This document shows positions 1 to 64,000 of a DNA stretch of 64,000 nt, in pieces. Each line of letters opens with the position of its first letter. Position 1 is the first letter of the stretch. The DNA comes from Corynebacterium sp. SCR221107. Its GTDB lineage: Bacteria; Actinomycetota; Actinomycetes; Mycobacteriales; Mycobacteriaceae. A model generated the notes under the pieces. The model made no database searches and was not told the DNA's origin. It saw only the letters and a program-made list of their open reading frames with translations. The stretch lies in contig NZ_CP115670.1 in the NCBI RefSeq assembly GCF_027886475.1, positions 558,001 through 622,000 on the forward strand. The letters run 5' to 3'. The position numbers were made by a program, and so were the translations under genes.

Positions 1-114
1 ATCGCACTGTATGAGGCTTACGGATTTCAGCGGCAGGGAATCCGCAGGCGTTATTACCAGCCGTCGGGGGCGGACGCGTACACGATGCTGCGCCCCGCGC
101 GTCCCCGAAGCTAG
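1..114 (+). CDS. rimI: RimI N-terminal acetyltransferase, C-terminal end only
   Basis: This is the last 37 codons of a gene that begins before the window. The residues ALYEAYGFQRQGIRRRYY match the end of the GNAT fold of ribosomal-protein-alanine N-acetyltransferases, where the YxxxGF segment belongs to the acetyl-CoA binding region. RimI acetylates the N-terminal alanine of ribosomal protein S18. In actinobacteria rimI is regularly followed by tsaD, as here. The identification rests on a short fragment plus this neighbour. Confidence 0.7.
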   Translation: MALYEAYGFQRQGIRRRYYQPSGADAYTMLRPARPRS

Positions 115-214
115 TTCGCTTGTCGTGCGGCAGTTGACGGCGGTCACCTTGGCGTCGTAAAGCAAATACAAGCGCAAGTTGGGTGCACGCGCACGGTGAG
201 TAGACTCTATTTCC

Positions 215-1276
215 ATGATCATCTTGGGAATCGAGTCCTCTTGTGACGAAACGGGCGTGGGCATCATCGACCTTGCCGACGACGGAACCATGACCATCCT
301 TGCCGATTCGGTGGCCAGTTCCATGCAACAGCACGCGCGCTTCGGCGGTGTGGTTCCCGAAATCGCTTCCCGCGCCCACCTCGAGGCCATGCAGCCGGTG
401 ATGCGGGCGGCGCTTGAACAAGCGGGCATTTCTAAGCCCGATGCCGTTGCAGCCACCGTCGGGCCCGGACTGGCCGGCGCCTTGCTGGTCGGTGCCTCGG
501 CGGCGAAGGCGTACGCGGCGGCGTGGGACGTGCCTTTTTATGGTGTCAACCACCTCGGCGGGCATGTGGCGGTAGCCAACTTGGAAGGCGAACCTCTGCC
601 GCATGCCATCGCGCTGCTCGTCTCCGGCGGGCACACGCAAATCCTTGAGGTTGAGGCGGTCGGCAAACCCATGAAGGAGCTGGGTTCGACGCTTGACGAC
701 GCCGCCGGTGAGGCCTACGACAAAGTAGCGCGGCTGCTGGGACTGGGGTATCCGGGTGGGCCGGTGATCGACAAGCTCGCCGCCCGCGGCAACAAAAAGG
801 CGATTGCCTTCCCGCGCGGGCTTTCGCGCAAGGATGACTTACGGGGCGAGCACCGCTTCGACTTTTCTTTTTCCGGACTCAAGACATCGGTGGCGCGCTA
901 CGTTGAGGCCGCCGAACGCAACGGGGAGGTCATTAGCGTTGAGGATGTCTGTGCTTCTTTCCAAGAGGCTGTCTGTGACGTCCTTACCGCTAAGGCGGTT
1001 GCCGCCTGCGAGGAAACCGGCGCGCGGGTATTGCTGCTGGGTGGGGGAGTCGCGGCCAACTCGCGGCTGCGCGAACTGGCACGACGACGCTGCGAGTCAA
1101 AGGGCATCGAGCTGCGGGTGCCACGCTTTAAGTTGTGTACCGACAACGGCGTCATGATCGCAGCCGTCGGCGCGCAGCTCATTTTCGAGGGTGCGCAGCC
1201 GTCCGGGCTGGGGATTGGAACGGATACCTCCTTGGAGGTGGAGATTCCCCTCGTGCTTGCGCCGGCTTCCGCGTAG
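215..1276 (+). CDS. tsaD: tRNA N6-adenosine threonylcarbamoyltransferase TsaD
   Basis: TsaD transfers the threonylcarbamoyl group to A37 of ANN-decoding tRNAs, together with TsaB and TsaE. The 353-residue protein has the expected length. It opens with the ASKHA phosphate loop region ([14 protein letters not shown]), carries the metal-binding HLGGH segment near residue 112, and has the nucleotide-binding [11 protein letters not shown] near residue 275. The ATG has no clear Shine-Dalgarno sequence, so the message may be nearly leaderless. It lies just after rimI, the usual actinobacterial partner. Confidence 0.96.
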
Positions 1277-1476
1277 GGATGCGCCGGGGTGGGTACGCCC
1301 ACAAGGTGTACGCAAGGTGTCGCACACGTGAAATTTGGGTGCTCCGGTGGCGAGGTGGGACAAGGTGGGGTTAGCTCACAGACGAACTGTGGCCACGTGG
1401 CAACTTGGTGACCTGTCGGTCCAAGGATGCCGCACACGAAGCGCTGGCTGCTCCAATGATGTGTGGAGGACACCCC

Positions 1477-1908
1477 ATGACCCGAGGCTTTCTGGTTTTT
1501 CCGGATCTCACTCACCGTTTGATCGATTTTGAGCTCAACCACGCTCAGCAATTCCTCGGCGGGCTCGACGACGGCCGCCTGTCGGTCGCCTTCCAAGAAG
1601 ATGGCACAACCTATGCGGCGATGTATTCCGCGGCTGCGAAGTCGGAGGGTGCGGAGCCAAATCCGGTGGCCTCCCTTGGTCGCTCCGAGGCAGAGACCGG
1701 CGATTCCGCATTCTTTACCGACCCCGTGCGCGCGGTGTGCGGTCCCGTTATCTTTGTTGGCGCAGAAGGCGGTGACATCAGCGACGCCGATGTCGACCGT
1801 ATCAAGGATGGCATGCGAGCGGTGCGCAATTATATTGAGGATCTTCCGGAGGAGTACGCGCTGTGGCGTGGTGCGGTCAAGAACCTGGGGCGATTGAATC
1901 TTGACTAG
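1477..1908 (+). CDS. conserved hypothetical protein, acidic, 143 residues
   Basis: I do not recognise a named family. The start was placed at ATG 1477 (MTRGFLVFPDL) because GGAGGA lies six bases upstream; an in-frame start at 1405 has no ribosome-binding site. The protein is soluble and acidic, ends in a helix-rich segment (YIEDLPEEYALWRGAVKNLG), and has no signal peptide or membrane span. It sits between tsaD and the chaperonin operon and is followed by its own terminator, so it is probably a separate unit. Confidence 0.75.
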   Translation: MTRGFLVFPDLTHRLIDFELNHAQQFLGGLDDGRLSVAFQEDGTTYAAMYSAAAKSEGAEPNPVASLGRSEAETGDSAFFTDPVRAVCGPVIFVGAEGGDISDADVDRIKDGMRAVRNYIEDLPEEYALWRGAVKNLGRLNLD

Positions 1909-1932
1909 CATTGCGCAATAGCTTGCTTGTAT

Positions 1933-1966
1933 CCCGGCGCCTTTTCGTGGTGCCGGGTTTTGCTTT
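1933..1966 (+). terminator. rho-independent terminator after the hypothetical gene
   Basis: CCCGGCGCC (1933-1941) pairs with GGTGCCGGG (1949-1957), followed by TTTTGCTTT. A family-A repeat (TTGCTTTCCGAC, 1960-1971) begins inside the T-rich tail. Confidence 0.75.
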
Positions 1967-2053
1967 CCGACGTCCACAGGCTCCACGGGGGTGCGGCCCA
2001 AATGGGCAGGATAGGCACGCAGGGTGTTCGCTTTGAGCTAACAATGTTGTCGG

Positions 2054-2080
2054 TTAGCACTCGCAAGGGTAGAGTGCCAA
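2054..2080 (+). promoter_or_regulatory. CIRCE operator (HrcA binding site)
   Basis: TTAGCACTC (2054-2062), nine bases, then GAGTGCCAA (2072-2080). This matches the CIRCE consensus TTAGCACTC-N9-GAGTGCTAA with one mismatch. HrcA represses groE transcription through this element under non-stress conditions. It lies about 100 bases before groES. Confidence 0.93.
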
Positions 2081-2182
2081 TAGGTTGTCAAACACACAGT
2101 TGTTCACCCGCGACGACGGCTGTGCTGGATTTGCACGCAACCGGCACAAAATAAGAACGCTCTTATTCACGAAAGGATCATC

Positions 2183-2479
2183 GTGGCTAACGTCAACATC
2201 AAGCCTTTGGAGGATCGCATCCTCATCCAGATCAGCGAAGCTGAGACCACCACCGCCTCCGGCCTGGTCATCCCAGACTCCGCCAAGGAGAAGCCTCAGG
2301 AGGGCGTCGTTGTCGCAGCCGGCCCAGGCCGCTTCGATGGCGATGACCGCGTCCCGATGGACATCAAGGTTGGTGACACCGTTGTGTTCTCCAAGTACGG
2401 CGGAACCGAGCTGAAGTACAACGGCCAGGAGTACCTCCTGCTCAATTCCCGCGACGTGCTGGCCATCATCGAAAAGTAA
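2183..2479 (+). CDS. groES: co-chaperonin GroES
   Basis: GroES is the heptameric lid of the GroEL folding chamber. The 98-residue product begins at GTG 2183 ([16 protein letters not shown]), with GAAAGGA seven bases upstream. The mobile loop (residues about 18-32, [17 protein letters not shown]) and the conserved [20 protein letters not shown] end are present. It is followed by groEL after 18 bases, forming the CIRCE-controlled groESL operon. Confidence 0.98.
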
Positions 2480-4114
<1,635 letters not shown>

Positions 4115-4141
4115 CTAAAACCTTAAGTAGTGCGCTGAAAC

Positions 4142-4175
4142 AAAAACCAGCCAACGAGAGCGTTGGCTGGTTTTT
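4142..4175 (+). terminator. groESL terminator
   Basis: AAAAACCAGCCAACG (4142-4156) pairs perfectly with CGTTGGCTGGTTTTT (4161-4175) around an AGAG loop, with the T-run as the 3' arm. A family-B repeat (CTTCATTACGCATAG, 4181-4195) follows directly. Confidence 0.92.
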
Positions 4176-4459
4176 CGCGCCTTCATTACGCATAGAACCC
4201 ACAGCAGCTAAAAAAATCCCCTGTACGTTTCGCAGACCACTAGTGGCGGACAGTGAAAACGCGCGGGGGAGTCAGAATGAGGAGCTTAAGGCTCGATCGT
4301 CTGAAGAAGATAAAAGAGCACGAGGACAGTACTACTAGGCGAAAACATGGCCGAGGGGGATGCTTCCCTTTTGGGTTGTCACCTAGTAGTGCGCTGGCAG
4401 GGCGTGGCTACTTATATCCAGTGCTGGTGAATACACAATTCGCCGCTGGGGCGAGTGAA

Positions 4460-4762
4460 CTATACAGTGATTTTTGGGCGGCTACGGTTGCGGCTTCGCA
4501 GGACCAGCTGACGCTCCGACTCGGAAAGCCCGCCCCAGATTCCGTAGGGCTCGGCGACCTTGAGCGCGTGTTCACGGCACTGCTGGAGTACGGGGCAGTC
4601 GTTGCAAATGGCCTTGGCGCGAAGTTCACGCTGCATGCGGGCGCGTCCGCGTTCGCCGTCTGGGTGGTAGAAGACGTCCGAATTCTTCCCGCGGCAAGCA
4701 CCTCGAAGCTGCCAATCCCAAAAGTCAGCATTTGGACCCGGGAGCAGGTTTGGCTGGGTCAT
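4460..4762 (-). CDS. WhiB-family iron-sulfur regulator (WhcB-like)
   Basis: A 100-residue WhiB-like protein. Cys23, Cys53, Cys56 and Cys62 form the C-Xn-C-X2-C-X5-C pattern that binds a [4Fe-4S] cluster, followed by the GIWGG turn (residues 74-78) and a basic C terminus. Such proteins usually bind the major sigma factor and adjust transcription to redox or stress. By position (between groEL1 and sigD) it corresponds to whcB of C. glutamicum; that assignment is from memory of gene order. A longer forward frame over the same DNA (from 4253) has no protein-like features. Confidence 0.9.
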   Translation of the reverse strand: MTQPNLLPGPNADFWDWQLRGACRGKNSDVFYHPDGERGRARMQRELRAKAICNDCPVLQQCREHALKVAEPYGIWGGLSESERQLVLRSRNRSRPKITV

Positions 4763-5433
4763 GTTCGTGGATTCTCCTTGAAATGCGCAAACGGTAGTGC
4801 GGGCGACGCACGGAGGGGTGTGCGCTGCTCACCTTGATGCGGTGCCAAGTTTTCACGGGAAAGGTAAACAAAGGGTGTCCCGTGGTTATCGACCCCGTGG
4901 CCAGCGTTGAAACGCTAGGCATTCTTCCTGCAGTTTTAGGGAACTACACTGTTGTGACCTGCACTTTCTTCCGTAAGTGAAAACTAGGTTAACTCTTTGG
5001 TGGGAGATAAAACAAGAGAAAAATTAGGCGAATATAAGGTCTTGCGCACCCGACGTGTATGCGTGTAAGTGGCCTTTGAACCTACCCGCAGGCAATCGCC
5101 ATCCTTGGCAGTGGTACTGCCGGATGGTTGGAATCCTTCCTTCCAAAGTCCCGGAACGGGATCTCCTCGTGGTTGAGAAAAGTCGAAAACATAGCCGTTG
5201 TGCAAACGGCAAATAGTCGTGGTGGGGCTAGGTTTGGGCCAATGAAAGCCGGTGATTGCAATCCTTCAAAAGCAAGGGATGTGAGAGTTTGCGCACGCCA
5301 ACGCTGCGGTTTTCGGGATAGTTACAGGTATATTGTTTGGGGTATGCGCGTGTGGGGGCATCGGTTTCGGTGTCCCGGCAAGGAGAACAAGTGATTGTGC
5401 GCCATCAAGGGTGCACTGGAGGTTTGGGCTGTC
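4763..5433. other. long intergenic/leader region between the WhiB gene and sigD
   Basis: This 670-base stretch has no convincing gene. It contains the divergent promoters of the WhiB gene and sigD, an A/T-rich promoter-like segment near 5020-5040 (GAGAAAAATTAGGCGAATATAAGG), and the hairpin cluster at 5099-5210. Short frames at 4725-4922, 4984-5212 and 5128-5394 look non-coding. Confidence 0.6.
5099..5210 (+). other. cluster of four hairpins in the sigD upstream region
   Basis: Four perfect inverted repeats lie in 112 bases. Hairpin 1 is nested: CCATCC (5099-5104) with GGATGG (5122-5127) enclosing GGCAGT/ACTGCC. Hairpin 2: TTGGAA/TTCCAA (5128-5146). Hairpin 3: TCCCG/CGGGA (5149-5161). Hairpin 4: GCCGTT/AACGGC (5194-5210). 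None has a T-run, so they are not ordinary terminators. I do not recognise a known riboswitch; a structured leader RNA is possible. Confidence 0.45.
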
Positions 5434-5441
5434 GTGAGTGA
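5391..5441 (+). other. possible 16-codon upstream ORF overlapping the sigD start
   Basis: GTG 5391 is preceded by a strong AAGGAG (5380-5385) and opens a 16-codon frame that stops with TGA at 5439-5441, eight bases into the proposed sigD start at 5434. This arrangement would allow translational coupling. Alternatively the AAGGAG may serve a TTG start of sigD itself at 5395. Confidence 0.3.
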
Positions 5442-5997
5442 TCGTGAGCAAGAGTTAGCGGAGCTTGTTCCGCTGGCTGCTGCCGGTGACCAGCGTGCCC
5501 TGCGCTTCGTCATCGACATTGTCTATCCTCTGGTGCTGCGGTACGCACGCGCGCGCATTTCCGGTGGCAAGCATCCCACGGCAGAAGACGTGGCCCAGGA
5601 GATTTGCTTGGCGGTGGCGACAAGCATCGGCAAGTTTGTGGATCAAGGGCGCCCGTTTATGGCGTTTGTCTATGGAATCGCCTCCAATAAGGTTGCCGAT
5701 GCCCATCGAAGCTTTGCCAGGGATCTTTCCAACCCCACCGATGATGTTCCTGATGTGGAGATTGATCGTCAATCACCCGAGGAATATGCCCTGCTCAGCG
5801 ATAGTAGTAACAAAGTTCGGCAGCTGCTCGATTTACTCAGTGAGAAGTCTCGCGAAATCCTTATCCTGAGGGTTTTCGTGGGGCTGAGTGCGGAGGAAAC
5901 CGCACAGATCGTAGGAAGTACCCCCGGTGCCGTCAGGGTGGCGCAGCACCGAGCCCTTGCCACATTGCGCAAGGAATTAGAGCAGGAGACCAGCTAA
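5434..5997 (+). CDS. sigD: ECF sigma factor SigD
   Basis: Extracytoplasmic-function sigma factor of 187 residues. Region 2 spans about residues 25-95 (AEDVAQEICLAVATSI, then FVYGIASNKVADAHRSFAR) and region 4 about 125-180 (SREILILRVFVGLSAEETAQIVGS with the helix-turn-helix). GTG 5434 is favoured by GGAGG about ten bases upstream; an in-frame TTG at 5395 is the alternative. In corynebacteria SigD controls mycomembrane and cell-envelope genes. The stop is two bases before rsdA, so both are co-transcribed. Confidence 0.9.
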   Translation: MSDREQELAELVPLAAAGDQRALRFVIDIVYPLVLRYARARISGGKHPTAEDVAQEICLAVATSIGKFVDQGRPFMAFVYGIASNKVADAHRSFARDLSNPTDDVPDVEIDRQSPEEYALLSDSSNKVRQLLDLLSEKSREILILRVFVGLSAEETAQIVGSTPGAVRVAQHRALATLRKELEQETS

Positions 5998-5999
5998 CC

Positions 6000-6947
6000 A
6001 TGACGAATCGTCGTTTCGGAGACAAAGACTCCGAGCAGTTCCCGGTCACGGAGCTTATTGCGCCCGTGAACGCGGACGAGGCGTTTGTTAACTCCCTTGC
6101 AGCTGGGGATCAGTCCCTTCGTGGTACTGATCCGTTGGCTGATCTCTTTCTCGATTTCAAGGGCGAGTTGGATCGGGACATGCCCGCCCCGCCTACTTTG
6201 GCGATGTTGGGCTTAGAGGATGTGTCTGCGGATGCGCCGGAACCGCTTGCCGACGGCGCGCCGGCCGATTCCCATCCGGCGACCGATCAGTTCCCCGCCA
6301 ATGTGGTTCCGCTTCGCGGTCGAGGCAAGCGTCTTTCGGCGCAATCCGGAGGAAAACGTGGCTTCCGCAGCAATTTCGTCTCCGGCCTCGTAGGGGCAGC
6401 GGCAGCGACTTTGGTCATCGCTGGCGGTGGATCGATGGTGGCCGGCGCGGGTGTGGATTCCCCGTTGTATGGGCTCAACCAGCGCCTTTTTGGGGGCACG
6501 TCCGAAACTGCTGTCGTCGAACTGGCCTCCGCGCTGGAACAAGTCGATAACCTCAGTAATGCCGGCGATGCCGAGGGGGCTCGTCAAGCCCTCGAGCAAG
6601 CCCGAGCGATTGTCGATGGCATGAAGCCCAAGGATCGTCCCCCAGCGCAAACCCAGGTGGATCGGGTGGAGGCCAGCTTGGTCAAGACCACAGAGACCGT
6701 CACGGTCACCGAGACCGCCCCGGCTGAGCCGACGACGGTGACGGTAGTCCAAAGCCCGGGCACCACGCCGACCCCTGTGGCTGAGCCGACGACTACGGCC
6801 GCCGCGCCGGTCGCTCCCGTGGCACCCGTCCAACAGCCCACCAGCTCGGCTCAGGCAAGCCCTGCCCCGAGCGTTTCGCAGCCGAATCAGGATCCGGACG
6901 CCACTGCCCCAGCTGTGCCGTTGGAACCTCCGGTGGTCTTCAACTAA
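6000..6947 (+). CDS. rsdA: anti-sigma-D factor RsdA
   Basis: A 315-residue single-pass membrane protein. The N terminus (residues 1-65) resembles the RsdA sigma-D-binding region, with DPLADLFLDFKGELDRDMP. One membrane segment lies near residues 122-145 (FVSGLVGAAAATLVIAGG). The outer part ends in a Pro/Thr/Val-rich low-complexity tail (residues about 225-310). It starts two bases after sigD. Release of SigD by regulated proteolysis is known for the mycobacterial homologue and is inferred here. A family-A core lies at 6245-6254. Confidence 0.9.
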   Translation: MTNRRFGDKDSEQFPVTELIAPVNADEAFVNSLAAGDQSLRGTDPLADLFLDFKGELDRDMPAPPTLAMLGLEDVSADAPEPLADGAPADSHPATDQFPANVVPLRGRGKRLSAQSGGKRGFRSNFVSGLVGAAAATLVIAGGGSMVAGAGVDSPLYGLNQRLFGGTSETAVVELASALEQVDNLSNAGDAEGARQALEQARAIVDGMKPKDRPPAQTQVDRVEASLVKTTETVTVTETAPAEPTTVTVVQSPGTTPTPVAEPTTTAAAPVAPVAPVQQPTSSAQASPAPSVSQPNQDPDATAPAVPLEPPVVFN

Positions 6948-7015
6948 GGGGAGCGGTAGCGTCACTACCGATAGCAAAAATTCTTCGCAGGCCAGTGCAT
7001 TGCGTGTTACGAGAA

Positions 7016-7052
7016 GTGCCGAGACTCACTCAGTGGTCTCGGCACCTGTCTT
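7016..7052 (+). terminator. terminator of sigD-rsdA
   Basis: GTGCCGAGAC (7016-7025) pairs perfectly with GTCTCGGCAC (7036-7045), followed by CTGTCTTTT. Confidence 0.8.
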
Positions 7053-7136
7053 TTCCGGCCGATTCCGCGCGCAACCACGCGGGCTGGAAGGTGCTCACAA
7101 CGCCTGCGGCGAGGTGTCGGGTCGGGTGTGGGCGAA

Positions 7137-7174
7137 GAAAACCCCGATCACATTGCGTGGCAGGTGATCGGGGT
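7137..7174 (-). terminator. terminator of the DUF5319 gene
   Basis: On the minus strand ACCCCGATCAC pairs with GTGATCGGGGT (plus positions 7164-7174 and 7141-7151), followed by TTTTCTTC. It lies about 20 bases past the DUF5319 stop. Confidence 0.8.
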
Positions 7175-7193
7175 TTGGTGTTGAAGCCGCGTG

Positions 7194-7574
7194 CTAGAAG
7201 CGTGGCGCGTTGAGTCCGTCGAGATAGCCCAAGCAGTAGTCCCACGGAACGTAGGCCTCGGGGCGTGGCTGGGCGCTGGGTTCGTGGACGGGGCCTAGTT
7301 CGCCCGCGAGGGTGGCGCGCATGTTGGCGGCCATGATTTCCCAGTCGTAGTAGTGGTTTTCCTGGCAGTCCTCGCAGAAGAAGAACACCCCGTCGATGCC
7401 GTGGGGTTGCAGGACACGTCGGAACTCGGCGGTGAGCGCGAGGTCTTGCTCAATCTGGGCGCGTTCCTCCGCGGTCAGCGGCGGCAACGGCTCGTCATCG
7501 TCTTCGAGAAAGGACGCCGGATCGTTGGGGTCATCGGCGAAGGGATCACGAGGCATCATTGGATCGAAGTTCAC
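7194..7574 (-). CDS. DUF5319 family protein
   Basis: A 126-residue acidic soluble protein of a family restricted to actinobacteria. It has an Asp/Pro-rich N terminus (residues 1-35), a central CEDCQENHYYDWE segment with two cysteines (about 67-79), and a C-terminal WDYCLGYLDGL motif. Function is unknown. It lies between rsdA and guaB2 and converges on the sigD-rsdA operon. Confidence 0.85.
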   Translation of the reverse strand: MNFDPMMPRDPFADDPNDPASFLEDDDEPLPPLTAEERAQIEQDLALTAEFRRVLQPHGIDGVFFFCEDCQENHYYDWEIMAANMRATLAGELGPVHEPSAQPRPEAYVPWDYCLGYLDGLNAPRF

Positions 7575-9631
<2,057 letters not shown>

Positions 9632-9647
9632 AAACTCGACGCAGCGC

Positions 9648-9680
9648 ACCCAGGTTCCCTCGTTGGGGGCCTGGGTTTTT
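9648..9680 (+). terminator. guaB2 terminator
   Basis: CCCAGG (9649-9654) pairs with CCTGGG (9670-9675), extended by TTCC/GGGG, with a T-run at 9676-9680. A family-A repeat begins four bases later. Confidence 0.8.
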
Positions 9681-9683
9681 GCA

Positions 9684-9760
9684 TTGCTTTCCGACGCCTA
9701 CGGTGTCGCAGCCGGCGGGCGTCGGCACGCAACGTCGGTAAGCGCCTTCATTACGTATAG
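9684..9760 (-). repeat. composite B-A repeat unit
   Basis: On the minus strand: CTATACGTAATGAAG (plus 9746-9760), a 50-base gap, then GTCGGAAAGCAA (plus 9684-9695). The gap holds two further A-like words (GTCGGCACGCAA 9721-9732 and GTCGGTAAGC 9734-9743). It lies between guaB2 and guaB3. Confidence 0.7.
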
Positions 9761-9856
9761 ACAAATTAGTCACGGCGACTATGCCCGAGCGGGTGCGGCT
9801 GAGTAGACTTGGATGCTGTTGTTTGCCACCTCCTCGATGAAGGAAATGAGTATTCC

Positions 9857-10999
9857 ATGCGGGACTACGTAGAAATCGGAATTGGGCGTGAAGCGCGCCG
9901 CACCTATGACTTGGAAGCCATCTCGGTGCTGCCGGCTCGCCGCACCCGTTCCTCTAAGGACGTGGACACCACTTGGCACATCGACGCCTATACTTTCGAC
10001 ACCCCATTCATGTCGCACCCCACCGATGCCCTGGCAACGCCGGAGTTTGTCATCGAGATGGACGAGCAGGGCGGGCTGGGCGTGATCAACGCCGAGGGCC
10101 TGTGGGGTCGCCACGCTGACCTCGAAGCAGCCATCGCCTCGGTGGTGGAGGCTTACGGCACCGACGAGTTGGATCCGGCGGCGTTCTCGCGCGCGACTCG
10201 CAAGCTTCAGGAGCTGCACGCAGCCCCCATCGATCAGGAGCTGCTGGCCGAGCGCATCGGCCAGGTGCGCGCCTCCGGCGCGACCGTCGCAGCCCGTGTT
10301 TCGCCGCAAAATGCGAGGGAACTCGCCCCGGCCTTGATCAAGGCTGGCGTGGAGATCCTCGTCATCCAGGGCACCATCATCTCCGCCGAGCACGTGGAGA
10401 CCGGCGGCCAGCCGCTCAACCTCAAGGAGTTCATCGGCTCGCTCGATATCCCGGTCATCGCGGGTGGCGTCACCAACTACACCACCGCCTTGCACCTCAT
10501 GCGCTCGGGCGCGGTCGGCATCATCGTCGGCGGCGGAACCAATACCAACGACATCGCCCTGGGCATCGAGACCCCGCTGGCCACCGCGATCGCGGACGTG
10601 GCCGCGGCCCGTCGCGATTACCTGGACGAGACCGGTGGGCGCTACGTGCATGTCATCGCCGACGGAGCCATCGCCAACTCCGGCGACGCGGTCAAGGCCA
10701 TCGCCTGTGGCGCTGACGCTGTGGTCTTGGGTGAGCCGCTGGCGCGCGCCACCGAGGCCGCCGCCGGTGGCATCTACTGGCAGGCATCGGCTGCACACCC
10801 GCGCTTCCCGCGCGGGCTGGTGGGTAACACGGGACTGGCCGGCGAGGAGCGTTCCAGCTTGGAGGTCATCCTGCACGGGCCTTCCGCCAATGTCTTCGGC
10901 GAGGAGAATTTTGTTGGCGGTCTCAAGCGTGCCATGGCCAAGTGCGGCTACACCGATTTGAAGAGCTTCCAGAAGGTGGAGCTCGCCATCGGTTATTAG
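9857..10999 (+). CDS. GuaB3 family IMP dehydrogenase-related protein
   Basis: A 380-residue member of the IMPDH/GMP reductase TIM-barrel superfamily without CBS domains. It matches the actinobacterial GuaB3 family found directly after guaB2. ATG 9857 (MRDYVEIGIG) was chosen over an upstream in-frame start at 9809; GAAGGAAATGAG lies about ten bases before it. The typical IMPDH SICTTR cysteine loop is not present (the equivalent region reads VGGGTNTNDIALG), so it may not be a classical IMPDH; its reaction is unsettled. Confidence 0.88.
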   Translation: MRDYVEIGIGREARRTYDLEAISVLPARRTRSSKDVDTTWHIDAYTFDTPFMSHPTDALATPEFVIEMDEQGGLGVINAEGLWGRHADLEAAIASVVEAYGTDELDPAAFSRATRKLQELHAAPIDQELLAERIGQVRASGATVAARVSPQNARELAPALIKAGVEILVIQGTIISAEHVETGGQPLNLKEFIGSLDIPVIAGGVTNYTTALHLMRSGAVGIIVGGGTNTNDIALGIETPLATAIADVAAARRDYLDETGGRYVHVIADGAIANSGDAVKAIACGADAVVLGEPLARATEAAAGGIYWQASAAHPRFPRGLVGNTGLAGEERSSLEVILHGPSANVFGEENFVGGLKRAMAKCGYTDLKSFQKVELAIGY

Positions 11000-11088
11000 G
11001 AAAAGAAGCCTTGTCTTGGTTGATCGCGTGACTAAGTCGTGGCATCTACCGCCGACTAGCGCCAGATAGCGCTGGCCTTAAGAAAGCG

Positions 11089-11134
11089 GCATCCCCGGCC
11101 TGAGCCTTTTCAAGAAAGCTTAGGCCGGGGATGC
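11089..11134 (+). terminator. hairpin after guaB3 (bidirectional candidate)
   Basis: GCATCCCCGGCCTGAGC (11089-11105) pairs with GCTTAGGCCGGGGATGC (11118-11134) with one G-T wobble. The T-run is weak on the plus strand. It sits between convergent guaB3 and the EamA gene. Confidence 0.7.
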
Positions 11135-11195
11135 GTGTATGCGGGCCACCGCGATTGGGGGTGGGAAGCTCGGCAGGGGGTTGTGGGCTGGCGGG

Positions 11196-12158
11196 CTAGA
11201 CCGGCGTGGCAGCCGGGTTGCTGGCAGTGTCGCTTATATCACGTCCGTCACTGTGGGCACTTTGGGTGGGGTCGCTACTGATACGTGCGCGTCGATTAGC
11301 GGAAACGGTAATGCCGATACTGGCCGCGATCACCATGCAGGCCGCGACGCCGCCGAGCAGGCCGATGGGTTGGGATAACAAGATCCAACCGGCCGTTGCC
11401 GCGATGGCGGGTTCGAGCGAAAGCATGATGCTGAAGATGTTTGAAGGCATTCTCCGCAGCGCGAGGAACTCGAAAAGGTAAGGCAGGACGGATGCCAAAA
11501 GACCGGTTCCGAAGGCCAACAGGAGCAGGTGGGGGTCGGCCAAGACTGTCGGCACCTGGGAGAGACCGAGGGGCGCCGGGATCAGCGCACCTATTAGTAC
11601 TGCCATGGCAAGACCGCCGGTGCCGGGCACGAGCGCGCCAGCGCGTGCCGACGACAGGATATACAGTGCCCAGAAGACCGCCGCCGCAAGAGTAAAGGCA
11701 ACGCCAATGGGATCAAGCGGTTCCCCCGTCAACGACTCGAATCCCAGGAGACCAAGCCCGCAGGCGGCGAGTCCTACCCAAATGAAATCCCGCCCATTGC
11801 GCGACAATAGTGCCGAGAGCACCAGCGGGCCGATAAACTCGATTGTGACAGCCGTGCCGAGGGGGATGCGTGCAATGGCATGGTAGAAACAGGTGTTCAT
11901 GCCACCGAAGCTGAGCCCGAAGAAGATCACAGCGCGCCATTGCGCAGCAGTCCAGGTTCGTATCTTGGGGCGAGAGAAGGGGATGAGGATCAGTCCCGCG
12001 ACGATGAGTCGGAAGAAGGTGGTTCCTGAAGCGCCCGCGTGAGGGAATAGTTGAGTGGCCAGCGCTGCGCCAAATTGCAGGGACAGGCACGAGCCGAGCA
12101 CGAGGAGAATACCTGTGGTCGGCACTGCGCTTGCCGACGCCTTCGGTGTGAAACTCAT
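11196..12158 (-). CDS. EamA/DMT-superfamily exporter (RhtA-like)
   Basis: A 320-residue protein with about ten hydrophobic segments in two EamA repeats (about residues 15-145 and 160-290), typical of drug/metabolite transporters such as the RhtA threonine/homoserine exporter. The polar tail (residues 290-320) is unconserved. It is divergent from a LysR gene 117 bases away, the usual arrangement of an exporter and its activator. The substrate cannot be read from sequence; an amino acid is likely. Confidence 0.85.
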   Translation of the reverse strand: MSFTPKASASAVPTTGILLVLGSCLSLQFGAALATQLFPHAGASGTTFFRLIVAGLILIPFSRPKIRTWTAAQWRAVIFFGLSFGGMNTCFYHAIARIPLGTAVTIEFIGPLVLSALLSRNGRDFIWVGLAACGLGLLGFESLTGEPLDPIGVAFTLAAAVFWALYILSSARAGALVPGTGGLAMAVLIGALIPAPLGLSQVPTVLADPHLLLLAFGTGLLASVLPYLFEFLALRRMPSNIFSIMLSLEPAIAATAGWILLSQPIGLLGGVAACMVIAASIGITVSANRRARISSDPTQSAHSDGRDISDTASNPAATPV

Positions 12159-12275
12159 GGAACTAATGGTGACCTAAAATACCGGTTACGTCTAGCAACT
12201 GTTTATTTCGGATAATCGTTAGAATTTCTAACATATGTGGTGGGTAGATTCGTTCCGGATGAAAGGACTGTCACC

Positions 12276-13229
12276 ATGCCGCTGAACCTTTCGCGCCTGC
12301 GCATGCTGAGTGAGCTGCGCAGGCTCGGCACCATCAACGCGGTCGCCGAGGTCTTGCACTTTACGCATTCTTCCGTCAGCCAGCAGCTTGCACAATTGGA
12401 GAGGGAGACGGGGCACGTGCTGCTGGAGAAAGCGGGCCGCGGGGTGATACTCACCGATGCAGGGAAGACGCTCGCGGACTATGCCGAACGCCTGTTGGCA
12501 CTTTCCGAAGAGGCCGAGTCTTCTCTTGCCCGCCATGCGCCGGTGTCAGGAACGATTAGGGTAGCCAGCTTTCAAACGGTGCTCGTGGCCCTCATCCCTG
12601 AGGTGATTTCTCTTCTCGCCCAACGCCATCCCGGGCTGCGTGTGGAGTTCGTCCAGCACGAAGTGCTTGAGGGAATGCAGGCGTTGCTCAATCATGAGGT
12701 CGACGTCTGTATCGGTGAGCAATTCCCCGGGACCACGCCGATCGGCGATAAAGGCATTGCCCGTCACGACTTTTACAAGGAACCGTTGCTGCTCGTTCAG
12801 CCGGCTACGGGGCCTCTATCGGTAACGACGGGACTAGAAGAGCTATCCGCGGCACCGTGGGTAATAGACCCCCGCGAATCAGCAGCTGGGCAATTTGCTT
12901 GGGGCGTCTGTCAAGCAGCAGGCTTTGAGCCCAACGTCTTCATCGAGTCCCCTGACCCGATGTTGGCTTTGCAAATAGTGGGAAAAGGACAAGCAATCGC
13001 CATACTCCCCTCACTGATCGTGAAAAAGACGACCGACCCTGATTGGGCTTTCAGGGTGCCTACCTTGTCCCGGACCCTGCCCGGCGATCCTGGTCGCATT
13101 CTCTTTACCGCGGTTCGCTCTGGACGCGAGCATCACCCAGGCATCAAAGCCTTCTGCGAGGTACTTGCGGAAGTAACGAAGCAGACACAAATCGAGGCAT
13201 TTGCATGGGAGGACAGTCGTTACGTATAG
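12276..13229 (+). CDS. LysR-family transcriptional regulator
   Basis: A 317-residue LTTR. The winged helix-turn-helix is at residues 1-60 (LRMLSELRRLGTINAVAEVLHFTHSSVSQQLAQLE), followed by a periplasmic-binding-like effector domain (about 90-300). ATG 12276 is preceded by GAAAGGA. It probably regulates the divergent EamA exporter. The stop codon TAG (13227-13229) is supplied by a family-B repeat (CGTTACGTATAG, 13218-13229), and another B variant lies in the effector domain at 12816-12830. Confidence 0.9.
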   Translation: MPLNLSRLRMLSELRRLGTINAVAEVLHFTHSSVSQQLAQLERETGHVLLEKAGRGVILTDAGKTLADYAERLLALSEEAESSLARHAPVSGTIRVASFQTVLVALIPEVISLLAQRHPGLRVEFVQHEVLEGMQALLNHEVDVCIGEQFPGTTPIGDKGIARHDFYKEPLLLVQPATGPLSVTTGLEELSAAPWVIDPRESAAGQFAWGVCQAAGFEPNVFIESPDPMLALQIVGKGQAIAILPSLIVKKTTDPDWAFRVPTLSRTLPGDPGRILFTAVRSGREHHPGIKAFCEVLAEVTKQTQIEAFAWEDSRYV

Positions 13230-13448
13230 GAGTACCAAGCCCTCCTAGCGGCTGGGACTCCGGTGTGTGATTTTGTTATCACTGCCGCCAAGGTGGTTAT
13301 CCGGCAGACACTCCTAGGAGGCGGCGCCTGCCATTTTCGTGCCTCCACTTCGTGCTGGTTTGTCAAAAGGTGGACTATGTCACCTTCGTTTATTCAGGCG
13401 AAGTTTGCCGGTATTTCCTTTTTGCGCCAGGGGGCGTAGAACTTCCTT

Positions 13449-15473
13449 GTGTCTTCGAATCAGGTGCGAGGTGCCGCAGAAAATACCTCTGCGAAAACTA
13501 CTCGCCATCCGTGGTGGAAGGTGATGTGCCTCTCAGGGGTGGACTACTATTCCACCCTCGGGTACCAGCCTGGCATCGCCGTGCTCGCCGCGGGCGCGTT
13601 AGCACCGGTTGCCACCGTGTTCCTTGTCCTCCTTACCCTTTTCGGCGCGGTGCCCGTTTACCGCCACATCGCCCGGCAGGCACCGGGCGGGCAGGGAAGC
13701 ATCGCCGTTCTCGCCCGCCAGATCACAGGGTGGAAAGGCAAGCTGCTCATCCTGGTGCTGCTCGGCTTTGTGTGCACCGACTTCGTCATCACCATCACCT
13801 TGTCGGCCGCCGATGCCACCGCCCACCTGCTGCATACCTCGGGTGGTTCCTGGAATCTGCCGGTCACGTGCCTGATGATCATCGCGTTGGGCGTGATCTT
13901 TCTGCGCGGTTTTAACGAAGCGATCGGCATTTCCTTCGTTCTGGTTGCGACCTACCTCTTCCTCAATCTCGCCGTGGTGGGCGAGGGGGTAGTTCACCTC
14001 ATCGCCAACCCGGATCTCGTGGGCAACTGGTGGGCCAGCGTGCGCTTGACCCATCCCGATCCGGTCGGGATGGTGCTCATCGCAGCGCTCGTGTTCCCCA
14101 AGATCGCGCTCGGTCTGTCCGGATTTGAGACCGGGGTATCGGTGATCCCGCTCATCGAGGGCAAAGACACTGAGGATCAGTTGCGCGGTGCCACAAAGCT
14201 GCTTTCTGTCTCGGGGGTGATCATGTGCCTGATGCTACTTGCCTCGTCGATGGTGGTGACCACGATGGTGCCGGCGCAGGCCCTAGAACCTGGCGGTGGT
14301 GCTAACGGTCGTGCGCTGGCCTACCTCGCCCACCAGGAGTTAGGCCCCGTTGTCGGCGGAGCCTACGACTGGGTAACCGTGGCAATACTATGGTTTGCAG
14401 GGGCCTCGGCGATGGCTGGCTTGCTTAACCTCATCCCTAAGTTCTTGCCAAAATTTGGCATGGCACCTGCTTGGGTGGCCCGCCAGCGCCCGCTCGTGTT
14501 CGTCGTTTTGAGCATCGCGTTGCTGGTTACGGTTAACTTCAAGGCAAATGTGGACGCGCAGTCAGGTGCATATGCCACAGGTGTGTTGGTATTACTGTTT
14601 TCCGGGGCGTTGGCGTCAACCATGGCTGTCACGCGTTCGCTTCGTAGCCGTCGGAAAGCAAATGCGCTGCTATCGCAAGCGATGGACGCCTCCGATAACG
14701 GTACCGCGTTGCCGTTGCTTACCGACGCCTATGGTCTTGTGCATACGCAGGAATTTAGTGCCGTCGATCGACTCCGGGCACGGCGCGGGGCGGAGGCTGG
14801 ACCGGAGAAGATTGAACTCGCTGCCTACCTGCTGCCGATCGTTTTCGCTCTGGTCAGTATCGCCTTTGCGTATACCGCCATAGCCAACATGATCGAACGC
14901 CCGGAAGGCCTCCATGTGGCCAGCTTTTTCATCGTGGCGATCGTAGTGATATCGGCGATCTCCCGCACCAGACGCGCTTTCGAGCTGCGAGCCCCGGCCA
15001 TTGAGTACGATCCGCTTGCATTGAAACTGATCGACGCGGCTCGGGTCGGCGGGCTTACGATTGTGGCGCATAGCTGCGAGGCGACCGCCATCCAAGACTA
15101 TGAGCGCAAGGAATACGAGGTGCGCCGCCGTCACCTCATCCCCGTCGAAAGACCCATCATCTTCCTCGAGGTTGGCGTGCGCAATGCCAGCGACTTCTTC
15201 TCACCGGTCAACGTCACCGGCTGCCGCGTGGGCGAGGCCTCGGTGCTGCGGGCAACCGCCACAGCGGTACCCAATGCTATCGCCGCCATAGCGGTAGACC
15301 TCTACCGGCGCGGGCCGGTGGATGTGTATTTCTCTTGGTCGCCAGGGTCGCCGATACGCGACATGCTGCGCTACCTCACCATCGGTAAGGGGCAAAACGC
15401 GGTCGTCGTCCACGAGATCCTGCGCCGCGCCTACCCGGACTGGCAATCGAGACCGCATGTGCATGTTGGCTAG
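13449..15473 (+). CDS. APC-superfamily permease with C-terminal soluble domain
   Basis: A 674-residue integral membrane protein with about 12 hydrophobic segments up to residue ~500 and a soluble tail (about 510-674). The N-terminal WWKVMCLSGVDYYSTLGYQP block is characteristic of a bacterial APC group usually annotated as amino-acid permeases and distantly related to KimA-type potassium transporters, so the substrate is uncertain. GTG 13449 is the likely start. Two family-A copies face each other inside the gene (14650-14661 and 14715-14726) in a polar loop, and the stop TAG (15471-15473) lies in a B repeat. Confidence 0.8.
   Translation: MSSNQVRGAAENTSAKTTRHPWWKVMCLSGVDYYSTLGYQPGIAVLAAGALAPVATVFLVLLTLFGAVPVYRHIARQAPGGQGSIAVLARQITGWKGKLLILVLLGFVCTDFVITITLSAADATAHLLHTSGGSWNLPVTCLMIIALGVIFLRGFNEAIGISFVLVATYLFLNLAVVGEGVVHLIANPDLVGNWWASVRLTHPDPVGMVLIAALVFPKIALGLSGFETGVSVIPLIEGKDTEDQLRGATKLLSVSGVIMCLMLLASSMVVTTMVPAQALEPGGGANGRALAYLAHQELGPVVGGAYDWVTVAILWFAGASAMAGLLNLIPKFLPKFGMAPAWVARQRPLVFVVLSIALLVTVNFKANVDAQSGAYATGVLVLLFSGALASTMAVTRSLRSRRKANALLSQAMDASDNGTALPLLTDAYGLVHTQEFSAVDRLRARRGAEAGPEKIELAAYLLPIVFALVSIAFAYTAIANMIERPEGLHVASFFIVAIVVISAISRTRRAFELRAPAIEYDPLALKLIDAARVGGLTIVAHSCEATAIQDYERKEYEVRRRHLIPVERPIIFLEVGVRNASDFFSPVNVTGCRVGEASVLRATATAVPNAIAAIAVDLYRRGPVDVYFSWSPGSPIRDMLRYLTIGKGQNAVVVHEILRRAYPDWQSRPHVHVG
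14650..14726. repeat. inverted pair of family-A repeats inside the APC permease gene
   Basis: GTCGGAAAGCAA (14650-14661) and TTGCTTACCGAC (14715-14726) are inverted copies 53 bases apart. They encode a hydrophilic loop (RRKANALL ... LPLLTDAYG), a place that could accept extra sequence. Confidence 0.6.
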
Positions 15474-15547
15474 TGGTAACGACGCGAGCGATACAACAAC
15501 GTCACTACGGATCGAGTGAGTCTGGCACGGGGGACGTCGGAAAGCGA
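15470..15547 (+). repeat. composite B-A repeat unit
   Basis: CTAGTGGTAACGACG (15470-15484), then 51 bases, then GTCGGAAAGC (15536-15545). A second, inverted B variant (CGTCACTACGGATC, 15500-15513) lies in the gap. The unit ends the APC permease gene (stop TAG inside B) and fills the space before guaA. Confidence 0.7.
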
Positions 15548-15632
15548 GAAGCCCGCGCCAACGGGACAAAAGCGGGTAGCTGGGGCGGGGAGGATTCAGG
15601 AATGGGCAGGTGCCAAGGTAGACTTGCAAAGC

Positions 15633-17198
15633 GTGACACAACCTACTACCCCTAAGCACAATCCGGTGCTGGTCGTCGATTTCGGCGCCCAGTACGCGCA
15701 GCTGATTGCGCGGCGCGTGCGCGAGGCCAACATCTACTCCGAGGTTGTCCCGCACACCGCGACCGTTGAAGAGATTAAGGCGAAAAACCCCGCAGCACTC
15801 GTGCTTTCGGGCGGACCGAGCTCCGTATACGAGGACGGCGCACCGCAGCTCGATCCGGCGGTCCTCGAGCTGGGTCTGCCGGTGTTCGGCATCTGCTACG
15901 GATTCCAGTACATGACAAATGCGCTCGGCGGCACTGTCGCATCCACTGGAGAACGCGAGTACGGTCGCACCGACCTTACTGTTGCCGGTGGCGTCCTCCA
16001 CGAAGGCCTTGAAACCACCCACAAGGTGTGGATGAGCCACGGCGACGCCGTGACCCAGGCACCGGCGGGCTTTGAGGTGACCGCCACCTCCGCGGGCGCT
16101 CCGGTCGCCGCATTCGAGTGTGTAGACAAGCGGATGGCGGGAGTCCAGTACCACCCCGAGGTTCTGCACTCCCCGCACGGCCAGGAGGTGCTCACCCGCT
16201 TCCTGACCGAGGTCGCAGGCCTGGAGCAGAACTGGACCCCGGCCAATATTGCCGAAGAGCTCATTGCGACCGTACGCGAGCAGATCGGCCCCGAGGGGCG
16301 CGCGATCTGCGGCCTGTCGGGTGGTGTGGACTCCGCGGTGGCCGGCGCCATCGTGCAGCGCGCCATCGGTGATCGCCTCACCTGCATCCTGGTTGACCAC
16401 GGCCTGCTGCGTGCAGGTGAGCGCGAGCAGGTCGAAAAGGACTTCGTTGCCTCCACCGGCGCCCGCCTCGTGGTTGCCGACGAGCGCGAGGCCTTCCTGG
16501 CCAAGCTCGCAGGAGTCACGGAGCCGGAGGCCAAGCGCAAGGCGATCGGCGCGGAATTCATCCGCTCCTTCGAGCGCTCCGTGGCCAGCGTGCTCGAGGG
16601 TGAGCAGGTGGACTTCCTCGTCCAGGGCACCTTGTACCCGGATGTGGTCGAGTCTGGTGGTGGCACCGGTACCGCTACGATTAAGAGCCACCACAACGTC
16701 GGCGGCCTGCCCGATGATGTCGAGTTTGAGCTCGTCGAACCGCTGCGCCTGCTGTTTAAGGACGAGGTCCGCGCGGTGGGCCGTGAGCTGGGCCTGCCGG
16801 AAGAGATCGTCAACCGCCAGCCCTTCCCTGGTCCGGGCCTCGGCATCCGCATCATCGGCGAGGTCACCGAGGAGCGCCTGGAAACCCTGCGCGCCGCCGA
16901 CCTCATCGCGCGCACCGAGCTGACCGCCGCCGGCCTCGACAACGAGATCTGGCAGTGCCCGGTGGTCCTGCTTGCCGACGTCCGCAGCGTCGGCGTCCAA
17001 GGCGATGGCCGCACCTACGGCCACCCCATCGTGCTGCGCCCGGTCTCTTCCGAGGATGCCATGACCGCCGACTGGACCCGCCTGCCCTATGACGTGTTGG
17101 AGAAGATCTCCACCCGCATCACCAACGAGGTTCCGGATGTCAATCGTGTCGTGCTAGACGTAACGTCGAAGCCGCCAGGAACCATCGAGTGGGAGTGA
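15633..17198 (+). CDS. guaA: GMP synthase (glutamine-hydrolysing)
   Basis: GuaA converts XMP to GMP with ATP and glutamine. The 521-residue protein has a class-I amidotransferase domain (residues about 10-200; nucleophile Cys88 in FGICYG, and YHPEV for the His-Glu pair) and an ATP-pyrophosphatase domain with the P-loop SGGVDSA near residue 231, ending in the conserved [11 protein letters not shown] 15633 ([11 protein letters not shown]) is favoured because upstream codons fall in the repeat unit at 15470-15547. A strong terminator follows. Confidence 0.97.
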
Positions 17199-17202
17199 TC
17201 CT

Positions 17203-17251
17203 CACAAAAGGTCCGGGGTGCAGGAGCAATCTTGCACCCCGGACCTTTGTG
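17203..17251 (+). terminator. guaA terminator
   Basis: AAAGGTCCGGGGTGCA (17207-17222) pairs perfectly with TGCACCCCGGACCTTT (17233-17248). Confidence 0.9.
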
Positions 17252-17466
17252 TGGGCTGGCTTCCGGCTCCCGCACTGAGCGAGATCGCTTCCTCGGTGAG
17301 TTGGGGGCCGTAGGCGTCGGAAAGCAATGCCAAGGCGGATTGCTATGTGCGAAGCTTCCTCGCCGCTGTGCTTGCGTTGAGCAGTGAGCGTGCCACACGA
17401 GGCGCTTGGCCATGCGAGCATAAAGCGCCAAGGCCGGAAGGTTCCTTCTTGTCGTAGCCTTTTTGG

Positions 17467-18378
17467 CTACAACTTTCGCCGGTGGTTGTTTTGCTTGCCG
17501 ACGCCCGGCCGAGCGGACAATGCAACCAGCGGAAGTTGCTGTAAAAAGGCCTCGCATGCACGCGATTGGGCTTGGCTCGCTTTCCAGATCACGCGTACCG
17601 GAATGTGGGATTCGACGTTGATAGGGCGAAAGATGAGCCCGGGGGCATTCTTGAGCCCGTCGAGTGTGATCGCGCAGCCCAGCCCGCTGCGCACGAGGAT
17701 GCTGGCGTTGTAGTTGAGATTGAAGGTAGCGACAACGTCGAGCTTGGCGGGGTCGACTCCGGGCAGGAGCGCGAGCTTATTGTCGGCGAAACGCTGCGAA
17801 AGTAGCAAGGGGGTCGTAAACAGGTCGTCGATTTCAATAGTCTTCTTTTTGGCCAAGGGGTGATTCTTGCGCATGAGGAGGCCGGGGGTTTCATAGAAGG
17901 GGAGATCGATCTGGTGGAAGCCTTTCGGCGCATCGCCCACGATCAGCGCGCAGTCTAGGTGACCGTTTTCGATCCTTTCGACTGCGTCATCAGCGGTGGT
18001 GGACACGATGCGGAATTGGAGTTCGGGGTAGAGCTTTCGTAATCCGGCGATGGTGCGGGCAACATATTCGAACGCCTGTGATTCGGCTGCTCCTATACGT
18101 ACTGAACCTGCTACTTGTCCACGGCTAGCGTAGATCTCGGTCTCTGTTGTGCGGACGAGGTCGATGATTTCGCTCGCCCGTCGCGCCAACAACATGCCGT
18201 CCTTCGTAAGCGCAACACCCGTGCGGGATCGAACCAACAACTTCGTGCCTAGGTGATCTTCGAGCTCGATAAGTTGGCGAGACACCGTGGGCTGGGCAAG
18301 CCCGAGTTCGTCCGCGGCTCCTGAGATGCTTCCCTCTTGCACGATGGTGAGGAAAGTTTCAAGTGCTTTGACCTCCAT
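17467..18378 (-). CDS. LysR-family transcriptional regulator
   Basis: An LTTR of 303 residues if started at ATG 18378 (MEVKALETFLTIVQEGSISGAA); nine more codons are open upstream. Helix-turn-helix at about 1-60 (AQPTVSRQLIELEDHLG), effector domain about 90-295. The last residues (RPGVGKQNNHRRKL) are read from a family-A repeat (GCTTGCCGAC, 17494-17503), so the natural C terminus has been replaced or extended by the repeat. It is divergent from the small ORF at 18500 and the decarboxylase-cupin gene, which it may control. Confidence 0.88.
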   Translation of the reverse strand: MEVKALETFLTIVQEGSISGAADELGLAQPTVSRQLIELEDHLGTKLLVRSRTGVALTKDGMLLARRASEIIDLVRTTETEIYASRGQVAGSVRIGAAESQAFEYVARTIAGLRKLYPELQFRIVSTTADDAVERIENGHLDCALIVGDAPKGFHQIDLPFYETPGLLMRKNHPLAKKKTIEIDDLFTTPLLLSQRFADNKLALLPGVDPAKLDVVATFNLNYNASILVRSGLGCAITLDGLKNAPGLIFRPINVESHIPVRVIWKASQAQSRACEAFLQQLPLVALSARPGVGKQNNHRRKL

Positions 18379-18499
18379 CGGTATCCCCTGTCTTTTCCCC
18401 GGCAACCCTTAAAAAGCATTCGAAATACGCATACTAACGATGACAAATTAATATTTTACATATGTGGGAGCGGTTCCTAGGCTGACAAGTGTGTCAGGA

Positions 18500-18715
18500 A
18501 TGAACCAGACCAATCCAACGAACATGGACTTGCTTGCCGATGCGGGTGTTGAACCACAACAAGCAACGCAAATCGATCAGCTCATTCGTGCTGGCCATGC
18601 CGATGAGACCAGGGTCTTGCTCGCAAAAAGGAGATTTGAGCTGGTAGCGCAGTCACGAACCTGTCATCGCCAACTTTTGTGCCTAGATGAGCTCTTAGGC
18701 TCACTGGGTACCTAG
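18500..18715 (+). CDS. small hypothetical protein, MerR C-terminal-like
   Basis: A 71-residue frame starting at ATG 18500. The sequence LIRAGHADETRVLLAKRRFELVAQ resembles the dimerisation coiled coil of MerR-type regulators, but the DNA-binding half is absent. It may be a remnant of a MerR gene or a small protein of its own; the ribosome-binding site (CAGGA) is weak. It lies divergent from the LysR gene. Confidence 0.4.
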   Translation: MNQTNPTNMDLLADAGVEPQQATQIDQLIRAGHADETRVLLAKRRFELVAQSRTCHRQLLCLDELLGSLGT

Positions 18716-18851
18716 GATCCTCCGCATCGCGGGGGCCAGGACGCACATCCCCTCAGCGCGTGGCACCAATGTCATAAACAAAACCAGCAGAAGACCCCTC
18801 GGCTCTCACCGGCTGCGGGCTTTGCTGGCAGAGCTTGTCGTATAGGCGAAG

Positions 18852-18866
18852 CTTCATTACGCATAG
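18852..18866 (-). repeat. family-B repeat before the decarboxylase-cupin gene
   Basis: CTTCATTACGCATAG lies 12 bases before the ATG at 18878, within the expected leader or promoter. B copies take a similar place before folD (50164-50178) and xth (61969-61983). Confidence 0.6.
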
Positions 18867-18877
18867 AAAGAACCCCC

Positions 18878-19648
18878 ATGGAGATCAAGCAAACCGCAGG
18901 ACGCGACCAACTCGGGGAATTTGCCCCGACTTTCGCCGCCCTCAACGACGACGTGTTATTCGGACAGGTGTGGTCGCGCGATGAGCTGCCGCTTAAGCAG
19001 CGCAGCATAATAACGGTCACGGCACTGCTCGCGCAGGGGCTTGTCGACGAATCCTTCCGCTACCACCTCATGAGCGCCAGAAACAATGGGGTCAGCAAGC
19101 AAGAGATTGCCGAGCTCATCACCCACGTTGCCTTCTACGCTGGCTGGCCGAAGGCCTGGGCTGCCTTCCGGCTCTCGAAGGAGGTGTGGGTGGGCACCGA
19201 AGGGGCGTCGTTAAGCAAGCAAGCCTACGAGCAGCAGGCCATGTTCCCCGTCGGAGAGCCGAACGATGCGTACGCACAGTACTTTACTGGCCAAAGCTAC
19301 CTGGCTGAGATCTCCAGCGAGCAGGTGGTCATGCACAATGTCACTTTCGAGCCGGGGTGTCGCAACAACTGGCACATCCACCACGCCGCAACCGGCGGCG
19401 GTCAGCAGCTGATCTGCGTCGGCGGGCGCGGCTGGTATCAGGAAGAAGGCAAACCTGCCCGCGCACTGGCCCCCGGTGATGTGGTTAATATCCCTGCCAA
19501 CGTCAAGCACTGGCACGGTGCGGCCAGTGACAGCTGGTTTAGCCACCTAGCCATCGCGGTGGACGGCACGGAAACCTCAAATGAGTGGCTTGAGCCGGTT
19601 ACCGATGAGGAATATGCGGCTATTGAGACTGCAGTAGAAAAGGCCTAG
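18878..19648 (+). CDS. carboxymuconolactone decarboxylase-cupin fusion protein
   Basis: A 256-residue two-domain protein. Residues about 1-110 are a carboxymuconolactone decarboxylase/AhpD-like helical domain (LLAQGLVDESFRYHLMSARNNGVSKQEIAELITHVAFYAGWP); it lacks the AhpD CxxC pair, so peroxidase activity is unlikely. Residues about 130-245 are a cupin with the metal-binding pattern NNWHIHHA ... VKHWHGA. Such fusions are usually annotated as quinone- or reactive-carbonyl-related enzymes, without a firm reaction. The aldo/keto reductase remnant follows. Confidence 0.88.
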   Translation: MEIKQTAGRDQLGEFAPTFAALNDDVLFGQVWSRDELPLKQRSIITVTALLAQGLVDESFRYHLMSARNNGVSKQEIAELITHVAFYAGWPKAWAAFRLSKEVWVGTEGASLSKQAYEQQAMFPVGEPNDAYAQYFTGQSYLAEISSEQVVMHNVTFEPGCRNNWHIHHAATGGGQQLICVGGRGWYQEEGKPARALAPGDVVNIPANVKHWHGAASDSWFSHLAIAVDGTETSNEWLEPVTDEEYAAIETAVEKA

Positions 19649-19803
19649 CTTTCTGCACGGTCGTCGTAGCACCCTGCGCATTCACATGATGGCCAGTGGA
19701 GGCCAACCTATGGACGTCGGCAAGCAACGCCAAAGCAACAACAAGCAACGGCTGGCAACGACAAGCACTGGTACTCTCCGACAATTATTAGATAGACGCG
19801 ACA

Positions 19804-20678
19804 ATGAGTGTCCCAGAATTCGAACTTTCCACCGGCGCACGCATGCCGTGCGTAGGCTTGGGCACCTGGCTTATCGACGCCGCCAACGCCGAAACCCCCT
19901 CGTCGCCGAAGCGCTGCGCGCAGGCTACCGTCACATTGACACCGCGCAGGCTTACGGCAAAGAGTCGGGGGTGGGCAAAGGCGTGCGCGCCGGAAGAGAA
20001 GAATGGGGGATAGGGCGTAGCAGCGTCTTCATTACCACTAAGATCGCGGCCGAGGCCAAGGATTATGACTCGGCGCTGGCCTCGATTGACCAATCGCGTG
20101 ACAAGCTGGGGCTTGACTATATCGACTTGATGATTATTCATAGCCCGCATCCATGGGTGGAATTCCGCGGGACCGACAAGCGCTACTTCGCAGAAAACCT
20201 TCAGGTGTGGCGCGCCCTCGAAGATGCTCAAGCGGCAGGCAAAGTTAAGGCGATCGGCGTCTCGAATTTCTTGGAAGATGACCTTGCCAACATCCTCGAG
20301 AATGCGCACACTCAACCCTCGGTCAACCAGGTCCTGGCCCATATTTCGAATATGCCCACAGAGCTTATCGACTACTGCCACCGCAACGGTGTTGTGGTCG
20401 AGGCTTATTCACCGCTAGGTCACGGAGCCAACTTCCGCAACCCGCGCCTTATGTCCATCGCTTCCACGTATGGGGTAGGCGTGGCACAGCTCTGGCTGCG
20501 TTACCTTCTCGACAAGTGGCTAGTTGTTTTGCCCAAGATCACCAGCGTCGAACGATTGCGAACAAACCTCGAGCTCGATTTTGCGCTGTCCGACGAAGAT
20601 GTCTTGGCTCTCGATCACATCACAGATGCTCCCGACTACGGTGAGCACTCCTTCTTCCCCGTCTTCGGGGGGGGGTAA
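19804..20678 (+). pseudogene. aldo/keto reductase, frameshifted
   Basis: The N terminus (MSVPEFELSTGARMPCVGLGTW, from ATG 19804) and the rest of the protein (LVAEALRAGYRHIDTAQAYGKE onward) are in different frames. They join at a run of five C (19895-19899); one base appears lost. Downstream the catalytic Asp/Tyr (HIDTAQAY), Lys (TTKIA) and His (IIHSPHP) of 2,5-diketo-gluconate-reductase-type enzymes are intact. A sequencing error or phase-variable C tract cannot be excluded. The frame open from 19686 is not a natural N terminus. Confidence 0.75.
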
Positions 20679-20702
20679 CGGGGAGGCTCTAGGTGGTGCG
20701 TT

Positions 20703-20717
20703 CTATACGTAATGACG
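20703..20717 (+). repeat. family-B repeat, consensus copy
   Basis: CTATACGTAATGACG, the commonest form, in the space after the aldo/keto reductase. A degenerate A-like word (GGTAGTCGACGGCCAA, about 20757-20772) lies some 40 bases downstream. Confidence 0.65.
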
Positions 20718-20911
20718 CTACTACAACCCAAAAAGACCCTTAGACGCGTGCGGCCGGTAGTCGACGGCCAACCGCACACGCTTCGGGCGAAAGATGCCGC
20801 CTAGGTAGGTAGTATGCTTTCTCGACGGAAATTGACGAAAGAGCATGCCCGCTACCTTCATGGGCGGCATCTATTATGCGAAGCGACGCATACGAAGCAA
20901 AGGGGCTACCC

Positions 20912-21388
20912 ATGATCATTGATAAGTACTGGGGACGATATTTTGGCGACAGCCCCGACAGCGCCGTATTGGTCGCCTACCTCGACGACAAAGGTGAAGA
21001 GATCCTCGACGTGGCCGACATATTCCGGGATCTAGGCCTTGAGGAACTCCACGGCAACTACACCGACGCGCAACTCGACGCCGATGTCGCGACCCCGGCG
21101 GGCGAGAAGCACTACCACTTCGACCATGCCTTCCAGGTCATCATGGATCTTTCGGTGCTTTTGCTGGAGTCTAAGTCCACACGCAGGTTTAATCTCGCCC
21201 GGGTGGGAGGAGCAGACGATCGCTTCATGAGGATTGACTCCCAGCCCAAACACAACACGCAAATCACAACCGCGTTGAAGTATTTCGCCCTGATGCCCGA
21301 AGAACACGCGATCACCGAGCGCTTCGAAGACGACGATTGGGACGAGGTAGGCAACCTCTGTGAGGAAATCCGCGGTCAGCTCGACTAA
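20912..21388 (+). CDS. hypothetical protein, 158 residues
   Basis: Family not recognised. ATG 20912 (MIIDKYWGRYFGD) is favoured by AAAGGGG just upstream over an earlier in-frame start. The protein is soluble and very acidic, with no signal peptide, and begins with a hydrophobic/aromatic segment followed by VLVAYLDDKGEEILDVADIF. It converges on eutC and shares a terminator region with it. Confidence 0.7.
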   Translation: MIIDKYWGRYFGDSPDSAVLVAYLDDKGEEILDVADIFRDLGLEELHGNYTDAQLDADVATPAGEKHYHFDHAFQVIMDLSVLLLESKSTRRFNLARVGGADDRFMRIDSQPKHNTQITTALKYFALMPEEHAITERFEDDDWDEVGNLCEEIRGQLD

Positions 21389-21439
21389 GACGCTCGAGCA
21401 CCTGCGAACACCCCCACCAGGCAACAGAAAAAATAGTGT

Positions 21440-21490
21440 ACCCCCGGACCAGTCTTGTATGTGTACTTACAGGGCCGATCGTTCGGGGGT
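21440..21490. terminator. probable bidirectional terminator between the hypothetical gene and eutC
   Basis: ACCCCCG (21440-21446) pairs with CGGGGGT (21484-21490); on the minus strand a T-rich stretch (plus AAAAAAA near 21428) follows. The loop is long. Confidence 0.45.
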
Positions 21491-21544
21491 TTCACGCAGT
21501 GCGGGCTGCGCACACAGACCGTAGACTGGCGGCAACTCTAGCGG

Positions 21545-22402
21545 TCAGGCAGGTGTTCCTGCCGAGTGCCCAGTTTCGGTTGGTTGTCCAAGTGCCTGGT
21601 TCCCGGACTGCTCGGCCGCCTTGATCATGAAGCCGGAGCGGCGGTGCGCGTAGTATTCGCGAACATAATACGCAGCAAGGCTGGCAGCTTCTGCATACCC
21701 CATGCCTTCTGGCGGGTGAATATTGGAAATGCAATTGCGTGCCTCATCGGTGGTCCCCGGCGTGGTGCGCCACGTGGAGTAGATGCCGAGCGAGCTTGGA
21801 ACCGAGAGTCCGGGGCGTTCACCGATGAGCACCAAGGTCACGTCCCACCCGGCGGCGTGGCCGATGTGATCGCCGAGGGCTACCCGCGCCTGTGTTGCGA
21901 TCACCGGTGCCGCCAATTCGTACTCCGGTAGGGCGTCCGCGAGTGCCGCATACATCTGGGGCCCGTGCTCGGCTACGGCGGTGGGGGACAGGCCGTCGGC
22001 AAGCACGATGCCGATGTGTCCTGCATGCTCCGATAAATCGGGCAACGCCTGCGGCAATCGGCCTAGGTCGGGGCGTAATAGGTAGTCTTGCCTGGTTGCA
22101 GCCTGCGACCTGACGAGCGCATGCGTGCCGACGCCCACCGCGCGCAAATCCGCAACCAATCCTTCCACGTCAAGGCCAGTATGAACGGCGTCGCGGGCGC
22201 CGGCGTGTGCGCTGAGAAAATCGAGCCGAGCCTTCGTGGGAATAGCGGCGCCTACGCGCCCGAGTCCCACGCGCGCCGGGGTTGCGGCCCGCAGCTTCTC
22301 CGCGGCCGTCCCAACGGAGGGGTCCGTGGTGTGGGAAGAAGCCGCCGAGGGGGCGGTGGTACTAGTGGTAATGACGGTACTGCTAGACATAGCTTCCACC
22401 AC
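21545..22402 (-). CDS. eutC: ethanolamine ammonia-lyase small subunit EutC
   Basis: EutC forms the adenosylcobalamin-dependent lyase with EutB, splitting ethanolamine into acetaldehyde and ammonia. The 285-residue protein shows the family blocks FLSAHAGARDAVHTGL, LTYL-like LLRPDLGRLP, and VLIGERPGLSVPSSLGIY. It overlaps eutB by 20 bases (8 bases if the second Met is used), so translation is coupled. Its first residues (MSSSTVITTS) are read from a family-B repeat (22362-22376). Confidence 0.93.
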   Translation of the reverse strand: MVEAMSSSTVITTSTTAPSAASSHTTDPSVGTAAEKLRAATPARVGLGRVGAAIPTKARLDFLSAHAGARDAVHTGLDVEGLVADLRAVGVGTHALVRSQAATRQDYLLRPDLGRLPQALPDLSEHAGHIGIVLADGLSPTAVAEHGPQMYAALADALPEYELAAPVIATQARVALGDHIGHAAGWDVTLVLIGERPGLSVPSSLGIYSTWRTTPGTTDEARNCISNIHPPEGMGYAEAASLAAYYVREYYAHRRSGFMIKAAEQSGNQALGQPTETGHSAGTPA

Positions 22403-23801
22403 CGATTTGAAGTAGGCTGTCGATTTCTAGTGAATTCGTGGACTGCAGGGTGCGCGACTCGTCGATGAGCTCCCGCGAGCTCAGCCACGCCTCGAACTCC
22501 GGAGCGAAGCGCTGGCCGGTAACCGAGCGGGCCAAGGCCACGTCGTGGTAGCTCAGTGACTGGTATCCGAGCATGATGTCGTCGGCGCCCGGTACGCAGA
22601 TCACGAAGCTGGCTCCGGCCTGGATGAGCAGGTGTAGCAGCGTGTCCATGTCGTCGGAATCTGCTTCGGCGTGGTTGGTGTAGCAGACGTCGACACCCAT
22701 CGGCAGGCCGAGGAGCTTGCCGCAGAAGAGGTCCTCGAGTCCGGCGCGGATGATCTGCTTGCCGTCGTAGAGGTATTCGGGTCCGATGAAGCCGACCACG
22801 GTGTTGACCAGCAGGGGGTTGTAGCGTCGCGCTAGGCCATAGGCGCGGGCCTCGAGGGTTTGCTGGTCTACGGGACGCCCGTCGCCGTCGAGGTGTGCCG
22901 CCGCAGACAGGGCCGAGCCCTGCCCGGTCTCAAAGTACATGCAGTTATCCCCCACCGTGCCGCGGCGCAGCGAGAGGGCGGCCTCGTAGGCCTCATCGAG
23001 GATCGCCGGGGTCACTCCGAAGCTGTCGTTCGTGCCTTCGGTTCCGGCAATGGATTGGAATACCAAATCGACCGGTGAGCCGTGCTCGATGAGCCCGATG
23101 GTGGTGGTGACGTGAGTAAGGACGCAGGACTGTGTGGGTACCTCGTAGCGCTGGCGGACCTCGTCGATGAGCTGGAGCAGGGTGTCAACGCGCGAGGGGA
23201 TGTCGGTGGCTGGGTTGATGCCGATCACGGCGTCGCCGGAGCCCATGAGTAGCCCGTCGGCGATGGAGGCTGCGACACCGATGGGGTCATCGGTGGGGTG
23301 GTTGGGCTGGAGGCGGGTAGCAAGCGTTCCGGGCAGGCCGATAGTGGATCTAAACGCGGTGACGTTACGTATAGTGTGTGCGACTGCGATCAATTCGCCG
23401 TTGCTCATGAGTTTGGATACGGCCGCCACCATCTCCGGGGTCAGCCCCTTGGCGATTGACGCGAGGTCGAGGCTTGCCGACTTCCGGTAGCACGTCGCAA
23501 GCAACCACTCCCGGAACTCGCCGACGGTAAGCCTCGACACGATATCAAAGGCCTCGAGGTTGAGGTCGTCGAGGATGACTCGGGTGACCGAATCGGTCTC
23601 ATAGGGCATGGCGGGGTGTTCGAGGAAGTCCGCCAGGGGCACGTCGGCAAGCACCCAGCGTGCTGCAGCGCGCTCCTGCGCGGTGGCGGCAGCTGCGCCT
23701 GATAACACGTCGCCGGAGCGGGCGGGGGATGCCTTGGCAAGGACGTCGTTGAGGGAGGCGAATTGGTAGGTATGCCCGGCAAGGCGTTGAACGTAGACCA
23801 T
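22383..23801 (-). CDS. eutB: ethanolamine ammonia-lyase large subunit EutB
   Basis: Catalytic, cobalamin-binding subunit of ethanolamine ammonia-lyase, 472 residues as expected. Recognisable blocks are FASLNDVLAKASPARSGD near the start, VIGINPATD and CVLTHVTT in the barrel, and NHAEADSDDMDTLLHLL with the C-terminal PGADDIMLGYQSLSYHD. It lies downstream of the permease gene. The coding sequence contains one B variant (23360-23374) and two A cores (23472-23481 and 23643-23652). Confidence 0.96.
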   Translation of the reverse strand: MVYVQRLAGHTYQFASLNDVLAKASPARSGDVLSGAAAATAQERAAARWVLADVPLADFLEHPAMPYETDSVTRVILDDLNLEAFDIVSRLTVGEFREWLLATCYRKSASLDLASIAKGLTPEMVAAVSKLMSNGELIAVAHTIRNVTAFRSTIGLPGTLATRLQPNHPTDDPIGVAASIADGLLMGSGDAVIGINPATDIPSRVDTLLQLIDEVRQRYEVPTQSCVLTHVTTTIGLIEHGSPVDLVFQSIAGTEGTNDSFGVTPAILDEAYEAALSLRRGTVGDNCMYFETGQGSALSAAAHLDGDGRPVDQQTLEARAYGLARRYNPLLVNTVVGFIGPEYLYDGKQIIRAGLEDLFCGKLLGLPMGVDVCYTNHAEADSDDMDTLLHLLIQAGASFVICVPGADDIMLGYQSLSYHDVALARSVTGQRFAPEFEAWLSSRELIDESRTLQSTNSLEIDSLLQIGGGSYV

Positions 23802-23867
23802 GATGCGTCGTGATTCTTTCTAGTGTCGAACTAGGTGGGCTTTCAGTACTGTCGGTACGGATCTCAC

Positions 23868-25295
23868 TTACATGTCAGCGTCGTAGGTGTCGTAGGCGGG
23901 CTTAACGACGCCACCAGGGCCGTCGGTGGCTGGCGTTTTCTTTGTCGTTGGCACGTAGACGTAGACGATCGTCATCGCGACCAGCACCAGCGAGGAGACG
24001 GAGCCGACGGCGAAGTTGGAGACGAAGGCCGACACGATTGCGCCACAAGCGAGCACGAAAGCGACGCCGGAGGTGATGATGCCGCCGGGGGTCTTGTAGG
24101 GGCGCGGCAGATCGGGGTTGGTGATGCGCAGCTTGATGTGGCTGGCCATCATCAAAGCGTAAGAAATGACGGCGCCAAAGACGGCCACGCTCATGAGGGT
24201 GTCGCCGTCGATGAACAAGGTGAGCGTGAAGCCGATGGCGGCCGGGATGACCAGCGCGTAGGTGGGCACGCCGCGACCGTTGACCCTCGATAGTGCCGGC
24301 GGCAAGACATTGTCGTTGGACAGGGAGTAGATCAGTCGGGAGTAGCCGTACATGATCGAGAAGAAGGAGGCGACCAGGCCGATGAGGGCGGCGACGTTGA
24401 TGAGGGTGACAAACGTCGGGTTGGCACCGACAGCCTCAAGCCCACTGACCAGTGGGTTGCCGGACTCGGCGAAAACGGCCACCCCTGCGGCACCTGGGCC
24501 CACCACGAGCATGGTCCCGGCCGCAAGCATGAGGATGAACATCGACCCCAAAATTGATCGTGGGATGGTGCGGTGCGGATCACGGGCCTCCTCGGCGGCC
24601 ATGGGCACACCTTCGACGGCAAGGTAGAACCAGATAGCAAAGGGGATCGCCGCCCACACGCTGGTGGCTCCGTTCGGGAACAGCCCGACGCCAGTGGTGA
24701 GGTTGGCGGCCTCAAAGTGCGGGACCATGACCAGCGTGTAGGCGATCAGTGCGAAAACCGCGATACCGGTGATGCCAAGCATGAGCTTTAAGGCCTCGCC
24801 CGCGCCCGCTAAGTGGATGGCGACGAAGATGATGTAGCAGGCAAGGTACAACGGCCAGCCGCTGGTGAGCCCGAAGAGATTGAGGGATTCGACATAGGAT
24901 CCGATGAAGGTGGCGATGGCCGCCGGTGCGATGACATATTCCAGCACGATGGCTGCGGCGGTGATGAAGCCTCCGAGTGGGCCGAAGGCCGTGGTAGCGA
25001 AGCGATATCCGCCGCCGGCACTGGGCAGCGCGGAGGACAGCTCGGCCAGCGACATACACATGGTCAAATACAAAACGGTGACGATGCCGAGCGCGATGGA
25101 CATGCCGCCCCAGCCGCCGTCGGCAAGCCCGAACTGCCAGCCGGCAAAGTCGCCGGAGATCACGAAAGACACGCCCAAGCTGGTAATGAGTACCGTGCCG
25201 AGGGTGCCCTGCTTGAGCTTGGATTGGTGGGAGGTGCCGTTGTCGCCGCCTGGGGTAGGGCCGGAGGCGGTGTGCGGTGTGGTGAGGATTGCCAT
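23868..25295 (-). CDS. eat: ethanolamine permease (APC family)
   Basis: A 475-residue transporter with about 12 membrane segments, starting SLGVSFVISGDFAGWQFGLADGGWGG, the signature of ethanolamine/proton permeases. It is the first gene of a three-gene unit with eutB and eutC, 67 bases before eutB. No microcompartment shell genes or acetaldehyde dehydrogenase are next to it, so the unit supplies nitrogen and acetaldehyde in the cytosol. An A core lies at 25119-25128. Confidence 0.92.
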   Translation of the reverse strand: MAILTTPHTASGPTPGGDNGTSHQSKLKQGTLGTVLITSLGVSFVISGDFAGWQFGLADGGWGGMSIALGIVTVLYLTMCMSLAELSSALPSAGGGYRFATTAFGPLGGFITAAAIVLEYVIAPAAIATFIGSYVESLNLFGLTSGWPLYLACYIIFVAIHLAGAGEALKLMLGITGIAVFALIAYTLVMVPHFEAANLTTGVGLFPNGATSVWAAIPFAIWFYLAVEGVPMAAEEARDPHRTIPRSILGSMFILMLAAGTMLVVGPGAAGVAVFAESGNPLVSGLEAVGANPTFVTLINVAALIGLVASFFSIMYGYSRLIYSLSNDNVLPPALSRVNGRGVPTYALVIPAAIGFTLTLFIDGDTLMSVAVFGAVISYALMMASHIKLRITNPDLPRPYKTPGGIITSGVAFVLACGAIVSAFVSNFAVGSVSSLVLVAMTIVYVYVPTTKKTPATDGPGGVVKPAYDTYDADM

Positions 25296-25752
25296 GGTGA
25301 CTTCCCTTTCCGATGGGAGGCGAAGCGGGGAACCGGCCTGGGTAGACCTGAGTGAATTCCCGAGAACTACTTTGGGATCGCCGTGCTCTACCCGTGGCGT
25401 ATGCCCGGCGCTCTCACGGCTTTAATTTATACCTGTAGACCGATAGAAACCAAAGGCTATGGTAAACCCCATGTGTCCGGTTCTGCGTGCCACATCGACA
25501 CGCACCCTTTCATGCGTGATGATGGGGCAACCGTGAGGGAAAGTTGTGCCGCAACCCCGTTCGATGCGCGAAACGTCGAAAAGCACAAGCAAACGGATAC
25601 AATGTCAGCGAAGGTAATGGCGGCGCGTTGTTGACTAGCGTTGTGATGACCTCATTGGGCTTTTCGTTGATCACCGTATGAAATACAGTATTTCTCACAC
25701 ACGCTCATGCGAGGAGGTTCCATGCCCGGGGTGTCTGGCGCGAGGGTGTCTT
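25296..25752. other. intergenic region between the ethanolamine unit and the PspC gene
   Basis: About 455 bases holding the promoter of the ethanolamine operon and the 3' side of the PspC gene. An A-like degenerate word (CGTCGAAAAGCACAAGCAA) lies near 25575. I looked for a cobalamin riboswitch and saw no B12-box-like conserved core. Short frames here look non-coding. Confidence 0.5.
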
Positions 25753-26955
25753 TTAGGGCTTGACCACAACATCGCCAACGCTGCCACGTGCGTCGATGAT
25801 TAGAACGGGGCCGGTTGTGTGTGTCGTGGGAACGCAGTCGACCTCGCCTGCTGCGGTGTCGCAGGAGAGCTTGACGGCCACCGTCTCTGGCAAGGTGACA
25901 TAAATATTGCCGACAGTATTAGTCACTACTACGCTGCGATCCTGGCTAAGAGAGTCAAGCTCGGCCAGATCGAGAGTGATATCGCCGACATCGGTGTGGT
26001 AGCTCGGCTCAAGCTGGGACTCGTCGGTGATGACTTGATGCTGGTCGCCGACCGCCGGCGTAGTCTCACCGTCGACATTCGCGCCCGCGAGGGCCAGCAG
26101 GACCGCGACCGAAGCGGCCGCGGGCACGCCGATCCACCACAGCCAACGCCAGCTTCGCTTCTGCTTGACGACGGCCTTCGGCGGCTCCGGCAGATACCAC
26201 AGCGACGGCGCTGCCCCCAGGGGATCCCACGCAGGCGGGGTAGGTAGCTGGAACGGACTAGCAAAGCCCTCAGCTGGCAGGTACGCGCTCAAGTCCACCT
26301 GCGGCTGGGAAGGCGAAGTCGGGGCGGTGTGCTCGTTGCGGGAGGCCCCCGTGGAGTCATCGGCGTCAAGGGCACAGGGGTTGGTAGCCGTCCCGGCACT
26401 AGCGTGTGGACGTTGCCCATAGTGGGTCGGGGGCTGGAGCAAGCCAGCCGGGGCTTGAGGGGTGCGCTGATACAACCCAAACCAAGCGATCGCGAATAAA
26501 CCAAGCACGACCGAGACGCTGAGTACGCCTTCACCTGCCACGCCAAGCCCACCGAATAAAACGATCGCTACCGCTAGCAACCAGCCTATGTTTCGTTCCT
26601 TTTTCAGCGTCTTTGCTTGAGGTGAGGCCGGATCGATGTCGCTAAAGACAAGCTCGCCTGGCGATTGGGGGACGGAAAAACGCGGCATGAGGAGAATGGC
26701 CACAAGGTAGGGGACCAGCCCGCCGCCGGCCACGGCACCTACCACGAAGGCAACGCGGACGATCGTCGGATCGATGCGATATCGCACACCGATGCCCTCG
26801 GCGACCCCTTCGATCTTTGCGTTGCCCCCCTGGGAGGAAGGAAGGCGCACTGGGCGGGTGGCCCATATGTCTTTTAGGGTGTCTATCGACAACGGTGTCG
26901 CCGAAGCCCGGGGCGTCGGAACGGAATCTGGCTCGGGGTTCGGTGGGGTTGTCAT
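25753..26955 (-). CDS. esrI: PspC/LiaF-like membrane protein of the envelope-stress system (EsrI-like)
   Basis: A 400-residue membrane protein starting at ATG 26955 (MTTPPNPEPDS). Residues about 45-105 form a PspC domain (IEGVAEGIGVRYRIDPTIVRVAFVV), followed by hydrophobic segments near 130-175, a polar linker, one more span near 295-315, and a C-terminal adhesin-like repeat region (DVGDITLDLAEL ... VGNIYVTLPETVAV) like LiaF. It is divergent from the cognate kinase gene. By analogy with EsrISR of C. glutamicum it should hold the kinase inactive without envelope stress. Confidence 0.8.
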   Translation of the reverse strand: MTTPPNPEPDSVPTPRASATPLSIDTLKDIWATRPVRLPSSQGGNAKIEGVAEGIGVRYRIDPTIVRVAFVVGAVAGGGLVPYLVAILLMPRFSVPQSPGELVFSDIDPASPQAKTLKKERNIGWLLAVAIVLFGGLGVAGEGVLSVSVVLGLFAIAWFGLYQRTPQAPAGLLQPPTHYGQRPHASAGTATNPCALDADDSTGASRNEHTAPTSPSQPQVDLSAYLPAEGFASPFQLPTPPAWDPLGAAPSLWYLPEPPKAVVKQKRSWRWLWWIGVPAAASVAVLLALAGANVDGETTPAVGDQHQVITDESQLEPSYHTDVGDITLDLAELDSLSQDRSVVVTNTVGNIYVTLPETVAVKLSCDTAAGEVDCVPTTHTTGPVLIIDARGSVGDVVVKP

Positions 26956-26969
26956 AGGTCTATTGTTGC

Positions 26970-26984
26970 CGTCATTACCAATAG
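26970..26984 (-). repeat. family-B repeat at the start of the PspC gene
   Basis: CGTCATTACCAATAG lies 15 bases before the PspC start codon, in its probable leader. Confidence 0.6.
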
Positions 26985-27223
26985 AAAACCATCGGGGATG
27001 CCCCTGATTTTTGGCTCCGCTAGGCCGTTGTCGGCGCCACAAGGTGGTCAGCGCAGGAAGCGGGTGTGTGGCTGAGAGGTAGCGTGGGTGGGACGTGCGG
27101 CGCTGCGGGCGTCGTTAAGCGAAAGGCGGCAGCGCCACGTGCCGGCAGAATATGGGTAACGGTGCTGTGCGTGCTGTCGAAAATCAGGGCAAGCCCTGAT
27201 GTCAGGGTGCGGGGCGGGATGAA

Positions 27224-28405
27224 ATGATGGGGGATATGAATCTCGAAGCAGCCTACCCGCGCTACGTGCGCCGCAAAGATGGGGCGGTGCTTGCAGGCGT
27301 TGCCAGCGGGCTTGCCGCACACCTGCGCATCCCGGTGGATCGGGTGCGCGTGGCGCTCGTGGCACTGGCGCTGCTAGGTGGGCTCGGCCTGTATTTCTAT
27401 ATCGGTCTATGGATCATCACTCCGGCGGAAGACCACCACGAGGCGTCCCCGGCGCGCATGAGTCGCTCCTTCAATTATCTCCTCGTGGCGTTGGCCGGGC
27501 TCGGTGCGGCCGCGATCGGCGGTTTCGTCGCGGGGCTTTCCGGCGGGATTGTGGCGGCGTTGGCGATCACGGCCGTGGGGGCGGGGTTGGCGTGGCTGTC
27601 GTATGACAGGGCGGTGGATCGTAGTGGTACTGACGCTACGCATAGTCAACCGCGCACCGTGATCGCGATCGGCGCGGGCGGGATCCTCGTGTTGTCCGGG
27701 GTGGTGCTGACCATCGCGCAGTGGGGTGATGGGGAAAGCTTCGGCCTTGCTGTGGCGGCAGTGCTGCTTACCCTGGTGGGGGTGGCTGCGCTGGGGATTC
27801 CGTTCGGGCTGCGCGTGTGGTCGCGGATGACCTTCGAGCGCGAGCAGAAATTGCTTGCCGACGAGCGCGCCGAGATTGCCAACCGCCTGCACGATTCCGT
27901 GCTGCAGACGCTGGCGATTATTCAAAAAAGGGCCGATGACCCCGCCGAGGTGCGCCGGCTCGCCCGCGGCCAAGAGCGCGAGCTGCGCCAATGGCTGTTC
28001 GCACCTGTTGAGGACACCACCGTTTTCGCCGCCCTCAACCGCGCGTGCGGGGAGGTTGAAGACACTTTTGGCGTGCGCATCGCACCGGTGACCGTGGGCG
28101 AAGATCTTCCTATCAGCGATTCTTTGCAAGCCGCGGTTTTGGCTGCCCGGGAAGCGATGGTCAATGCGGCCAAGCACGCAGGGGTAGGTACGGTCGACGT
28201 GTACGCGGAGACGCTTGGCGGCTTCGAGGTGTTTGTGCGCGACCGCGGGACCGGCTTTGACCAGGAGGCGATTCCGGCCGATCGTCATGGGGTGCGCGAT
28301 TCCATTCTGGGCCGGGTGCACCGCGCGGGTGGGACGGCCACGATTACCTCTACCCCAGGTCAGGGCGTGGAAGTTGCCATCGTCATGCCGGTCACAGACC
28401 AGTAG
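27224..28405 (+). CDS. esrS: sensor histidine kinase with PspC domain (EsrS-like)
   Basis: A 393-residue kinase. The N terminus is a PspC domain (RRKDGAVLAGVASGLAAHLRIPVDRVRVAL), followed by about six membrane segments to residue ~205, then a HisKA_3 domain with the phospho-acceptor His223 (RLHDSVLQTL) and an HATPase domain (VFVRDRGTGFD). In-frame ATGs at 27227 and 27236 are alternative starts. It is divergent from the PspC inhibitor and followed by its regulator. A B variant (27621-27635) encodes the linker DRSGTDATHS, and an A core lies at 27853-27862. Confidence 0.9.
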   Translation: MMGDMNLEAAYPRYVRRKDGAVLAGVASGLAAHLRIPVDRVRVALVALALLGGLGLYFYIGLWIITPAEDHHEASPARMSRSFNYLLVALAGLGAAAIGGFVAGLSGGIVAALAITAVGAGLAWLSYDRAVDRSGTDATHSQPRTVIAIGAGGILVLSGVVLTIAQWGDGESFGLAVAAVLLTLVGVAALGIPFGLRVWSRMTFEREQKLLADERAEIANRLHDSVLQTLAIIQKRADDPAEVRRLARGQERELRQWLFAPVEDTTVFAALNRACGEVEDTFGVRIAPVTVGEDLPISDSLQAAVLAAREAMVNAAKHAGVGTVDVYAETLGGFEVFVRDRGTGFDQEAIPADRHGVRDSILGRVHRAGGTATITSTPGQGVEVAIVMPVTDQ

Positions 28406-28515
28406 GTCCGAATAAGGTGCAGTGGGGTGGACTGGGGTGCGGGGCGTGGCGGGGTGCTCGCGGCGTGGCGCAGCAATCGGCTCGTCGGCCTTCGGCGCGT
28501 GCAACAATAGGAGTC

Positions 28516-29208
28516 ATGAGCGAACCGATTACCGTTTTTCTCGTCGATGACCACTCTGTTTTTCGTGCCGGCGTCAAAGCCGAGATTGGCGGGCAGGTGG
28601 CAATCGTCGGCGAGGCGGGTACCGTTGCCGACGCGGTTGCCGGTATCGATGCGACATGTCCGGATGTGGTGCTTCTCGACGTCCATATGCCCGATGGGGG
28701 TGGCGTTGCCGTCCAGCGTGCGGTTAGTGCCACGCCGCGTTTTCTAGCTTTATCAGTCTCTGATGCCGCAGAAGACGTCATTTCCGTTATTCGTGCGGGT
28801 GCGCGCGGGTATGTCACCAAGTCGATCTCCGGTCCTGAGCTGGTGGAGGCGATTACGCGGGTGCATACCGGGGATGCTGTTTTTAGTCCGCGCCTGGCAG
28901 GTTTTGTGCTCGATGCCTTTGCTCGTCCTGATCATGAGGCGGGAGCGGGTGTGGTTGAGGATCCGGTACGCGACGCCGCCGTCGATCGCGGTGCGCCTGT
29001 GTCGGATCCTATCGTCGATGCGCTGACTCGCCGCGAACTAGAGGTACTGAAGCTACTGGCTCGCGGATACACGTATAAAGAGATAGCCCAAGCGTTGTTT
29101 ATTTCGGTCAAGACCGTCGAGACGCATGCGTCGAATATTTTGCGCAAGACCCAGCAGTCCAACCGACATGCGCTCACGCGGTGGGCGGTCTCCCGCGATC
29201 TTGATTAG
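28516..29208 (+). CDS. esrR: NarL/LuxR-family response regulator (EsrR-like)
   Basis: A 230-residue regulator starting at ATG 28516 with AGGAG four bases before it. The receiver domain carries phospho-acceptor Asp55 (VVLLDVHMP) and Lys near 105 (YVTKSIS). The C-terminal LuxR-type helix-turn-helix is LTRRELEVLKLLARGYTYKEIAQALFISVKTVETHASNIL. An extra linker of about 30 residues separates the domains. It completes the three-component set with the PspC protein and kinase; targets are expected to be envelope-stress genes. Confidence 0.92.
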   Translation: MSEPITVFLVDDHSVFRAGVKAEIGGQVAIVGEAGTVADAVAGIDATCPDVVLLDVHMPDGGGVAVQRAVSATPRFLALSVSDAAEDVISVIRAGARGYVTKSISGPELVEAITRVHTGDAVFSPRLAGFVLDAFARPDHEAGAGVVEDPVRDAAVDRGAPVSDPIVDALTRRELEVLKLLARGYTYKEIAQALFISVKTVETHASNILRKTQQSNRHALTRWAVSRDLD

Positions 29209-29337
29209 CTTTCCGTCTTTTTGCAGCGCTGACCCTGTATCGCCACACGGTGCGTATGTGGTGTATGTGAGTCAGGAGTATTCGTTTTATGCATTGCTGG
29301 GACGATGTATGCGTCGTACGAATTTGTTGCTTGGGTC

Positions 29338-29402
29338 TGAACCCCGGAAAGTGGACACGGGGATTTAATCAAGATGCGATAGTAAGTGTAGCTAATCCGG
29401 CT
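29338..29402 (-). mobile_element. solo end of an IS3-family element
   Basis: TGAACCCCGGAAAGTGGACA and the next 40 bases repeat the left end of the complete element at 29810 almost exactly (about 3 differences to position 29401). No transposase is attached, so this is the leftover end of an earlier copy. Confidence 0.75.
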
Positions 29403-29460
29403 CTTCACGATTTGGAATGCGTAGCTGACCACGGGGTGGGGTTCGGGGGGTACAACATAT

Positions 29461-29810
29461 AGGGTCCTGGTTCGGTCAGATGAGGGTTACCACACCATCA
29501 TCTGACCGAACCAGGACCCTACTGTGCAGCCTACTGGCAACCTCGTCGCCGACACCATCTGCCGTACCGCGGAAATCGGATTGACGATCACCGGTGCCAC
29601 TGACGCCGGAAGCATCACCATCATCGATGCCGCACCTGTGGCGGTCAGCGACGCCTGTCCTGAATGCTCCCGGCCCGGGACCAAGCGTGACCACATCTTC
29701 CGTCGGCTGGTGGATCTGCCCGTCGTGGGGTTTCCCACTCGTCTGCACGTGTGCGTCCCCCGAGGTTCACCTGCAGCTATCCAGCCTGCGGCAGGAAGCT
29801 CTTCCAGGCC
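29461..29810 (+). mobile_element. 5' fragment of an ISL3-family element
   Basis: GTG 29524 opens a transposase N terminus (MQPTGNLVADTICRTAEIGL; CPECSRPG zinc-finger half; LVDLPVVGFPTRLHV) typical of ISL3. After VPR the frame slips: RFTCSYPACGRKLFQ continues in another frame. The fragment is cut at 29810 by the IS3 element. Before the gene a 23-bp perfect inverted repeat (29461-29483 with 29498-29520) forms a hairpin with a 14-base loop. Confidence 0.75.
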
Positions 29811-29907
29811 CGAACCCCGGAAAGTGGACACGGGGATTTCATCAAGATGCGATAGTCAGTGTAGCTAACCCGGCGGCTTCGAAGGCGTTCGGTGAGCGGT
29901 AACCGCA

Positions 29908-30744
29908 CTATGAATGCAATCGTTTGGTGTTGTACCGCGTGCACCACCGAAACACATCCCGGCGGCAGGCCAACTGACTAGCGAAAACAGACTCATCCTG
30001 CAGGACTTCCCGCTTCAGCGAGGCGTTGAACGACTCCGCCAACGAGTTGTCCGCACTCGTCCCGATCGCGCCCATCGACTGGGTGACACCGAAGCGCACG
30101 CATAGTCTCCGGTACTGATCAGAGGTATAAACACTGCCGTGATCCGAGTGGAAAATCGCCCCATTCAGGTCTCCTCGTACCTTCCGGGCCATCGTCAGGG
30201 CTTCTTCGACCAGTTCGGTGCGCATGCGGTCGGCGATCGCGAAACCGGTCAACTGCTGCGAATAGCAATCAATAACGGTGGCCAGGTACATATTCGAGCC
30301 GTCCGCGATCGGCAGGTACGTGATATCGCCGACGTAGACCGCGTTCGGCCTGTCCGCAGTGAACCGGCGTTGCAGCAGGTCCGGAAACCTCGGGGCCCGT
30401 TTACTCGACGTCGTCGTTTTCACCCGGCGTTTCCTGGTGAAACCTAAAAGGCCCATCTGCCGCATCAGCCGGGCCGTGCGATTGTGATTGACCCGCTGCA
30501 CAACAACGCCGCCGGCGGAGTTGCCGTCGCTGGAGTTGATAGTCGCAGTCACACGTTTCGCCCCGTAGCAGCCGTTCTCGGCGTTGAAGGTGGTCTTGAT
30601 CTGCGCTCCCAGCACCGCGTCGGCGACGAGGCGTTGCTGGCGGGCAGGGGCAGCCGATTTCCAGGCGTAGTGCGAGGACCGATTGATTTTTAAGGACCTG
30701 GCATAACCGCTTGACCTCGTAGAAGTCTCGGTGGTCGTCAACAA
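29908..30744 (-). CDS. IS3-family transposase OrfB (truncated by an amber codon)
   Basis: The integrase-core half of the transposase. The DDE residues lie in VGDITYLPIADG (Asp), IFHSDHGSVYTS (Asp) and NSLAESFNASLKRE (Glu). The frame ends at RYNTKRLHS followed by TAG (29908-29910), then continues CGYRSPNAFEAAGLATLTIA without further stops for about 20 codons. Most homologues read HSALGYRSP here, so the C terminus is lost. Like other IS3 members it is probably made as an OrfAB fusion. Confidence 0.85.
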   Translation of the reverse strand: MLTTTETSTRSSGYARSLKINRSSHYAWKSAAPARQQRLVADAVLGAQIKTTFNAENGCYGAKRVTATINSSDGNSAGGVVVQRVNHNRTARLMRQMGLLGFTRKRRVKTTTSSKRAPRFPDLLQRRFTADRPNAVYVGDITYLPIADGSNMYLATVIDCYSQQLTGFAIADRMRTELVEEALTMARKVRGDLNGAIFHSDHGSVYTSDQYRRLCVRFGVTQSMGAIGTSADNSLAESFNASLKREVLQDESVFASQLACRRDVFRWCTRYNTKRLHS

Positions 30745-30756
30745 ATCGGAAGCGGT

Positions 30757-31098
30757 TCACCAATTCGTCTCTTCCGCGAAATATTTAGCCGCCTTGCGTA
30801 GGATTTCTCGTTCCTCGCGGAGTTTGGCGTTTTCGCGTTCCAACACGCGGATGCGCTCGGTATCGGAGAGTCCTTCAGCCGGGGTGCGTGCGCTGTTGGC
30901 GGCGGCGACGGGGCTGGCGACTTTCTCGCCGTTGGCATTGGTTTTGGTGCCGGTGCCGAAGGAGTCGAGCCAGGTGCGCAGGGAGTTGCGGTTGACTCCG
31001 AGTTCGGAGGCGATCGCGTTGATCGTTGCTCCGGGAGTCGACTCGTACAACGCCACTGCGTCACGCTTGAACTGCTCGGTGTAGGTCTTGCGTGGCAT
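30757..31098 (-). CDS. IS3-family transposase OrfA
   Basis: A 113-residue protein from ATG 31098 (MPRKTYTEQFKRDAVALYES). It has the helix-turn-helix of IS3 OrfA (TINAIASELGVNRNSLRTWL) and a C-terminal leucine-zipper-like helix (LERENAKLREEREILRKAAKYF). orfB follows 13 bases later; programmed frameshifting is usual in the family. Confidence 0.9.
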   Translation of the reverse strand: MPRKTYTEQFKRDAVALYESTPGATINAIASELGVNRNSLRTWLDSFGTGTKTNANGEKVASPVAAANSARTPAEGLSDTERIRVLERENAKLREEREILRKAAKYFAEETNW

Positions 31099-31167
31099 GG
31101 TGGAAGGGTACCTCACTTCCCCAGCGACATGCTGGTTTCAGCGTGTCCACCATCAAGGGGTCAGGTC

Positions 31168-31209
31168 CCTTGCCGACGCCTACGGTCGGTGCCTTACTCG
31201 TCGGCAAGC
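31168..31209. repeat. inverted pair of family-A repeats beside the IS3 end
   Basis: CTTGCCGACG (31169-31178) and CGTCGGCAAG (31199-31208) are perfect inverted copies separated by 20 bases, able to form a 10-bp stem. They lie just outside the IS3 right end. Confidence 0.65.
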
Positions 31210-31236
31210 ATAGGCGTAGCGTCAGTGCGCATCGCA

Positions 31237-31653
31237 CTAATCGATAAAAGCGAGCGAACGGGTGCCGTCGATGTGGGGGAATACCAGCCACATCCAGCCG
31301 AAAATGACAAGGAACACCACCACCGTGACCCAGACGGCCGCAGGCGCTAGCACCGGCGCGAGCATGAGCGCGAGCCATACCAAAAACAAGGGAACGATCT
31401 GACCCACCTTGGGCATGTAGACGAGGTTGCGGGTCTCGAGGAAGGTGCGGATCTCACGACGATACGGGTGGGCGAAGATGATCATGATGCCCACCGCTAG
31501 GCATGCGACCATGATGGTGACCTGAACACCGCGGGCCAAGGATGTGGTGAGAACGGCGACCGCCACCCCGAAGAGGAAAGAACTAACAAGTCTGACAATA
31601 AGAGGCGTAGGGATGGGGGTCTGGCGCATGCGGGACTCGTAGATCGCGTTCAT
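31237..31653 (-). CDS. small integral membrane protein, 138 residues
   Basis: Four hydrophobic segments (about residues 18-38, 45-62, 87-105 and 110-128) and no recognised domain. The short polar tail is FPHIDGTRSLAFID. It lies between the IS3 element and imuA' and is transcribed away from the latter. A family-B consensus copy (31679-31693) is about 25 bases before its start. Function unknown. Confidence 0.75.
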   Translation of the reverse strand: MNAIYESRMRQTPIPTPLIVRLVSSFLFGVAVAVLTTSLARGVQVTIMVACLAVGIMIIFAHPYRREIRTFLETRNLVYMPKVGQIVPLFLVWLALMLAPVLAPAAVWVTVVVFLVIFGWMWLVFPHIDGTRSLAFID

Positions 31654-31767
31654 GGCTTTAACCTAACAGTAGGGGCGGCGTCATTACGTATAGAACCCCA
31701 CACCCGGGGCGAGGTGGGTTGCGCTGGGGTGTTGACCGCTACTGGGGCGGTGCTTAAGATAGCTTGC

Positions 31768-32463
31768 ATGATGCAAACGTATGTTCGAAATGCTGGGGTG
31801 GCTGAACCGGCGCCCGGTAGGGAGGAGCAGATCGCACACCTGCGCGCGAAGCTCGCCCGTTTTGATAGCGAGCATGCTCCCTTGCCGGTGGATAAACAGA
31901 TCGCCATGCCCGTGGGATTGGCCAAGCTGCTGCCCGGTGGTGGGCTTGCTCGTGGGGTTGCCTACAGCTTTAGTGCCAGTTCATTACTCATGTCGGAGGT
32001 CATTGCCCACGTCAGCGGTGAAGGTGGCGTCGTAGGCGTAGTCGGATGGCCCGAGTTTGGTTACGCTGCCGTTGCCGAAACCGGTGGCAATTTAGACCAT
32101 GTCGTCGCCGTGCCTGACCCGGGTCTTGAGCCACTAGCGGCGGTTAGCGTTCTCGTTGAAGGCTTAGATCTTGTGGTCTATCGTGGGCCCGCGCTGGCCC
32201 TTTCTCCGACCCGCGCCCGTCCACTCTTGGCCAAGCTGCGCGCCGGACGTGCCACGTTAGCCATGATTGGAACACAAGTTCCATCGCCGGCCGCCTATGT
32301 CGAGGCCCGCCTAGCCGCGGTGTCTGGAATTGGCGCCGGCACAGGACGTATCCGCAGCCTGGAGTTGGCGGTGCAGGTACGAGCAAAAGGGCATGAGCGA
32401 AGGGGCGCGGTGATCGTCGGAAAGCAACCACCGCAACCACGTCAGCGGCTACGGGCAGTCTGA
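31768..32463 (+). CDS. ImuA'-like protein of the mutasome
   Basis: About 231 residues, with weak RecA-like features (LLPGGGLARGVAYSFSASSLLMSEVIAHV, a degenerate Walker A region). Directly upstream of imuB it corresponds to actinobacterial ImuA', which works with ImuB and DnaE2 in error-prone translesion synthesis. Starts at 31768, 31771 or GTG 31798 are possible; the LexA-like box overlaps the first two. The C terminus (VIVGKQPPQPRQRLRAV) is read from a family-A repeat (32416-32427). The stop is one base before imuB. Confidence 0.75.
   Translation: MMQTYVRNAGVAEPAPGREEQIAHLRAKLARFDSEHAPLPVDKQIAMPVGLAKLLPGGGLARGVAYSFSASSLLMSEVIAHVSGEGGVVGVVGWPEFGYAAVAETGGNLDHVVAVPDPGLEPLAAVSVLVEGLDLVVYRGPALALSPTRARPLLAKLRAGRATLAMIGTQVPSPAAYVEARLAAVSGIGAGTGRIRSLELAVQVRAKGHERRGAVIVGKQPPQPRQRLRAV
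31772..31788 (+). promoter_or_regulatory. LexA (SOS) box candidate at imuA'
   Basis: TGCAAACGTATGTTCGA matches the actinobacterial SOS consensus TCGAAACANNTGTTCGA at 12 of 15 defined bases; the right half (TGTTCGA) is perfect. It overlaps the proposed imuA' start codons, which fits an SOS operon but suggests the true start may be slightly downstream. Confidence 0.5.
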
Positions 32464-32464
32464 C

Positions 32465-33994
32465 ATGCGGACGCTGGCCATGTGGTTTCCTGACTGGCCG
32501 GTGCAAGCCGCCCGTCTTGAAAACAAGGCCGGGCCAGGGCCAGTGGTGATTACCTCCCGATTCCGTGTTGTTGTCTGCGATCCGGAAGCGCGCGCAGCAG
32601 GAATCAAGCGGGGCATGCGTGTCAGGCAAGCCCAAGCGCTGTGTGCGGAGGTTGCGGCGGTTGATTTAGACGAAGAACGCGATGCCCGCACATTCACAGG
32701 ATTGGTGGAAGATCTCGCCGACGTCGTTCCGAGCATTGAGATTCTGCGGCCAGGATTAGTCGTGCTCAACGCGGCAGCGGCCGCGCGCTTTTATGGCAGC
32801 GAGGATCGCGCCGCAGAAAAGCTCATTAATGCTGTAGCCCGGGCGGGAAGCGATTGTCTGGTAGGCATTGCTGACGAGATACCTACTGCGGTGCTGGCCG
32901 CGCGGGAGCAAAAGATCGTGCCGAAGGGAAAATCGCTTGTATTCCTGGCTTCATTACCACTAGTGATGCTGCGCCACGAGGTCGCGCTGGGCTGCGCACC
33001 GGAGGTCGTCGATACTCTTTATGATCTTGGCGTGCGCACGCTCGGGGATCTCGCCAACCTCCCGAAGCACACTGTCGTCACCCGTTTCGGTGACGAAGGG
33101 ATGCGCTGTTATGAGATTGCCAGCGCGCATGACGATCGACTTGTTGCCCCACCGATCGAAGGTGAGGACTTCAGCGTATGGATACGCCCCGAGGATCCCA
33201 TTACCCGCGTGGACGAGGCTGCGTTTATTGCCCGTGCGTTGGCCAGCCAGTTGCATGAGACTTTAAGAGCCCGGGGGTTGGTCTGTTATCGGTTGAGGGT
33301 TCATGCTAGTGGTAATGAAGCTACCGCTACCCGCACCTGGCATACGCGGACGCAACTTGATGAGAAGGCGATGGCCGATCGTGTGCGGTGGCAACTGGAT
33401 GCATGGCTGGCATCGGGAGGGGTCGGTGCCATCAATGAGCTCGGCCTCGAACCCGTCGAATGCGCACAACCGGCTGCACGCAGCCTCTGGGGTGCGCAGG
33501 CAAGTGATGAGGCTCAGAGGGTGATAGCGCGGGTACAGTCGAGTTTAGGGATCAGCGCAGTCAAGACTCCCGTAGTCGTCGGGGGACGTGGGGTACGCGA
33601 GAGGATTGACCTCATCGATTATGGGGAGTCGGTGGATGTGCAGGCTCGACGCGCGCGAGGACGCTGGCTAGGCAAGATCCCACCGCCGCTACCCGCGCGG
33701 CTAGGCGATGGCGCCGCGAAGGTTAATCTGCGCGCGTCCGCGGCTGCGGGTGGGATGACGGTGTACGTCACCAGTGAAGCCGTCTTGAACGCCGATCCGG
33801 CGATCGCAGAGATCGACCACGAGCGATTCGACGTCATCGGGTGGGCCGGGCCTTGGCCAGTAGATGATGGATGGTGGCAGGGCAAAGCGGCGGTGGCCAG
33901 ACTGCAAGTGGTGGCCGTCGATAAGCAAAACCGCCCACGTGCATGGCTGCTGCTGTGGGCGGGACGCTGGGAAGTGGAAGCAGAATTCGAATAG
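32465..33994 (+). CDS. imuB: Y-family polymerase-like protein ImuB
   Basis: A 509-residue Y-family DNA polymerase homologue (MRTLAMWFPDWPVQAARL; RGMRVRQAQALC; VEDLADVVPSIEILRPGLVVLNAA; LGDLANLPKHTVVTRFG). ImuB proteins lack the catalytic acidic residues and act as the hub linking DnaE2 to the sliding clamp; at the usual catalytic motif this one reads VPSIEILRPG, consistent with an inactive polymerase. It is co-transcribed with imuA'. Family-B copies lie at 32949-32963 and 33306-33320. Confidence 0.93.
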   Translation: MRTLAMWFPDWPVQAARLENKAGPGPVVITSRFRVVVCDPEARAAGIKRGMRVRQAQALCAEVAAVDLDEERDARTFTGLVEDLADVVPSIEILRPGLVVLNAAAAARFYGSEDRAAEKLINAVARAGSDCLVGIADEIPTAVLAAREQKIVPKGKSLVFLASLPLVMLRHEVALGCAPEVVDTLYDLGVRTLGDLANLPKHTVVTRFGDEGMRCYEIASAHDDRLVAPPIEGEDFSVWIRPEDPITRVDEAAFIARALASQLHETLRARGLVCYRLRVHASGNEATATRTWHTRTQLDEKAMADRVRWQLDAWLASGGVGAINELGLEPVECAQPAARSLWGAQASDEAQRVIARVQSSLGISAVKTPVVVGGRGVRERIDLIDYGESVDVQARRARGRWLGKIPPPLPARLGDGAAKVNLRASAAAGGMTVYVTSEAVLNADPAIAEIDHERFDVIGWAGPWPVDDGWWQGKAAVARLQVVAVDKQNRPRAWLLLWAGRWEVEAEFE

Positions 33995-34034
33995 AACCAG
34001 AACTAGGACTCGTCTATCTGTCTCATCGTTACTG

Positions 34035-34697
34035 CTAGTCGTTGCGGATATCGATGACCACGCGTAAAGGATCATTCAGGGTTTGAATCGAGTAGGCGTG
34101 GGAGCCATTAAGACCGATGACAAAAGCCGAACGACCCTCAAACGTACCTAGCGACTGTACTCCAGTGACCACCCCGCCAGTGGAGGTAATGGGGGACAAA
34201 TCCGGATCCTCCATGCCCAGCTCGAAGGGGTAGGTGGTGCCCTCGATATTGATCATGAGGGCTGTCGTTCCCTTGTACTCCACGGGGAACCCACTGCCGT
34301 CACGGGTGGGAGTAGACGTCAACTCCGTGGACCAGCCGGGGCTGCCAGTACCGCTGAGATCGAGCACGACGCGCTCGAAGCTGTCATGACTGCCATAGCG
34401 CATCCCGGTGACCACGAGCTGGGAGCCTGCGGCAGGCGCTTGTGTCTTGTTGTCTGCCGATGCGTCGCCGAGTGGCGCCAAACCGGCGGATTCAGAAAGC
34501 AGTGATGCTGCTTGGCCTGGATTGGCGGTAGCCGCGGAGGTCTGCGCGGATTGTGGTGATTGTTGGGTCTGTGCGGAAAGCGTTGCGGTGCTGCCCTGTG
34601 TGCCAGGCTGGCTGTCGCCGCAGCCTGCCAGCACGAGTGCACCAGCGGTGACGCTTACAAGCATGAGCCTACGGAAAGTCACAGGGGAAATACTCAT
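34035..34697 (-). CDS. AMIN-like domain lipoprotein
   Basis: A 220-residue secreted lipoprotein starting at ATG 34697. The signal peptide ends in the lipobox LAGC with Cys26. A Gln/Ser/Ala-rich linker (about 30-90) is followed by an AMIN-like beta domain (GMRYGSHDSFERVVLDLSG ... NDPLRVVIDIRND), thought to bind cell-wall or peptidoglycan components. It converges on imuB. Extra in-frame Met codons upstream would place residues before the signal and are unlikely. Confidence 0.85.
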   Translation of the reverse strand: MSISPVTFRRLMLVSVTAGALVLAGCGDSQPGTQGSTATLSAQTQQSPQSAQTSAATANPGQAASLLSESAGLAPLGDASADNKTQAPAAGSQLVVTGMRYGSHDSFERVVLDLSGTGSPGWSTELTSTPTRDGSGFPVEYKGTTALMINIEGTTYPFELGMEDPDLSPITSTGGVVTGVQSLGTFEGRSAFVIGLNGSHAYSIQTLNDPLRVVIDIRND

Positions 34698-35149
34698 AGC
34701 CCCAACCGTAACTTCTTTCTCATGGGCAACGGTAGCTATTTCATGCGATAGGGCTAAATCGTTGCGAAACCTTAACAAAGTATGTGGCAAGGGGCACTAG
34801 TTGTACTGACTCTACTGATAGCAGCCGATGGGAACAGTGGTTGCGGAATGCGAGGTGGCAGCGCATTGAATATGTGCCGAAGAATCGTCGAATAGTGGTC
34901 AGGCGCTCTCGCCGAGTGGGCGATGGATGCATGGAAAGAAAAACTATCCATCCCTGAGAAGGTAGGGACGCTTCGGTAAACGACAGGATGTGATTGCTTG
35001 GCGGTTATCGCAGGCGTGCAAGTGTAACATGCAAAAAACGAATAACATCTTCTTTTAATGCATTTGTCGAATGTGTGGGGGGGTTTGTGCCTAGCATAAC
35101 CATTCTGGTCATGTCGCTTATCGTACTTAGACGGTGTCATTCGTTCCTA
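34698..35149. other. A/T-richer intergenic region at the border of the plastic segment
   Basis: Nothing coding seen. It holds the lipoprotein promoter and the junction where the downstream nuclease gene loses its 5' part. Base composition falls noticeably between about 34980 and 35120. Confidence 0.5.
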
Positions 35150-35829
35150 TGCTTATCGATGCCGGCTTGGGAGATACCTCTGCCCTCGCGGCCGCGTGGC
35201 GAGAGGGCATCCCGCTGCTGCGGCGCGGAAAGGTATCTGTGCCACGCGCTGATGTAGAAGTCGACGTGGACATGGAAGCCTACCTCGACCAGGGCGCATA
35301 CCTATGGGGTGCGTGGTACGAGGGCGAGTACCATCCCTTCGTCACCTGGGAGCCGCTGGGTGGCAAGGCAGAGGCGGAGAACTTCTCCCGCTTCTGGGAT
35401 TGGCTCATGGGCATCCGCGCGGGCGCCCACGCGCAGGGCGAGACTTTTGCCGCCTACTGCTATTTTGCCCACGGTGAGAACCACTGGATGCGCATGTCCG
35501 CGCAGCGCTTTGACTCACCCAGCCTCGCCCAGGTCGAGGAGTTCATCGGCTCTCAGGAGTGGGTGGACCTCTTCCTGCACGTTAAGCGCAACTTCGCCTG
35601 CACCATGGGGCTCGGCCTCAAGCAGGTCGCGCCCGTGGCGGGCTTCCACTGGGCACAGGAGGACTTCGACGGCGAGGAATCCGTCAATGCCCGTCGCGCC
35701 GCGCTCGCCGGGGATTCAGAAAGCCGTGCCAAGCTGCTGGAGTACAACTCCGGTGACGTGCAGGCCACCCGCGTGGTGCGCGAGTGGATGGATCGCGGCG
35801 CGCCGGGGATTAGGTCCCTGCGCGGCTAG
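35134..35829 (+). pseudogene. TM0106-family RecB-like nuclease, 5'-truncated
   Basis: 231 codons covering only the C-terminal RNase-H-like part of a RecB-type nuclease (VDVDMEAYLDQGAYLWGAWYEG ... LLEYNSGDVQATRVVREWMD). Full members are roughly twice this length or more, with the PD-(D/E)XK nuclease part at the N terminus, which is absent. The frame opens at GTG 35134 or ATG 35149 with no ribosome-binding site. It is probably a remnant created by a deletion at the left edge of the plastic segment. Confidence 0.65.
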
Positions 35830-35841
35830 GACTGAGTGCGG

Positions 35842-36993
35842 CTAGGCCTCTTTGCGCACCGTCAGAGCGAGCACGCACAGCGCCAGAGCCACCGCGGTGT
35901 AGGAGAGGATGAAGCCGGTCCAGGAGAAGGCGTCGAAAAGCACGCCCGCCACAGCGCCCAAGATGGACGAGCCCAGGTAATAGCAGAAGACGTACATGCT
36001 CGAGGCCTCCGCGCGATCGTGGGTGGCCAGGTGGCTCACCCACCCCGATGCCGTGGAATGGGCGGCGAAGAAGCCTACGGTCAGCGCGACGATGCCGATA
36101 AGCGTGAGGACGATGCCTCCCATGCAGCAGGCGATGCCCACAGCGAGCAGAACACACGCTGCCAGAAGGGTTGTTCCATGCCCGTGGCGGCTCACCAGCC
36201 TTCCCGCGCGCGCTGAGGCCCAGGTGCCGGTGAGGTAGAATAAGAATACCGATCCGGCCAGCGCGGGGGCGAGGCCGAAGTGCTCGGTGAGCCGGAAACC
36301 GAGGAAGTTGTAGAGCGAGACAAAGGCACCCATGGAAAGGAAAGCCACGATGAAAAGGGGTGCGAGGCGCCGGTCATGCCAGTGGACAAAGATCGCGCGC
36401 AATTCTGAGCGCACGTGAATCTCCTTGGGGTGGAAATTGCGCTGGGCTGGGAGCAAGAGAATGCAGGCCACGGCGAAGAGCGCCGATACGCACGCGGAGG
36501 CAAAGAGCGCCCAGCGCCAGGTGGAGAATTCCAGGACGCCTGTGGGGATGAGGCGCCCGCTCAGGCCGCCGATGGAGGTGCCGGCGATATAAATGCCCAT
36601 GACTCGCGGCAGGAGCTTGGAATCCAGCTCCTCAGAAAGCCAGGCCATCGCTGTGGCCGGAGCCCCTGCCAGAAGCGCGCCCTGCAGCCCGCGCAGCACA
36701 ATGAGCTGCAGCGGCGTCTGGGCCAGCGGCACGATAAGGCCCACGCCCGTCGCGGCGATGGCGGAGATGATGAGCACTCGCCCGCGCCCGTAGCGTTCGG
36801 AGGCGATCGACGCCGGGACCACGCACAGAGCCAGCGCCCCCGTGGCCGCGGACACCGTCAGTGCCGCCTGCGTGGAGCTCATGTGCAGCTGTTTTACCAG
36901 CGTGGGCAGCATGGCCTGCGTGGTATAGAGGCAGGAGAATATCGCTAGTCCCACAAAGAGCATCGCGATGGTGGCGCGCCGGGTTCTGGTCAT
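35842..36993 (-). CDS. MFS transporter (YnfM-like)
   Basis: A 383-residue major facilitator with 12 hydrophobic segments, starting at ATG 36993 (MTRTRRATIAMLFVGLAIFSCLYTTQAMLP). The YTTQAMLP segment and the loop between helices 2 and 3 (SERYGRGRVLI) resemble the YnfM/arabinose-efflux type. It is divergent from a LysR gene 105 bases away, which probably regulates it. No family-A or -B repeat occurs in or around it. Substrate unknown. Confidence 0.87.
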   Translation of the reverse strand: MTRTRRATIAMLFVGLAIFSCLYTTQAMLPTLVKQLHMSSTQAALTVSAATGALALCVVPASIASERYGRGRVLIISAIAATGVGLIVPLAQTPLQLIVLRGLQGALLAGAPATAMAWLSEELDSKLLPRVMGIYIAGTSIGGLSGRLIPTGVLEFSTWRWALFASACVSALFAVACILLLPAQRNFHPKEIHVRSELRAIFVHWHDRRLAPLFIVAFLSMGAFVSLYNFLGFRLTEHFGLAPALAGSVFLFYLTGTWASARAGRLVSRHGHGTTLLAACVLLAVGIACCMGGIVLTLIGIVALTVGFFAAHSTASGWVSHLATHDRAEASSMYVFCYYLGSSILGAVAGVLFDAFSWTGFILSYTAVALALCVLALTVRKEA

Positions 36994-37098
36994 AGAACCA
37001 TCATTGCCCCCACGCACTCATGTGTAAAATGCAATAAAGCGACAATCTTCATGCACGATATGCATGAATTCAGTGAAATATCTAACTGAGGAGTGTCC

Positions 37099-37974
37099 AT
37101 GAACCTGGAGGATGTCCGCGGCGTGGTCGCTGTGGCGCAGGTCGGCCTCGTGGGGGCCGCGGCCGATGAGCTGGGGATATCGCAATCCGCGCTCACCCGC
37201 CGGGTGCAGCGCATTGAAAAGGACCTCGGCGCCACCCTCTTTGAGCGAAGCGGGCGCCGCCTCGTTCCCAACTCCCGCGGCCAGGCTTTCCTCGAGCCGG
37301 CGAAGGCTATGCTCGCTGCCCAGCAGCGCGCCCGTGACGCGGTCTCCCGCCTCATGGATCCGGAGCTGGGAACCGTACGTCTCGATTTCATGCACTCGCT
37401 GGGAACCTGGATGGTGCCCGATCTGCTCAAGAGCTACCGCGAGCTTCATCCGCGCGTGGACATCCGCCTCCACCAGGGCGCAGCCCGGGAGCTACAGGAG
37501 CGCGTGGTGGCGGGGGAGTCCGATATTGCCCTCGTTGGCCCGCGGCCCGTCGATGCCGACTCCGCCCTGGGCTGGCACCAGATAAAACTGCAGCGCCTGG
37601 GCCTCGCGGTGCCCGACGGACACTGGGCGGCAGGCCAAGCCAATGCCCGGCTGGCGAACTTTGCCGAGGAGGCCTTCATCGGCATGTTGCCTGGCTATGG
37701 TACCCGAATGCTTCTCGACGCCCTCGCCACCTCCGCCGGCTTTAACCCCAAGCTGGTATTCGAGTCGATGGAACTGACCACCGTGGCGGGACTGGTCTCT
37801 GCCGGATTAGGCTGCGCCTTGCTGCCACTGGATGACCCATACCTACAGGTAGATAACCTCATCCCGCTCGATCCCCCGGCCTATCGCGAGCTCGGCCTCA
37901 TCTGGCGCAAAGCCGACGATGCCCCGCCGGTGCGCCAGCTGCGAGATGCCATCATCGGCGGCTTCGTCTCCTAG
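37099..37974 (+). CDS. LysR-family transcriptional regulator
   Basis: A 291-residue LTTR; ATG 37099 is preceded by GAGGAG. The helix-turn-helix is at residues 1-60 (AAADELGISQSALTRRVQRIEKDLG), the effector domain about 85-285. It is divergent from the MFS gene and is its likely regulator, an arrangement common for efflux pumps. G+C appears high and the repeats seen elsewhere are missing. Confidence 0.9.
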   Translation: MNLEDVRGVVAVAQVGLVGAAADELGISQSALTRRVQRIEKDLGATLFERSGRRLVPNSRGQAFLEPAKAMLAAQQRARDAVSRLMDPELGTVRLDFMHSLGTWMVPDLLKSYRELHPRVDIRLHQGAARELQERVVAGESDIALVGPRPVDADSALGWHQIKLQRLGLAVPDGHWAAGQANARLANFAEEAFIGMLPGYGTRMLLDALATSAGFNPKLVFESMELTTVAGLVSAGLGCALLPLDDPYLQVDNLIPLDPPAYRELGLIWRKADDAPPVRQLRDAIIGGFVS

Positions 37975-37977
37975 AAA

Positions 37978-39168
37978 CTACTCTGGATTTCCATTTACCC
38001 ATTCGGTCGAATGGAAATCTCCCTTACCAAGGAAGAGCTGCAGTAGGTCTTCTGCGGACTTCTGCCCGTTGCTGCTGTTCCAGAACATGGCAATAGATTC
38101 CTTTCTCTCGGGGAAAGCTATGAAGAAGGCCCGCCGAGAACCGTTATCTCCCCAATGCCAGACTGCTGGGCCTAGATCGCTGTCCTCGAGTCCTATTCCC
38201 AATCCCCACGAGATGAACGGATCTGCTGGGCTGGGGGGAGTCTGATTAGCGTCGGAAGAAGCCTGAAGCCATTCCTGGTGGACTTCTGGCGAGAGTCCCT
38301 CACCAGAAATGATCGCCCGCTGGATGAACTTAGTGTAGTCATCTGCACTGGTAAGCAGGGTATAAGCGTCGTTTCCTCGCCGGTACTCGCTCAGCTTGCC
38401 TGGTTCGCCATTCTCATTATGACCCACAGTCATGAGCGGGATATCTGCTTCACGGAATACTAAGGAAGAGTGTTCCATGTTGAAGGGGCGGAATACCTCG
38501 GTGTCGAGTATGTCTGAGAAGTTTTTATTCTCCATGTGCTCTACTACTTGTTGCAGCAGGAAGAATGCATCTCCGGAGTAACCGAACTTAGTTCCTGGCG
38601 TCCATTGCGGAACGAGCGCTGAGTCTTCGGCACCGGGCGAGGTAGCCCAGTTGGGAAGCCCGGTGGTGTGGTTGAGAACCATGCGTGCAGTGATGGTCTT
38701 TGCTTCGGCACTACCCGCGATGCGAGGAGATTGATAGTAATCCCACAGGGGGGTGTCTAAGTCGAGTTTTCCCTCATCGACGAGCTTGAGGAAAGCGTAG
38801 GTGCTGACAACCTTTGTCAAGGATGCGGCTTGAAACATAGTGTCTTCAGACACTGGAGTTCCTAGGTCTTTTCGGGCGACTCCTACAGCGTAGCTATCGG
38901 TCACACTGCCTTTTTGGTGTACAACTTGGGCACCTGGAATATTGTACTTCTCTAGGATCTGAGCAATTTGCGCCTCGTTGACCGCGTGTTGGGCATCGCC
39001 CGGAACAGAGCTTGAACCGATTAAAGATGAACTGCCACTGGAAAGGCCTAAAGCCGATGCAGCGGGTGCGCCAAGTGTAGTGGTGGCGACTATCAAAATA
39101 CCCGCGACCACTGTTTGTGAGCGTGATACACGGGAGAACTTCCAAGAGGACTTACTGATTCTAGGCAC
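37978..39168 (-). CDS. secreted serine hydrolase, beta-lactamase class C fold
   Basis: A 396-residue protein with a signal peptide (hydrophobic core about residues 20-38, cleavage near ASA-L). The class-C SxxK motif is Ser116-Leu-Thr-Lys119; the second motif is Tyr197-Ser-Gly rather than YxN, and the third is near HWGDNG. Such proteins include esterases, D-aminopeptidases and carboxypeptidases; true beta-lactamase activity is doubtful with YSG. Codons are more A/T-rich than those of the neighbouring MFS/LysR pair. Confidence 0.85.
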   Translation of the reverse strand: MPRISKSSWKFSRVSRSQTVVAGILIVATTTLGAPAASALGLSSGSSSLIGSSSVPGDAQHAVNEAQIAQILEKYNIPGAQVVHQKGSVTDSYAVGVARKDLGTPVSEDTMFQAASLTKVVSTYAFLKLVDEGKLDLDTPLWDYYQSPRIAGSAEAKTITARMVLNHTTGLPNWATSPGAEDSALVPQWTPGTKFGYSGDAFFLLQQVVEHMENKNFSDILDTEVFRPFNMEHSSLVFREADIPLMTVGHNENGEPGKLSEYRRGNDAYTLLTSADDYTKFIQRAIISGEGLSPEVHQEWLQASSDANQTPPSPADPFISWGLGIGLEDSDLGPAVWHWGDNGSRRAFFIAFPERKESIAMFWNSSNGQKSAEDLLQLFLGKGDFHSTEWVNGNPE

Positions 39169-39297
39169 TATAGAGCTTTCTAGGAGAGCGGAAAATGACC
39201 TAGGTATTACACCTCAATAGTTTCTATATGTCAATAGAAATGGCTGAGCTGCAATGTCTTGGCACACGCTATCCGGAAAGCTGCACATATAACAAAA

Positions 39298-39339
39298 GTG
39301 TGGGGCGGGAATCCGGTAGATCCGGTTCCCGCCCCACAC
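39298..39339. terminator. terminator after the superoxide dismutase remnant
   Basis: GTGTGGGGCGGGAA (39298-39311) pairs perfectly with TTCCCGCCCCACAC (39326-39339); minus-strand transcripts from the sod remnant would end here. A-rich DNA upstream supplies the T tail on the minus strand. Confidence 0.8.
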
Positions 39340-39377
39340 CGATAGTGATGAAGCTACTTCAGCTGAAATTACTGCAA

Positions 39378-39980
39378 TTACTTCCTGGCGGCGGCGAAGC
39401 GCTCTGCCACATCAGCCCAGTTGAAGACGTTCCAGACGGCCTTGACGTAGTCAGCCTTGACGTTCTTGTACTGGAGGTAGAAGGCGTGCTCCCACATATC
39501 CAGCATGAGCAGCGGGGTGAAGTTCGCAGAGATGTTGCCCTGCTGGTCCGTCAGCTGCTCAATGAGCAGGCGGCCAGCGATGTGATCGTAACCGAGTACT
39601 GCTCAGCCGGAGCCCTGCAGGCCCAGTGCTACAGCGGAGAAGTGAGCCTTAAACTTCTCAAAAGAACCGAAGTCCCGGTCGATGGCCTCAGCCAGCTCGC
39701 CGGTGGGCTCGCCGCCGCCGTTGGGGGAGAGGTTCTTCCAGAAGATGGAGTGGTTGGTATGTCCACCCAGGTTGAAGGCTAGGTTCTTGGACAGAGCGCG
39801 GATGCGGTCGGCGTTGGCCTCACCGTTGCGCTCAGCCTCGAGTGCCTCGAGGGCTGCATTGGCGCCAGCAACGTAATTTGCATGGTGCTTGTCGTGGTGC
39901 AGCTCCATGATCTCTGCGGAGATATGTGGTTCGAGAGCGTCGAATGCCTAGTCAAGATCTGGAAGTTCGTAGACAGCCAT
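39378..39980 (-). pseudogene. sodA: Fe/Mn superoxide dismutase with two nonsense codons
   Basis: The frame is unbroken for 201 codons from ATG 39980 (MAVYELPDLD) to the natural end ([11 protein letters not shown]), the exact length of actinobacterial SodA. Metal ligands are visible ([29 protein letters not shown]). Codon 11 is TAG (plus 39948-39950) where Tyr is usual, and codon 126 is TGA (39603-39605) where Trp is usual (GSGW). Everything else looks intact, so the loss is recent. The promoter side is cut by an IS256 remnant from about 40019. Confidence 0.9.
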
Positions 39981-40018
39981 GATTAGTCCTTTCTTTGGGT
40001 ACGTTGTCCAATAGATAC

Positions 40019-40877
40019 CGGCCCGTATTTCTACGTCTCTTGCGATGCGTTGACCATGAAGGTCCGCGAAGGCGGACGAGTCGTTAAGACCTCCGTGCTA
40101 CTGGCCACCGGTGTTAACGCGGAAGGCTATCGGGAGTTATTGGGCATGCAGGTCGCTACAGCCGAATCAGTGGCCTCATGGACCGGGTTCTTCAGAGACC
40201 TTAAAGCACGCGGACTCAACGATGTCTACCTCGTTACCAGTGACGCCCATTTGGGCATCCAGCACGCCATCGGGGAGGTCCTTCCCAATGCGTCCTGGCA
40301 GAGATGCCGAACTCATTTCTTAAAAGAACTTGTCCGCAATGGTGCCTAAAACCCAGTGGCCGACACTGTCTGCGATGTTCCACACGATATTCCAGCAGCC
40401 AGATGCACAATCAGTATGGGCCCAAGCGCAGGATGTGGTGACGTTTTGCCAGCAGAAGTTCCCGCATGTCGCCGACTATCTGGAAGAAGCCCTTGATGAG
40501 CTGCTGGCGTTTACCAACGCGCCGAAAGCAGTGTGGAAGAAAGTCTGGTCAAACAATCCCACTGAAAGGCTTAATCGTGAGATCCGCCGGCGCACCGATG
40601 TCGTCGGCATCTTCCCGAACCGAGACGCTGTCGTCCGTCTGGTTGGGGCCGTACTCGCTGAGCACCACGATGACTGGATTCAACAAAACCGATACATGTC
40701 ACTCACCAGCCTGGAGCACACCAAAGCGATGATCACATCCAACATCATCGACGCTGGCGATCCCACTGAGCAGGCCGCATGAACCGGCAAAAAATTCAGG
40801 CTCGAGCGGGCCCCCGAAGCCGTTACCCAGCCTGTTTAATCGAAAGGCAGAAACACCACTTCCATGGACTTGACCGA
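40019..40877 (+). mobile_element. IS256-family (Mutator) element remnant
   Basis: The 3' two-thirds of a Mutator-type element. It begins inside the transposase at YFYVSCDALTMKVREGGRVV (first catalytic Asp) and ends at a probable right terminal repeat, AACACCACTTCCATGGACTT near 40852-40871. The left end is missing, and the start abuts the sod promoter region. Confidence 0.8.
40022..40782 (+). pseudogene. IS256-family transposase, truncated and frameshifted
   Basis: The first part (to LKELVRNGA*, stop near 40349) carries DALTMKVREGGRVVKT and VTSDAHLGIQHAIGEVLPNASWQRCRTHF. The rest (MVPKTQWPTLSAMFHTIFQQ ... SNNPTERLNREIRRRTDVVGIFPNRDAVVRLVGAVLAE) is in another frame from about 40333. The N-terminal DNA-binding part is absent. 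Not functional. Confidence 0.85.
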
Positions 40878-40899
40878 GTCTAGCTACACGGGTCCGCTG

Positions 40900-41470
40900 T
40901 AATAAGTATCGAGTTGTAGAACTGGGGGTCGAGTCCTGATATCTGCCGGTGCGTTGCCCCTCGCAATTCCCGAAGTGTCTTTCTGGATAGGCTGCCTTCC
41001 TGCAATGCGATGGGAATGCTGCGACTTGGAACGAGCAGACCGGCCCCAGAGCAGATGGTCTGTCAACTGTGGTCGCGGTGGTGAATCAGACCCGTTATCC
41101 CTTTCGAGCACACCAGCGCTTGGTTGAGAGATTGCAGTGGCTAAGCTTCAGTACGTATCGATTCTCTGGCAGCTCGCACCCGACAACGCAGTGAGAGAAC
41201 ACGTGGGTAACAAAAGCGGTGTACACGAACCTTTTCCGAGTCTGCGAGTAAGCATTATCGGCACCCACAATCTTCCCCGGTGCTGATGCCGTGGACGTAC
41301 GATTGGCAAGATGGCGATAGTTGCTGCTGTGATCTCTGCCTTGAACATTCCTGTTGATAAAGGGTTTAAAGAATTGGAAGACAAAGACAACATAGAAAAA
41401 AACTGCAGGGTATCGTGAAATCCACACGGTTTTTGAACCGGTATGGGGAACACGGTGGTTCCACTTCATA
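40900..41470 (-). pseudogene. decayed IS3-family transposase remnant
   Basis: On the minus strand at about 41180-41300 the residues TRKRFVYTAFVTHVFSHCVVG match the core of IS3-type OrfB (usual form TRxGFVYTAFVTDVFSRRIVGW) with many substitutions. Flanking DNA is A/T-rich and degenerate and I see no intact end. It fills the space between the IS256 remnant and the next gene. Confidence 0.5.
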
Positions 41471-41528
41471 ATGAAGGTGCTACAACTAATGCACGCACTT
41501 ACCTGTCACGGGCGTTAATCTAACAACC

Positions 41529-42392
41529 ATGACAAGCATGCTGTGTTCTGATGTTGCTGGCGAGCCGCTGCCGGGGACCTCCAAGCCGGGGGCCATGTAC
41601 GTCGTCTTTGAAAAACCGGGTTCGTGGAGTCATGACATCCTTGACGGCGATACCTTCGGTCCTGAGTTGACCAAGCGTCTCAAGGCCTTACCGGGTGGGA
41701 TGTATCTTATTCGCAAGCATGGTCGCGAGGGGCATGTGAAAAAGGACAAGCACACTTGTTACCTCGTATTTTGCGAGCAGGCGGTAACAGAACGTCTGGA
41801 ATTGACAAGCGTCGAGGAGCTGTTTGACTTGGACCTGGCTGGGCCTGGTCGCAACGCCGATAAGGGCGCGGTCGTGGAGACGAAGCCATTGCTGCTCGTG
41901 TGCACGCATTCCAAGCGCGACCGTTGCTGCGCGATCAAGGGCAGACCAATGGCTGCGGCGCTTTCCGAAGCATTCCCCGATGCCCCGATCTGGGAATGTT
42001 CACACACGAAGGGGCATCGCTTTGCACCGTCGATGGTTCTGATGCCGCACAGCTACTCTTTTGGGCGGCTCAACACCTCCGCAGCGATCGCTATGTATGA
42101 GGCAAGTCTGCGTGGAGAGATGTTTCTGCCGGGGGCGCGCGGGCGCGGAATTTATTCGCCCCAAGGGCAAGTCGCCGAGCTTGCGGTAGCGCAGCAATTA
42201 GTTCAAGCAGGAGAGACGGTACGTATAGGCGAACTAGCTGTAGAAGGAACGACCGTCATGCACCCAGACGGGAGGAAGTTCGAGGTTGAGTTAGAGACAA
42301 CGGTCACCGATGGGGTCATGGGTTCTTGTGGGGATGAGCCGAAAAGAGGCACGTCATGGGTAGCCGTGGGTATTACTAAGTCCTCTGCCTAA
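41529..42392 (+). CDS. sucrase/ferredoxin-like family protein
   Basis: A 287-residue protein of the Suc_Fer-like family (thioredoxin-like ferredoxin fold). The C-terminal part has CTHSKRDRCCAIKGRPMAAAL (residues about 124-144) and IWECSHTKGHRFAPSMVLMPHSYSFGRL, with cysteines and histidines that may bind an Fe-S cluster. The physiological role is unknown. It lies just right of the IS remnants; a family-B variant (42217-42228) in its C-terminal part marks the return of the repeat families. Confidence 0.87.
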   Translation: MTSMLCSDVAGEPLPGTSKPGAMYVVFEKPGSWSHDILDGDTFGPELTKRLKALPGGMYLIRKHGREGHVKKDKHTCYLVFCEQAVTERLELTSVEELFDLDLAGPGRNADKGAVVETKPLLLVCTHSKRDRCCAIKGRPMAAALSEAFPDAPIWECSHTKGHRFAPSMVLMPHSYSFGRLNTSAAIAMYEASLRGEMFLPGARGRGIYSPQGQVAELAVAQQLVQAGETVRIGELAVEGTTVMHPDGRKFEVELETTVTDGVMGSCGDEPKRGTSWVAVGITKSSA

Positions 42393-42506
42393 TCGTCTTG
42401 GGAGGCAGAAATTCAATGAGCGCAATTCCTTACAACCCGAAACGGGTCTGTTGGGAAATGCGCTCATTCCGCCGCTGCGGAGTGGTCCTGGGACAAAAGG
42501 AGAATC

Positions 42507-42938
42507 CTAGTCAAGCAGGACGCCCCGGGCGTCGGTGGTGTATTGGCCTGCGCCGATCAGGATCATGATGAATTCAACGAAAGCCCACAGACCTACGGCA
42601 GCGGTAATGAAAAAACCTATCAGCAGTAATGATGTAATAAGGCCAATGACAAAAAGGGTGAGCTGTACAGCGCCCCTTCCGTTGTAACCAAGATAGAAGT
42701 TGTGGATACCAAGGCTTCCAAAGAAGAAAGCGAGGACCGCTGCGAGGACCTTAGACTTAGGCGCCACCGATACGACATACGCCGGTGGTAGAGCAGGGTG
42801 CTGGTAACCGACAGGAGACCCCGCAGGGAAACCCGTTTGTGGTGCCAGCGGGTTAGCGGGCTGAGGCATAGCATCAGGGGTGGAGAATGGGTTATACGGC
42901 TGGTTGCTTTTGAAAGGGTCATTATGCGGAGTGGTCAT
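42507..42938 (-). CDS. TM2-domain membrane protein
   Basis: A 143-residue protein starting at ATG 42938 (MTTPHNDPFKSNQPYNPF). A Pro/Asn/Gln-rich N terminus (about 1-60) is followed by a TM2 domain: KVLAAVLAFFFGSLGIHNFYLGYNGRGAVQL, two membrane helices and the conserved Asp/Tyr-containing turn. Function unknown. Confidence 0.88.
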   Translation of the reverse strand: MTTPHNDPFKSNQPYNPFSTPDAMPQPANPLAPQTGFPAGSPVGYQHPALPPAYVVSVAPKSKVLAAVLAFFFGSLGIHNFYLGYNGRGAVQLTLFVIGLITSLLLIGFFITAAVGLWAFVEFIMILIGAGQYTTDARGVLLD

Positions 42939-43144
42939 GCTAACCATTCAAACACAGTTGGGTCTTGCTTCCAATAGAACTTTTGACAGAAATTCCGGCA
43001 AGAATCGGAGTGAAGTGCCCGAGGTGTGCCCACAAATGCTGGCGGCTCAGAGAGCCTACGATGCTTTATTTTTGTGCAGCAAAAAGCCGCTATACGAGGG
43101 TTGCTGCTGAACCACCGCCACCTTTGTATCGCTCGCGTGGGGAG

Positions 43145-43182
43145 AAAAAAGTCCGCATGCGCGAGGAAGCGAATGCGGACTT
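43145..43182 (-). terminator. terminator of the metQNI unit
   Basis: On the minus strand AAGTCCGCAT (plus 43173-43182) pairs with ATGCGGACTT (plus 43149-43158), followed by TTTTTCTCC. It lies about 18 bases past the metI stop. Confidence 0.88.
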
Positions 43183-43199
43183 CATGGGCGAATGGGTCT

Positions 43200-43877
43200 C
43201 TACCGGCGCATGACCTTCTTGGCCAGGAAGTTGCCGAAGTTCTGGGCGAACTGGACGATGATGACAATGACCACCGTGGCTACCAGGGTGACCTGCCAGT
43301 CGTAGGCGCGGTAGCCGTAAGTAATCGCGAAGTCGCCAAGTCCGCCGCCACCGATGTAGCCGGCCATCGCCGACATGTCCACGATGGCGATAAAGGCGAA
43401 GGTAAAGCCCAGGATGAGCGGGCCTAAGGCCTCGCGGACGATAACCGAGGTGATGATCTTCCACGGGGAGGCACCCATTGCGCGGGCAGCTTCAATGACG
43501 CCGGGGTCGATGGTGACGAGGTTTTGCTCGACGATGCGGGCGATACCAAAGGTTGCGGCAATCGACATGCCGAACATGGCGGCCTCGCGGCCGATCTGCG
43601 TGCCGATAACCGCCACCGTGACGGGGCCGATCGCCGAGATCAGGATGATAAACGGGATCGGGCGCACCAGGTTGACGAGAAAATTAACCAGCCAATAGAT
43701 GGGCTTGTTCTGAAGCACCCCGCCGGGGCGGGTGGTGTAGAGCAAAACGCCAAGGACGAGGCCGAAGAAACCGCCGACGACCAAGGTGACTGCAACCATG
43801 ACCAAGGTGTCGATGATGGCGGTCGTAAACGTGTCACCGAGTCGTGACCAATCGGCTGCAAGGATCGTAGTAGTCAT
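43200..43877 (-). CDS. metI: methionine ABC transporter permease MetI
   Basis: A 225-residue inner-membrane permease with five hydrophobic segments. It carries the EAA loop that docks MetN (EAARAMGASPWKIITSVIVREALG, residues about 137-160). Its start overlaps the metN stop by four bases, so translation is coupled. Confidence 0.94.
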   Translation of the reverse strand: MTTTILAADWSRLGDTFTTAIIDTLVMVAVTLVVGGFFGLVLGVLLYTTRPGGVLQNKPIYWLVNFLVNLVRPIPFIILISAIGPVTVAVIGTQIGREAAMFGMSIAATFGIARIVEQNLVTIDPGVIEAARAMGASPWKIITSVIVREALGPLILGFTFAFIAIVDMSAMAGYIGGGGLGDFAITYGYRAYDWQVTLVATVVIVIIVQFAQNFGNFLAKKVMRR

Positions 43878-44896
43878 CGTGCGATCTCCTTAATTTCCGT
43901 GGTGCGGCTGAGGTGCTGATAGAACTCCTCGATGACCGAATCCGGACCGGACAGGCGCACCGTTATCTTGCCGAAGCTGTGGCGCTGCAAGGTGGTGATG
44001 CCACCGTGGACTATGCCGATTTCAGCGCCCGCGTCGCGCGCAGCTGCGGCCGCGCTAAAGAATCCGGAGTCTTCGGTAAGGTTGATCGTAAACAACCGGC
44101 CTTCGTGGGCTAGGAGATCCTCGGATTCGATGGCATCGGGGGTATTGCGCAAGGCTGTGGCCACGAAACGCTGAGCCACGCGGGTCTGTGGGTTGGAGAA
44201 GACCTCGAAGGTGCTACCGTACTCAACGACCTTTCCGTCCTCCATGACCGCGACCTTGTCGGCGATGGCGCGCACCACTTCCATTTCGTGGGTGATCACG
44301 ACGATGGTGATGCCAAGCTCCTTGTTGACCTTGCGAAGCAGGTTGAGCACCTCATGGGTGGTCTCGGGATCGAGAGCAGAGGTGGCTTCGTCGGCAAGCA
44401 GCAAATCCGGATTGGTGGCAAGCGCTCGGGCAATGCCGACACGCTGTTTCTGGCCACCGGAAAGCTGCTCGGGATAGTTTCGGCCGCGATCGGCCAAACC
44501 GACGAACTCGAGCAGCTCGGCCACGCGTTGCGCGCGTTGTTGTTTGGGCATGCCGGCCAGAGTGAGCGGATAGTCGATGTTGCCCGCGGCGGTGCGGGAA
44601 TTAAATAGGTTGAACTGCTGGAAGATCATGCCGATGTTGCGGCGGATCTGGCGCAGCTGGTGCTCGGACATGCCGACGATATCGGTGCCGTCGAGGCGTA
44701 GATGACCGCTGGTGGGGGTGTCTAGCCCGTTGATCATGCGTACGAGCGTGGACTTTCCGGCGCCGGAATAGCCGATGACGCCGAGGATCTCACCGGGCTC
44801 GACGGTTAAGGTGACCCCGTCGAGGGCGGTGACTTTCTTTTTTCCGGAGTCGAAGACTTTGGTGATGCCTTCGAACTCGATTTTGGTTCCGGTCAC
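43874..44896 (-). CDS. metN: methionine ABC transporter ATPase MetN
   Basis: A 340-residue ATPase. Walker A GYSGAGKST (about residues 42-50), signature LSGGQKQR, Walker B LLLADEATSALD and the His loop VITHE are all present. The C-terminal part (about 260-335) is the NIL/ACT-like domain that binds methionine and inhibits transport. GTG 44896 is the start. An A core lies at 44390-44399 in the Walker B region (LLADEATSAL), and a B copy (44908-44922) just upstream of the start. Confidence 0.95.
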   Translation of the reverse strand: MTGTKIEFEGITKVFDSGKKKVTALDGVTLTVEPGEILGVIGYSGAGKSTLVRMINGLDTPTSGHLRLDGTDIVGMSEHQLRQIRRNIGMIFQQFNLFNSRTAAGNIDYPLTLAGMPKQQRAQRVAELLEFVGLADRGRNYPEQLSGGQKQRVGIARALATNPDLLLADEATSALDPETTHEVLNLLRKVNKELGITIVVITHEMEVVRAIADKVAVMEDGKVVEYGSTFEVFSNPQTRVAQRFVATALRNTPDAIESEDLLAHEGRLFTINLTEDSGFFSAAAAARDAGAEIGIVHGGITTLQRHSFGKITVRLSGPDSVIEEFYQHLSRTTEIKEIAR

Positions 44897-44949
44897 TGGA
44901 TAACTTTCTAGTGGTAATGATGACGCTAAAAGATCGTCTCAAGCCTAAA

Positions 44950-44993
44950 CGCCCCGCGCCAGCTTGGAAAATTGTGAAAGCAGGCGCGGGGCG
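44950..44993 (-). terminator. hairpin between metQ and metN (attenuator or mRNA-stabilising)
   Basis: CGCCCCGCGCC (44950-44960) pairs perfectly with GGCGCGGGGCG (44983-44993), an 11-bp G/C stem inside the 230-base gap between metQ and metN. Such a structure would leave more metQ message than metNI, suiting a binding protein needed in excess. The T-run (TTT) on the minus strand is weak. Confidence 0.6.
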
Positions 44994-45025
44994 CGAAAGG
45001 TGCTGCGGGTATGAGGCCGGTGGGC

Positions 45026-45037
45026 GTCGGAAAGCAA
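45026..45037 (+). repeat. family-A repeat in the metQ-metN gap
   Basis: GTCGGAAAGCAA within GGTGGGCGTCGGAAAGCAA (45019-45037). A B copy lies at 44908-44922, a looser B-A pair with a 103-base gap holding the hairpin. Confidence 0.6.
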
Positions 45038-45127
45038 AAGCCAAACGCCCTGCGTGAGCAAGCAATCCTGCCTGCGGCAAGGGCATGGGCTTGTGTGAGA
45101 CCTCAGCCGAACTGAGGCGAGGCAGGC

Positions 45128-46027
45128 TTACTGGGCCTGCTCCTCGAGGCGGTCGAGGATGGCCTGCAGCTCCTCCGGGGTGCGCTCGACCTCGACGGAA
45201 GTGCCCTTCGAATCCTCGGCGATAGCATCCTGGACGGCCTGGGTGTGCCACAGCTCAACCAGCTTGGGGACGGTCGGATCGTCCTTGTCCTCGGCCTTGA
45301 CCACGAAGACGTTGATGTATGGCTCGGCCTCCTCGGAATCCGGGTCATCCTGGAACACGGCCAGCTTCGGGTCGATGCCGGCACGGTCGAGGAAGGAGTT
45401 GTTGATGATGGCCGGGGTGCCCTCGCCATAGGCGGCGGTGGTCTGAGCGGCATCAACCGGGGTGACGGTGACCTTGGAAGCGGCCTCGTCGATGTCAGCC
45501 GGAGCCGGGGTGACCATGCCCTTAGCCTCCTCCTTCAAGGTGATCAGGCCGGCCTGGACGAGCACGTTGATGGCGCGACCCTGGTTGGAAGGATCGTTCG
45601 GGATGGCGATGGACTCACCGTCGATGCCGTCGATGGAGTCGTGATCCTTCCAGAACAAAGCCAACGGCACGATCTCGGTAGCACCGACCGGGATGAGATC
45701 GTCGTTGTTGCCGACGTTGTATTCTGCCAGGAACTTCAGGTGCTGGAACTGGTTGACGTCGATCTGATCCTGGGACAAGGCCAGGTTCGGGGTGGAATAA
45801 TCGGAGAAGTTAACAAGCTCGAGGTCGATGCCGTTTTCCTTGGCGGCATCTTCCATGGCTGCCCATGCCTTCTTAGTAGAGTCCGTGGTGCCCAGGCGGA
45901 TGGTGACGGTCTCGGAAGCAGCCTCGGAAGAATCAGAGGAGCTGCTGGAGTCGGAAGAGCAGGCAACCAGGCCGGTTGCGCCCAAGAATACGGCCAGGCC
46001 GGTAGCTACGGTGCGACGAAGCTTCAT
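45128..46027 (-). CDS. metQ: methionine-binding lipoprotein MetQ
   Basis: A 299-residue substrate-binding lipoprotein of the NlpA family. The lipobox GLVAC places the lipidated Cys at 23, followed by a serine linker. Family blocks include WAAMEDAAKENGIDLELVNFSDYSTPNLAL and AIPNDPSNQGRAINVLVQAGLITLK. First gene of the unit, with a McbR-like operator about 190 bases upstream. Confidence 0.94.
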   Translation of the reverse strand: MKLRRTVATGLAVFLGATGLVACSSDSSSSSDSSEAASETVTIRLGTTDSTKKAWAAMEDAAKENGIDLELVNFSDYSTPNLALSQDQIDVNQFQHLKFLAEYNVGNNDDLIPVGATEIVPLALFWKDHDSIDGIDGESIAIPNDPSNQGRAINVLVQAGLITLKEEAKGMVTPAPADIDEAASKVTVTPVDAAQTTAAYGEGTPAIINNSFLDRAGIDPKLAVFQDDPDSEEAEPYINVFVVKAEDKDDPTVPKLVELWHTQAVQDAIAEDSKGTSVEVERTPEELQAILDRLEEQAQ

Positions 46028-46054
46028 GAGATGTTTTTAGGTCCTTTCATGCGT

Positions 46055-46064
46055 GCTTTCCGAC
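46055..46064 (-). repeat. family-A repeat upstream of metQ
   Basis: GCTTTCCGAC within GCTTTCCGACGCCCACAAGC (46055-46074), in the leader between the metQ promoter and start. Confidence 0.6.
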
Positions 46065-46216
46065 GCCCACAAGCTCCCACCTTGTGCGGTCGTCATTCGC
46101 GTGCGGATGCCTGCGGTGCGACCTTTTAGCAAGGCGCGGTGGAGAGTGTTTCTCATGGCTGCTCGGATAAGCGCTGTCATTTAATAATTGAAAACCCTAG
46201 CCTAGTCTGTTCTAAA

Positions 46217-46232
46217 TGTACAGCTTAGTCTA
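46217..46232 (-). promoter_or_regulatory. McbR-like operator upstream of metQ
   Basis: On the minus strand TAGAC-TAAGCT-GTACA. The McbR consensus is TAGAC-N6-GTCTA; 8 of 10 fixed bases match. The same form, TAGAC-N6-GTACA, precedes metX. McbR represses sulfur and methionine genes of C. glutamicum and is released by S-adenosylhomocysteine. Confidence 0.55.
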
Positions 46233-46279
46233 CAGATTCCTTCAAATGGGATAGAACTAGTGTACTAATATGGGGGCTT

Positions 46280-49200
46280 ATGGACTGGAGTAGTGGGTAT
46301 CTTGGCGGCCCCAAGGGGGCGCCATTGAGCTGGAAGAAGCTCGAAAAAGTGCTCTCTGGCAAGCCGACGGCGCCTCTTGTCCCCGTTGATCATATCCCGG
46401 CTAGAGGAAGTGCTGGTGCCGGCGTTGGGGGCGATCGAGGGAATATTCGAATAAATGCGAACCGGCCATATTGTGAACTCCACGCGGCAGGAAGCTATCA
46501 CTTCTTACGCGGCGCCTCAGAACCTGAAGACATGGTGGCAGCAGCGCAAGCTTGCGGGCACGTCGGCTTGGCGCTACTGGATCGCGACGGCTTCTACGGC
46601 GCGGTCGCCTTCGCTGAAGCTGCTATCGGTAATGACGCCACGCACAGTAACCCCCAAGGTGACAGTCCGGACAACGGCGCGCAGGAGACGTCGGCAAGCA
46701 TGCACGACGTGGCACACGCCGGGATACCCTGCGCCCCGACCAATGCGATCAAGACGATCTTCGGCGCAGAACTGACGCTCGAGGCGGGAATCTTACCGGT
46801 GCTTTGCCGCGGGCCGGAAGGGTACCGGCGTCTCAGCCGAGCGATATCGGCTGCGCGGATGGCAAGCGGGGAAAAGGATCGCGCACTCTACCCGCCGCTG
46901 GAACAACTAGCCGCAGCCGCCGACGGAACCTGGCTCGTGCTCGCCGATCACACCTGGCTGCCACATCTGGACGAACTTTGTGAGGCCTTCGGTACCAACG
47001 TGGTCCTCGAATACGTGCTTGCGCAGGATCCACTCGATGCCGATCACTTCGACGATCTCGATGCGGCGCGGGCCAAGCACGGTATACGCGCCATCGTTAC
47101 CACTAGGGCAACAAGTGCGACGAAGCAGGGCAGCCACCTTGCTGCTGCCAAACAAGCACTCGCGCTGCAACAATCGCTTGCCGACGCCAACCCCGAACTG
47201 CCACCGATGCCGTCTTGGCTGCGCCCGGGAGAGCTGATTGCCCGACAGCTTGGGCACCGCGACTACCTCGTCGATGCCACGGTAGACATCGCCGAGGAAT
47301 GCGCCTTCGAATTGTCACTAGTGGTACCGAAACTACCGAACTGGGACGTGCCCGAAGGATACAGCGAGCAAACCTGGCTCGAGCATCTGGTATGGCAGCG
47401 TTTCGACGTCCGCTACCATAGCCGCAGCAAAGAGGTAACTGCCAAGGCCAGGGCACAGGCCGAGCACGAGCTCGCCGTCATCGACAAACTTGGCTTCCCG
47501 GGATATTTCCTCATCGTCGACGACATCGTCGGATTTGCCAAGAAAGCCAATATCCTCTGCCAAGGCCGGGGGTCGGCGGCCAATTCCGTGGTTTGCTTTG
47601 TGCTGGGGATTACCAATGCCGAACCGATCAGCGCGGGGCTGCTCTTCGAGCGCTTCTTGTCGCCCGAGCGTGAGGGGGCGCCGGACATCGATCTCGACAT
47701 CGAGTCTGGGCGGCGGGAGGAGGTGATCCAATATGTCTACGGCCGGTACGGGCGTGAGAATGCGGCTCAGGTCGCTAACGTCATTACGTATAGAACAAAA
47801 GGCGCCATCCGCGATGCCGCCCGGGCACTGGGCTACCCGCAAGGGGCTGCCGACGGGTGGTCCAAAGGCCTTGACGAGCCACCGAGCGCTGTTACCGAGC
47901 TCGCCACGGAGTTCCTAGGCCAACCTCGCCACCTCGGAATCCATTCTGGCGGCATGGTCATCTGCGACCGTCCCATCGCCGAGGTTGTGCCGACCGAGTG
48001 GGCGCGCATGGAAAATCGCAGCGTCGTCCAATGGGACAAGGAAGGATGCGCCTCGGCGGGGCTGGTGAAGTTTGATCTTCTCGGACTGGGCATGCTCGAG
48101 GCGCTGCATCACATGATCGATCTCGTGGCCGAGACCGGTACCACGGTCAACCTATGGGAACTCGACATGGGGGAACCGGCGGTCTACGAAATGTTGTCCA
48201 AAGGCGATGCCATCGGAGTGTTCCAGGTAGAGTCTCGTGCCCAGCTCAATACGCTGCCAAGGCTCAAGCCCACCTGCTTTTACGACCTCGTCATTGAGGT
48301 TGCACTCATCCGCCCGGGGCCGATTCAGGGTGGGTCGGTGCACCCGTATTTGCGCCGTCGTGACGGAAAGGAGGAGATCACCTTCGAGCATCCGGTGCTA
48401 GAAAAGCCGTTGGCGAAGACGCTAGGCGTACCGCTATTTCAGGAACAGCTCATGCAAATTGCCGTCGACGCGGCCGGGTTTAGCGGCGGCGAGGCCGATG
48501 AGCTGCGCCGTGCGATGGGCTCGAAGCGTTCGGCACGCAAGATGGCGGCCCTGCGTGAACGCTTCTACGCCGGGCTGCGCTCCAACGATATCGAGGGACA
48601 AGTCGCCGATGCGCTGTGGAACAAGATTGTGGCATTTGCCGCCTACGGTTTCCCGGAGTCTCATTCGCAGTCGTTTGCGTCACTGGTCTTTTTTTCCGCG
48701 TGGTTTAAGCTGCATTATCCGGCCCAGTTTTGCGTTGGTTTACTGCGTGCTCAACCGATGGGGTTTTATTCCCCACAGTCGTTGCTTGCCGACGCCAGGC
48801 GACACGGGGTTGAGGTTTTGCCGATCGACGTCAACGTGTCACAGGTCGAGGCCACCATCGAAAACGGTGCGATCCGGTTGGGGCTCAACCTCGTCAAGGG
48901 GCTAGGCAACCTCGAGGCGATCGTCGAAGGCCAGCCTTATACGGATATCGGGGATCTTGCACGACGGGCAGGCCTTAGCGTCAACCATGTCGAGGCTTTG
49001 GCGCGCGCGGGTGCGCTTGAGTGCTTCGGCGTTGATCGTCGGCAAGCATTATGGCAAGCCGGTGTGGCCGCGACCGAACATGCCAACATGTTGCCGGGAC
49101 TATCGGTAGTGAAGGCACCGACACTTCCCGGAATGAACGCATTTGAGCTTATGGTCACCGACATTGCTGCCACCGGGGTCACACACGATACGCATCCCAT

Positions 49201-49564
49201 GGCGCGGCTTCGGGCAGGGCTACGCGGACGCGGGATACTCACGGGCGCGGAGCTACGTGAGGTGCCCGATGGGTCGCGGGTCTACGTTGCAGGCGTTGTG
49301 ACTCACCGCCAACGCCCAGCCACCGCCAGCGGCGTGACGTTTTTCGGCATGGAAGACGAAACCGGCCTCATCAATATCGTTGTCTCTGTCGGACTATGGA
49401 ACCGGCAAAAAAAGCTTGCTCGCACCGCCAAGTCGCTGCTTGTGCGCGGAATAGTACGCAACGCCAACGGGGTAGCACAGGTCGAGGCGGATCGTCTGGA
49501 CCCGCTGCCAATCGCGAAGTGGCTTGCACAAGGAACAAGCCAAGGCTCGCGTGACTTCCGATGA
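46280..49564 (+). CDS. dnaE2: error-prone DNA polymerase III alpha subunit DnaE2
   Basis: A 1094-residue DnaE2, partner of ImuA'/ImuB in damage-induced mutagenesis. Blocks in order: PHP domain (about 65-310, YCELHAAGSYHFLRGAS), palm/finger catalytic region (ILCQGRGSAANSVVC, PDIDLDIESGRREEVIQYVY), helix-hairpin-helix and OB fold (RVYVAGVVTHRQRP, GMEDETGLINIVV). The PHP domain contains an unusual polar insert of about 35-40 residues (about 114-150) read from a B-A repeat unit. Further A cores at 47176, 48784 and 49038, and B copies at 47092 and 47779, lie in the gene. Confidence 0.95.
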   Translation: MDWSSGYLGGPKGAPLSWKKLEKVLSGKPTAPLVPVDHIPARGSAGAGVGGDRGNIRINANRPYCELHAAGSYHFLRGASEPEDMVAAAQACGHVGLALLDRDGFYGAVAFAEAAIGNDATHSNPQGDSPDNGAQETSASMHDVAHAGIPCAPTNAIKTIFGAELTLEAGILPVLCRGPEGYRRLSRAISAARMASGEKDRALYPPLEQLAAAADGTWLVLADHTWLPHLDELCEAFGTNVVLEYVLAQDPLDADHFDDLDAARAKHGIRAIVTTRATSATKQGSHLAAAKQALALQQSLADANPELPPMPSWLRPGELIARQLGHRDYLVDATVDIAEECAFELSLVVPKLPNWDVPEGYSEQTWLEHLVWQRFDVRYHSRSKEVTAKARAQAEHELAVIDKLGFPGYFLIVDDIVGFAKKANILCQGRGSAANSVVCFVLGITNAEPISAGLLFERFLSPEREGAPDIDLDIESGRREEVIQYVYGRYGRENAAQVANVITYRTKGAIRDAARALGYPQGAADGWSKGLDEPPSAVTELATEFLGQPRHLGIHSGGMVICDRPIAEVVPTEWARMENRSVVQWDKEGCASAGLVKFDLLGLGMLEALHHMIDLVAETGTTVNLWELDMGEPAVYEMLSKGDAIGVFQVESRAQLNTLPRLKPTCFYDLVIEVALIRPGPIQGGSVHPYLRRRDGKEEITFEHPVLEKPLAKTLGVPLFQEQLMQIAVDAAGFSGGEADELRRAMGSKRSARKMAALRERFYAGLRSNDIEGQVADALWNKIVAFAAYGFPESHSQSFASLVFFSAWFKLHYPAQFCVGLLRAQPMGFYSPQSLLADARRHGVEVLPIDVNVSQVEATIENGAIRLGLNLVKGLGNLEAIVEGQPYTDIGDLARRAGLSVNHVEALARAGALECFGVDRRQALWQAGVAATEHANMLPGLSVVKAPTLPGMNAFELMVTDIAATGVTHDTHPMARLRAGLRGRGILTGAELREVPDGSRVYVAGVVTHRQRPATASGVTFFGMEDETGLINIVVSVGLWNRQKKLARTAKSLLVRGIVRNANGVAQVEADRLDPLPIAKWLAQGTSQGSRDFR
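46623..46701 (+). repeat. composite B-A repeat unit inside dnaE2
   Basis: CTATCGGTAATGACG (46623-46637), 52 bases, then GTCGGCAAGCAT (46690-46701). It is read in frame as a polar insert beginning IGNDATHSNPQGDSP in the PHP domain; the family normally passes directly from the FAEAA helix to the FGAELTL strand. Confidence 0.7.
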
Positions 49565-49642
49565 CAAGGCCTGTCTGTCCGAACCAGCGGAAGCATATGG
49601 GCAAAGGGATACCGGTAAGAATTAAAGTGCCGGAAGAATCGG

Positions 49643-50110
49643 CTAAACCGCGCCGGGAAATCCCAGCTGGCGCCAAGCCTCATAGGTAGCGACTGCCGCG
49701 GCGTTAGACAGATTCATCGAGCGCCGGCCGGCCAACATAGGAATGCGCAACTGCTCGGTGATCCGAGGATGATGGAGTGCATGGTCATCGAGGCCGGTAG
49801 GCTCCGTACCAAAAAGAAGCGCGTCACCTGCTTGGTATTCAAACTCAGTATAAAAAGTGGACGAGTGGGCCGTAAAAGCAAACACGCGACCAGGGATAAC
49901 AGCAAGGCAAGCGTCGAGATTGTCGTGGACGGTGACCTCAGCGAGGTCGTGATAGTCCAGGCCGGCGCGACGCAAATTCTTTTCCTCCAAGTTAAAACCC
50001 AAAGGGCCGGCGAGGTGGAGGTGCGCACCGGTACCTGCACACATCCGGATGGCATTGCCGGTATTCGGCGGGATGACGGGCTGGTCGAAAATCACGTGGA
50101 GGATGGACAT
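49643..50110 (-). CDS. trmL: tRNA (cytidine(34)-2'-O)-methyltransferase TrmL
   Basis: A 155-residue SPOUT (SpoU-type) methyltransferase that modifies the wobble nucleotide of tRNA-Leu. Motif 1 is PPNTGNAIRMCAGTGAHLHLAGPLGF, motif 2 LLFGTEPTGL and motif 3 IPMLAGRRSMNLSNAAAVATYEA, which build the S-adenosylmethionine-binding knot. It converges on dnaE2 and is divergent from folD. Confidence 0.93.
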   Translation of the reverse strand: MSILHVIFDQPVIPPNTGNAIRMCAGTGAHLHLAGPLGFNLEEKNLRRAGLDYHDLAEVTVHDNLDACLAVIPGRVFAFTAHSSTFYTEFEYQAGDALLFGTEPTGLDDHALHHPRITEQLRIPMLAGRRSMNLSNAAAVATYEAWRQLGFPGAV

Positions 50111-50163
50111 GGAGTCGATTCTAAGACGGGAAGTTGTGGGCTGAGGTGACGAGGGATGCGCAA

Positions 50164-50178
50164 CGTCATTACGGATAG
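50164..50178 (-). repeat. family-B repeat in the folD promoter region
   Basis: CGTCATTACGGATAG lies 17 bases before the folD ATG (50195). Its GATAGTGGAATAATG continuation resembles a -10 region, so repeat and promoter may overlap. Confidence 0.55.
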
Positions 50179-50194
50179 TGGAATAATGTCACCT

Positions 50195-51046
50195 ATGACT
50201 GCGATCAAACTGGACGGAAATCTGTATCGGGATGAGATCTTTGCTGATCTTGCCACCCGAGTTGCCAATTTGAAGGAAAAAGGAATCGTCCCTGGGCTTG
50301 CCACCGTTCTCGTGGGCGACGACCCAGCAAGCCACTCCTATGTAAAGATGAAGCACCGCGACTGTGAACAGATCGGCGTGCGTTCCATTCGTAAGGATCT
50401 TCCTGGCGATATCACCCAGGAAGAACTGCACAAGGTCATTGACGAGCTCAATGCCGATCCGGAATGCACCGGATACATCGTTCAGCTTCCGCTGCCAAAA
50501 CACCTCGATGAAAATGCTGTGCTCGAACGCATCGATCCGTCCAAGGACGCCGATGGCTTGCACCCAGTCAACCTCGGCAAGCTGGTCCTCAACGAGCCTG
50601 CCCCCCTACCGTGCACACCAAACGGTGCCATCCACTTGCTGCGCCGTTTTGGCGTCGAGCTCGATGGAAAGAAAGTTGTAGTGATTGGTCGAGGCGTGAC
50701 TGTCGGGCGCCCCATCGGATTGATGCTCACCCGGCGTTCTGAAAATGCAACCGTCACCCTTTGCCACACGGGCACCAAGGATCTCAAGGCAGAGACCCTA
50801 CAAGCGGACGTCATTGTCGCTGCCGCTGGCAAGGGCCACATGCTCACCGCCGACATGGTCAAACCGGGCGCAGCCATCCTGGATGTCGGAGTTTCGCGTG
50901 TCGACGGCAAACTTGTCGGCGATGTACACCCCGACGTGTGGGACGTCGCGGGGTACGTGTCCCCGAACCCCGGTGGCGTGGGCCCGCTGACACGCGCCTT
51001 CTTGGTGCGCAACGTTGTTGAACGCGCCGAGCAAACTCTTGGATAA
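50195..51046 (+). CDS. folD: bifunctional methylenetetrahydrofolate dehydrogenase/cyclohydrolase FolD
   Basis: FolD interconverts 5,10-methylene-, methenyl- and 10-formyl-tetrahydrofolate for purine and formyl-Met synthesis. The 283-residue protein starts at ATG 50195. Signatures: [14 protein letters not shown] with the catalytic Lys (YxxxK), [14 protein letters not shown], and the NADP-binding [14 protein letters not shown]. The DUF3017 gene overlaps its end. Confidence 0.96.
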
Positions 51047-51380
51047 AGCGGCGAACCTTCCAAAGGCGGCGTTGGATAACCCTCACGACCGAAACTTGTC
51101 ACCATCGAAGCTGCCGCAGCGGGCGCAGTGGGCGATGATGGCACTGTTTGTTATGTCGATGGGGATCTCAACCGTGTTTGCGTTCACGGAGCACTGGCGA
51201 CGTGCAACGTTCGTACTTGGCATGGCTTTGCTGTGGCTGTCGATCGTGCGCTGGACCTGTGATTCGAAAACGCTAGGAGTACTGTCTGTCCGTTCCCGCA
51301 ACTTTGACACGGCGTTTACTGGAGTTATGGGTGCTGCCATCGTCTTCCTCGCAGCCTCGGTAGACCCATTGGGGAGCTGA
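51039..51380 (+). CDS. DUF3017 membrane protein
   Basis: About 113 residues from TTG 51039, which overlaps the folD stop by eight bases; an ATG at 51134 is a shorter alternative. Three hydrophobic segments ([43 protein letters not shown]). The family is actinobacterial, commonly next to folD, and of unknown function. Confidence 0.8.
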
Positions 51381-52180
51381 CCGTACCGACAGCAAACCCT
51401 CTGGGTAGCCCATTTACCAACATACCCATTCACCACAGCACTAATACCCGCCTGTGCCGAATGCACAGACGGGTGTCAGGTTGTCGCAGGTGTACGGAGG
51501 ACTTGCCGATTGAAGGCTGTGGAACGAGTGGATGCCACCGAAGTGGTGCCACCGCGCCGCTACAAACGATTCTGCAAGGCACGCGTTGTTGAGCAACTTG
51601 GGTAATCGCTACCCAACTATTTCCGCCTAGATTTTCGCATCTTCGATGGCAGTACTTTTGGGAGTTGAGTGGGCGCCTTTCGCCTCTTCCAATAGCGAGA
51701 GCCTTACCCGGTCTTTGCTGTGCCCTTTTTGATTTGGTTTCCTCCCGAGGCTCCTTGATGCTTCTTTGAAGCTAAGGAAAGACAATTCATTCTTCGCAAA
51801 GCACCTGCCATTCGTATGCCTTAGGCCTTATCGCCGTTTGGATCGCCTAGGTGTCCTTGTCCTTTTGCGAAGCCTAGATACCCGTTGCCGCACGCTGTCC
51901 CTGGCGCCCGTAGGACTGTGCTGAGGATTCATCCTGAGCGGTCCTTGTAGCGTCATTTTCTTAAAAAGATGCAGGCGCGAAAACCCTCCCGTCCCCGCTG
52001 GACAGCATCCCACGCAGGGGCAGTCGTGACTTGGCAGACAGTGAGCAGATTGTCCTAGGGCGGTGCTTAAGGGTGCGGAATAAGCGTTAAATACCGTCGC
52101 AGTCGCCCCGGGGGTTACCTCAAAATGGCGTGGTTTCTGGGCCCCGATGGGTATCCGCCATTCTTGAAGCAGGGCGCAAG
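51381..52180. other. 800-base region without a clear gene
   Basis: A hairpin (ACCCG-CCTGTGC with GCACAG-A-CGGGT, 51446-51474) follows DUF3017 but lacks a T-run. The remainder has no convincing frame; the minus frame 51828-52013 is basic and low-complexity. No conserved tmRNA, RNase P or SRP signature was recognised. Confidence 0.45.
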
Positions 52181-53716
52181 TCAGGCGGCATCAGGCGGCA
52201 AATCGCCCGGCGCTGACGTCCTGTTTTTCTCATGCGCCGATGGGTGCGCTGAGGAAGCACGGTTGGATGCGCGTCGACGTTCGGCGCGATCGGCGTAAAC
52301 TTTGTTAACTGACTTGCCAGTGAAACGACGCGGGGCAGCTGGCCCATTGGGAAAGGTGGTCACCGTGGTGCCATCTTTGAAATGCCATTCGAGGACGCGC
52401 TCGCCCAGGTGGGCGTAATGGAAATTTTGTTCGGTTTTTAAGTTGTGGTGATATTTGCACAGGCAAAATAGGTTGCTGACCTCGGTCTTGCCGCCGAGGT
52501 TATACTCGACGCGGTGATCCATCTCGCAGTAGATCGCGGGTGCGTCGCAGTTGGGGAAGCGACAGTGGCCGTCGTAAAGCTCAACGGTAGTACGCATGCG
52601 TTCCGGGACCTGGTAGGCGTCGACGGAGGCGTCAACGTCAAGGGTGCGTTCAATTGCTGCCTCGCGAAAACGGGCGGCCTGGTCGTCGTCAAGCGGGCCG
52701 ACGCCATTGAGAAATAGCACGCCGTCGCGGGTAAACGTGTTGTGTACGACCTTGATTTTCGAATGTGAGCGGATGCCGGCCAGCAAGGAATCTGCCAGAT
52801 CAAGTTTGGCTGGTGTGCGGTTTTCTGCTCGCGCACGAGCGTGCTCTTGAGTGGTAATCCGGTGCAGCGACGTGTCCATGAATGCGCGCACCTCACGGGC
52901 CTCATCGTCGGGCAGATGGAAGCTAAAACGGGTAAAACCGGGCTCGCCGCGACGCACACTGGCAGTGCGCTTGGCCATGTCCTTCTTCTGTGCGACGGCT
53001 CCAGGATCGACCTGAAGCACCATTTCACGCACCCTTTTTGTGATCGTCTGTGCTTGCGGCAAGACCTCATTGGGTACGGTGGGCGTGAAAAATTCAACTA
53101 GCATGGCGTCGAGCGTTTTGCGCTTATCGACGTCGCGGACGCCGCACACCTGCTTCTCAATTGCCCGTAACCGTGTTGGGCACAAATGCTTCAGTTGCAA
53201 CGCCAAAGCATGCAATTGTGGGAACGCGCGCAGCATGGTGCTCACGCGGAGATGATCGCGAGCCTCGCCTAAGGACTCTCCGCGGGCCGCGCTGAGGTAG
53301 GAAAGGAGTTCGCGCTCGGACATCTCCTCCGGAGGATGCCACGAACCCCACAGCTGCACATAGCGGTAATTGGTCTCCATCTTGTCGGAGGAAAAGCGGT
53401 CGCCACCATCGAGGTGCCGATAGTTATCCACGGTAGCTTGAGCCTGGTTGACAGGAGGGTTTTCTTGAAGATCCGTGGGCACCTCCGCGTGTGCTCCTCC
53501 CTTTTCCGGCTGTGACCTGGCCGGGGACGGGCGCGGGGTGGGTGAGTGGCGCGGATCTGTGTTGTCCTGGGTTGTTGTGTTTTTAGCTTGGGCTGAATCG
53601 AGATTATCTGCGCGGGAGCTATCGTCGGGGCAGCGTCCTGGGTGCTGACCTGATTCAGGGGAATTGGGGGTGAAAATAGCGTGGTCGATGTCCTGGCGGG
53701 GGTGGTGGGAATCCAT
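52181..53716 (-). CDS. HNH endonuclease, DUF222 type
   Basis: A 511-residue protein starting at ATG 53716 (MDSHHPRQDIDH), with AGAAAGG nine bases upstream. A Pro/Ser/Asn-rich N terminus (about 1-95) leads to a DUF222 helical region (about 110-350). The C-terminal HNH domain has Cys pairs (CRFPNCD; CLCKYHH) and CEMDHRVEYNLGG as the catalytic His region. Such proteins are abundant in actinobacteria and linked to mobile DNA; their role is unsettled. It contains no family-A or -B copies. Confidence 0.85.
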   Translation of the reverse strand: MDSHHPRQDIDHAIFTPNSPESGQHPGRCPDDSSRADNLDSAQAKNTTTQDNTDPRHSPTPRPSPARSQPEKGGAHAEVPTDLQENPPVNQAQATVDNYRHLDGGDRFSSDKMETNYRYVQLWGSWHPPEEMSERELLSYLSAARGESLGEARDHLRVSTMLRAFPQLHALALQLKHLCPTRLRAIEKQVCGVRDVDKRKTLDAMLVEFFTPTVPNEVLPQAQTITKRVREMVLQVDPGAVAQKKDMAKRTASVRRGEPGFTRFSFHLPDDEAREVRAFMDTSLHRITTQEHARARAENRTPAKLDLADSLLAGIRSHSKIKVVHNTFTRDGVLFLNGVGPLDDDQAARFREAAIERTLDVDASVDAYQVPERMRTTVELYDGHCRFPNCDAPAIYCEMDHRVEYNLGGKTEVSNLFCLCKYHHNLKTEQNFHYAHLGERVLEWHFKDGTTVTTFPNGPAAPRRFTGKSVNKVYADRAERRRASNRASSAHPSAHEKNRTSAPGDLPPDAA

Positions 53717-53818
53717 AGGTGAAACCTTTCTGTTTGTTCGTCTACTTCCGCAGTCTTTGCTCATCACGCTTGACGCGGTGCTAAGGGCTGCCTCCTACTG
53801 CCAAGCATTACCGCCTAG

Positions 53819-54127
53819 TCACCGTTGTGTCTTCGCGATGCGCCGGTGCTCGTCGTTGACTTCGGTGACAATGCAAGTGACAACGCCGCCGAAAGAAACC
53901 GCTGGAGGACGCCCCAAGATGAGCGCCGTGGGTTGGTCACTGCTGATAAAAGACGAGACAATACTGTTTTCGGTTCCCCAATGATCCAAAGGGAACAAAT
54001 TTTCGAATACGGGGGTAGGGTGATTGGGTTTGGCGGAAAACCGGACTTCGACGAAGCGAATAGGGATAGGTGAGTCGTTCTCGAGGCTTAGCGCTATTGA
54101 GGGGGCAATCTTCGATGCACTGACACA
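53819..54127 (-). CDS. hypothetical protein, possibly degenerate
   Basis: The residues LENDSPIPIRFVEVRFSAKP ... VSSFISSDQPTALILGRPPAVSFGGVVTCIVTEVNDEHRR look like real protein with alternating strands. The frame is open upstream to 54217, but those residues look random and no ribosome-binding site was found. It may be a 5'-damaged gene. Start approximate. Confidence 0.35.
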   Translation of the reverse strand, partial: CVSASKIAPSIALSLENDSPIPIRFVEVRFSAKPNHPTPVFENLFPLDHWGTENSIVSSFISSDQPTALILGRPPAVSFGGVVTCIVTEVNDEHRRIAKTQR

Positions 54128-54749
54128 TGGCAACCACACGGTCGAACCACTACTGCGCCTACTGGCACGAAGGGCGGTAGATACGCGAGGGGGCGATAGA
54201 TAGCTGAAAAACTCCACCTTTTCGGAAGGCGAGGCCAGTCGTTTACGCCATCGGTTAAAAATCCCGCAAGGGGGTTAGCAACTAACAGTCGTGGAATCCC
54301 CCCATGGAGCACAGATCTGCCGGGCAAGGGGAATGTGCGCATCTTTTGACTACTTCAGAGGAACCCGGTCTTGGTGTTGCTCAATGGCAGGAAAAGACTC
54401 CAATTTTACGACAAGCATAATGGGCTCGACTTGAGTCGAGGATTCCTCGACAACCGGAGGTCCTCTTGCCTAAAATACTTGTGGCTGCAAGTGGGTTGCG
54501 TTAAAAAATGATAGACGGCTGTCATCGCTCGCGCTGTATCGTCAGGCGCGTTCGCTTCGTCGTTTCCCAATAAGCCCTCCACGGGTTTAGTCCTGCCTTT
54601 TGTTGATCCGGAGGCTAGTGGCGCGTGTGCCCCTGACCCGATTCGCTTCTTACGGATCATGGCGCGGCGGTGACAACTTGCCAAAGAGTCAAGGAACGCA
54701 CCTGAGAATTTCCGGCGGAAATATCGGTGACGATTGCCTGCCGGGCCGG
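54128..54749. other. intergenic region before the metX end
   Basis: No convincing gene. Small frames at 54094-54342 and 54406-54684 have no conserved features. A short palindrome (ATTTCCGGCGGAAAT near 54713) lies downstream of metX but has no T-run. Confidence 0.4.
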
Positions 54750-55850
54750 CTATATGGAGAACTCAATAGTGTCGGCGGCGTCAGTACCACTAGCCAACGT
54801 CAAAAAGTGGCGAATAATGCGGTCCATCTGCCGCGCCTCTGTAAGGAACGCATCGTGGCCGACCGGGGAGGAGATTTTCGCCATCGCGAGGAGGTTTCCA
54901 ATATTACGAGAAAGGTGCTCTTGCTGGTGGTAAGGGTAAAGAATGTCCGTATCTACGCCAGCGACCATCGTAGGCACCTTGCAGGAAGCCAGGGCTTTGT
55001 TCAACCCGCCTCGACCACGGCCAATATCGTGGCGATTGAGCGCCTCGGTAAGCGTGACATAGGAGCCGGCGTCGAAACGCTCCGTGAGTTTGTATCCCTG
55101 ATAATCAAGGTAGCTTTGTACTGCGAAACGCTGCTTGTTGCTGCGGAAGGGGCCAAGTGGATTCTCCCCGGCTTGTGCTTGGGTCCCGAAGCGTTCATCG
55201 ATTTCTAGTTCACCGCGGTAGGTCAGATGCGCAATGCGGCGTGCAGCGGCGAGCCCTTCGGTCGGTGGTTGGGAATCGTAGTAATCGCCCCCATTCCAAT
55301 GCGGGTCGCGCTCGATGGCCGAAATTTGGGCTGTTTGGATGCCGATTTGCCATGCCGAAGCGCGGGCAGAGACGGCGATGACGAAGGCGGCGTCGAGCAT
55401 GTCTGGGTACTTGAGTGCCCATTCAAGTGTGCGGGCACCACCCATGGAGCCGCCTATGACAGCGTGAAGGTGCGTGATGCCGATGGCGTGGAGGAAAGCC
55501 CATTCGGCATCGACCTGGTCGCGGATGGAGATAGCAGGGAAGCGGGAGCCATAAGCAGCACCGTCAGTACTGATAGAACTCGGCCCCGTCGAACCCTTGC
55601 AGCCACCGAGCACGTTGGTGCAAACAATGCAGTAGACATCGGTGTCGAGCGCCAGGCCTGGCCCGATTACTCCCGACCACCATTCGGCTGCGTTGGAATC
55701 ACCGGTCAAGGCATGTTCGATGAGAATGACGTTGTCGTCTTTGAGCTCGCCCCAGGCCTGGTAGGCGATGGTGACGTTCGAGATCGTGGCGCCGGCCTCG
55801 GTGGTGAAGTCGCCGATAGAGACCGTGCTGAGCGCTCCAGAAGTGTCCAT
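54750..55850 (-). CDS. metX: homoserine O-acetyltransferase MetX
   Basis: MetX acetylates homoserine with acetyl-CoA, the first methionine-specific step. The 366-residue alpha/beta-hydrolase starts at ATG 55850 with GGGAGGG upstream. The nucleophile Ser lies in VIGGSMGGARTLEWA, and the late block GVDTDILYPYHQQEHL carries the catalytic Asp. Two B variants lie in the gene (54779-54793 in the C-terminal ASGTDAADT, and 55562-55576). It forms the methionine pathway with metY upstream. Confidence 0.95.
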   Translation of the reverse strand: MDTSGALSTVSIGDFTTEAGATISNVTIAYQAWGELKDDNVILIEHALTGDSNAAEWWSGVIGPGLALDTDVYCIVCTNVLGGCKGSTGPSSISTDGAAYGSRFPAISIRDQVDAEWAFLHAIGITHLHAVIGGSMGGARTLEWALKYPDMLDAAFVIAVSARASAWQIGIQTAQISAIERDPHWNGGDYYDSQPPTEGLAAARRIAHLTYRGELEIDERFGTQAQAGENPLGPFRSNKQRFAVQSYLDYQGYKLTERFDAGSYVTLTEALNRHDIGRGRGGLNKALASCKVPTMVAGVDTDILYPYHQQEHLSRNIGNLLAMAKISSPVGHDAFLTEARQMDRIIRHFLTLASGTDAADTIEFSI

Positions 55851-55894
55851 TGACGGTTGTCCCTCCCGTTGTTTCAAATGCTCAACATCCTACC

Positions 55895-55910
55895 TGTACC
55901 GCTCGGTCTA
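55895..55910 (-). promoter_or_regulatory. McbR-like operator upstream of metX
   Basis: On the minus strand TAGAC-CGAGCG-GTACA, 45 bases before the metX ATG. It matches TAGAC-N6-GTCTA at 8 of 10 fixed bases and shares both half-sites with the metQ operator. Confidence 0.6.
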
Positions 55911-55978
55911 GTCTATTTCGAGGACCTTCTGCGTTGAGGTAGTACGTCTTGTTTCGCTTTCCTTGCGCGGTGTTTCGT

Positions 55979-55990
55979 TTGCTTTCCGAC
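55979..55990 (-). repeat. family-A repeat between metX and metY
   Basis: TTGCTTTCCGAC within TTTGCTTTCCGACGCCCACAG. The following CCCACAGGCTTCC resembles the flank of the copy at 1960. Confidence 0.6.
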
Positions 55991-56073
55991 GCCCACAGGC
56001 TTCCATGCACGTCTCGCCCTTTTCCCGGACGTCTTCCCTGAATTACCTACTTGCGACTCATGGGGTGCAAGCA

Positions 56074-56105
56074 AGCCCCGTCCGACTATACGTACAGACG
56101 GGGCT
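56074..56105 (-). terminator. metY terminator
   Basis: AGCCCCGTC (56074-56082) pairs with GACGGGGCT (56097-56105). The loop contains CTATACGTA, the first part of a family-B word (variant CTATACGTACAGACG, 56085-56099). Confidence 0.8.
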
Positions 56106-56143
56106 AACCGAAGCCACCCACAGCCGGGTGGTACTAGCGGTAC

Positions 56144-57460
56144 TTAAATGGCGTCTAGACCGCGCTGCAGGTCGGCGAGGATATCGTTGATGTCCTCAAT
56201 ACCCACGGATAGACGAATGGTGGACTGCGTGATGCCGGCACGCTCAAGTCCGTGCTCATCGGACTGCGAGTGGGTGGTGGAGGCCGGGTGCACCACCAGC
56301 GAGCGTACGTCGCCAATGTTGGCCAGGTTGGAGTGCAGCTTGAGGGCGTCGATAAAGCGCCAGGCCTCATCCTTGCCGCCGACGACGTCGAAGGACAACA
56401 CCGAGCCGGTGTAGTCCAGACCCAGCTTCTGCTTGGTTGCATACCATGGGGAGGATTCAAGGCCTGCGTAGTTGACCTTGGCTACCTTGTCGCTGGCGTC
56501 GAGGAATTCGGCGACCTTGGCGGCATTTTCGTTGTGGCGAACTACGCGCAGGCTCAAGGTATCGAGGCCTTGGACGGTGACCCATGCGTTGAACGGGGAC
56601 AGGGTTGCACCGGTGTCGCGCAGCAGACCAACGCGGGCCTTGAGGCCGAAGGCGGCGGGGCCGAGATCGGCGTACTTCAGACCGTGGTAAGCCGGGTCCG
56701 GGGTGACGAAGTAAGGGAACAGCGGCTTGCCGTCGCGCTCGACGGTCCAGTCGAAGGTGCCACCGTCGACGAGGATACCGCCGATGCCGGAGCCATTTCC
56801 GGTGTAGAACTTGGTCAGGGAGGCTACGACGATATCGGCGCCGAGCTCTAGGGGGCGCACGAGTGCTGCGGTGGCGATGGTGTTGTCCACGATCAGCGGA
56901 GCATTGTTGCGGTGGGCGACTTCGGCAACCGCCGGGATGTCGAGGACATCGGCCTGAGGGTTGGCGAAGGTCTCTGCATAGAAAGCCTTGGTGTTCGGCT
57001 TGACGGCTGCTTGCCAAGAATCGAGATCGTCGGGGTCCTCGACGAAGGTGACCTCGATGCCCAAACGTGCGAGGGTGACCTGGAACAGGGTTTCGGTGCC
57101 GCCGTAAAGGCGCGGGGAGGTAACGATGTGATCGCCGGCGCCGGCGAGATTGAGAATGGCTGCGGTCTCAGCGGCCTGGCCGGATGCGAAAGCGACGGCG
57201 TGGACGCCGCCTTCGAGGGAGGCGATGCGGTTTTCGAGGACCTCGGTGGTTGGGTTGGTCAGGCGCGAGTACACCGGGCCGGCGTCTTGAAGCGCAAAGC
57301 GGGCTTCGGCGTGCTCTGCGGAATCGAAAACATAAGAAGACGTCTGATAGATCGGAAGGTTGCGGGCGTTAAGGGTTCCATCGAGGCTCTGACCTGCGTG
57401 GATGGAACGGGTGGCCAGTGCCCAGTCGGCTGCACCGGAGTTATCGTACTTGGTGGTCAT
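56144..57460 (-). CDS. metY: O-acetylhomoserine sulfhydrylase MetY
   Basis: MetY makes homocysteine from O-acetylhomoserine and sulfide. The 438-residue PLP enzyme of the Cys/Met metabolism family shows the PLP lysine in VASLTKFYTGNGSG, the phosphate-binding FASGQAAETAAIL and the C-terminal SLVVHPASTTHSQ. ATG 57460 is preceded by GAAAGG. It lies upstream of metX, each with its own operator. Confidence 0.96.
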   Translation of the reverse strand: MTTKYDNSGAADWALATRSIHAGQSLDGTLNARNLPIYQTSSYVFDSAEHAEARFALQDAGPVYSRLTNPTTEVLENRIASLEGGVHAVAFASGQAAETAAILNLAGAGDHIVTSPRLYGGTETLFQVTLARLGIEVTFVEDPDDLDSWQAAVKPNTKAFYAETFANPQADVLDIPAVAEVAHRNNAPLIVDNTIATAALVRPLELGADIVVASLTKFYTGNGSGIGGILVDGGTFDWTVERDGKPLFPYFVTPDPAYHGLKYADLGPAAFGLKARVGLLRDTGATLSPFNAWVTVQGLDTLSLRVVRHNENAAKVAEFLDASDKVAKVNYAGLESSPWYATKQKLGLDYTGSVLSFDVVGGKDEAWRFIDALKLHSNLANIGDVRSLVVHPASTTHSQSDEHGLERAGITQSTIRLSVGIEDINDILADLQRGLDAI

Positions 57461-57587
57461 TTCTTTTTACCTTTCGTGAAAATTCTTGACAAGGGTGGCG
57501 GCTAGCATCGGCAATAGAGTGGTCAAGAGCCGGTGTGCGTCGTGCCTTGCGTCATGAATGCACGTTAGTCCTCAATTTCGAGACATG

Positions 57588-57603
57588 TAAACCAAGCGGT
57601 CTA
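57588..57603 (-). promoter_or_regulatory. McbR-like operator upstream of metY
   Basis: On the minus strand TAGAC-CGCTTG-GTTTA, about 128 bases before the metY ATG; 9 of 10 fixed bases of TAGAC-N6-GTCTA match. Confidence 0.6.
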
Positions 57604-57743
57604 TATTTCTTTAAAAGGGCAGGTAAATACGGTAGGTAATTATATTCATCACCCATTCAGAGCGGTCTGTTTCGCGTAAGACCTGCCCGCCGGTAGGCGT
57701 CGGAAAGCAACGAGGCACGCGGGAGCGCTGGCGATACACGCTT

Positions 57744-57831
57744 ATGCTTGCCGACGTCCACCGCTGCAAACTGCAACGTCCACTTTCTTGCTTTCGCGTT
57801 GCCGGGGAATGCGTGCCGTCATTACCGATAG
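57744..57831 (-). repeat. composite B-A repeat unit
   Basis: On the minus strand CTATCGGTAATGACG (plus 57817-57831), 61 bases, then GTCGGCAAGC (plus 57746-57755). An extra A copy in the opposite direction lies at 57699-57710. Confidence 0.7.
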
Positions 57832-57861
57832 CACCGCGCGACCTGCGCGCTGACGAAAAGA

Positions 57862-57906
57862 AACCTCCCGCCAACCCCGGCTTATCGCGCGGGGTGGCGG
57901 GAGGTC
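57862..57906 (-). terminator. icd terminator
   Basis: ACCTCCCGCCA (57863-57873) pairs with TGGCGGGAGGT (57895-57905), with an inner CCCC/GGGG stem; TTTCTTTTC follows on the minus strand. Confidence 0.88.
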
Positions 57907-57929
57907 TATGCGTAAGGAAGGTGCTTACA

Positions 57930-60417
<2,488 letters not shown>

Positions 60418-60441
<24 letters not shown>

Positions 60442-60497
60442 TTACCGCTGCGATGAAATGACCTTGGTGCGTGCGCGCGGTGGTCGTCGTAAAGCAA
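60418..60497 (+). repeat. composite B-A repeat unit, variant copy
   Basis: CTATGCGTAAAGACG (60418-60432), 53 bases, then GTCGTAAAGCAA (60486-60497). The unit covers the 3' end of the MFS gene, whose last residues (RRPPRARTKVISSQR) are read from it. Confidence 0.6.
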
Positions 60498-61770
60498 AAG
60501 CAACCGCCCACACTGCAATCGCAATGCTGCCTAGGGCCGCGCCAGCCAGCGCCGGGGCGGCGTACCCGAAACCGGCCGCGATAACGACACCACCCAAGGC
60601 CGCACCGGAGGCGTTGGCGATATTCAGCGCCGAATGATTAAGTGCAGCCGCCAACGTCTGCGCCCGCCCGGCCACATCCATGAGTCGTATCTGTAGGGAA
60701 GGCACCAAAGTAGACCCCGAAGCGCCGATGAGCCCGAAATTGATTAACGCTGGAATCGGATGCGAGGAGGTGAAGTAGAAAGAAACCAACGTGATCACGA
60801 TGGCGCACAAGGCCGCACAGATCCCCAACTCCAGGTTCCAGTCCGACAAACGGCCACCCACCCAGTTTCCAGCCACCATGCCCACTCCGTACGACATCAA
60901 CACCAGCCACATGTAATCCGCGCTTAAACCGGCACGCTCAGTCATCGTCCACGAAATATAGGTATAGACGGCAAACATGCCTCCAAATCCCACCGCGCCA
61001 ATCGCCAGCGACAACCACACCTGCACCTTGGTGAGCGCGCCCAGTTCCGTCAGTGGGGAAGTAGGGGCCATCAACGACATATGAGGCATAAGAAAACACA
61101 GCGACACCAGCGTGATCAGCCCGATGGCGGCCACCAAAACATACGCCGCGTGCCAGCCCACATGCTGACCCAGCGCCTGAGCCACGGGCACACCGACGAC
61201 CGTCGCCAGCGGCAAACCCATGCCGACGAAGGCCATCGCCCGGCCACGCTGCCCAGCCGGGGCCATCGAGGCCACCGCGAGCCCCGACACGGAGAAATAC
61301 GCCCCATGGGGAATACCGGCGATAAAGCGCGCCCCCAGCAAGAGCCCATAAGAATTGGCGAAAACACTCAAGCCATTACCGACGGTAAACGCCGCCATAA
61401 GGATCAGCAAAAGCCGACGGCGCGGTATGCGCCCGGTCAGTGCCGCAATCAGCGGTGCGCCAATGACAACCCCCAAGGCATAGGAGGTAATGACATGTCC
61501 TGCGACATCCTCGGTGATGGCGAAGTCTTTGGCGATGAGCGACAACAATCCCATTGAGACGAATTCCGTTATCCCGATGCCGAACCCGCCCAAGGCAAGA
61601 GCGATCATCGTGATCACCCGCCGGGAATTGGAAATTTCCGTCTGGCGCGGAATCGGGCGCCTTTTGGCGGCAAAACCTGTCGGCGCCGAAACCGAGTTTG
61701 AACCGGGGCGGGTTAAGTTCGCACCTTCGTTGGGGGCTGAATGTGAGTCGTTTTCAAAACTAGGGGTCAT
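60442..61770 (-). CDS. MFS transporter (AraJ-like exporter)
   Basis: A 442-residue major facilitator starting at ATG 61770 (MTPSFENDSHS); an upstream extension is open but unlikely. A polar N terminus of about 50 residues precedes 12 hydrophobic segments. Features include GIGITEFVSMGLLSLIAKD and GIPHGAYFSVSGLAVASMAP, as in AraJ/sugar-efflux or drug exporters. Its C terminus comes from a repeat unit. Substrate unknown. Confidence 0.87.
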   Translation of the reverse strand: MTPSFENDSHSAPNEGANLTRPGSNSVSAPTGFAAKRRPIPRQTEISNSRRVITMIALALGGFGIGITEFVSMGLLSLIAKDFAITEDVAGHVITSYALGVVIGAPLIAALTGRIPRRRLLLILMAAFTVGNGLSVFANSYGLLLGARFIAGIPHGAYFSVSGLAVASMAPAGQRGRAMAFVGMGLPLATVVGVPVAQALGQHVGWHAAYVLVAAIGLITLVSLCFLMPHMSLMAPTSPLTELGALTKVQVWLSLAIGAVGFGGMFAVYTYISWTMTERAGLSADYMWLVLMSYGVGMVAGNWVGGRLSDWNLELGICAALCAIVITLVSFYFTSSHPIPALINFGLIGASGSTLVPSLQIRLMDVAGRAQTLAAALNHSALNIANASGAALGGVVIAAGFGYAAPALAGAALGSIAIAVWAVAFALRRPPRARTKVISSQR

Positions 61771-61968
61771 TTTTGGCACGAGTGCCCACCCTAGTCGCAG
61801 GGTGCTAGGCCTGTAAAAATCCGTCTCACCGCTTAAGCATTCAGTGTTAGCGTTCGGTCTTAGCATTCAGACCCCGAAAGTCGTGCAAACAACATCGTGC
61901 AAACGCAGAGACCTCGAAATGATCGGTCGCTTTAGGAATGAAAAGGACGCGAAAAGGACACGGGGTTT

Positions 61969-61983
61969 CTATTGGTAATGACG
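61969..61983 (+). repeat. family-B repeat upstream of xth
   Basis: CTATTGGTAATGACG lies 19 bases before the xth ATG; the following CTCTACTATGAAC looks like a -10 region of a nearly leaderless gene. Confidence 0.6.
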
Positions 61984-62002
61984 ATGCCTCTACTATGAAC
62001 CC

Positions 62003-62902
62003 ATGCAAATTACGACCGTGAACGTCAATGGAATCCGCGCTGCTGTCAAGCAACGCAGCGAGCACAACGTAGGTTTCTTGCCGTGGCTGCAGGCCTCCGG
62101 ATCGGACATCGTCTTGCTGCAAGAAGTCCGCGCCAGCGAGAAGGACTCGCTAGCAGCGCTCGCGCCAGCACTCGATGCCGGCTGGCACTATGTCGGCGCC
62201 CCCGCTGCGGCCAAGGGGCGCGCCGGGGTCGGAATCTTGTCGCGCACCCCGCTTACCGGCGTCACGATCGGCATTGATGGTTTCGAAGACTCGGGGCGCT
62301 TCATCGCAGGTACCTACGATGACCACGGCCAACCGGTCGTGGTGGCTTCGCTGTACCTGCCGTCGGGAAGCGCGGGCACGGACAAGCAGGATGAAAAGTA
62401 CGCCTTCTTGGATTCTTTCGAGAATTATCTAGAAGTCGAAGGATCCAAGCAACAACAAATGGTCATCGGCGGGGACTGGAATATTTGCCACCGGGAGCAG
62501 GACCTGAAGAATTATAAGACCAACCGCACCAAGTCCGGATTCTTACCCGATGAGCGGGAGTTCATGGATGCCGTCTTCGGATCCTTTCCCGATGAGAAAG
62601 CTCAGCCCAAAGACGGTGGGGCCTGGGCCGGGGCCGTAGCCTACTCAAGCGACAAGCGCCGTGTGCAAGCCGCCGACCCGAAGTGGTTCGATGCGGTGCG
62701 CCGGCTGGAACCGGAATCAGAGATCTACACATGGTGGACCTATCGCGGTCAAGCCTTTGCCAACAATGCCGGGTGGCGCATCGACTACCAGGCGGTCACC
62801 GCCCAACTTCTGGCTCGTGCGCAACAGACGTGGGTGGACAAGGTCTCAGGCCACGACATGCGCTGGAGTGATCACGCCCCGGTCACCGTCGTCTACAACT
62901 AA
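62003..62902 (+). CDS. xth: exodeoxyribonuclease III family nuclease
   Basis: A 299-residue exonuclease-III/AP-endonuclease. Catalytic blocks: VNVNGIRAA (Asn), LLQEVRASE (Glu), GGDWNICHREQDLKN (Asp-Asn) and the final RWSDHAPVTV (Asp-His). It acts in base-excision repair. The length is slightly above the usual ~265 residues because of loops (about 115-130 and 195-215). Confidence 0.93.
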   Translation: MQITTVNVNGIRAAVKQRSEHNVGFLPWLQASGSDIVLLQEVRASEKDSLAALAPALDAGWHYVGAPAAAKGRAGVGILSRTPLTGVTIGIDGFEDSGRFIAGTYDDHGQPVVVASLYLPSGSAGTDKQDEKYAFLDSFENYLEVEGSKQQQMVIGGDWNICHREQDLKNYKTNRTKSGFLPDEREFMDAVFGSFPDEKAQPKDGGAWAGAVAYSSDKRRVQAADPKWFDAVRRLEPESEIYTWWTYRGQAFANNAGWRIDYQAVTAQLLARAQQTWVDKVSGHDMRWSDHAPVTVVYN

Positions 62903-63126
62903 CGCCACCGGAGACTGTGTGGATACAGCGCGGACACAGCGCGGTGGCACTGCCGCTTGCCTTGAGAGCCCCTCAATGGGCGGGAGACCCCCACAATGTC
63001 CACTTTTGTTTAAATTTCCGAGAAAAATCGGGTATATTGAGGCCGGTTCATCAATTGCCGACGAAAGTCTGCGGAGTCGGCACGGTAGGTGTAAGTGGCC
63101 TGCCCCATCTTTCTTAGGAGCAATGC

Positions 63127-63306
63127 ATGCGTGTTAAGGGAATGATCCTCCTCATTTTGGGTGTCGTACTGGTTGCAGTTTCTTTCCTGCTGCTGGGTGA
63201 TCACGACGTCAAGGCAATCATCGGCGCACTGGTCATGGCCTTGGGCGGCGCCTCGCTGCTGGGAGCTTTGGTAGAGCTGTTCGGCGAGAAGCCACGCATG
63301 CAGTAG
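63127..63306 (+). CDS. small membrane protein, 59 residues
   Basis: ATG 63127 (MRVKGMILLILGVVLVAVSF) with AGGAG six bases upstream. Two hydrophobic segments (about 6-23 and 30-48) are separated by GDHDVKA; the tail is polar (GEKPRMQ). It has its own terminator. Family not recognised; it is likely real because of the clean ribosome-binding site and terminator. Confidence 0.75.
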   Translation: MRVKGMILLILGVVLVAVSFLLLGDHDVKAIIGALVMALGGASLLGALVELFGEKPRMQ

Positions 63307-63317
63307 TTGTGACCGAT

Positions 63318-63350
63318 AGGCCAGAGTCCGAAAGGGCTCTGGCCTTTTTT
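63318..63350 (+). terminator. terminator after the small membrane protein
   Basis: AGGCCAGAG (63318-63326) pairs with CTCTGGCCT (63337-63345), followed by a T-run. Confidence 0.9.
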
Positions 63351-63380
63351 CATATCCTTATCGCCTTTCGTTGCATTGGT

Positions 63381-63559
63381 GCTTTCCGACGTTCGCAGCC
63401 TGGCATAGCGCGGGCGTGGATAACGCCCTATCACGGGCAGTCGTCGGTGTGCGGCCCGCGGTGAACGTCGGCAAGCATAACGATGTTGCCATCAAGGGCG
63501 CGCCCTCGTGCATACGTCAAATCATCGGGGCGGCTGCGTTTGCACTATCGGTACTGACG
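63381..63559. repeat. cluster of A, A and B repeats upstream of trpS
   Basis: GCTTTCCGAC (63381-63390), GTCGGCAAGC (63467-63476) and the B variant CTATCGGTACTGACG (63545-63559) lie in the 300-base gap before trpS. Confidence 0.65.
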
Positions 63560-63600
63560 GCACTGCTAGGCGGTACCGCTAGATCCAACGGCTAGACTAA

Positions 63601-64000
<400 letters not shown>

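What the first reader, a model, noticed from the sequence alone, without database searches (positions are those of the whole stretch)
4181..63559. Family B: a dispersed CTANNNGTAATGACG word, about 26 copies
Copies matching CTANNNGTAATGA exactly on either strand start at 4181, 9746, 18852, 20703, 22362, 26970, 31679, 32949, 33306, 44908, 46623, 47779, 50164, 57817 and 61969 (15 copies; about 0.1 expected for ten fixed bases). Variants with GTAACG, GTACTG or GTAGTG start at 6960, 12816, 13216, 15470, 15500, 23360, 27621, 47092, 54779, 55562 and 63545. The variable triplet is mostly TAC, TGC, TCG, TTG or GTG. Copies occur before start codons, after terminators and inside coding regions. Unlike a terminator it has no dyad.
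Basis: partly seen in the sequence, partly recalled or inferred. Interest (0 to 1): 0.82.

Follow-up and report, generated by a model that had tools for sequence, protein, structure and literature searches.

The report
Nuclease gene ringed by target sites
All 22 exact copies of this DNA word in a 3-million-base Corynebacterium chromosome lie within about 105,000 bases around a nuclease gene whose protein likely binds them, and related species carry different words around their own versions of that gene, which would be a new kind of gene-centred DNA territory.

Summary
The word is real: 15 exact copies, 0.03 expected. It is the strong half of a 25-bp dyad (CTATNSGTAMYGWCRKTACSNATAG), so "no dyad" is wrong. 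It is regional: 22 of 22 exact copies lie at 552-657 kb, and 27 of 27 dyads (up to 3 mismatches) at 554-663 kb, of 3.04 Mb. Each of 241 other same-genus genomes has at most 2 copies. Sister G215 has another array with another dyad elsewhere; the window's genome has a second array with a third motif. Each array holds an HNH endonuclease gene, the only protein family found in all three unlinked arrays; two array medians lie within 1.5 kb of it. The window's copy is 52181-53716(-), with a predicted ParB/Noc-like DNA-binding fold. In a group of related species, dispersed sites switched one base together (10 of 13; background 20 of 210). I conclude that the motif is likely the recognition site of the HNH protein; what the nuclease does there is inferred. 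No array was detected at many other HNH genes, most read only partly.

The parts
52181..53716 (-). HNH endonuclease gene, 511 aa, inside the array (likely the protein that recognises the sites)
   Evidence: HNH motif (below Pfam's curated cut-off); homologues; only family shared by three unlinked arrays; start as in P0002
53000..53386 (-). N-terminal helical domain with ParB/Noc-like DNA-binding fold (predicted)
52364..52627 (-). HNH nuclease domain, conserved D-H and cysteine residues present
969..993 (-). array site, 18.1 bits
4171..4195 (-). array site, exact core, 21.6 bits
6950..6974 (-). array site, 26.8 bits
9736..9760 (-). array site, exact core
11260..11284 (-). array site, 18.2 bits
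12816..12840 (+). array site, 21.7 bits
13205..13229 (-). array site, 16.5 bits
15470..15494 (+). array site, 23.2 bits
16654..16678 (-). array site, 15.4 bits
17154..17178 (+). array site, 18.8 bits
18093..18117 (+). array site, 20.2 bits
18842..18866 (-). array site, exact core
20017..20041 (-). array site, 18.9 bits
20703..20727 (+). array site, exact core, 28 bits
21457..21481 (-). array site, 16.2 bits
22362..22386 (+). best array site, 32.4 bits, near-complete dyad
23350..23374 (-). array site, 20.2 bits
23840..23864 (+). array site, 21.9 bits
26960..26984 (-). array site, exact core
27621..27645 (+). array site in a predicted gene, dyad with 1 mismatch
29038..29062 (+). array site, 15.6 bits
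31210..31234 (-). array site, 19.7 bits
31669..31693 (-). array site, exact core
32939..32963 (-). array site, exact core
33306..33330 (+). array site, exact core
34014..34038 (-). array site, 20.5 bits
34797..34821 (+). array site, 24.3 bits
42204..42228 (-). array site, 17.3 bits
44908..44932 (+). array site, exact core
46623..46647 (+). array site, exact core, in the dnaE2-like gene (gene name recalled)
47082..47106 (-). array site in the dnaE2-like gene
47318..47342 (+). array site in the dnaE2-like gene, differs from G215 by substitutions only
47769..47793 (-). array site, exact core, in the dnaE2-like gene, differs from G215 by substitutions only
48346..48370 (-). array site in the dnaE2-like gene, 16.2 bits
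49100..49124 (+). array site in the dnaE2-like gene, differs from G215 by substitutions only
50154..50178 (-). array site, exact core
54769..54793 (-). array site, 23.8 bits
55552..55576 (-). array site, 22.6 bits
56086..56110 (+). array site, 19.2 bits
56134..56158 (+). array site, 21.5 bits
57807..57831 (-). array site, exact core
57906..57930 (+). array site, 22.4 bits
60418..60442 (+). array site, 26.7 bits
61969..61993 (+). array site, exact core, 29.5 bits
63545..63569 (+). array site, 27.7 bits

Best explanation
The repeated word is half of a 25-bp dyad that forms a regional array around an HNH endonuclease gene (window 52181-53716, minus strand), and it is likely the recognition site of that protein. 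SHOWN: the array is regional; it consists of imperfect dyads; 11 of 17 sites that align to the sister genome differ from it by substitutions without gaps; comparable arrays with other motifs surround related HNH genes at other loci and in other species; two of them are centred on the gene; HNH is the only protein family common to three unlinked arrays; in one group of related species the sites switched the same base in concert. PREDICTED: the protein joins a ParB/Noc-like DNA-binding domain to an HNH nuclease, and would bind the dyad as a dimer. INFERRED, UNTESTED (about 0.35 on its own): the nuclease nicks or cuts at its array, probably rarely, so that recombinational repair copies the surrounding tens of kb together with the HNH gene. 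Site and gene would then be inherited as one linked, partly selfish territory, and new sites would be favoured only within recombination-tract distance of the gene.
Against: No array was seen at other HNH genes: in sampled stretches near HNH genes the scores do not differ from stretches far from them (p 0.24, 0.16, 0.65 in three genomes), and loci L067, L024, L056 and L082 show none that is convincing; most were read for 20 kb or less. In the window's own array the HNH gene is 14 kb from the median of sites, with 43 sites left and 25 right of it. Foldseek E-values are weak (best 0.17) and profile comparison with Corynebacterium ParB is not significant (0.5%). A nuclease whose own chromosome carries dozens of its sites needs protection, rare action or nicking, none shown. 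Drive logic normally removes sites from carriers, whereas here carriers hold them. Array G215-2 is weak and GC-rich. Loci without a detected HNH gene also rank high in the blind ranking (L083, L060, L042).
Confidence: 0.66

Rival explanations
1. Chromosome-domain marker: the sites organise a 100-kb domain of the right arm, like matS/MatP or Noc sites, and the HNH part is inactive or a nickase; selection is on the host.
For: Dyad sites in genes and between genes, regional, on both strands; ParB/Noc-like fold; sites kept within the related groups: 17 of 18 (L080 to L075) and 14 of 15 (L071 to L068).
Against: Different motifs and places in sister species, presence following an accessory HNH gene; at least two arrays per genome; HNH residues kept.
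Confidence: 0.2
2. Decoy array: the sites near the gene hold the nuclease harmlessly and keep it away from the rest of the chromosome; selection on the host to reduce toxicity favours sites close to the gene, where the protein is made.
For: Sites surround the gene and strong ones were not found elsewhere; in the related group sites change in concert, as if following a protein.
Against: Would need binding without cutting at the consensus; no toxicity data; dozens of strong sites seem more than a sponge needs.
Confidence: 0.17
3. Imported block: homologous recombination brought in a stretch from a donor in which the motif is genome-wide (for example an uptake sequence).
For: Rather sharp edges of the arrays.
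Against: Same gene order as G215 and similar mean identity to it inside and outside (82% over 37 genes vs 80% over 12); no donor among 242 genus genomes; several arrays each with an HNH gene; concerted switch in place.
Confidence: 0.03
4. Operators of an ordinary transcription regulator whose regulon happens to be clustered.
For: Dyad sites; excess between genes.
Against: 32 of 68 lie inside predicted genes and several directly after stop codons, next to unrelated genes; the motif is absent from the syntenic DNA of G215.
Confidence: 0.03

Closest known systems
ParB-parS and Noc-NBS systems
   Same: Dimeric protein with this type of DNA-binding fold on many short palindromes (recalled); here the predicted fold of the N-terminal domain.
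   Different: Here an HNH nuclease and no ParB_N CTPase domain by Pfam; the motif differs between sister species; canonical parS sites are separate, near the origin; the array surrounds the protein's own gene in mid-arm.
MatP-matS (terminus macrodomain; recalled)
   Same: Regional set of palindromic sites over a chromosome domain.
   Different: Not at the terminus (GC skew of sampled stretches changes sign between 1.5 and 1.75 Mb); species-specific; at least two arrays with different motifs in one genome.
Free-standing HNH homing endonucleases (recalled)
   Same: HNH nuclease gene with patchy presence, likely sequence-specific.
   Different: Homing enzymes usually have their site in the gene-less relative; here dozens of sites lie in the carrier and none in the gene-less sister.
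DUF222/13E12-repeat HNH proteins of Actinobacteria (PF02720)
   Same: Homologous: 15 of 24 aligned sequences match PF02720.
   Different: In the passages I saw the family is only listed as a repetitive element (PMC10589994); site arrays are not mentioned there.

Membership tests
DUF222 HNH family (PF02720) | Match to the PF02720 profile | tested here: not met
   Window protein: no Pfam match at 0.001; only HNH at 0.0013, below its curated cut-off
DUF222 HNH family (PF02720) | Homology to members, HNH at the C-terminus | tested here: met
   Homologues with PF02720 at 8e-15; 15 of 24 aligned sequences match
ParB/Noc | ParB_N CTPase domain | tested here: not met
   No such match in the HNH protein up to E 10; the single ParB_N match of the genome is at 3.03 Mb
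ParB/Noc | ParB-type DNA-binding domain | tested here: inconclusive
ParB/parS | Sites match the parS palindrome near the origin | tested here: not met
   7 canonical parS at 2.99-3.04 Mb, separate from the array
MatP/matS | Sites cover the replication terminus | tested here: not met
   Skew of sampled stretches and dnaA place the cluster in mid right arm
Homing endonuclease | Gene-less allele carries the cleavage site, carrier does not | tested here: not met
   Carrier has 32 or 61 sites, gene-less sister DNA has 0
Homing endonuclease | Sequence-specific cleavage | not testable with these tools
   No biochemistry possible
DNA uptake sequence | Genome-wide abundance | tested here: not met
   22 of 22 exact copies in 104 kb

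The most novel reading that the evidence does not exclude
Corynebacterium chromosomes carry several 'territories', each a stretch of about 20-65 kb per side in which core genes and spacers have been rewritten by point substitutions into an array of dyads recognised by a ParB-fold HNH nuclease encoded inside it. The territories turn over between sister species, and when the nuclease changes specificity its dispersed sites change together: a gene-centred, selfish DNA system of a kind not described before.
Probability: 0.45. Interest if true: 0.95.

Novelty: categorically new. Interest (0 to 1): 0.88.

Why it matters
It would give a function, or at least a target, to a large and enigmatic family of actinobacterial HNH proteins that includes the mycobacterial 13E12 repeats (that membership is recalled). 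It would show that an accessory gene can reshape the sequence of up to 100 kb of core chromosome around itself. The concerted one-base switch of dispersed sites is a natural experiment in protein-DNA co-evolution, testable by binding assays with proteins from both groups.

Tried and rejected
RNA hairpin or cruciform: no covariation between arms in 68 sites. Terminus macrodomain: wrong place. Displaced parS: canonical sites present near the origin; one ParB only. Phage or plasmid origin: 86 viral stretches with a match, 85 with one and 1 with two, no cluster; the HNH protein of the second array has no match in the plasmid and phage collections at 1e-5 (the window's own protein was not run there). 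Inserted element: 11 of 17 aligned sites without gaps. Imported block. Same motif elsewhere in the genus: none of 241 other genomes has more than 2 copies; with a second pattern none of 200 has more than 3. G068: no array in 41 stretches, 3 of them within 8-10 kb of HNH genes. A generic test of all sampled HNH-near stretches was not significant. A motif model of G215-2 drifted to GC-rich codon-like sequence, so that array rests on word counts. The 75-locus blind ranking also put loci without a detected HNH gene high (L083, L060, L042); L083 and L060 are ungapped GC-rich words; L056's best word recurs in loci without HNH. Pooled group B words against non-group controls mixed several signals; its motif rests on the comparison with group A. 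Paper searches that could have found this system; listings only, except passages of PMC10589994 and PMC12704722 (ParB-CTPase-HNH fusions, DUF222 not mentioned in its main text). I saw no description of such arrays in those listings and passages; most subscription papers are not held.
Full report
1. Observation. The pattern CTANNNGTAATGA occurs 15 times in the window; 0.03 are expected and none of 100 shuffles reaches 15. Of its 11 variant positions, 10 are matched by a weight matrix and 15500 is not. The copies line up over 25 bp as an imperfect dyad centred on an A/T base, with one strong and one weaker half; the best copy is window 22362-22386. Arms do not covary, so this looks like a protein site, not a hairpin.

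2. It is regional. In the window's genome (G000; 3,043,024 bp, one contig, window at 558,001-622,000) all 22 exact copies lie at 552,310-656,626. A 25-bp dyad pattern with up to 3 mismatches gives 27 sites, all at 553,981-662,682; the backward control gives 1. A matrix finds 69 sites of at least 14 bits in 458-722 kb, 68 of them at 545-663 kb and one at 530 kb, and none in ten control stretches of 20 kb or in 180 kb of the sister genome G215 around the syntenic region. dnaA lies at 3.04 Mb and GC skew of sampled stretches changes sign between 1.5 and 1.75 Mb, so the array is in the middle of the right arm, not at origin or terminus. Canonical parS sites lie near the origin.

3. It is species-specific. 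The genus is taken as Corynebacterium because the nearest FolD matches are all from it. All 242 genomes held for the genus were searched with CTANNNGTAATGAMG: the window's genome has 19 copies and no other has more than 2. G215 is the nearest relative found (DnaE2-like protein 82% identical). Across the array G215 has the same gene order, and mean protein identity to G215 is similar inside and outside the array (82% over 37 genes vs 80% over 12 genes that also matched a third genome), so the DNA looks vertically inherited. Of 39 core-pattern sites, 17 could be aligned to G215 and 11 of these have no gap within the 25 bp, so those sites arose, or were lost in G215, by substitutions. Two stretches that do not align with G215 (about 592.5-599.5 and 609.4-612.8 kb) are nearly free of sites; the second holds the HNH gene.

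4. Sister arrays. Screens of gapped words in sampled 20-kb stretches (with later additions 50 stretches of G000, 56 of G215 and 41 of G068) found in G215 a CRISPR array and an array of AAGTCGTTGCA(ACGACTT): 44 exact AAGTCGTTGCA in G215, 43 of them at 2,632.5-2,687.7 kb, against 2 in G000. By my reading it sits among ordinary chromosomal genes. In G000 the screen found a second array (A2), CAATCASGATCGACG; 111 of its 123 matrix sites lie at 2,800-2,860 kb, the rest up to 2,904 kb, with 36 in 680 kb of control DNA. In G068 the screen gave nothing above noise.

5. The common element is an HNH gene. Each of these arrays contains a gene for an HNH endonuclease: window 52181-53716 in the first, 2,839,884-2,841,026 in A2, 2,661,634-2,662,713 in G215. 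The matrix sites of the last two have medians at 2,841,480 (123 sites) and 2,660,775 (91 sites), that is 0.5 and 0.9 kb from the gene edge; for the window's array the gene is inside but 14 kb right of the median. Among 447, 194 and 278 stop-to-stop ORFs of at least 100 codons in the three unlinked arrays it is the only family present in all three at E <= 1e-4. Presence is reciprocal as far as read: the G000 interval orthologous to the G215 gene shows no HNH ORF, and none of the 18 listed of 19 HNH matches in G215 lies at the place of the A2 gene, of which 10 kb was not read. At orthologous DNA the motif counts are 39 vs 0, 32 vs 0 and 61 vs 0. Next to folD both species have the gene (49% identical), and G215 there has a weaker array of its own, CGTCGCGACG-like: 33 GTCGNNACG in 550-590 kb against a mean of 2.7 and a maximum of 6 in 47 other 20-kb stretches.

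6. More species. Among 80 folD loci (75 long enough to rank), HNH genes occur near folD in several species. Locus L034 (C. silvaticum) ranks first with GGAAAGAATCGWCGATTCTTTCC palindromes, L097 (C. pilosum) ninth with GCTTNTCGACGA; L067, L024, L056 and L082 show no convincing array. Loci without a detected HNH gene also rank high (L083, L060, L042). Twelve related loci fall in two groups: five (L075, L080, L089, L081, L091) with CATCNNNAAGC at 10-18 copies per locus and CGTCNNNAAGC at 1-4, and seven (L071, L065, L058, L049, L068, L061, L090) with CGTCNNNAAGC at 14-17 and CATCNNNAAGC at 1-3. HNH proteins are 81-84% identical between and 91-99% within groups; folD DNA is 86-90% between. Of 13 L080 sites alignable to L071, 10 carry the same A-to-G difference, 1 is unchanged and 2 are not sites in L071; other CATC words change so in 20 of 210 cases (p = 1e-7). 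Over all 35 pairs, which are related by descent, 297 of 410 sites differ so, 35 are unchanged, and the background is 936 of 7407. Within groups 17 of 18 (L080 to L075) and 14 of 15 (L071 to L068) sites are kept. This concerted switch at dispersed positions is strong evidence for a trans-acting protein whose specificity changed; that the protein is the HNH product rests on section 5.

8. Mechanism. Recognition of the array by the HNH protein is the conclusion I hold most firmly. Why carriers gain sites near the gene is not shown. Because the strong sites are confined to within about 20-65 kb of the gene, I favour selection acting through linkage: nicking or cutting that makes repair copy the region with the gene. 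A decoy role and a domain-marker role remain open; the conserved HNH residues and the accessory distribution of the gene speak against a purely housekeeping role.

9. Limits. Most other HNH genes were read for 20 kb or less, and pooled statistics there are not significant. No strain-level data, no biochemistry.

Noticed in passing
L247 (G215 2,282,301-2,284,929): CRISPR-like array in G215 with about 64-bp period and repeat GCTGGGGTTCAGTTCATAAAACCCCTGGTAGACTTC.
   Followed up: no
L013 660-4409 (G000 1,000,660-1,004,409): An HNH gene of the same family appears interrupted: an N-terminal piece at 1,000,660 and a C-terminal piece at 1,003,684, with a DnaA-like ATPase match between them, probably of an insertion sequence; no residual array stood out in the stretch.
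   Followed up: partly
L042, e.g. 7631-7668: GTCGNAAAG words, one as a palindrome (GTCGAAAAGCTTACATAAGCTTTTCGAC), 16 in 20 kb with no HNH gene detected in the locus; possibly the edge of another array, partly within a repeated sequence.
   Followed up: partly
L315 (G000 2,690,001-2,710,000): CCTGNNCACC at 15 copies against 2.4 expected, near two more distant HNH genes (2,672,724 and 2,709,136); possible further array.
   Followed up: no
window 29911-31098 and 32465-33991: IS3-like transposase genes (rve domain) beside an IMS-domain gene (imuB-like by recall) that my codon model scored poorly.
   Followed up: no
window 20876-21385: Immunity protein 68 family gene without an obvious toxin partner among the genes I looked at.
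   Followed up: no
genus genomes: CTACAAGTAATGAAG occurs once in many same-genus genomes, probably one conserved site unrelated to the array.
   Followed up: no
window 34.8-42.2 kb: A stretch mostly unaligned with sister G215 (MFS-like, LysR-like, serine-hydrolase-like and sodA-like genes and an IS remnant, by my reading) is free of array sites, as if inserted after the array formed.
   Followed up: partly
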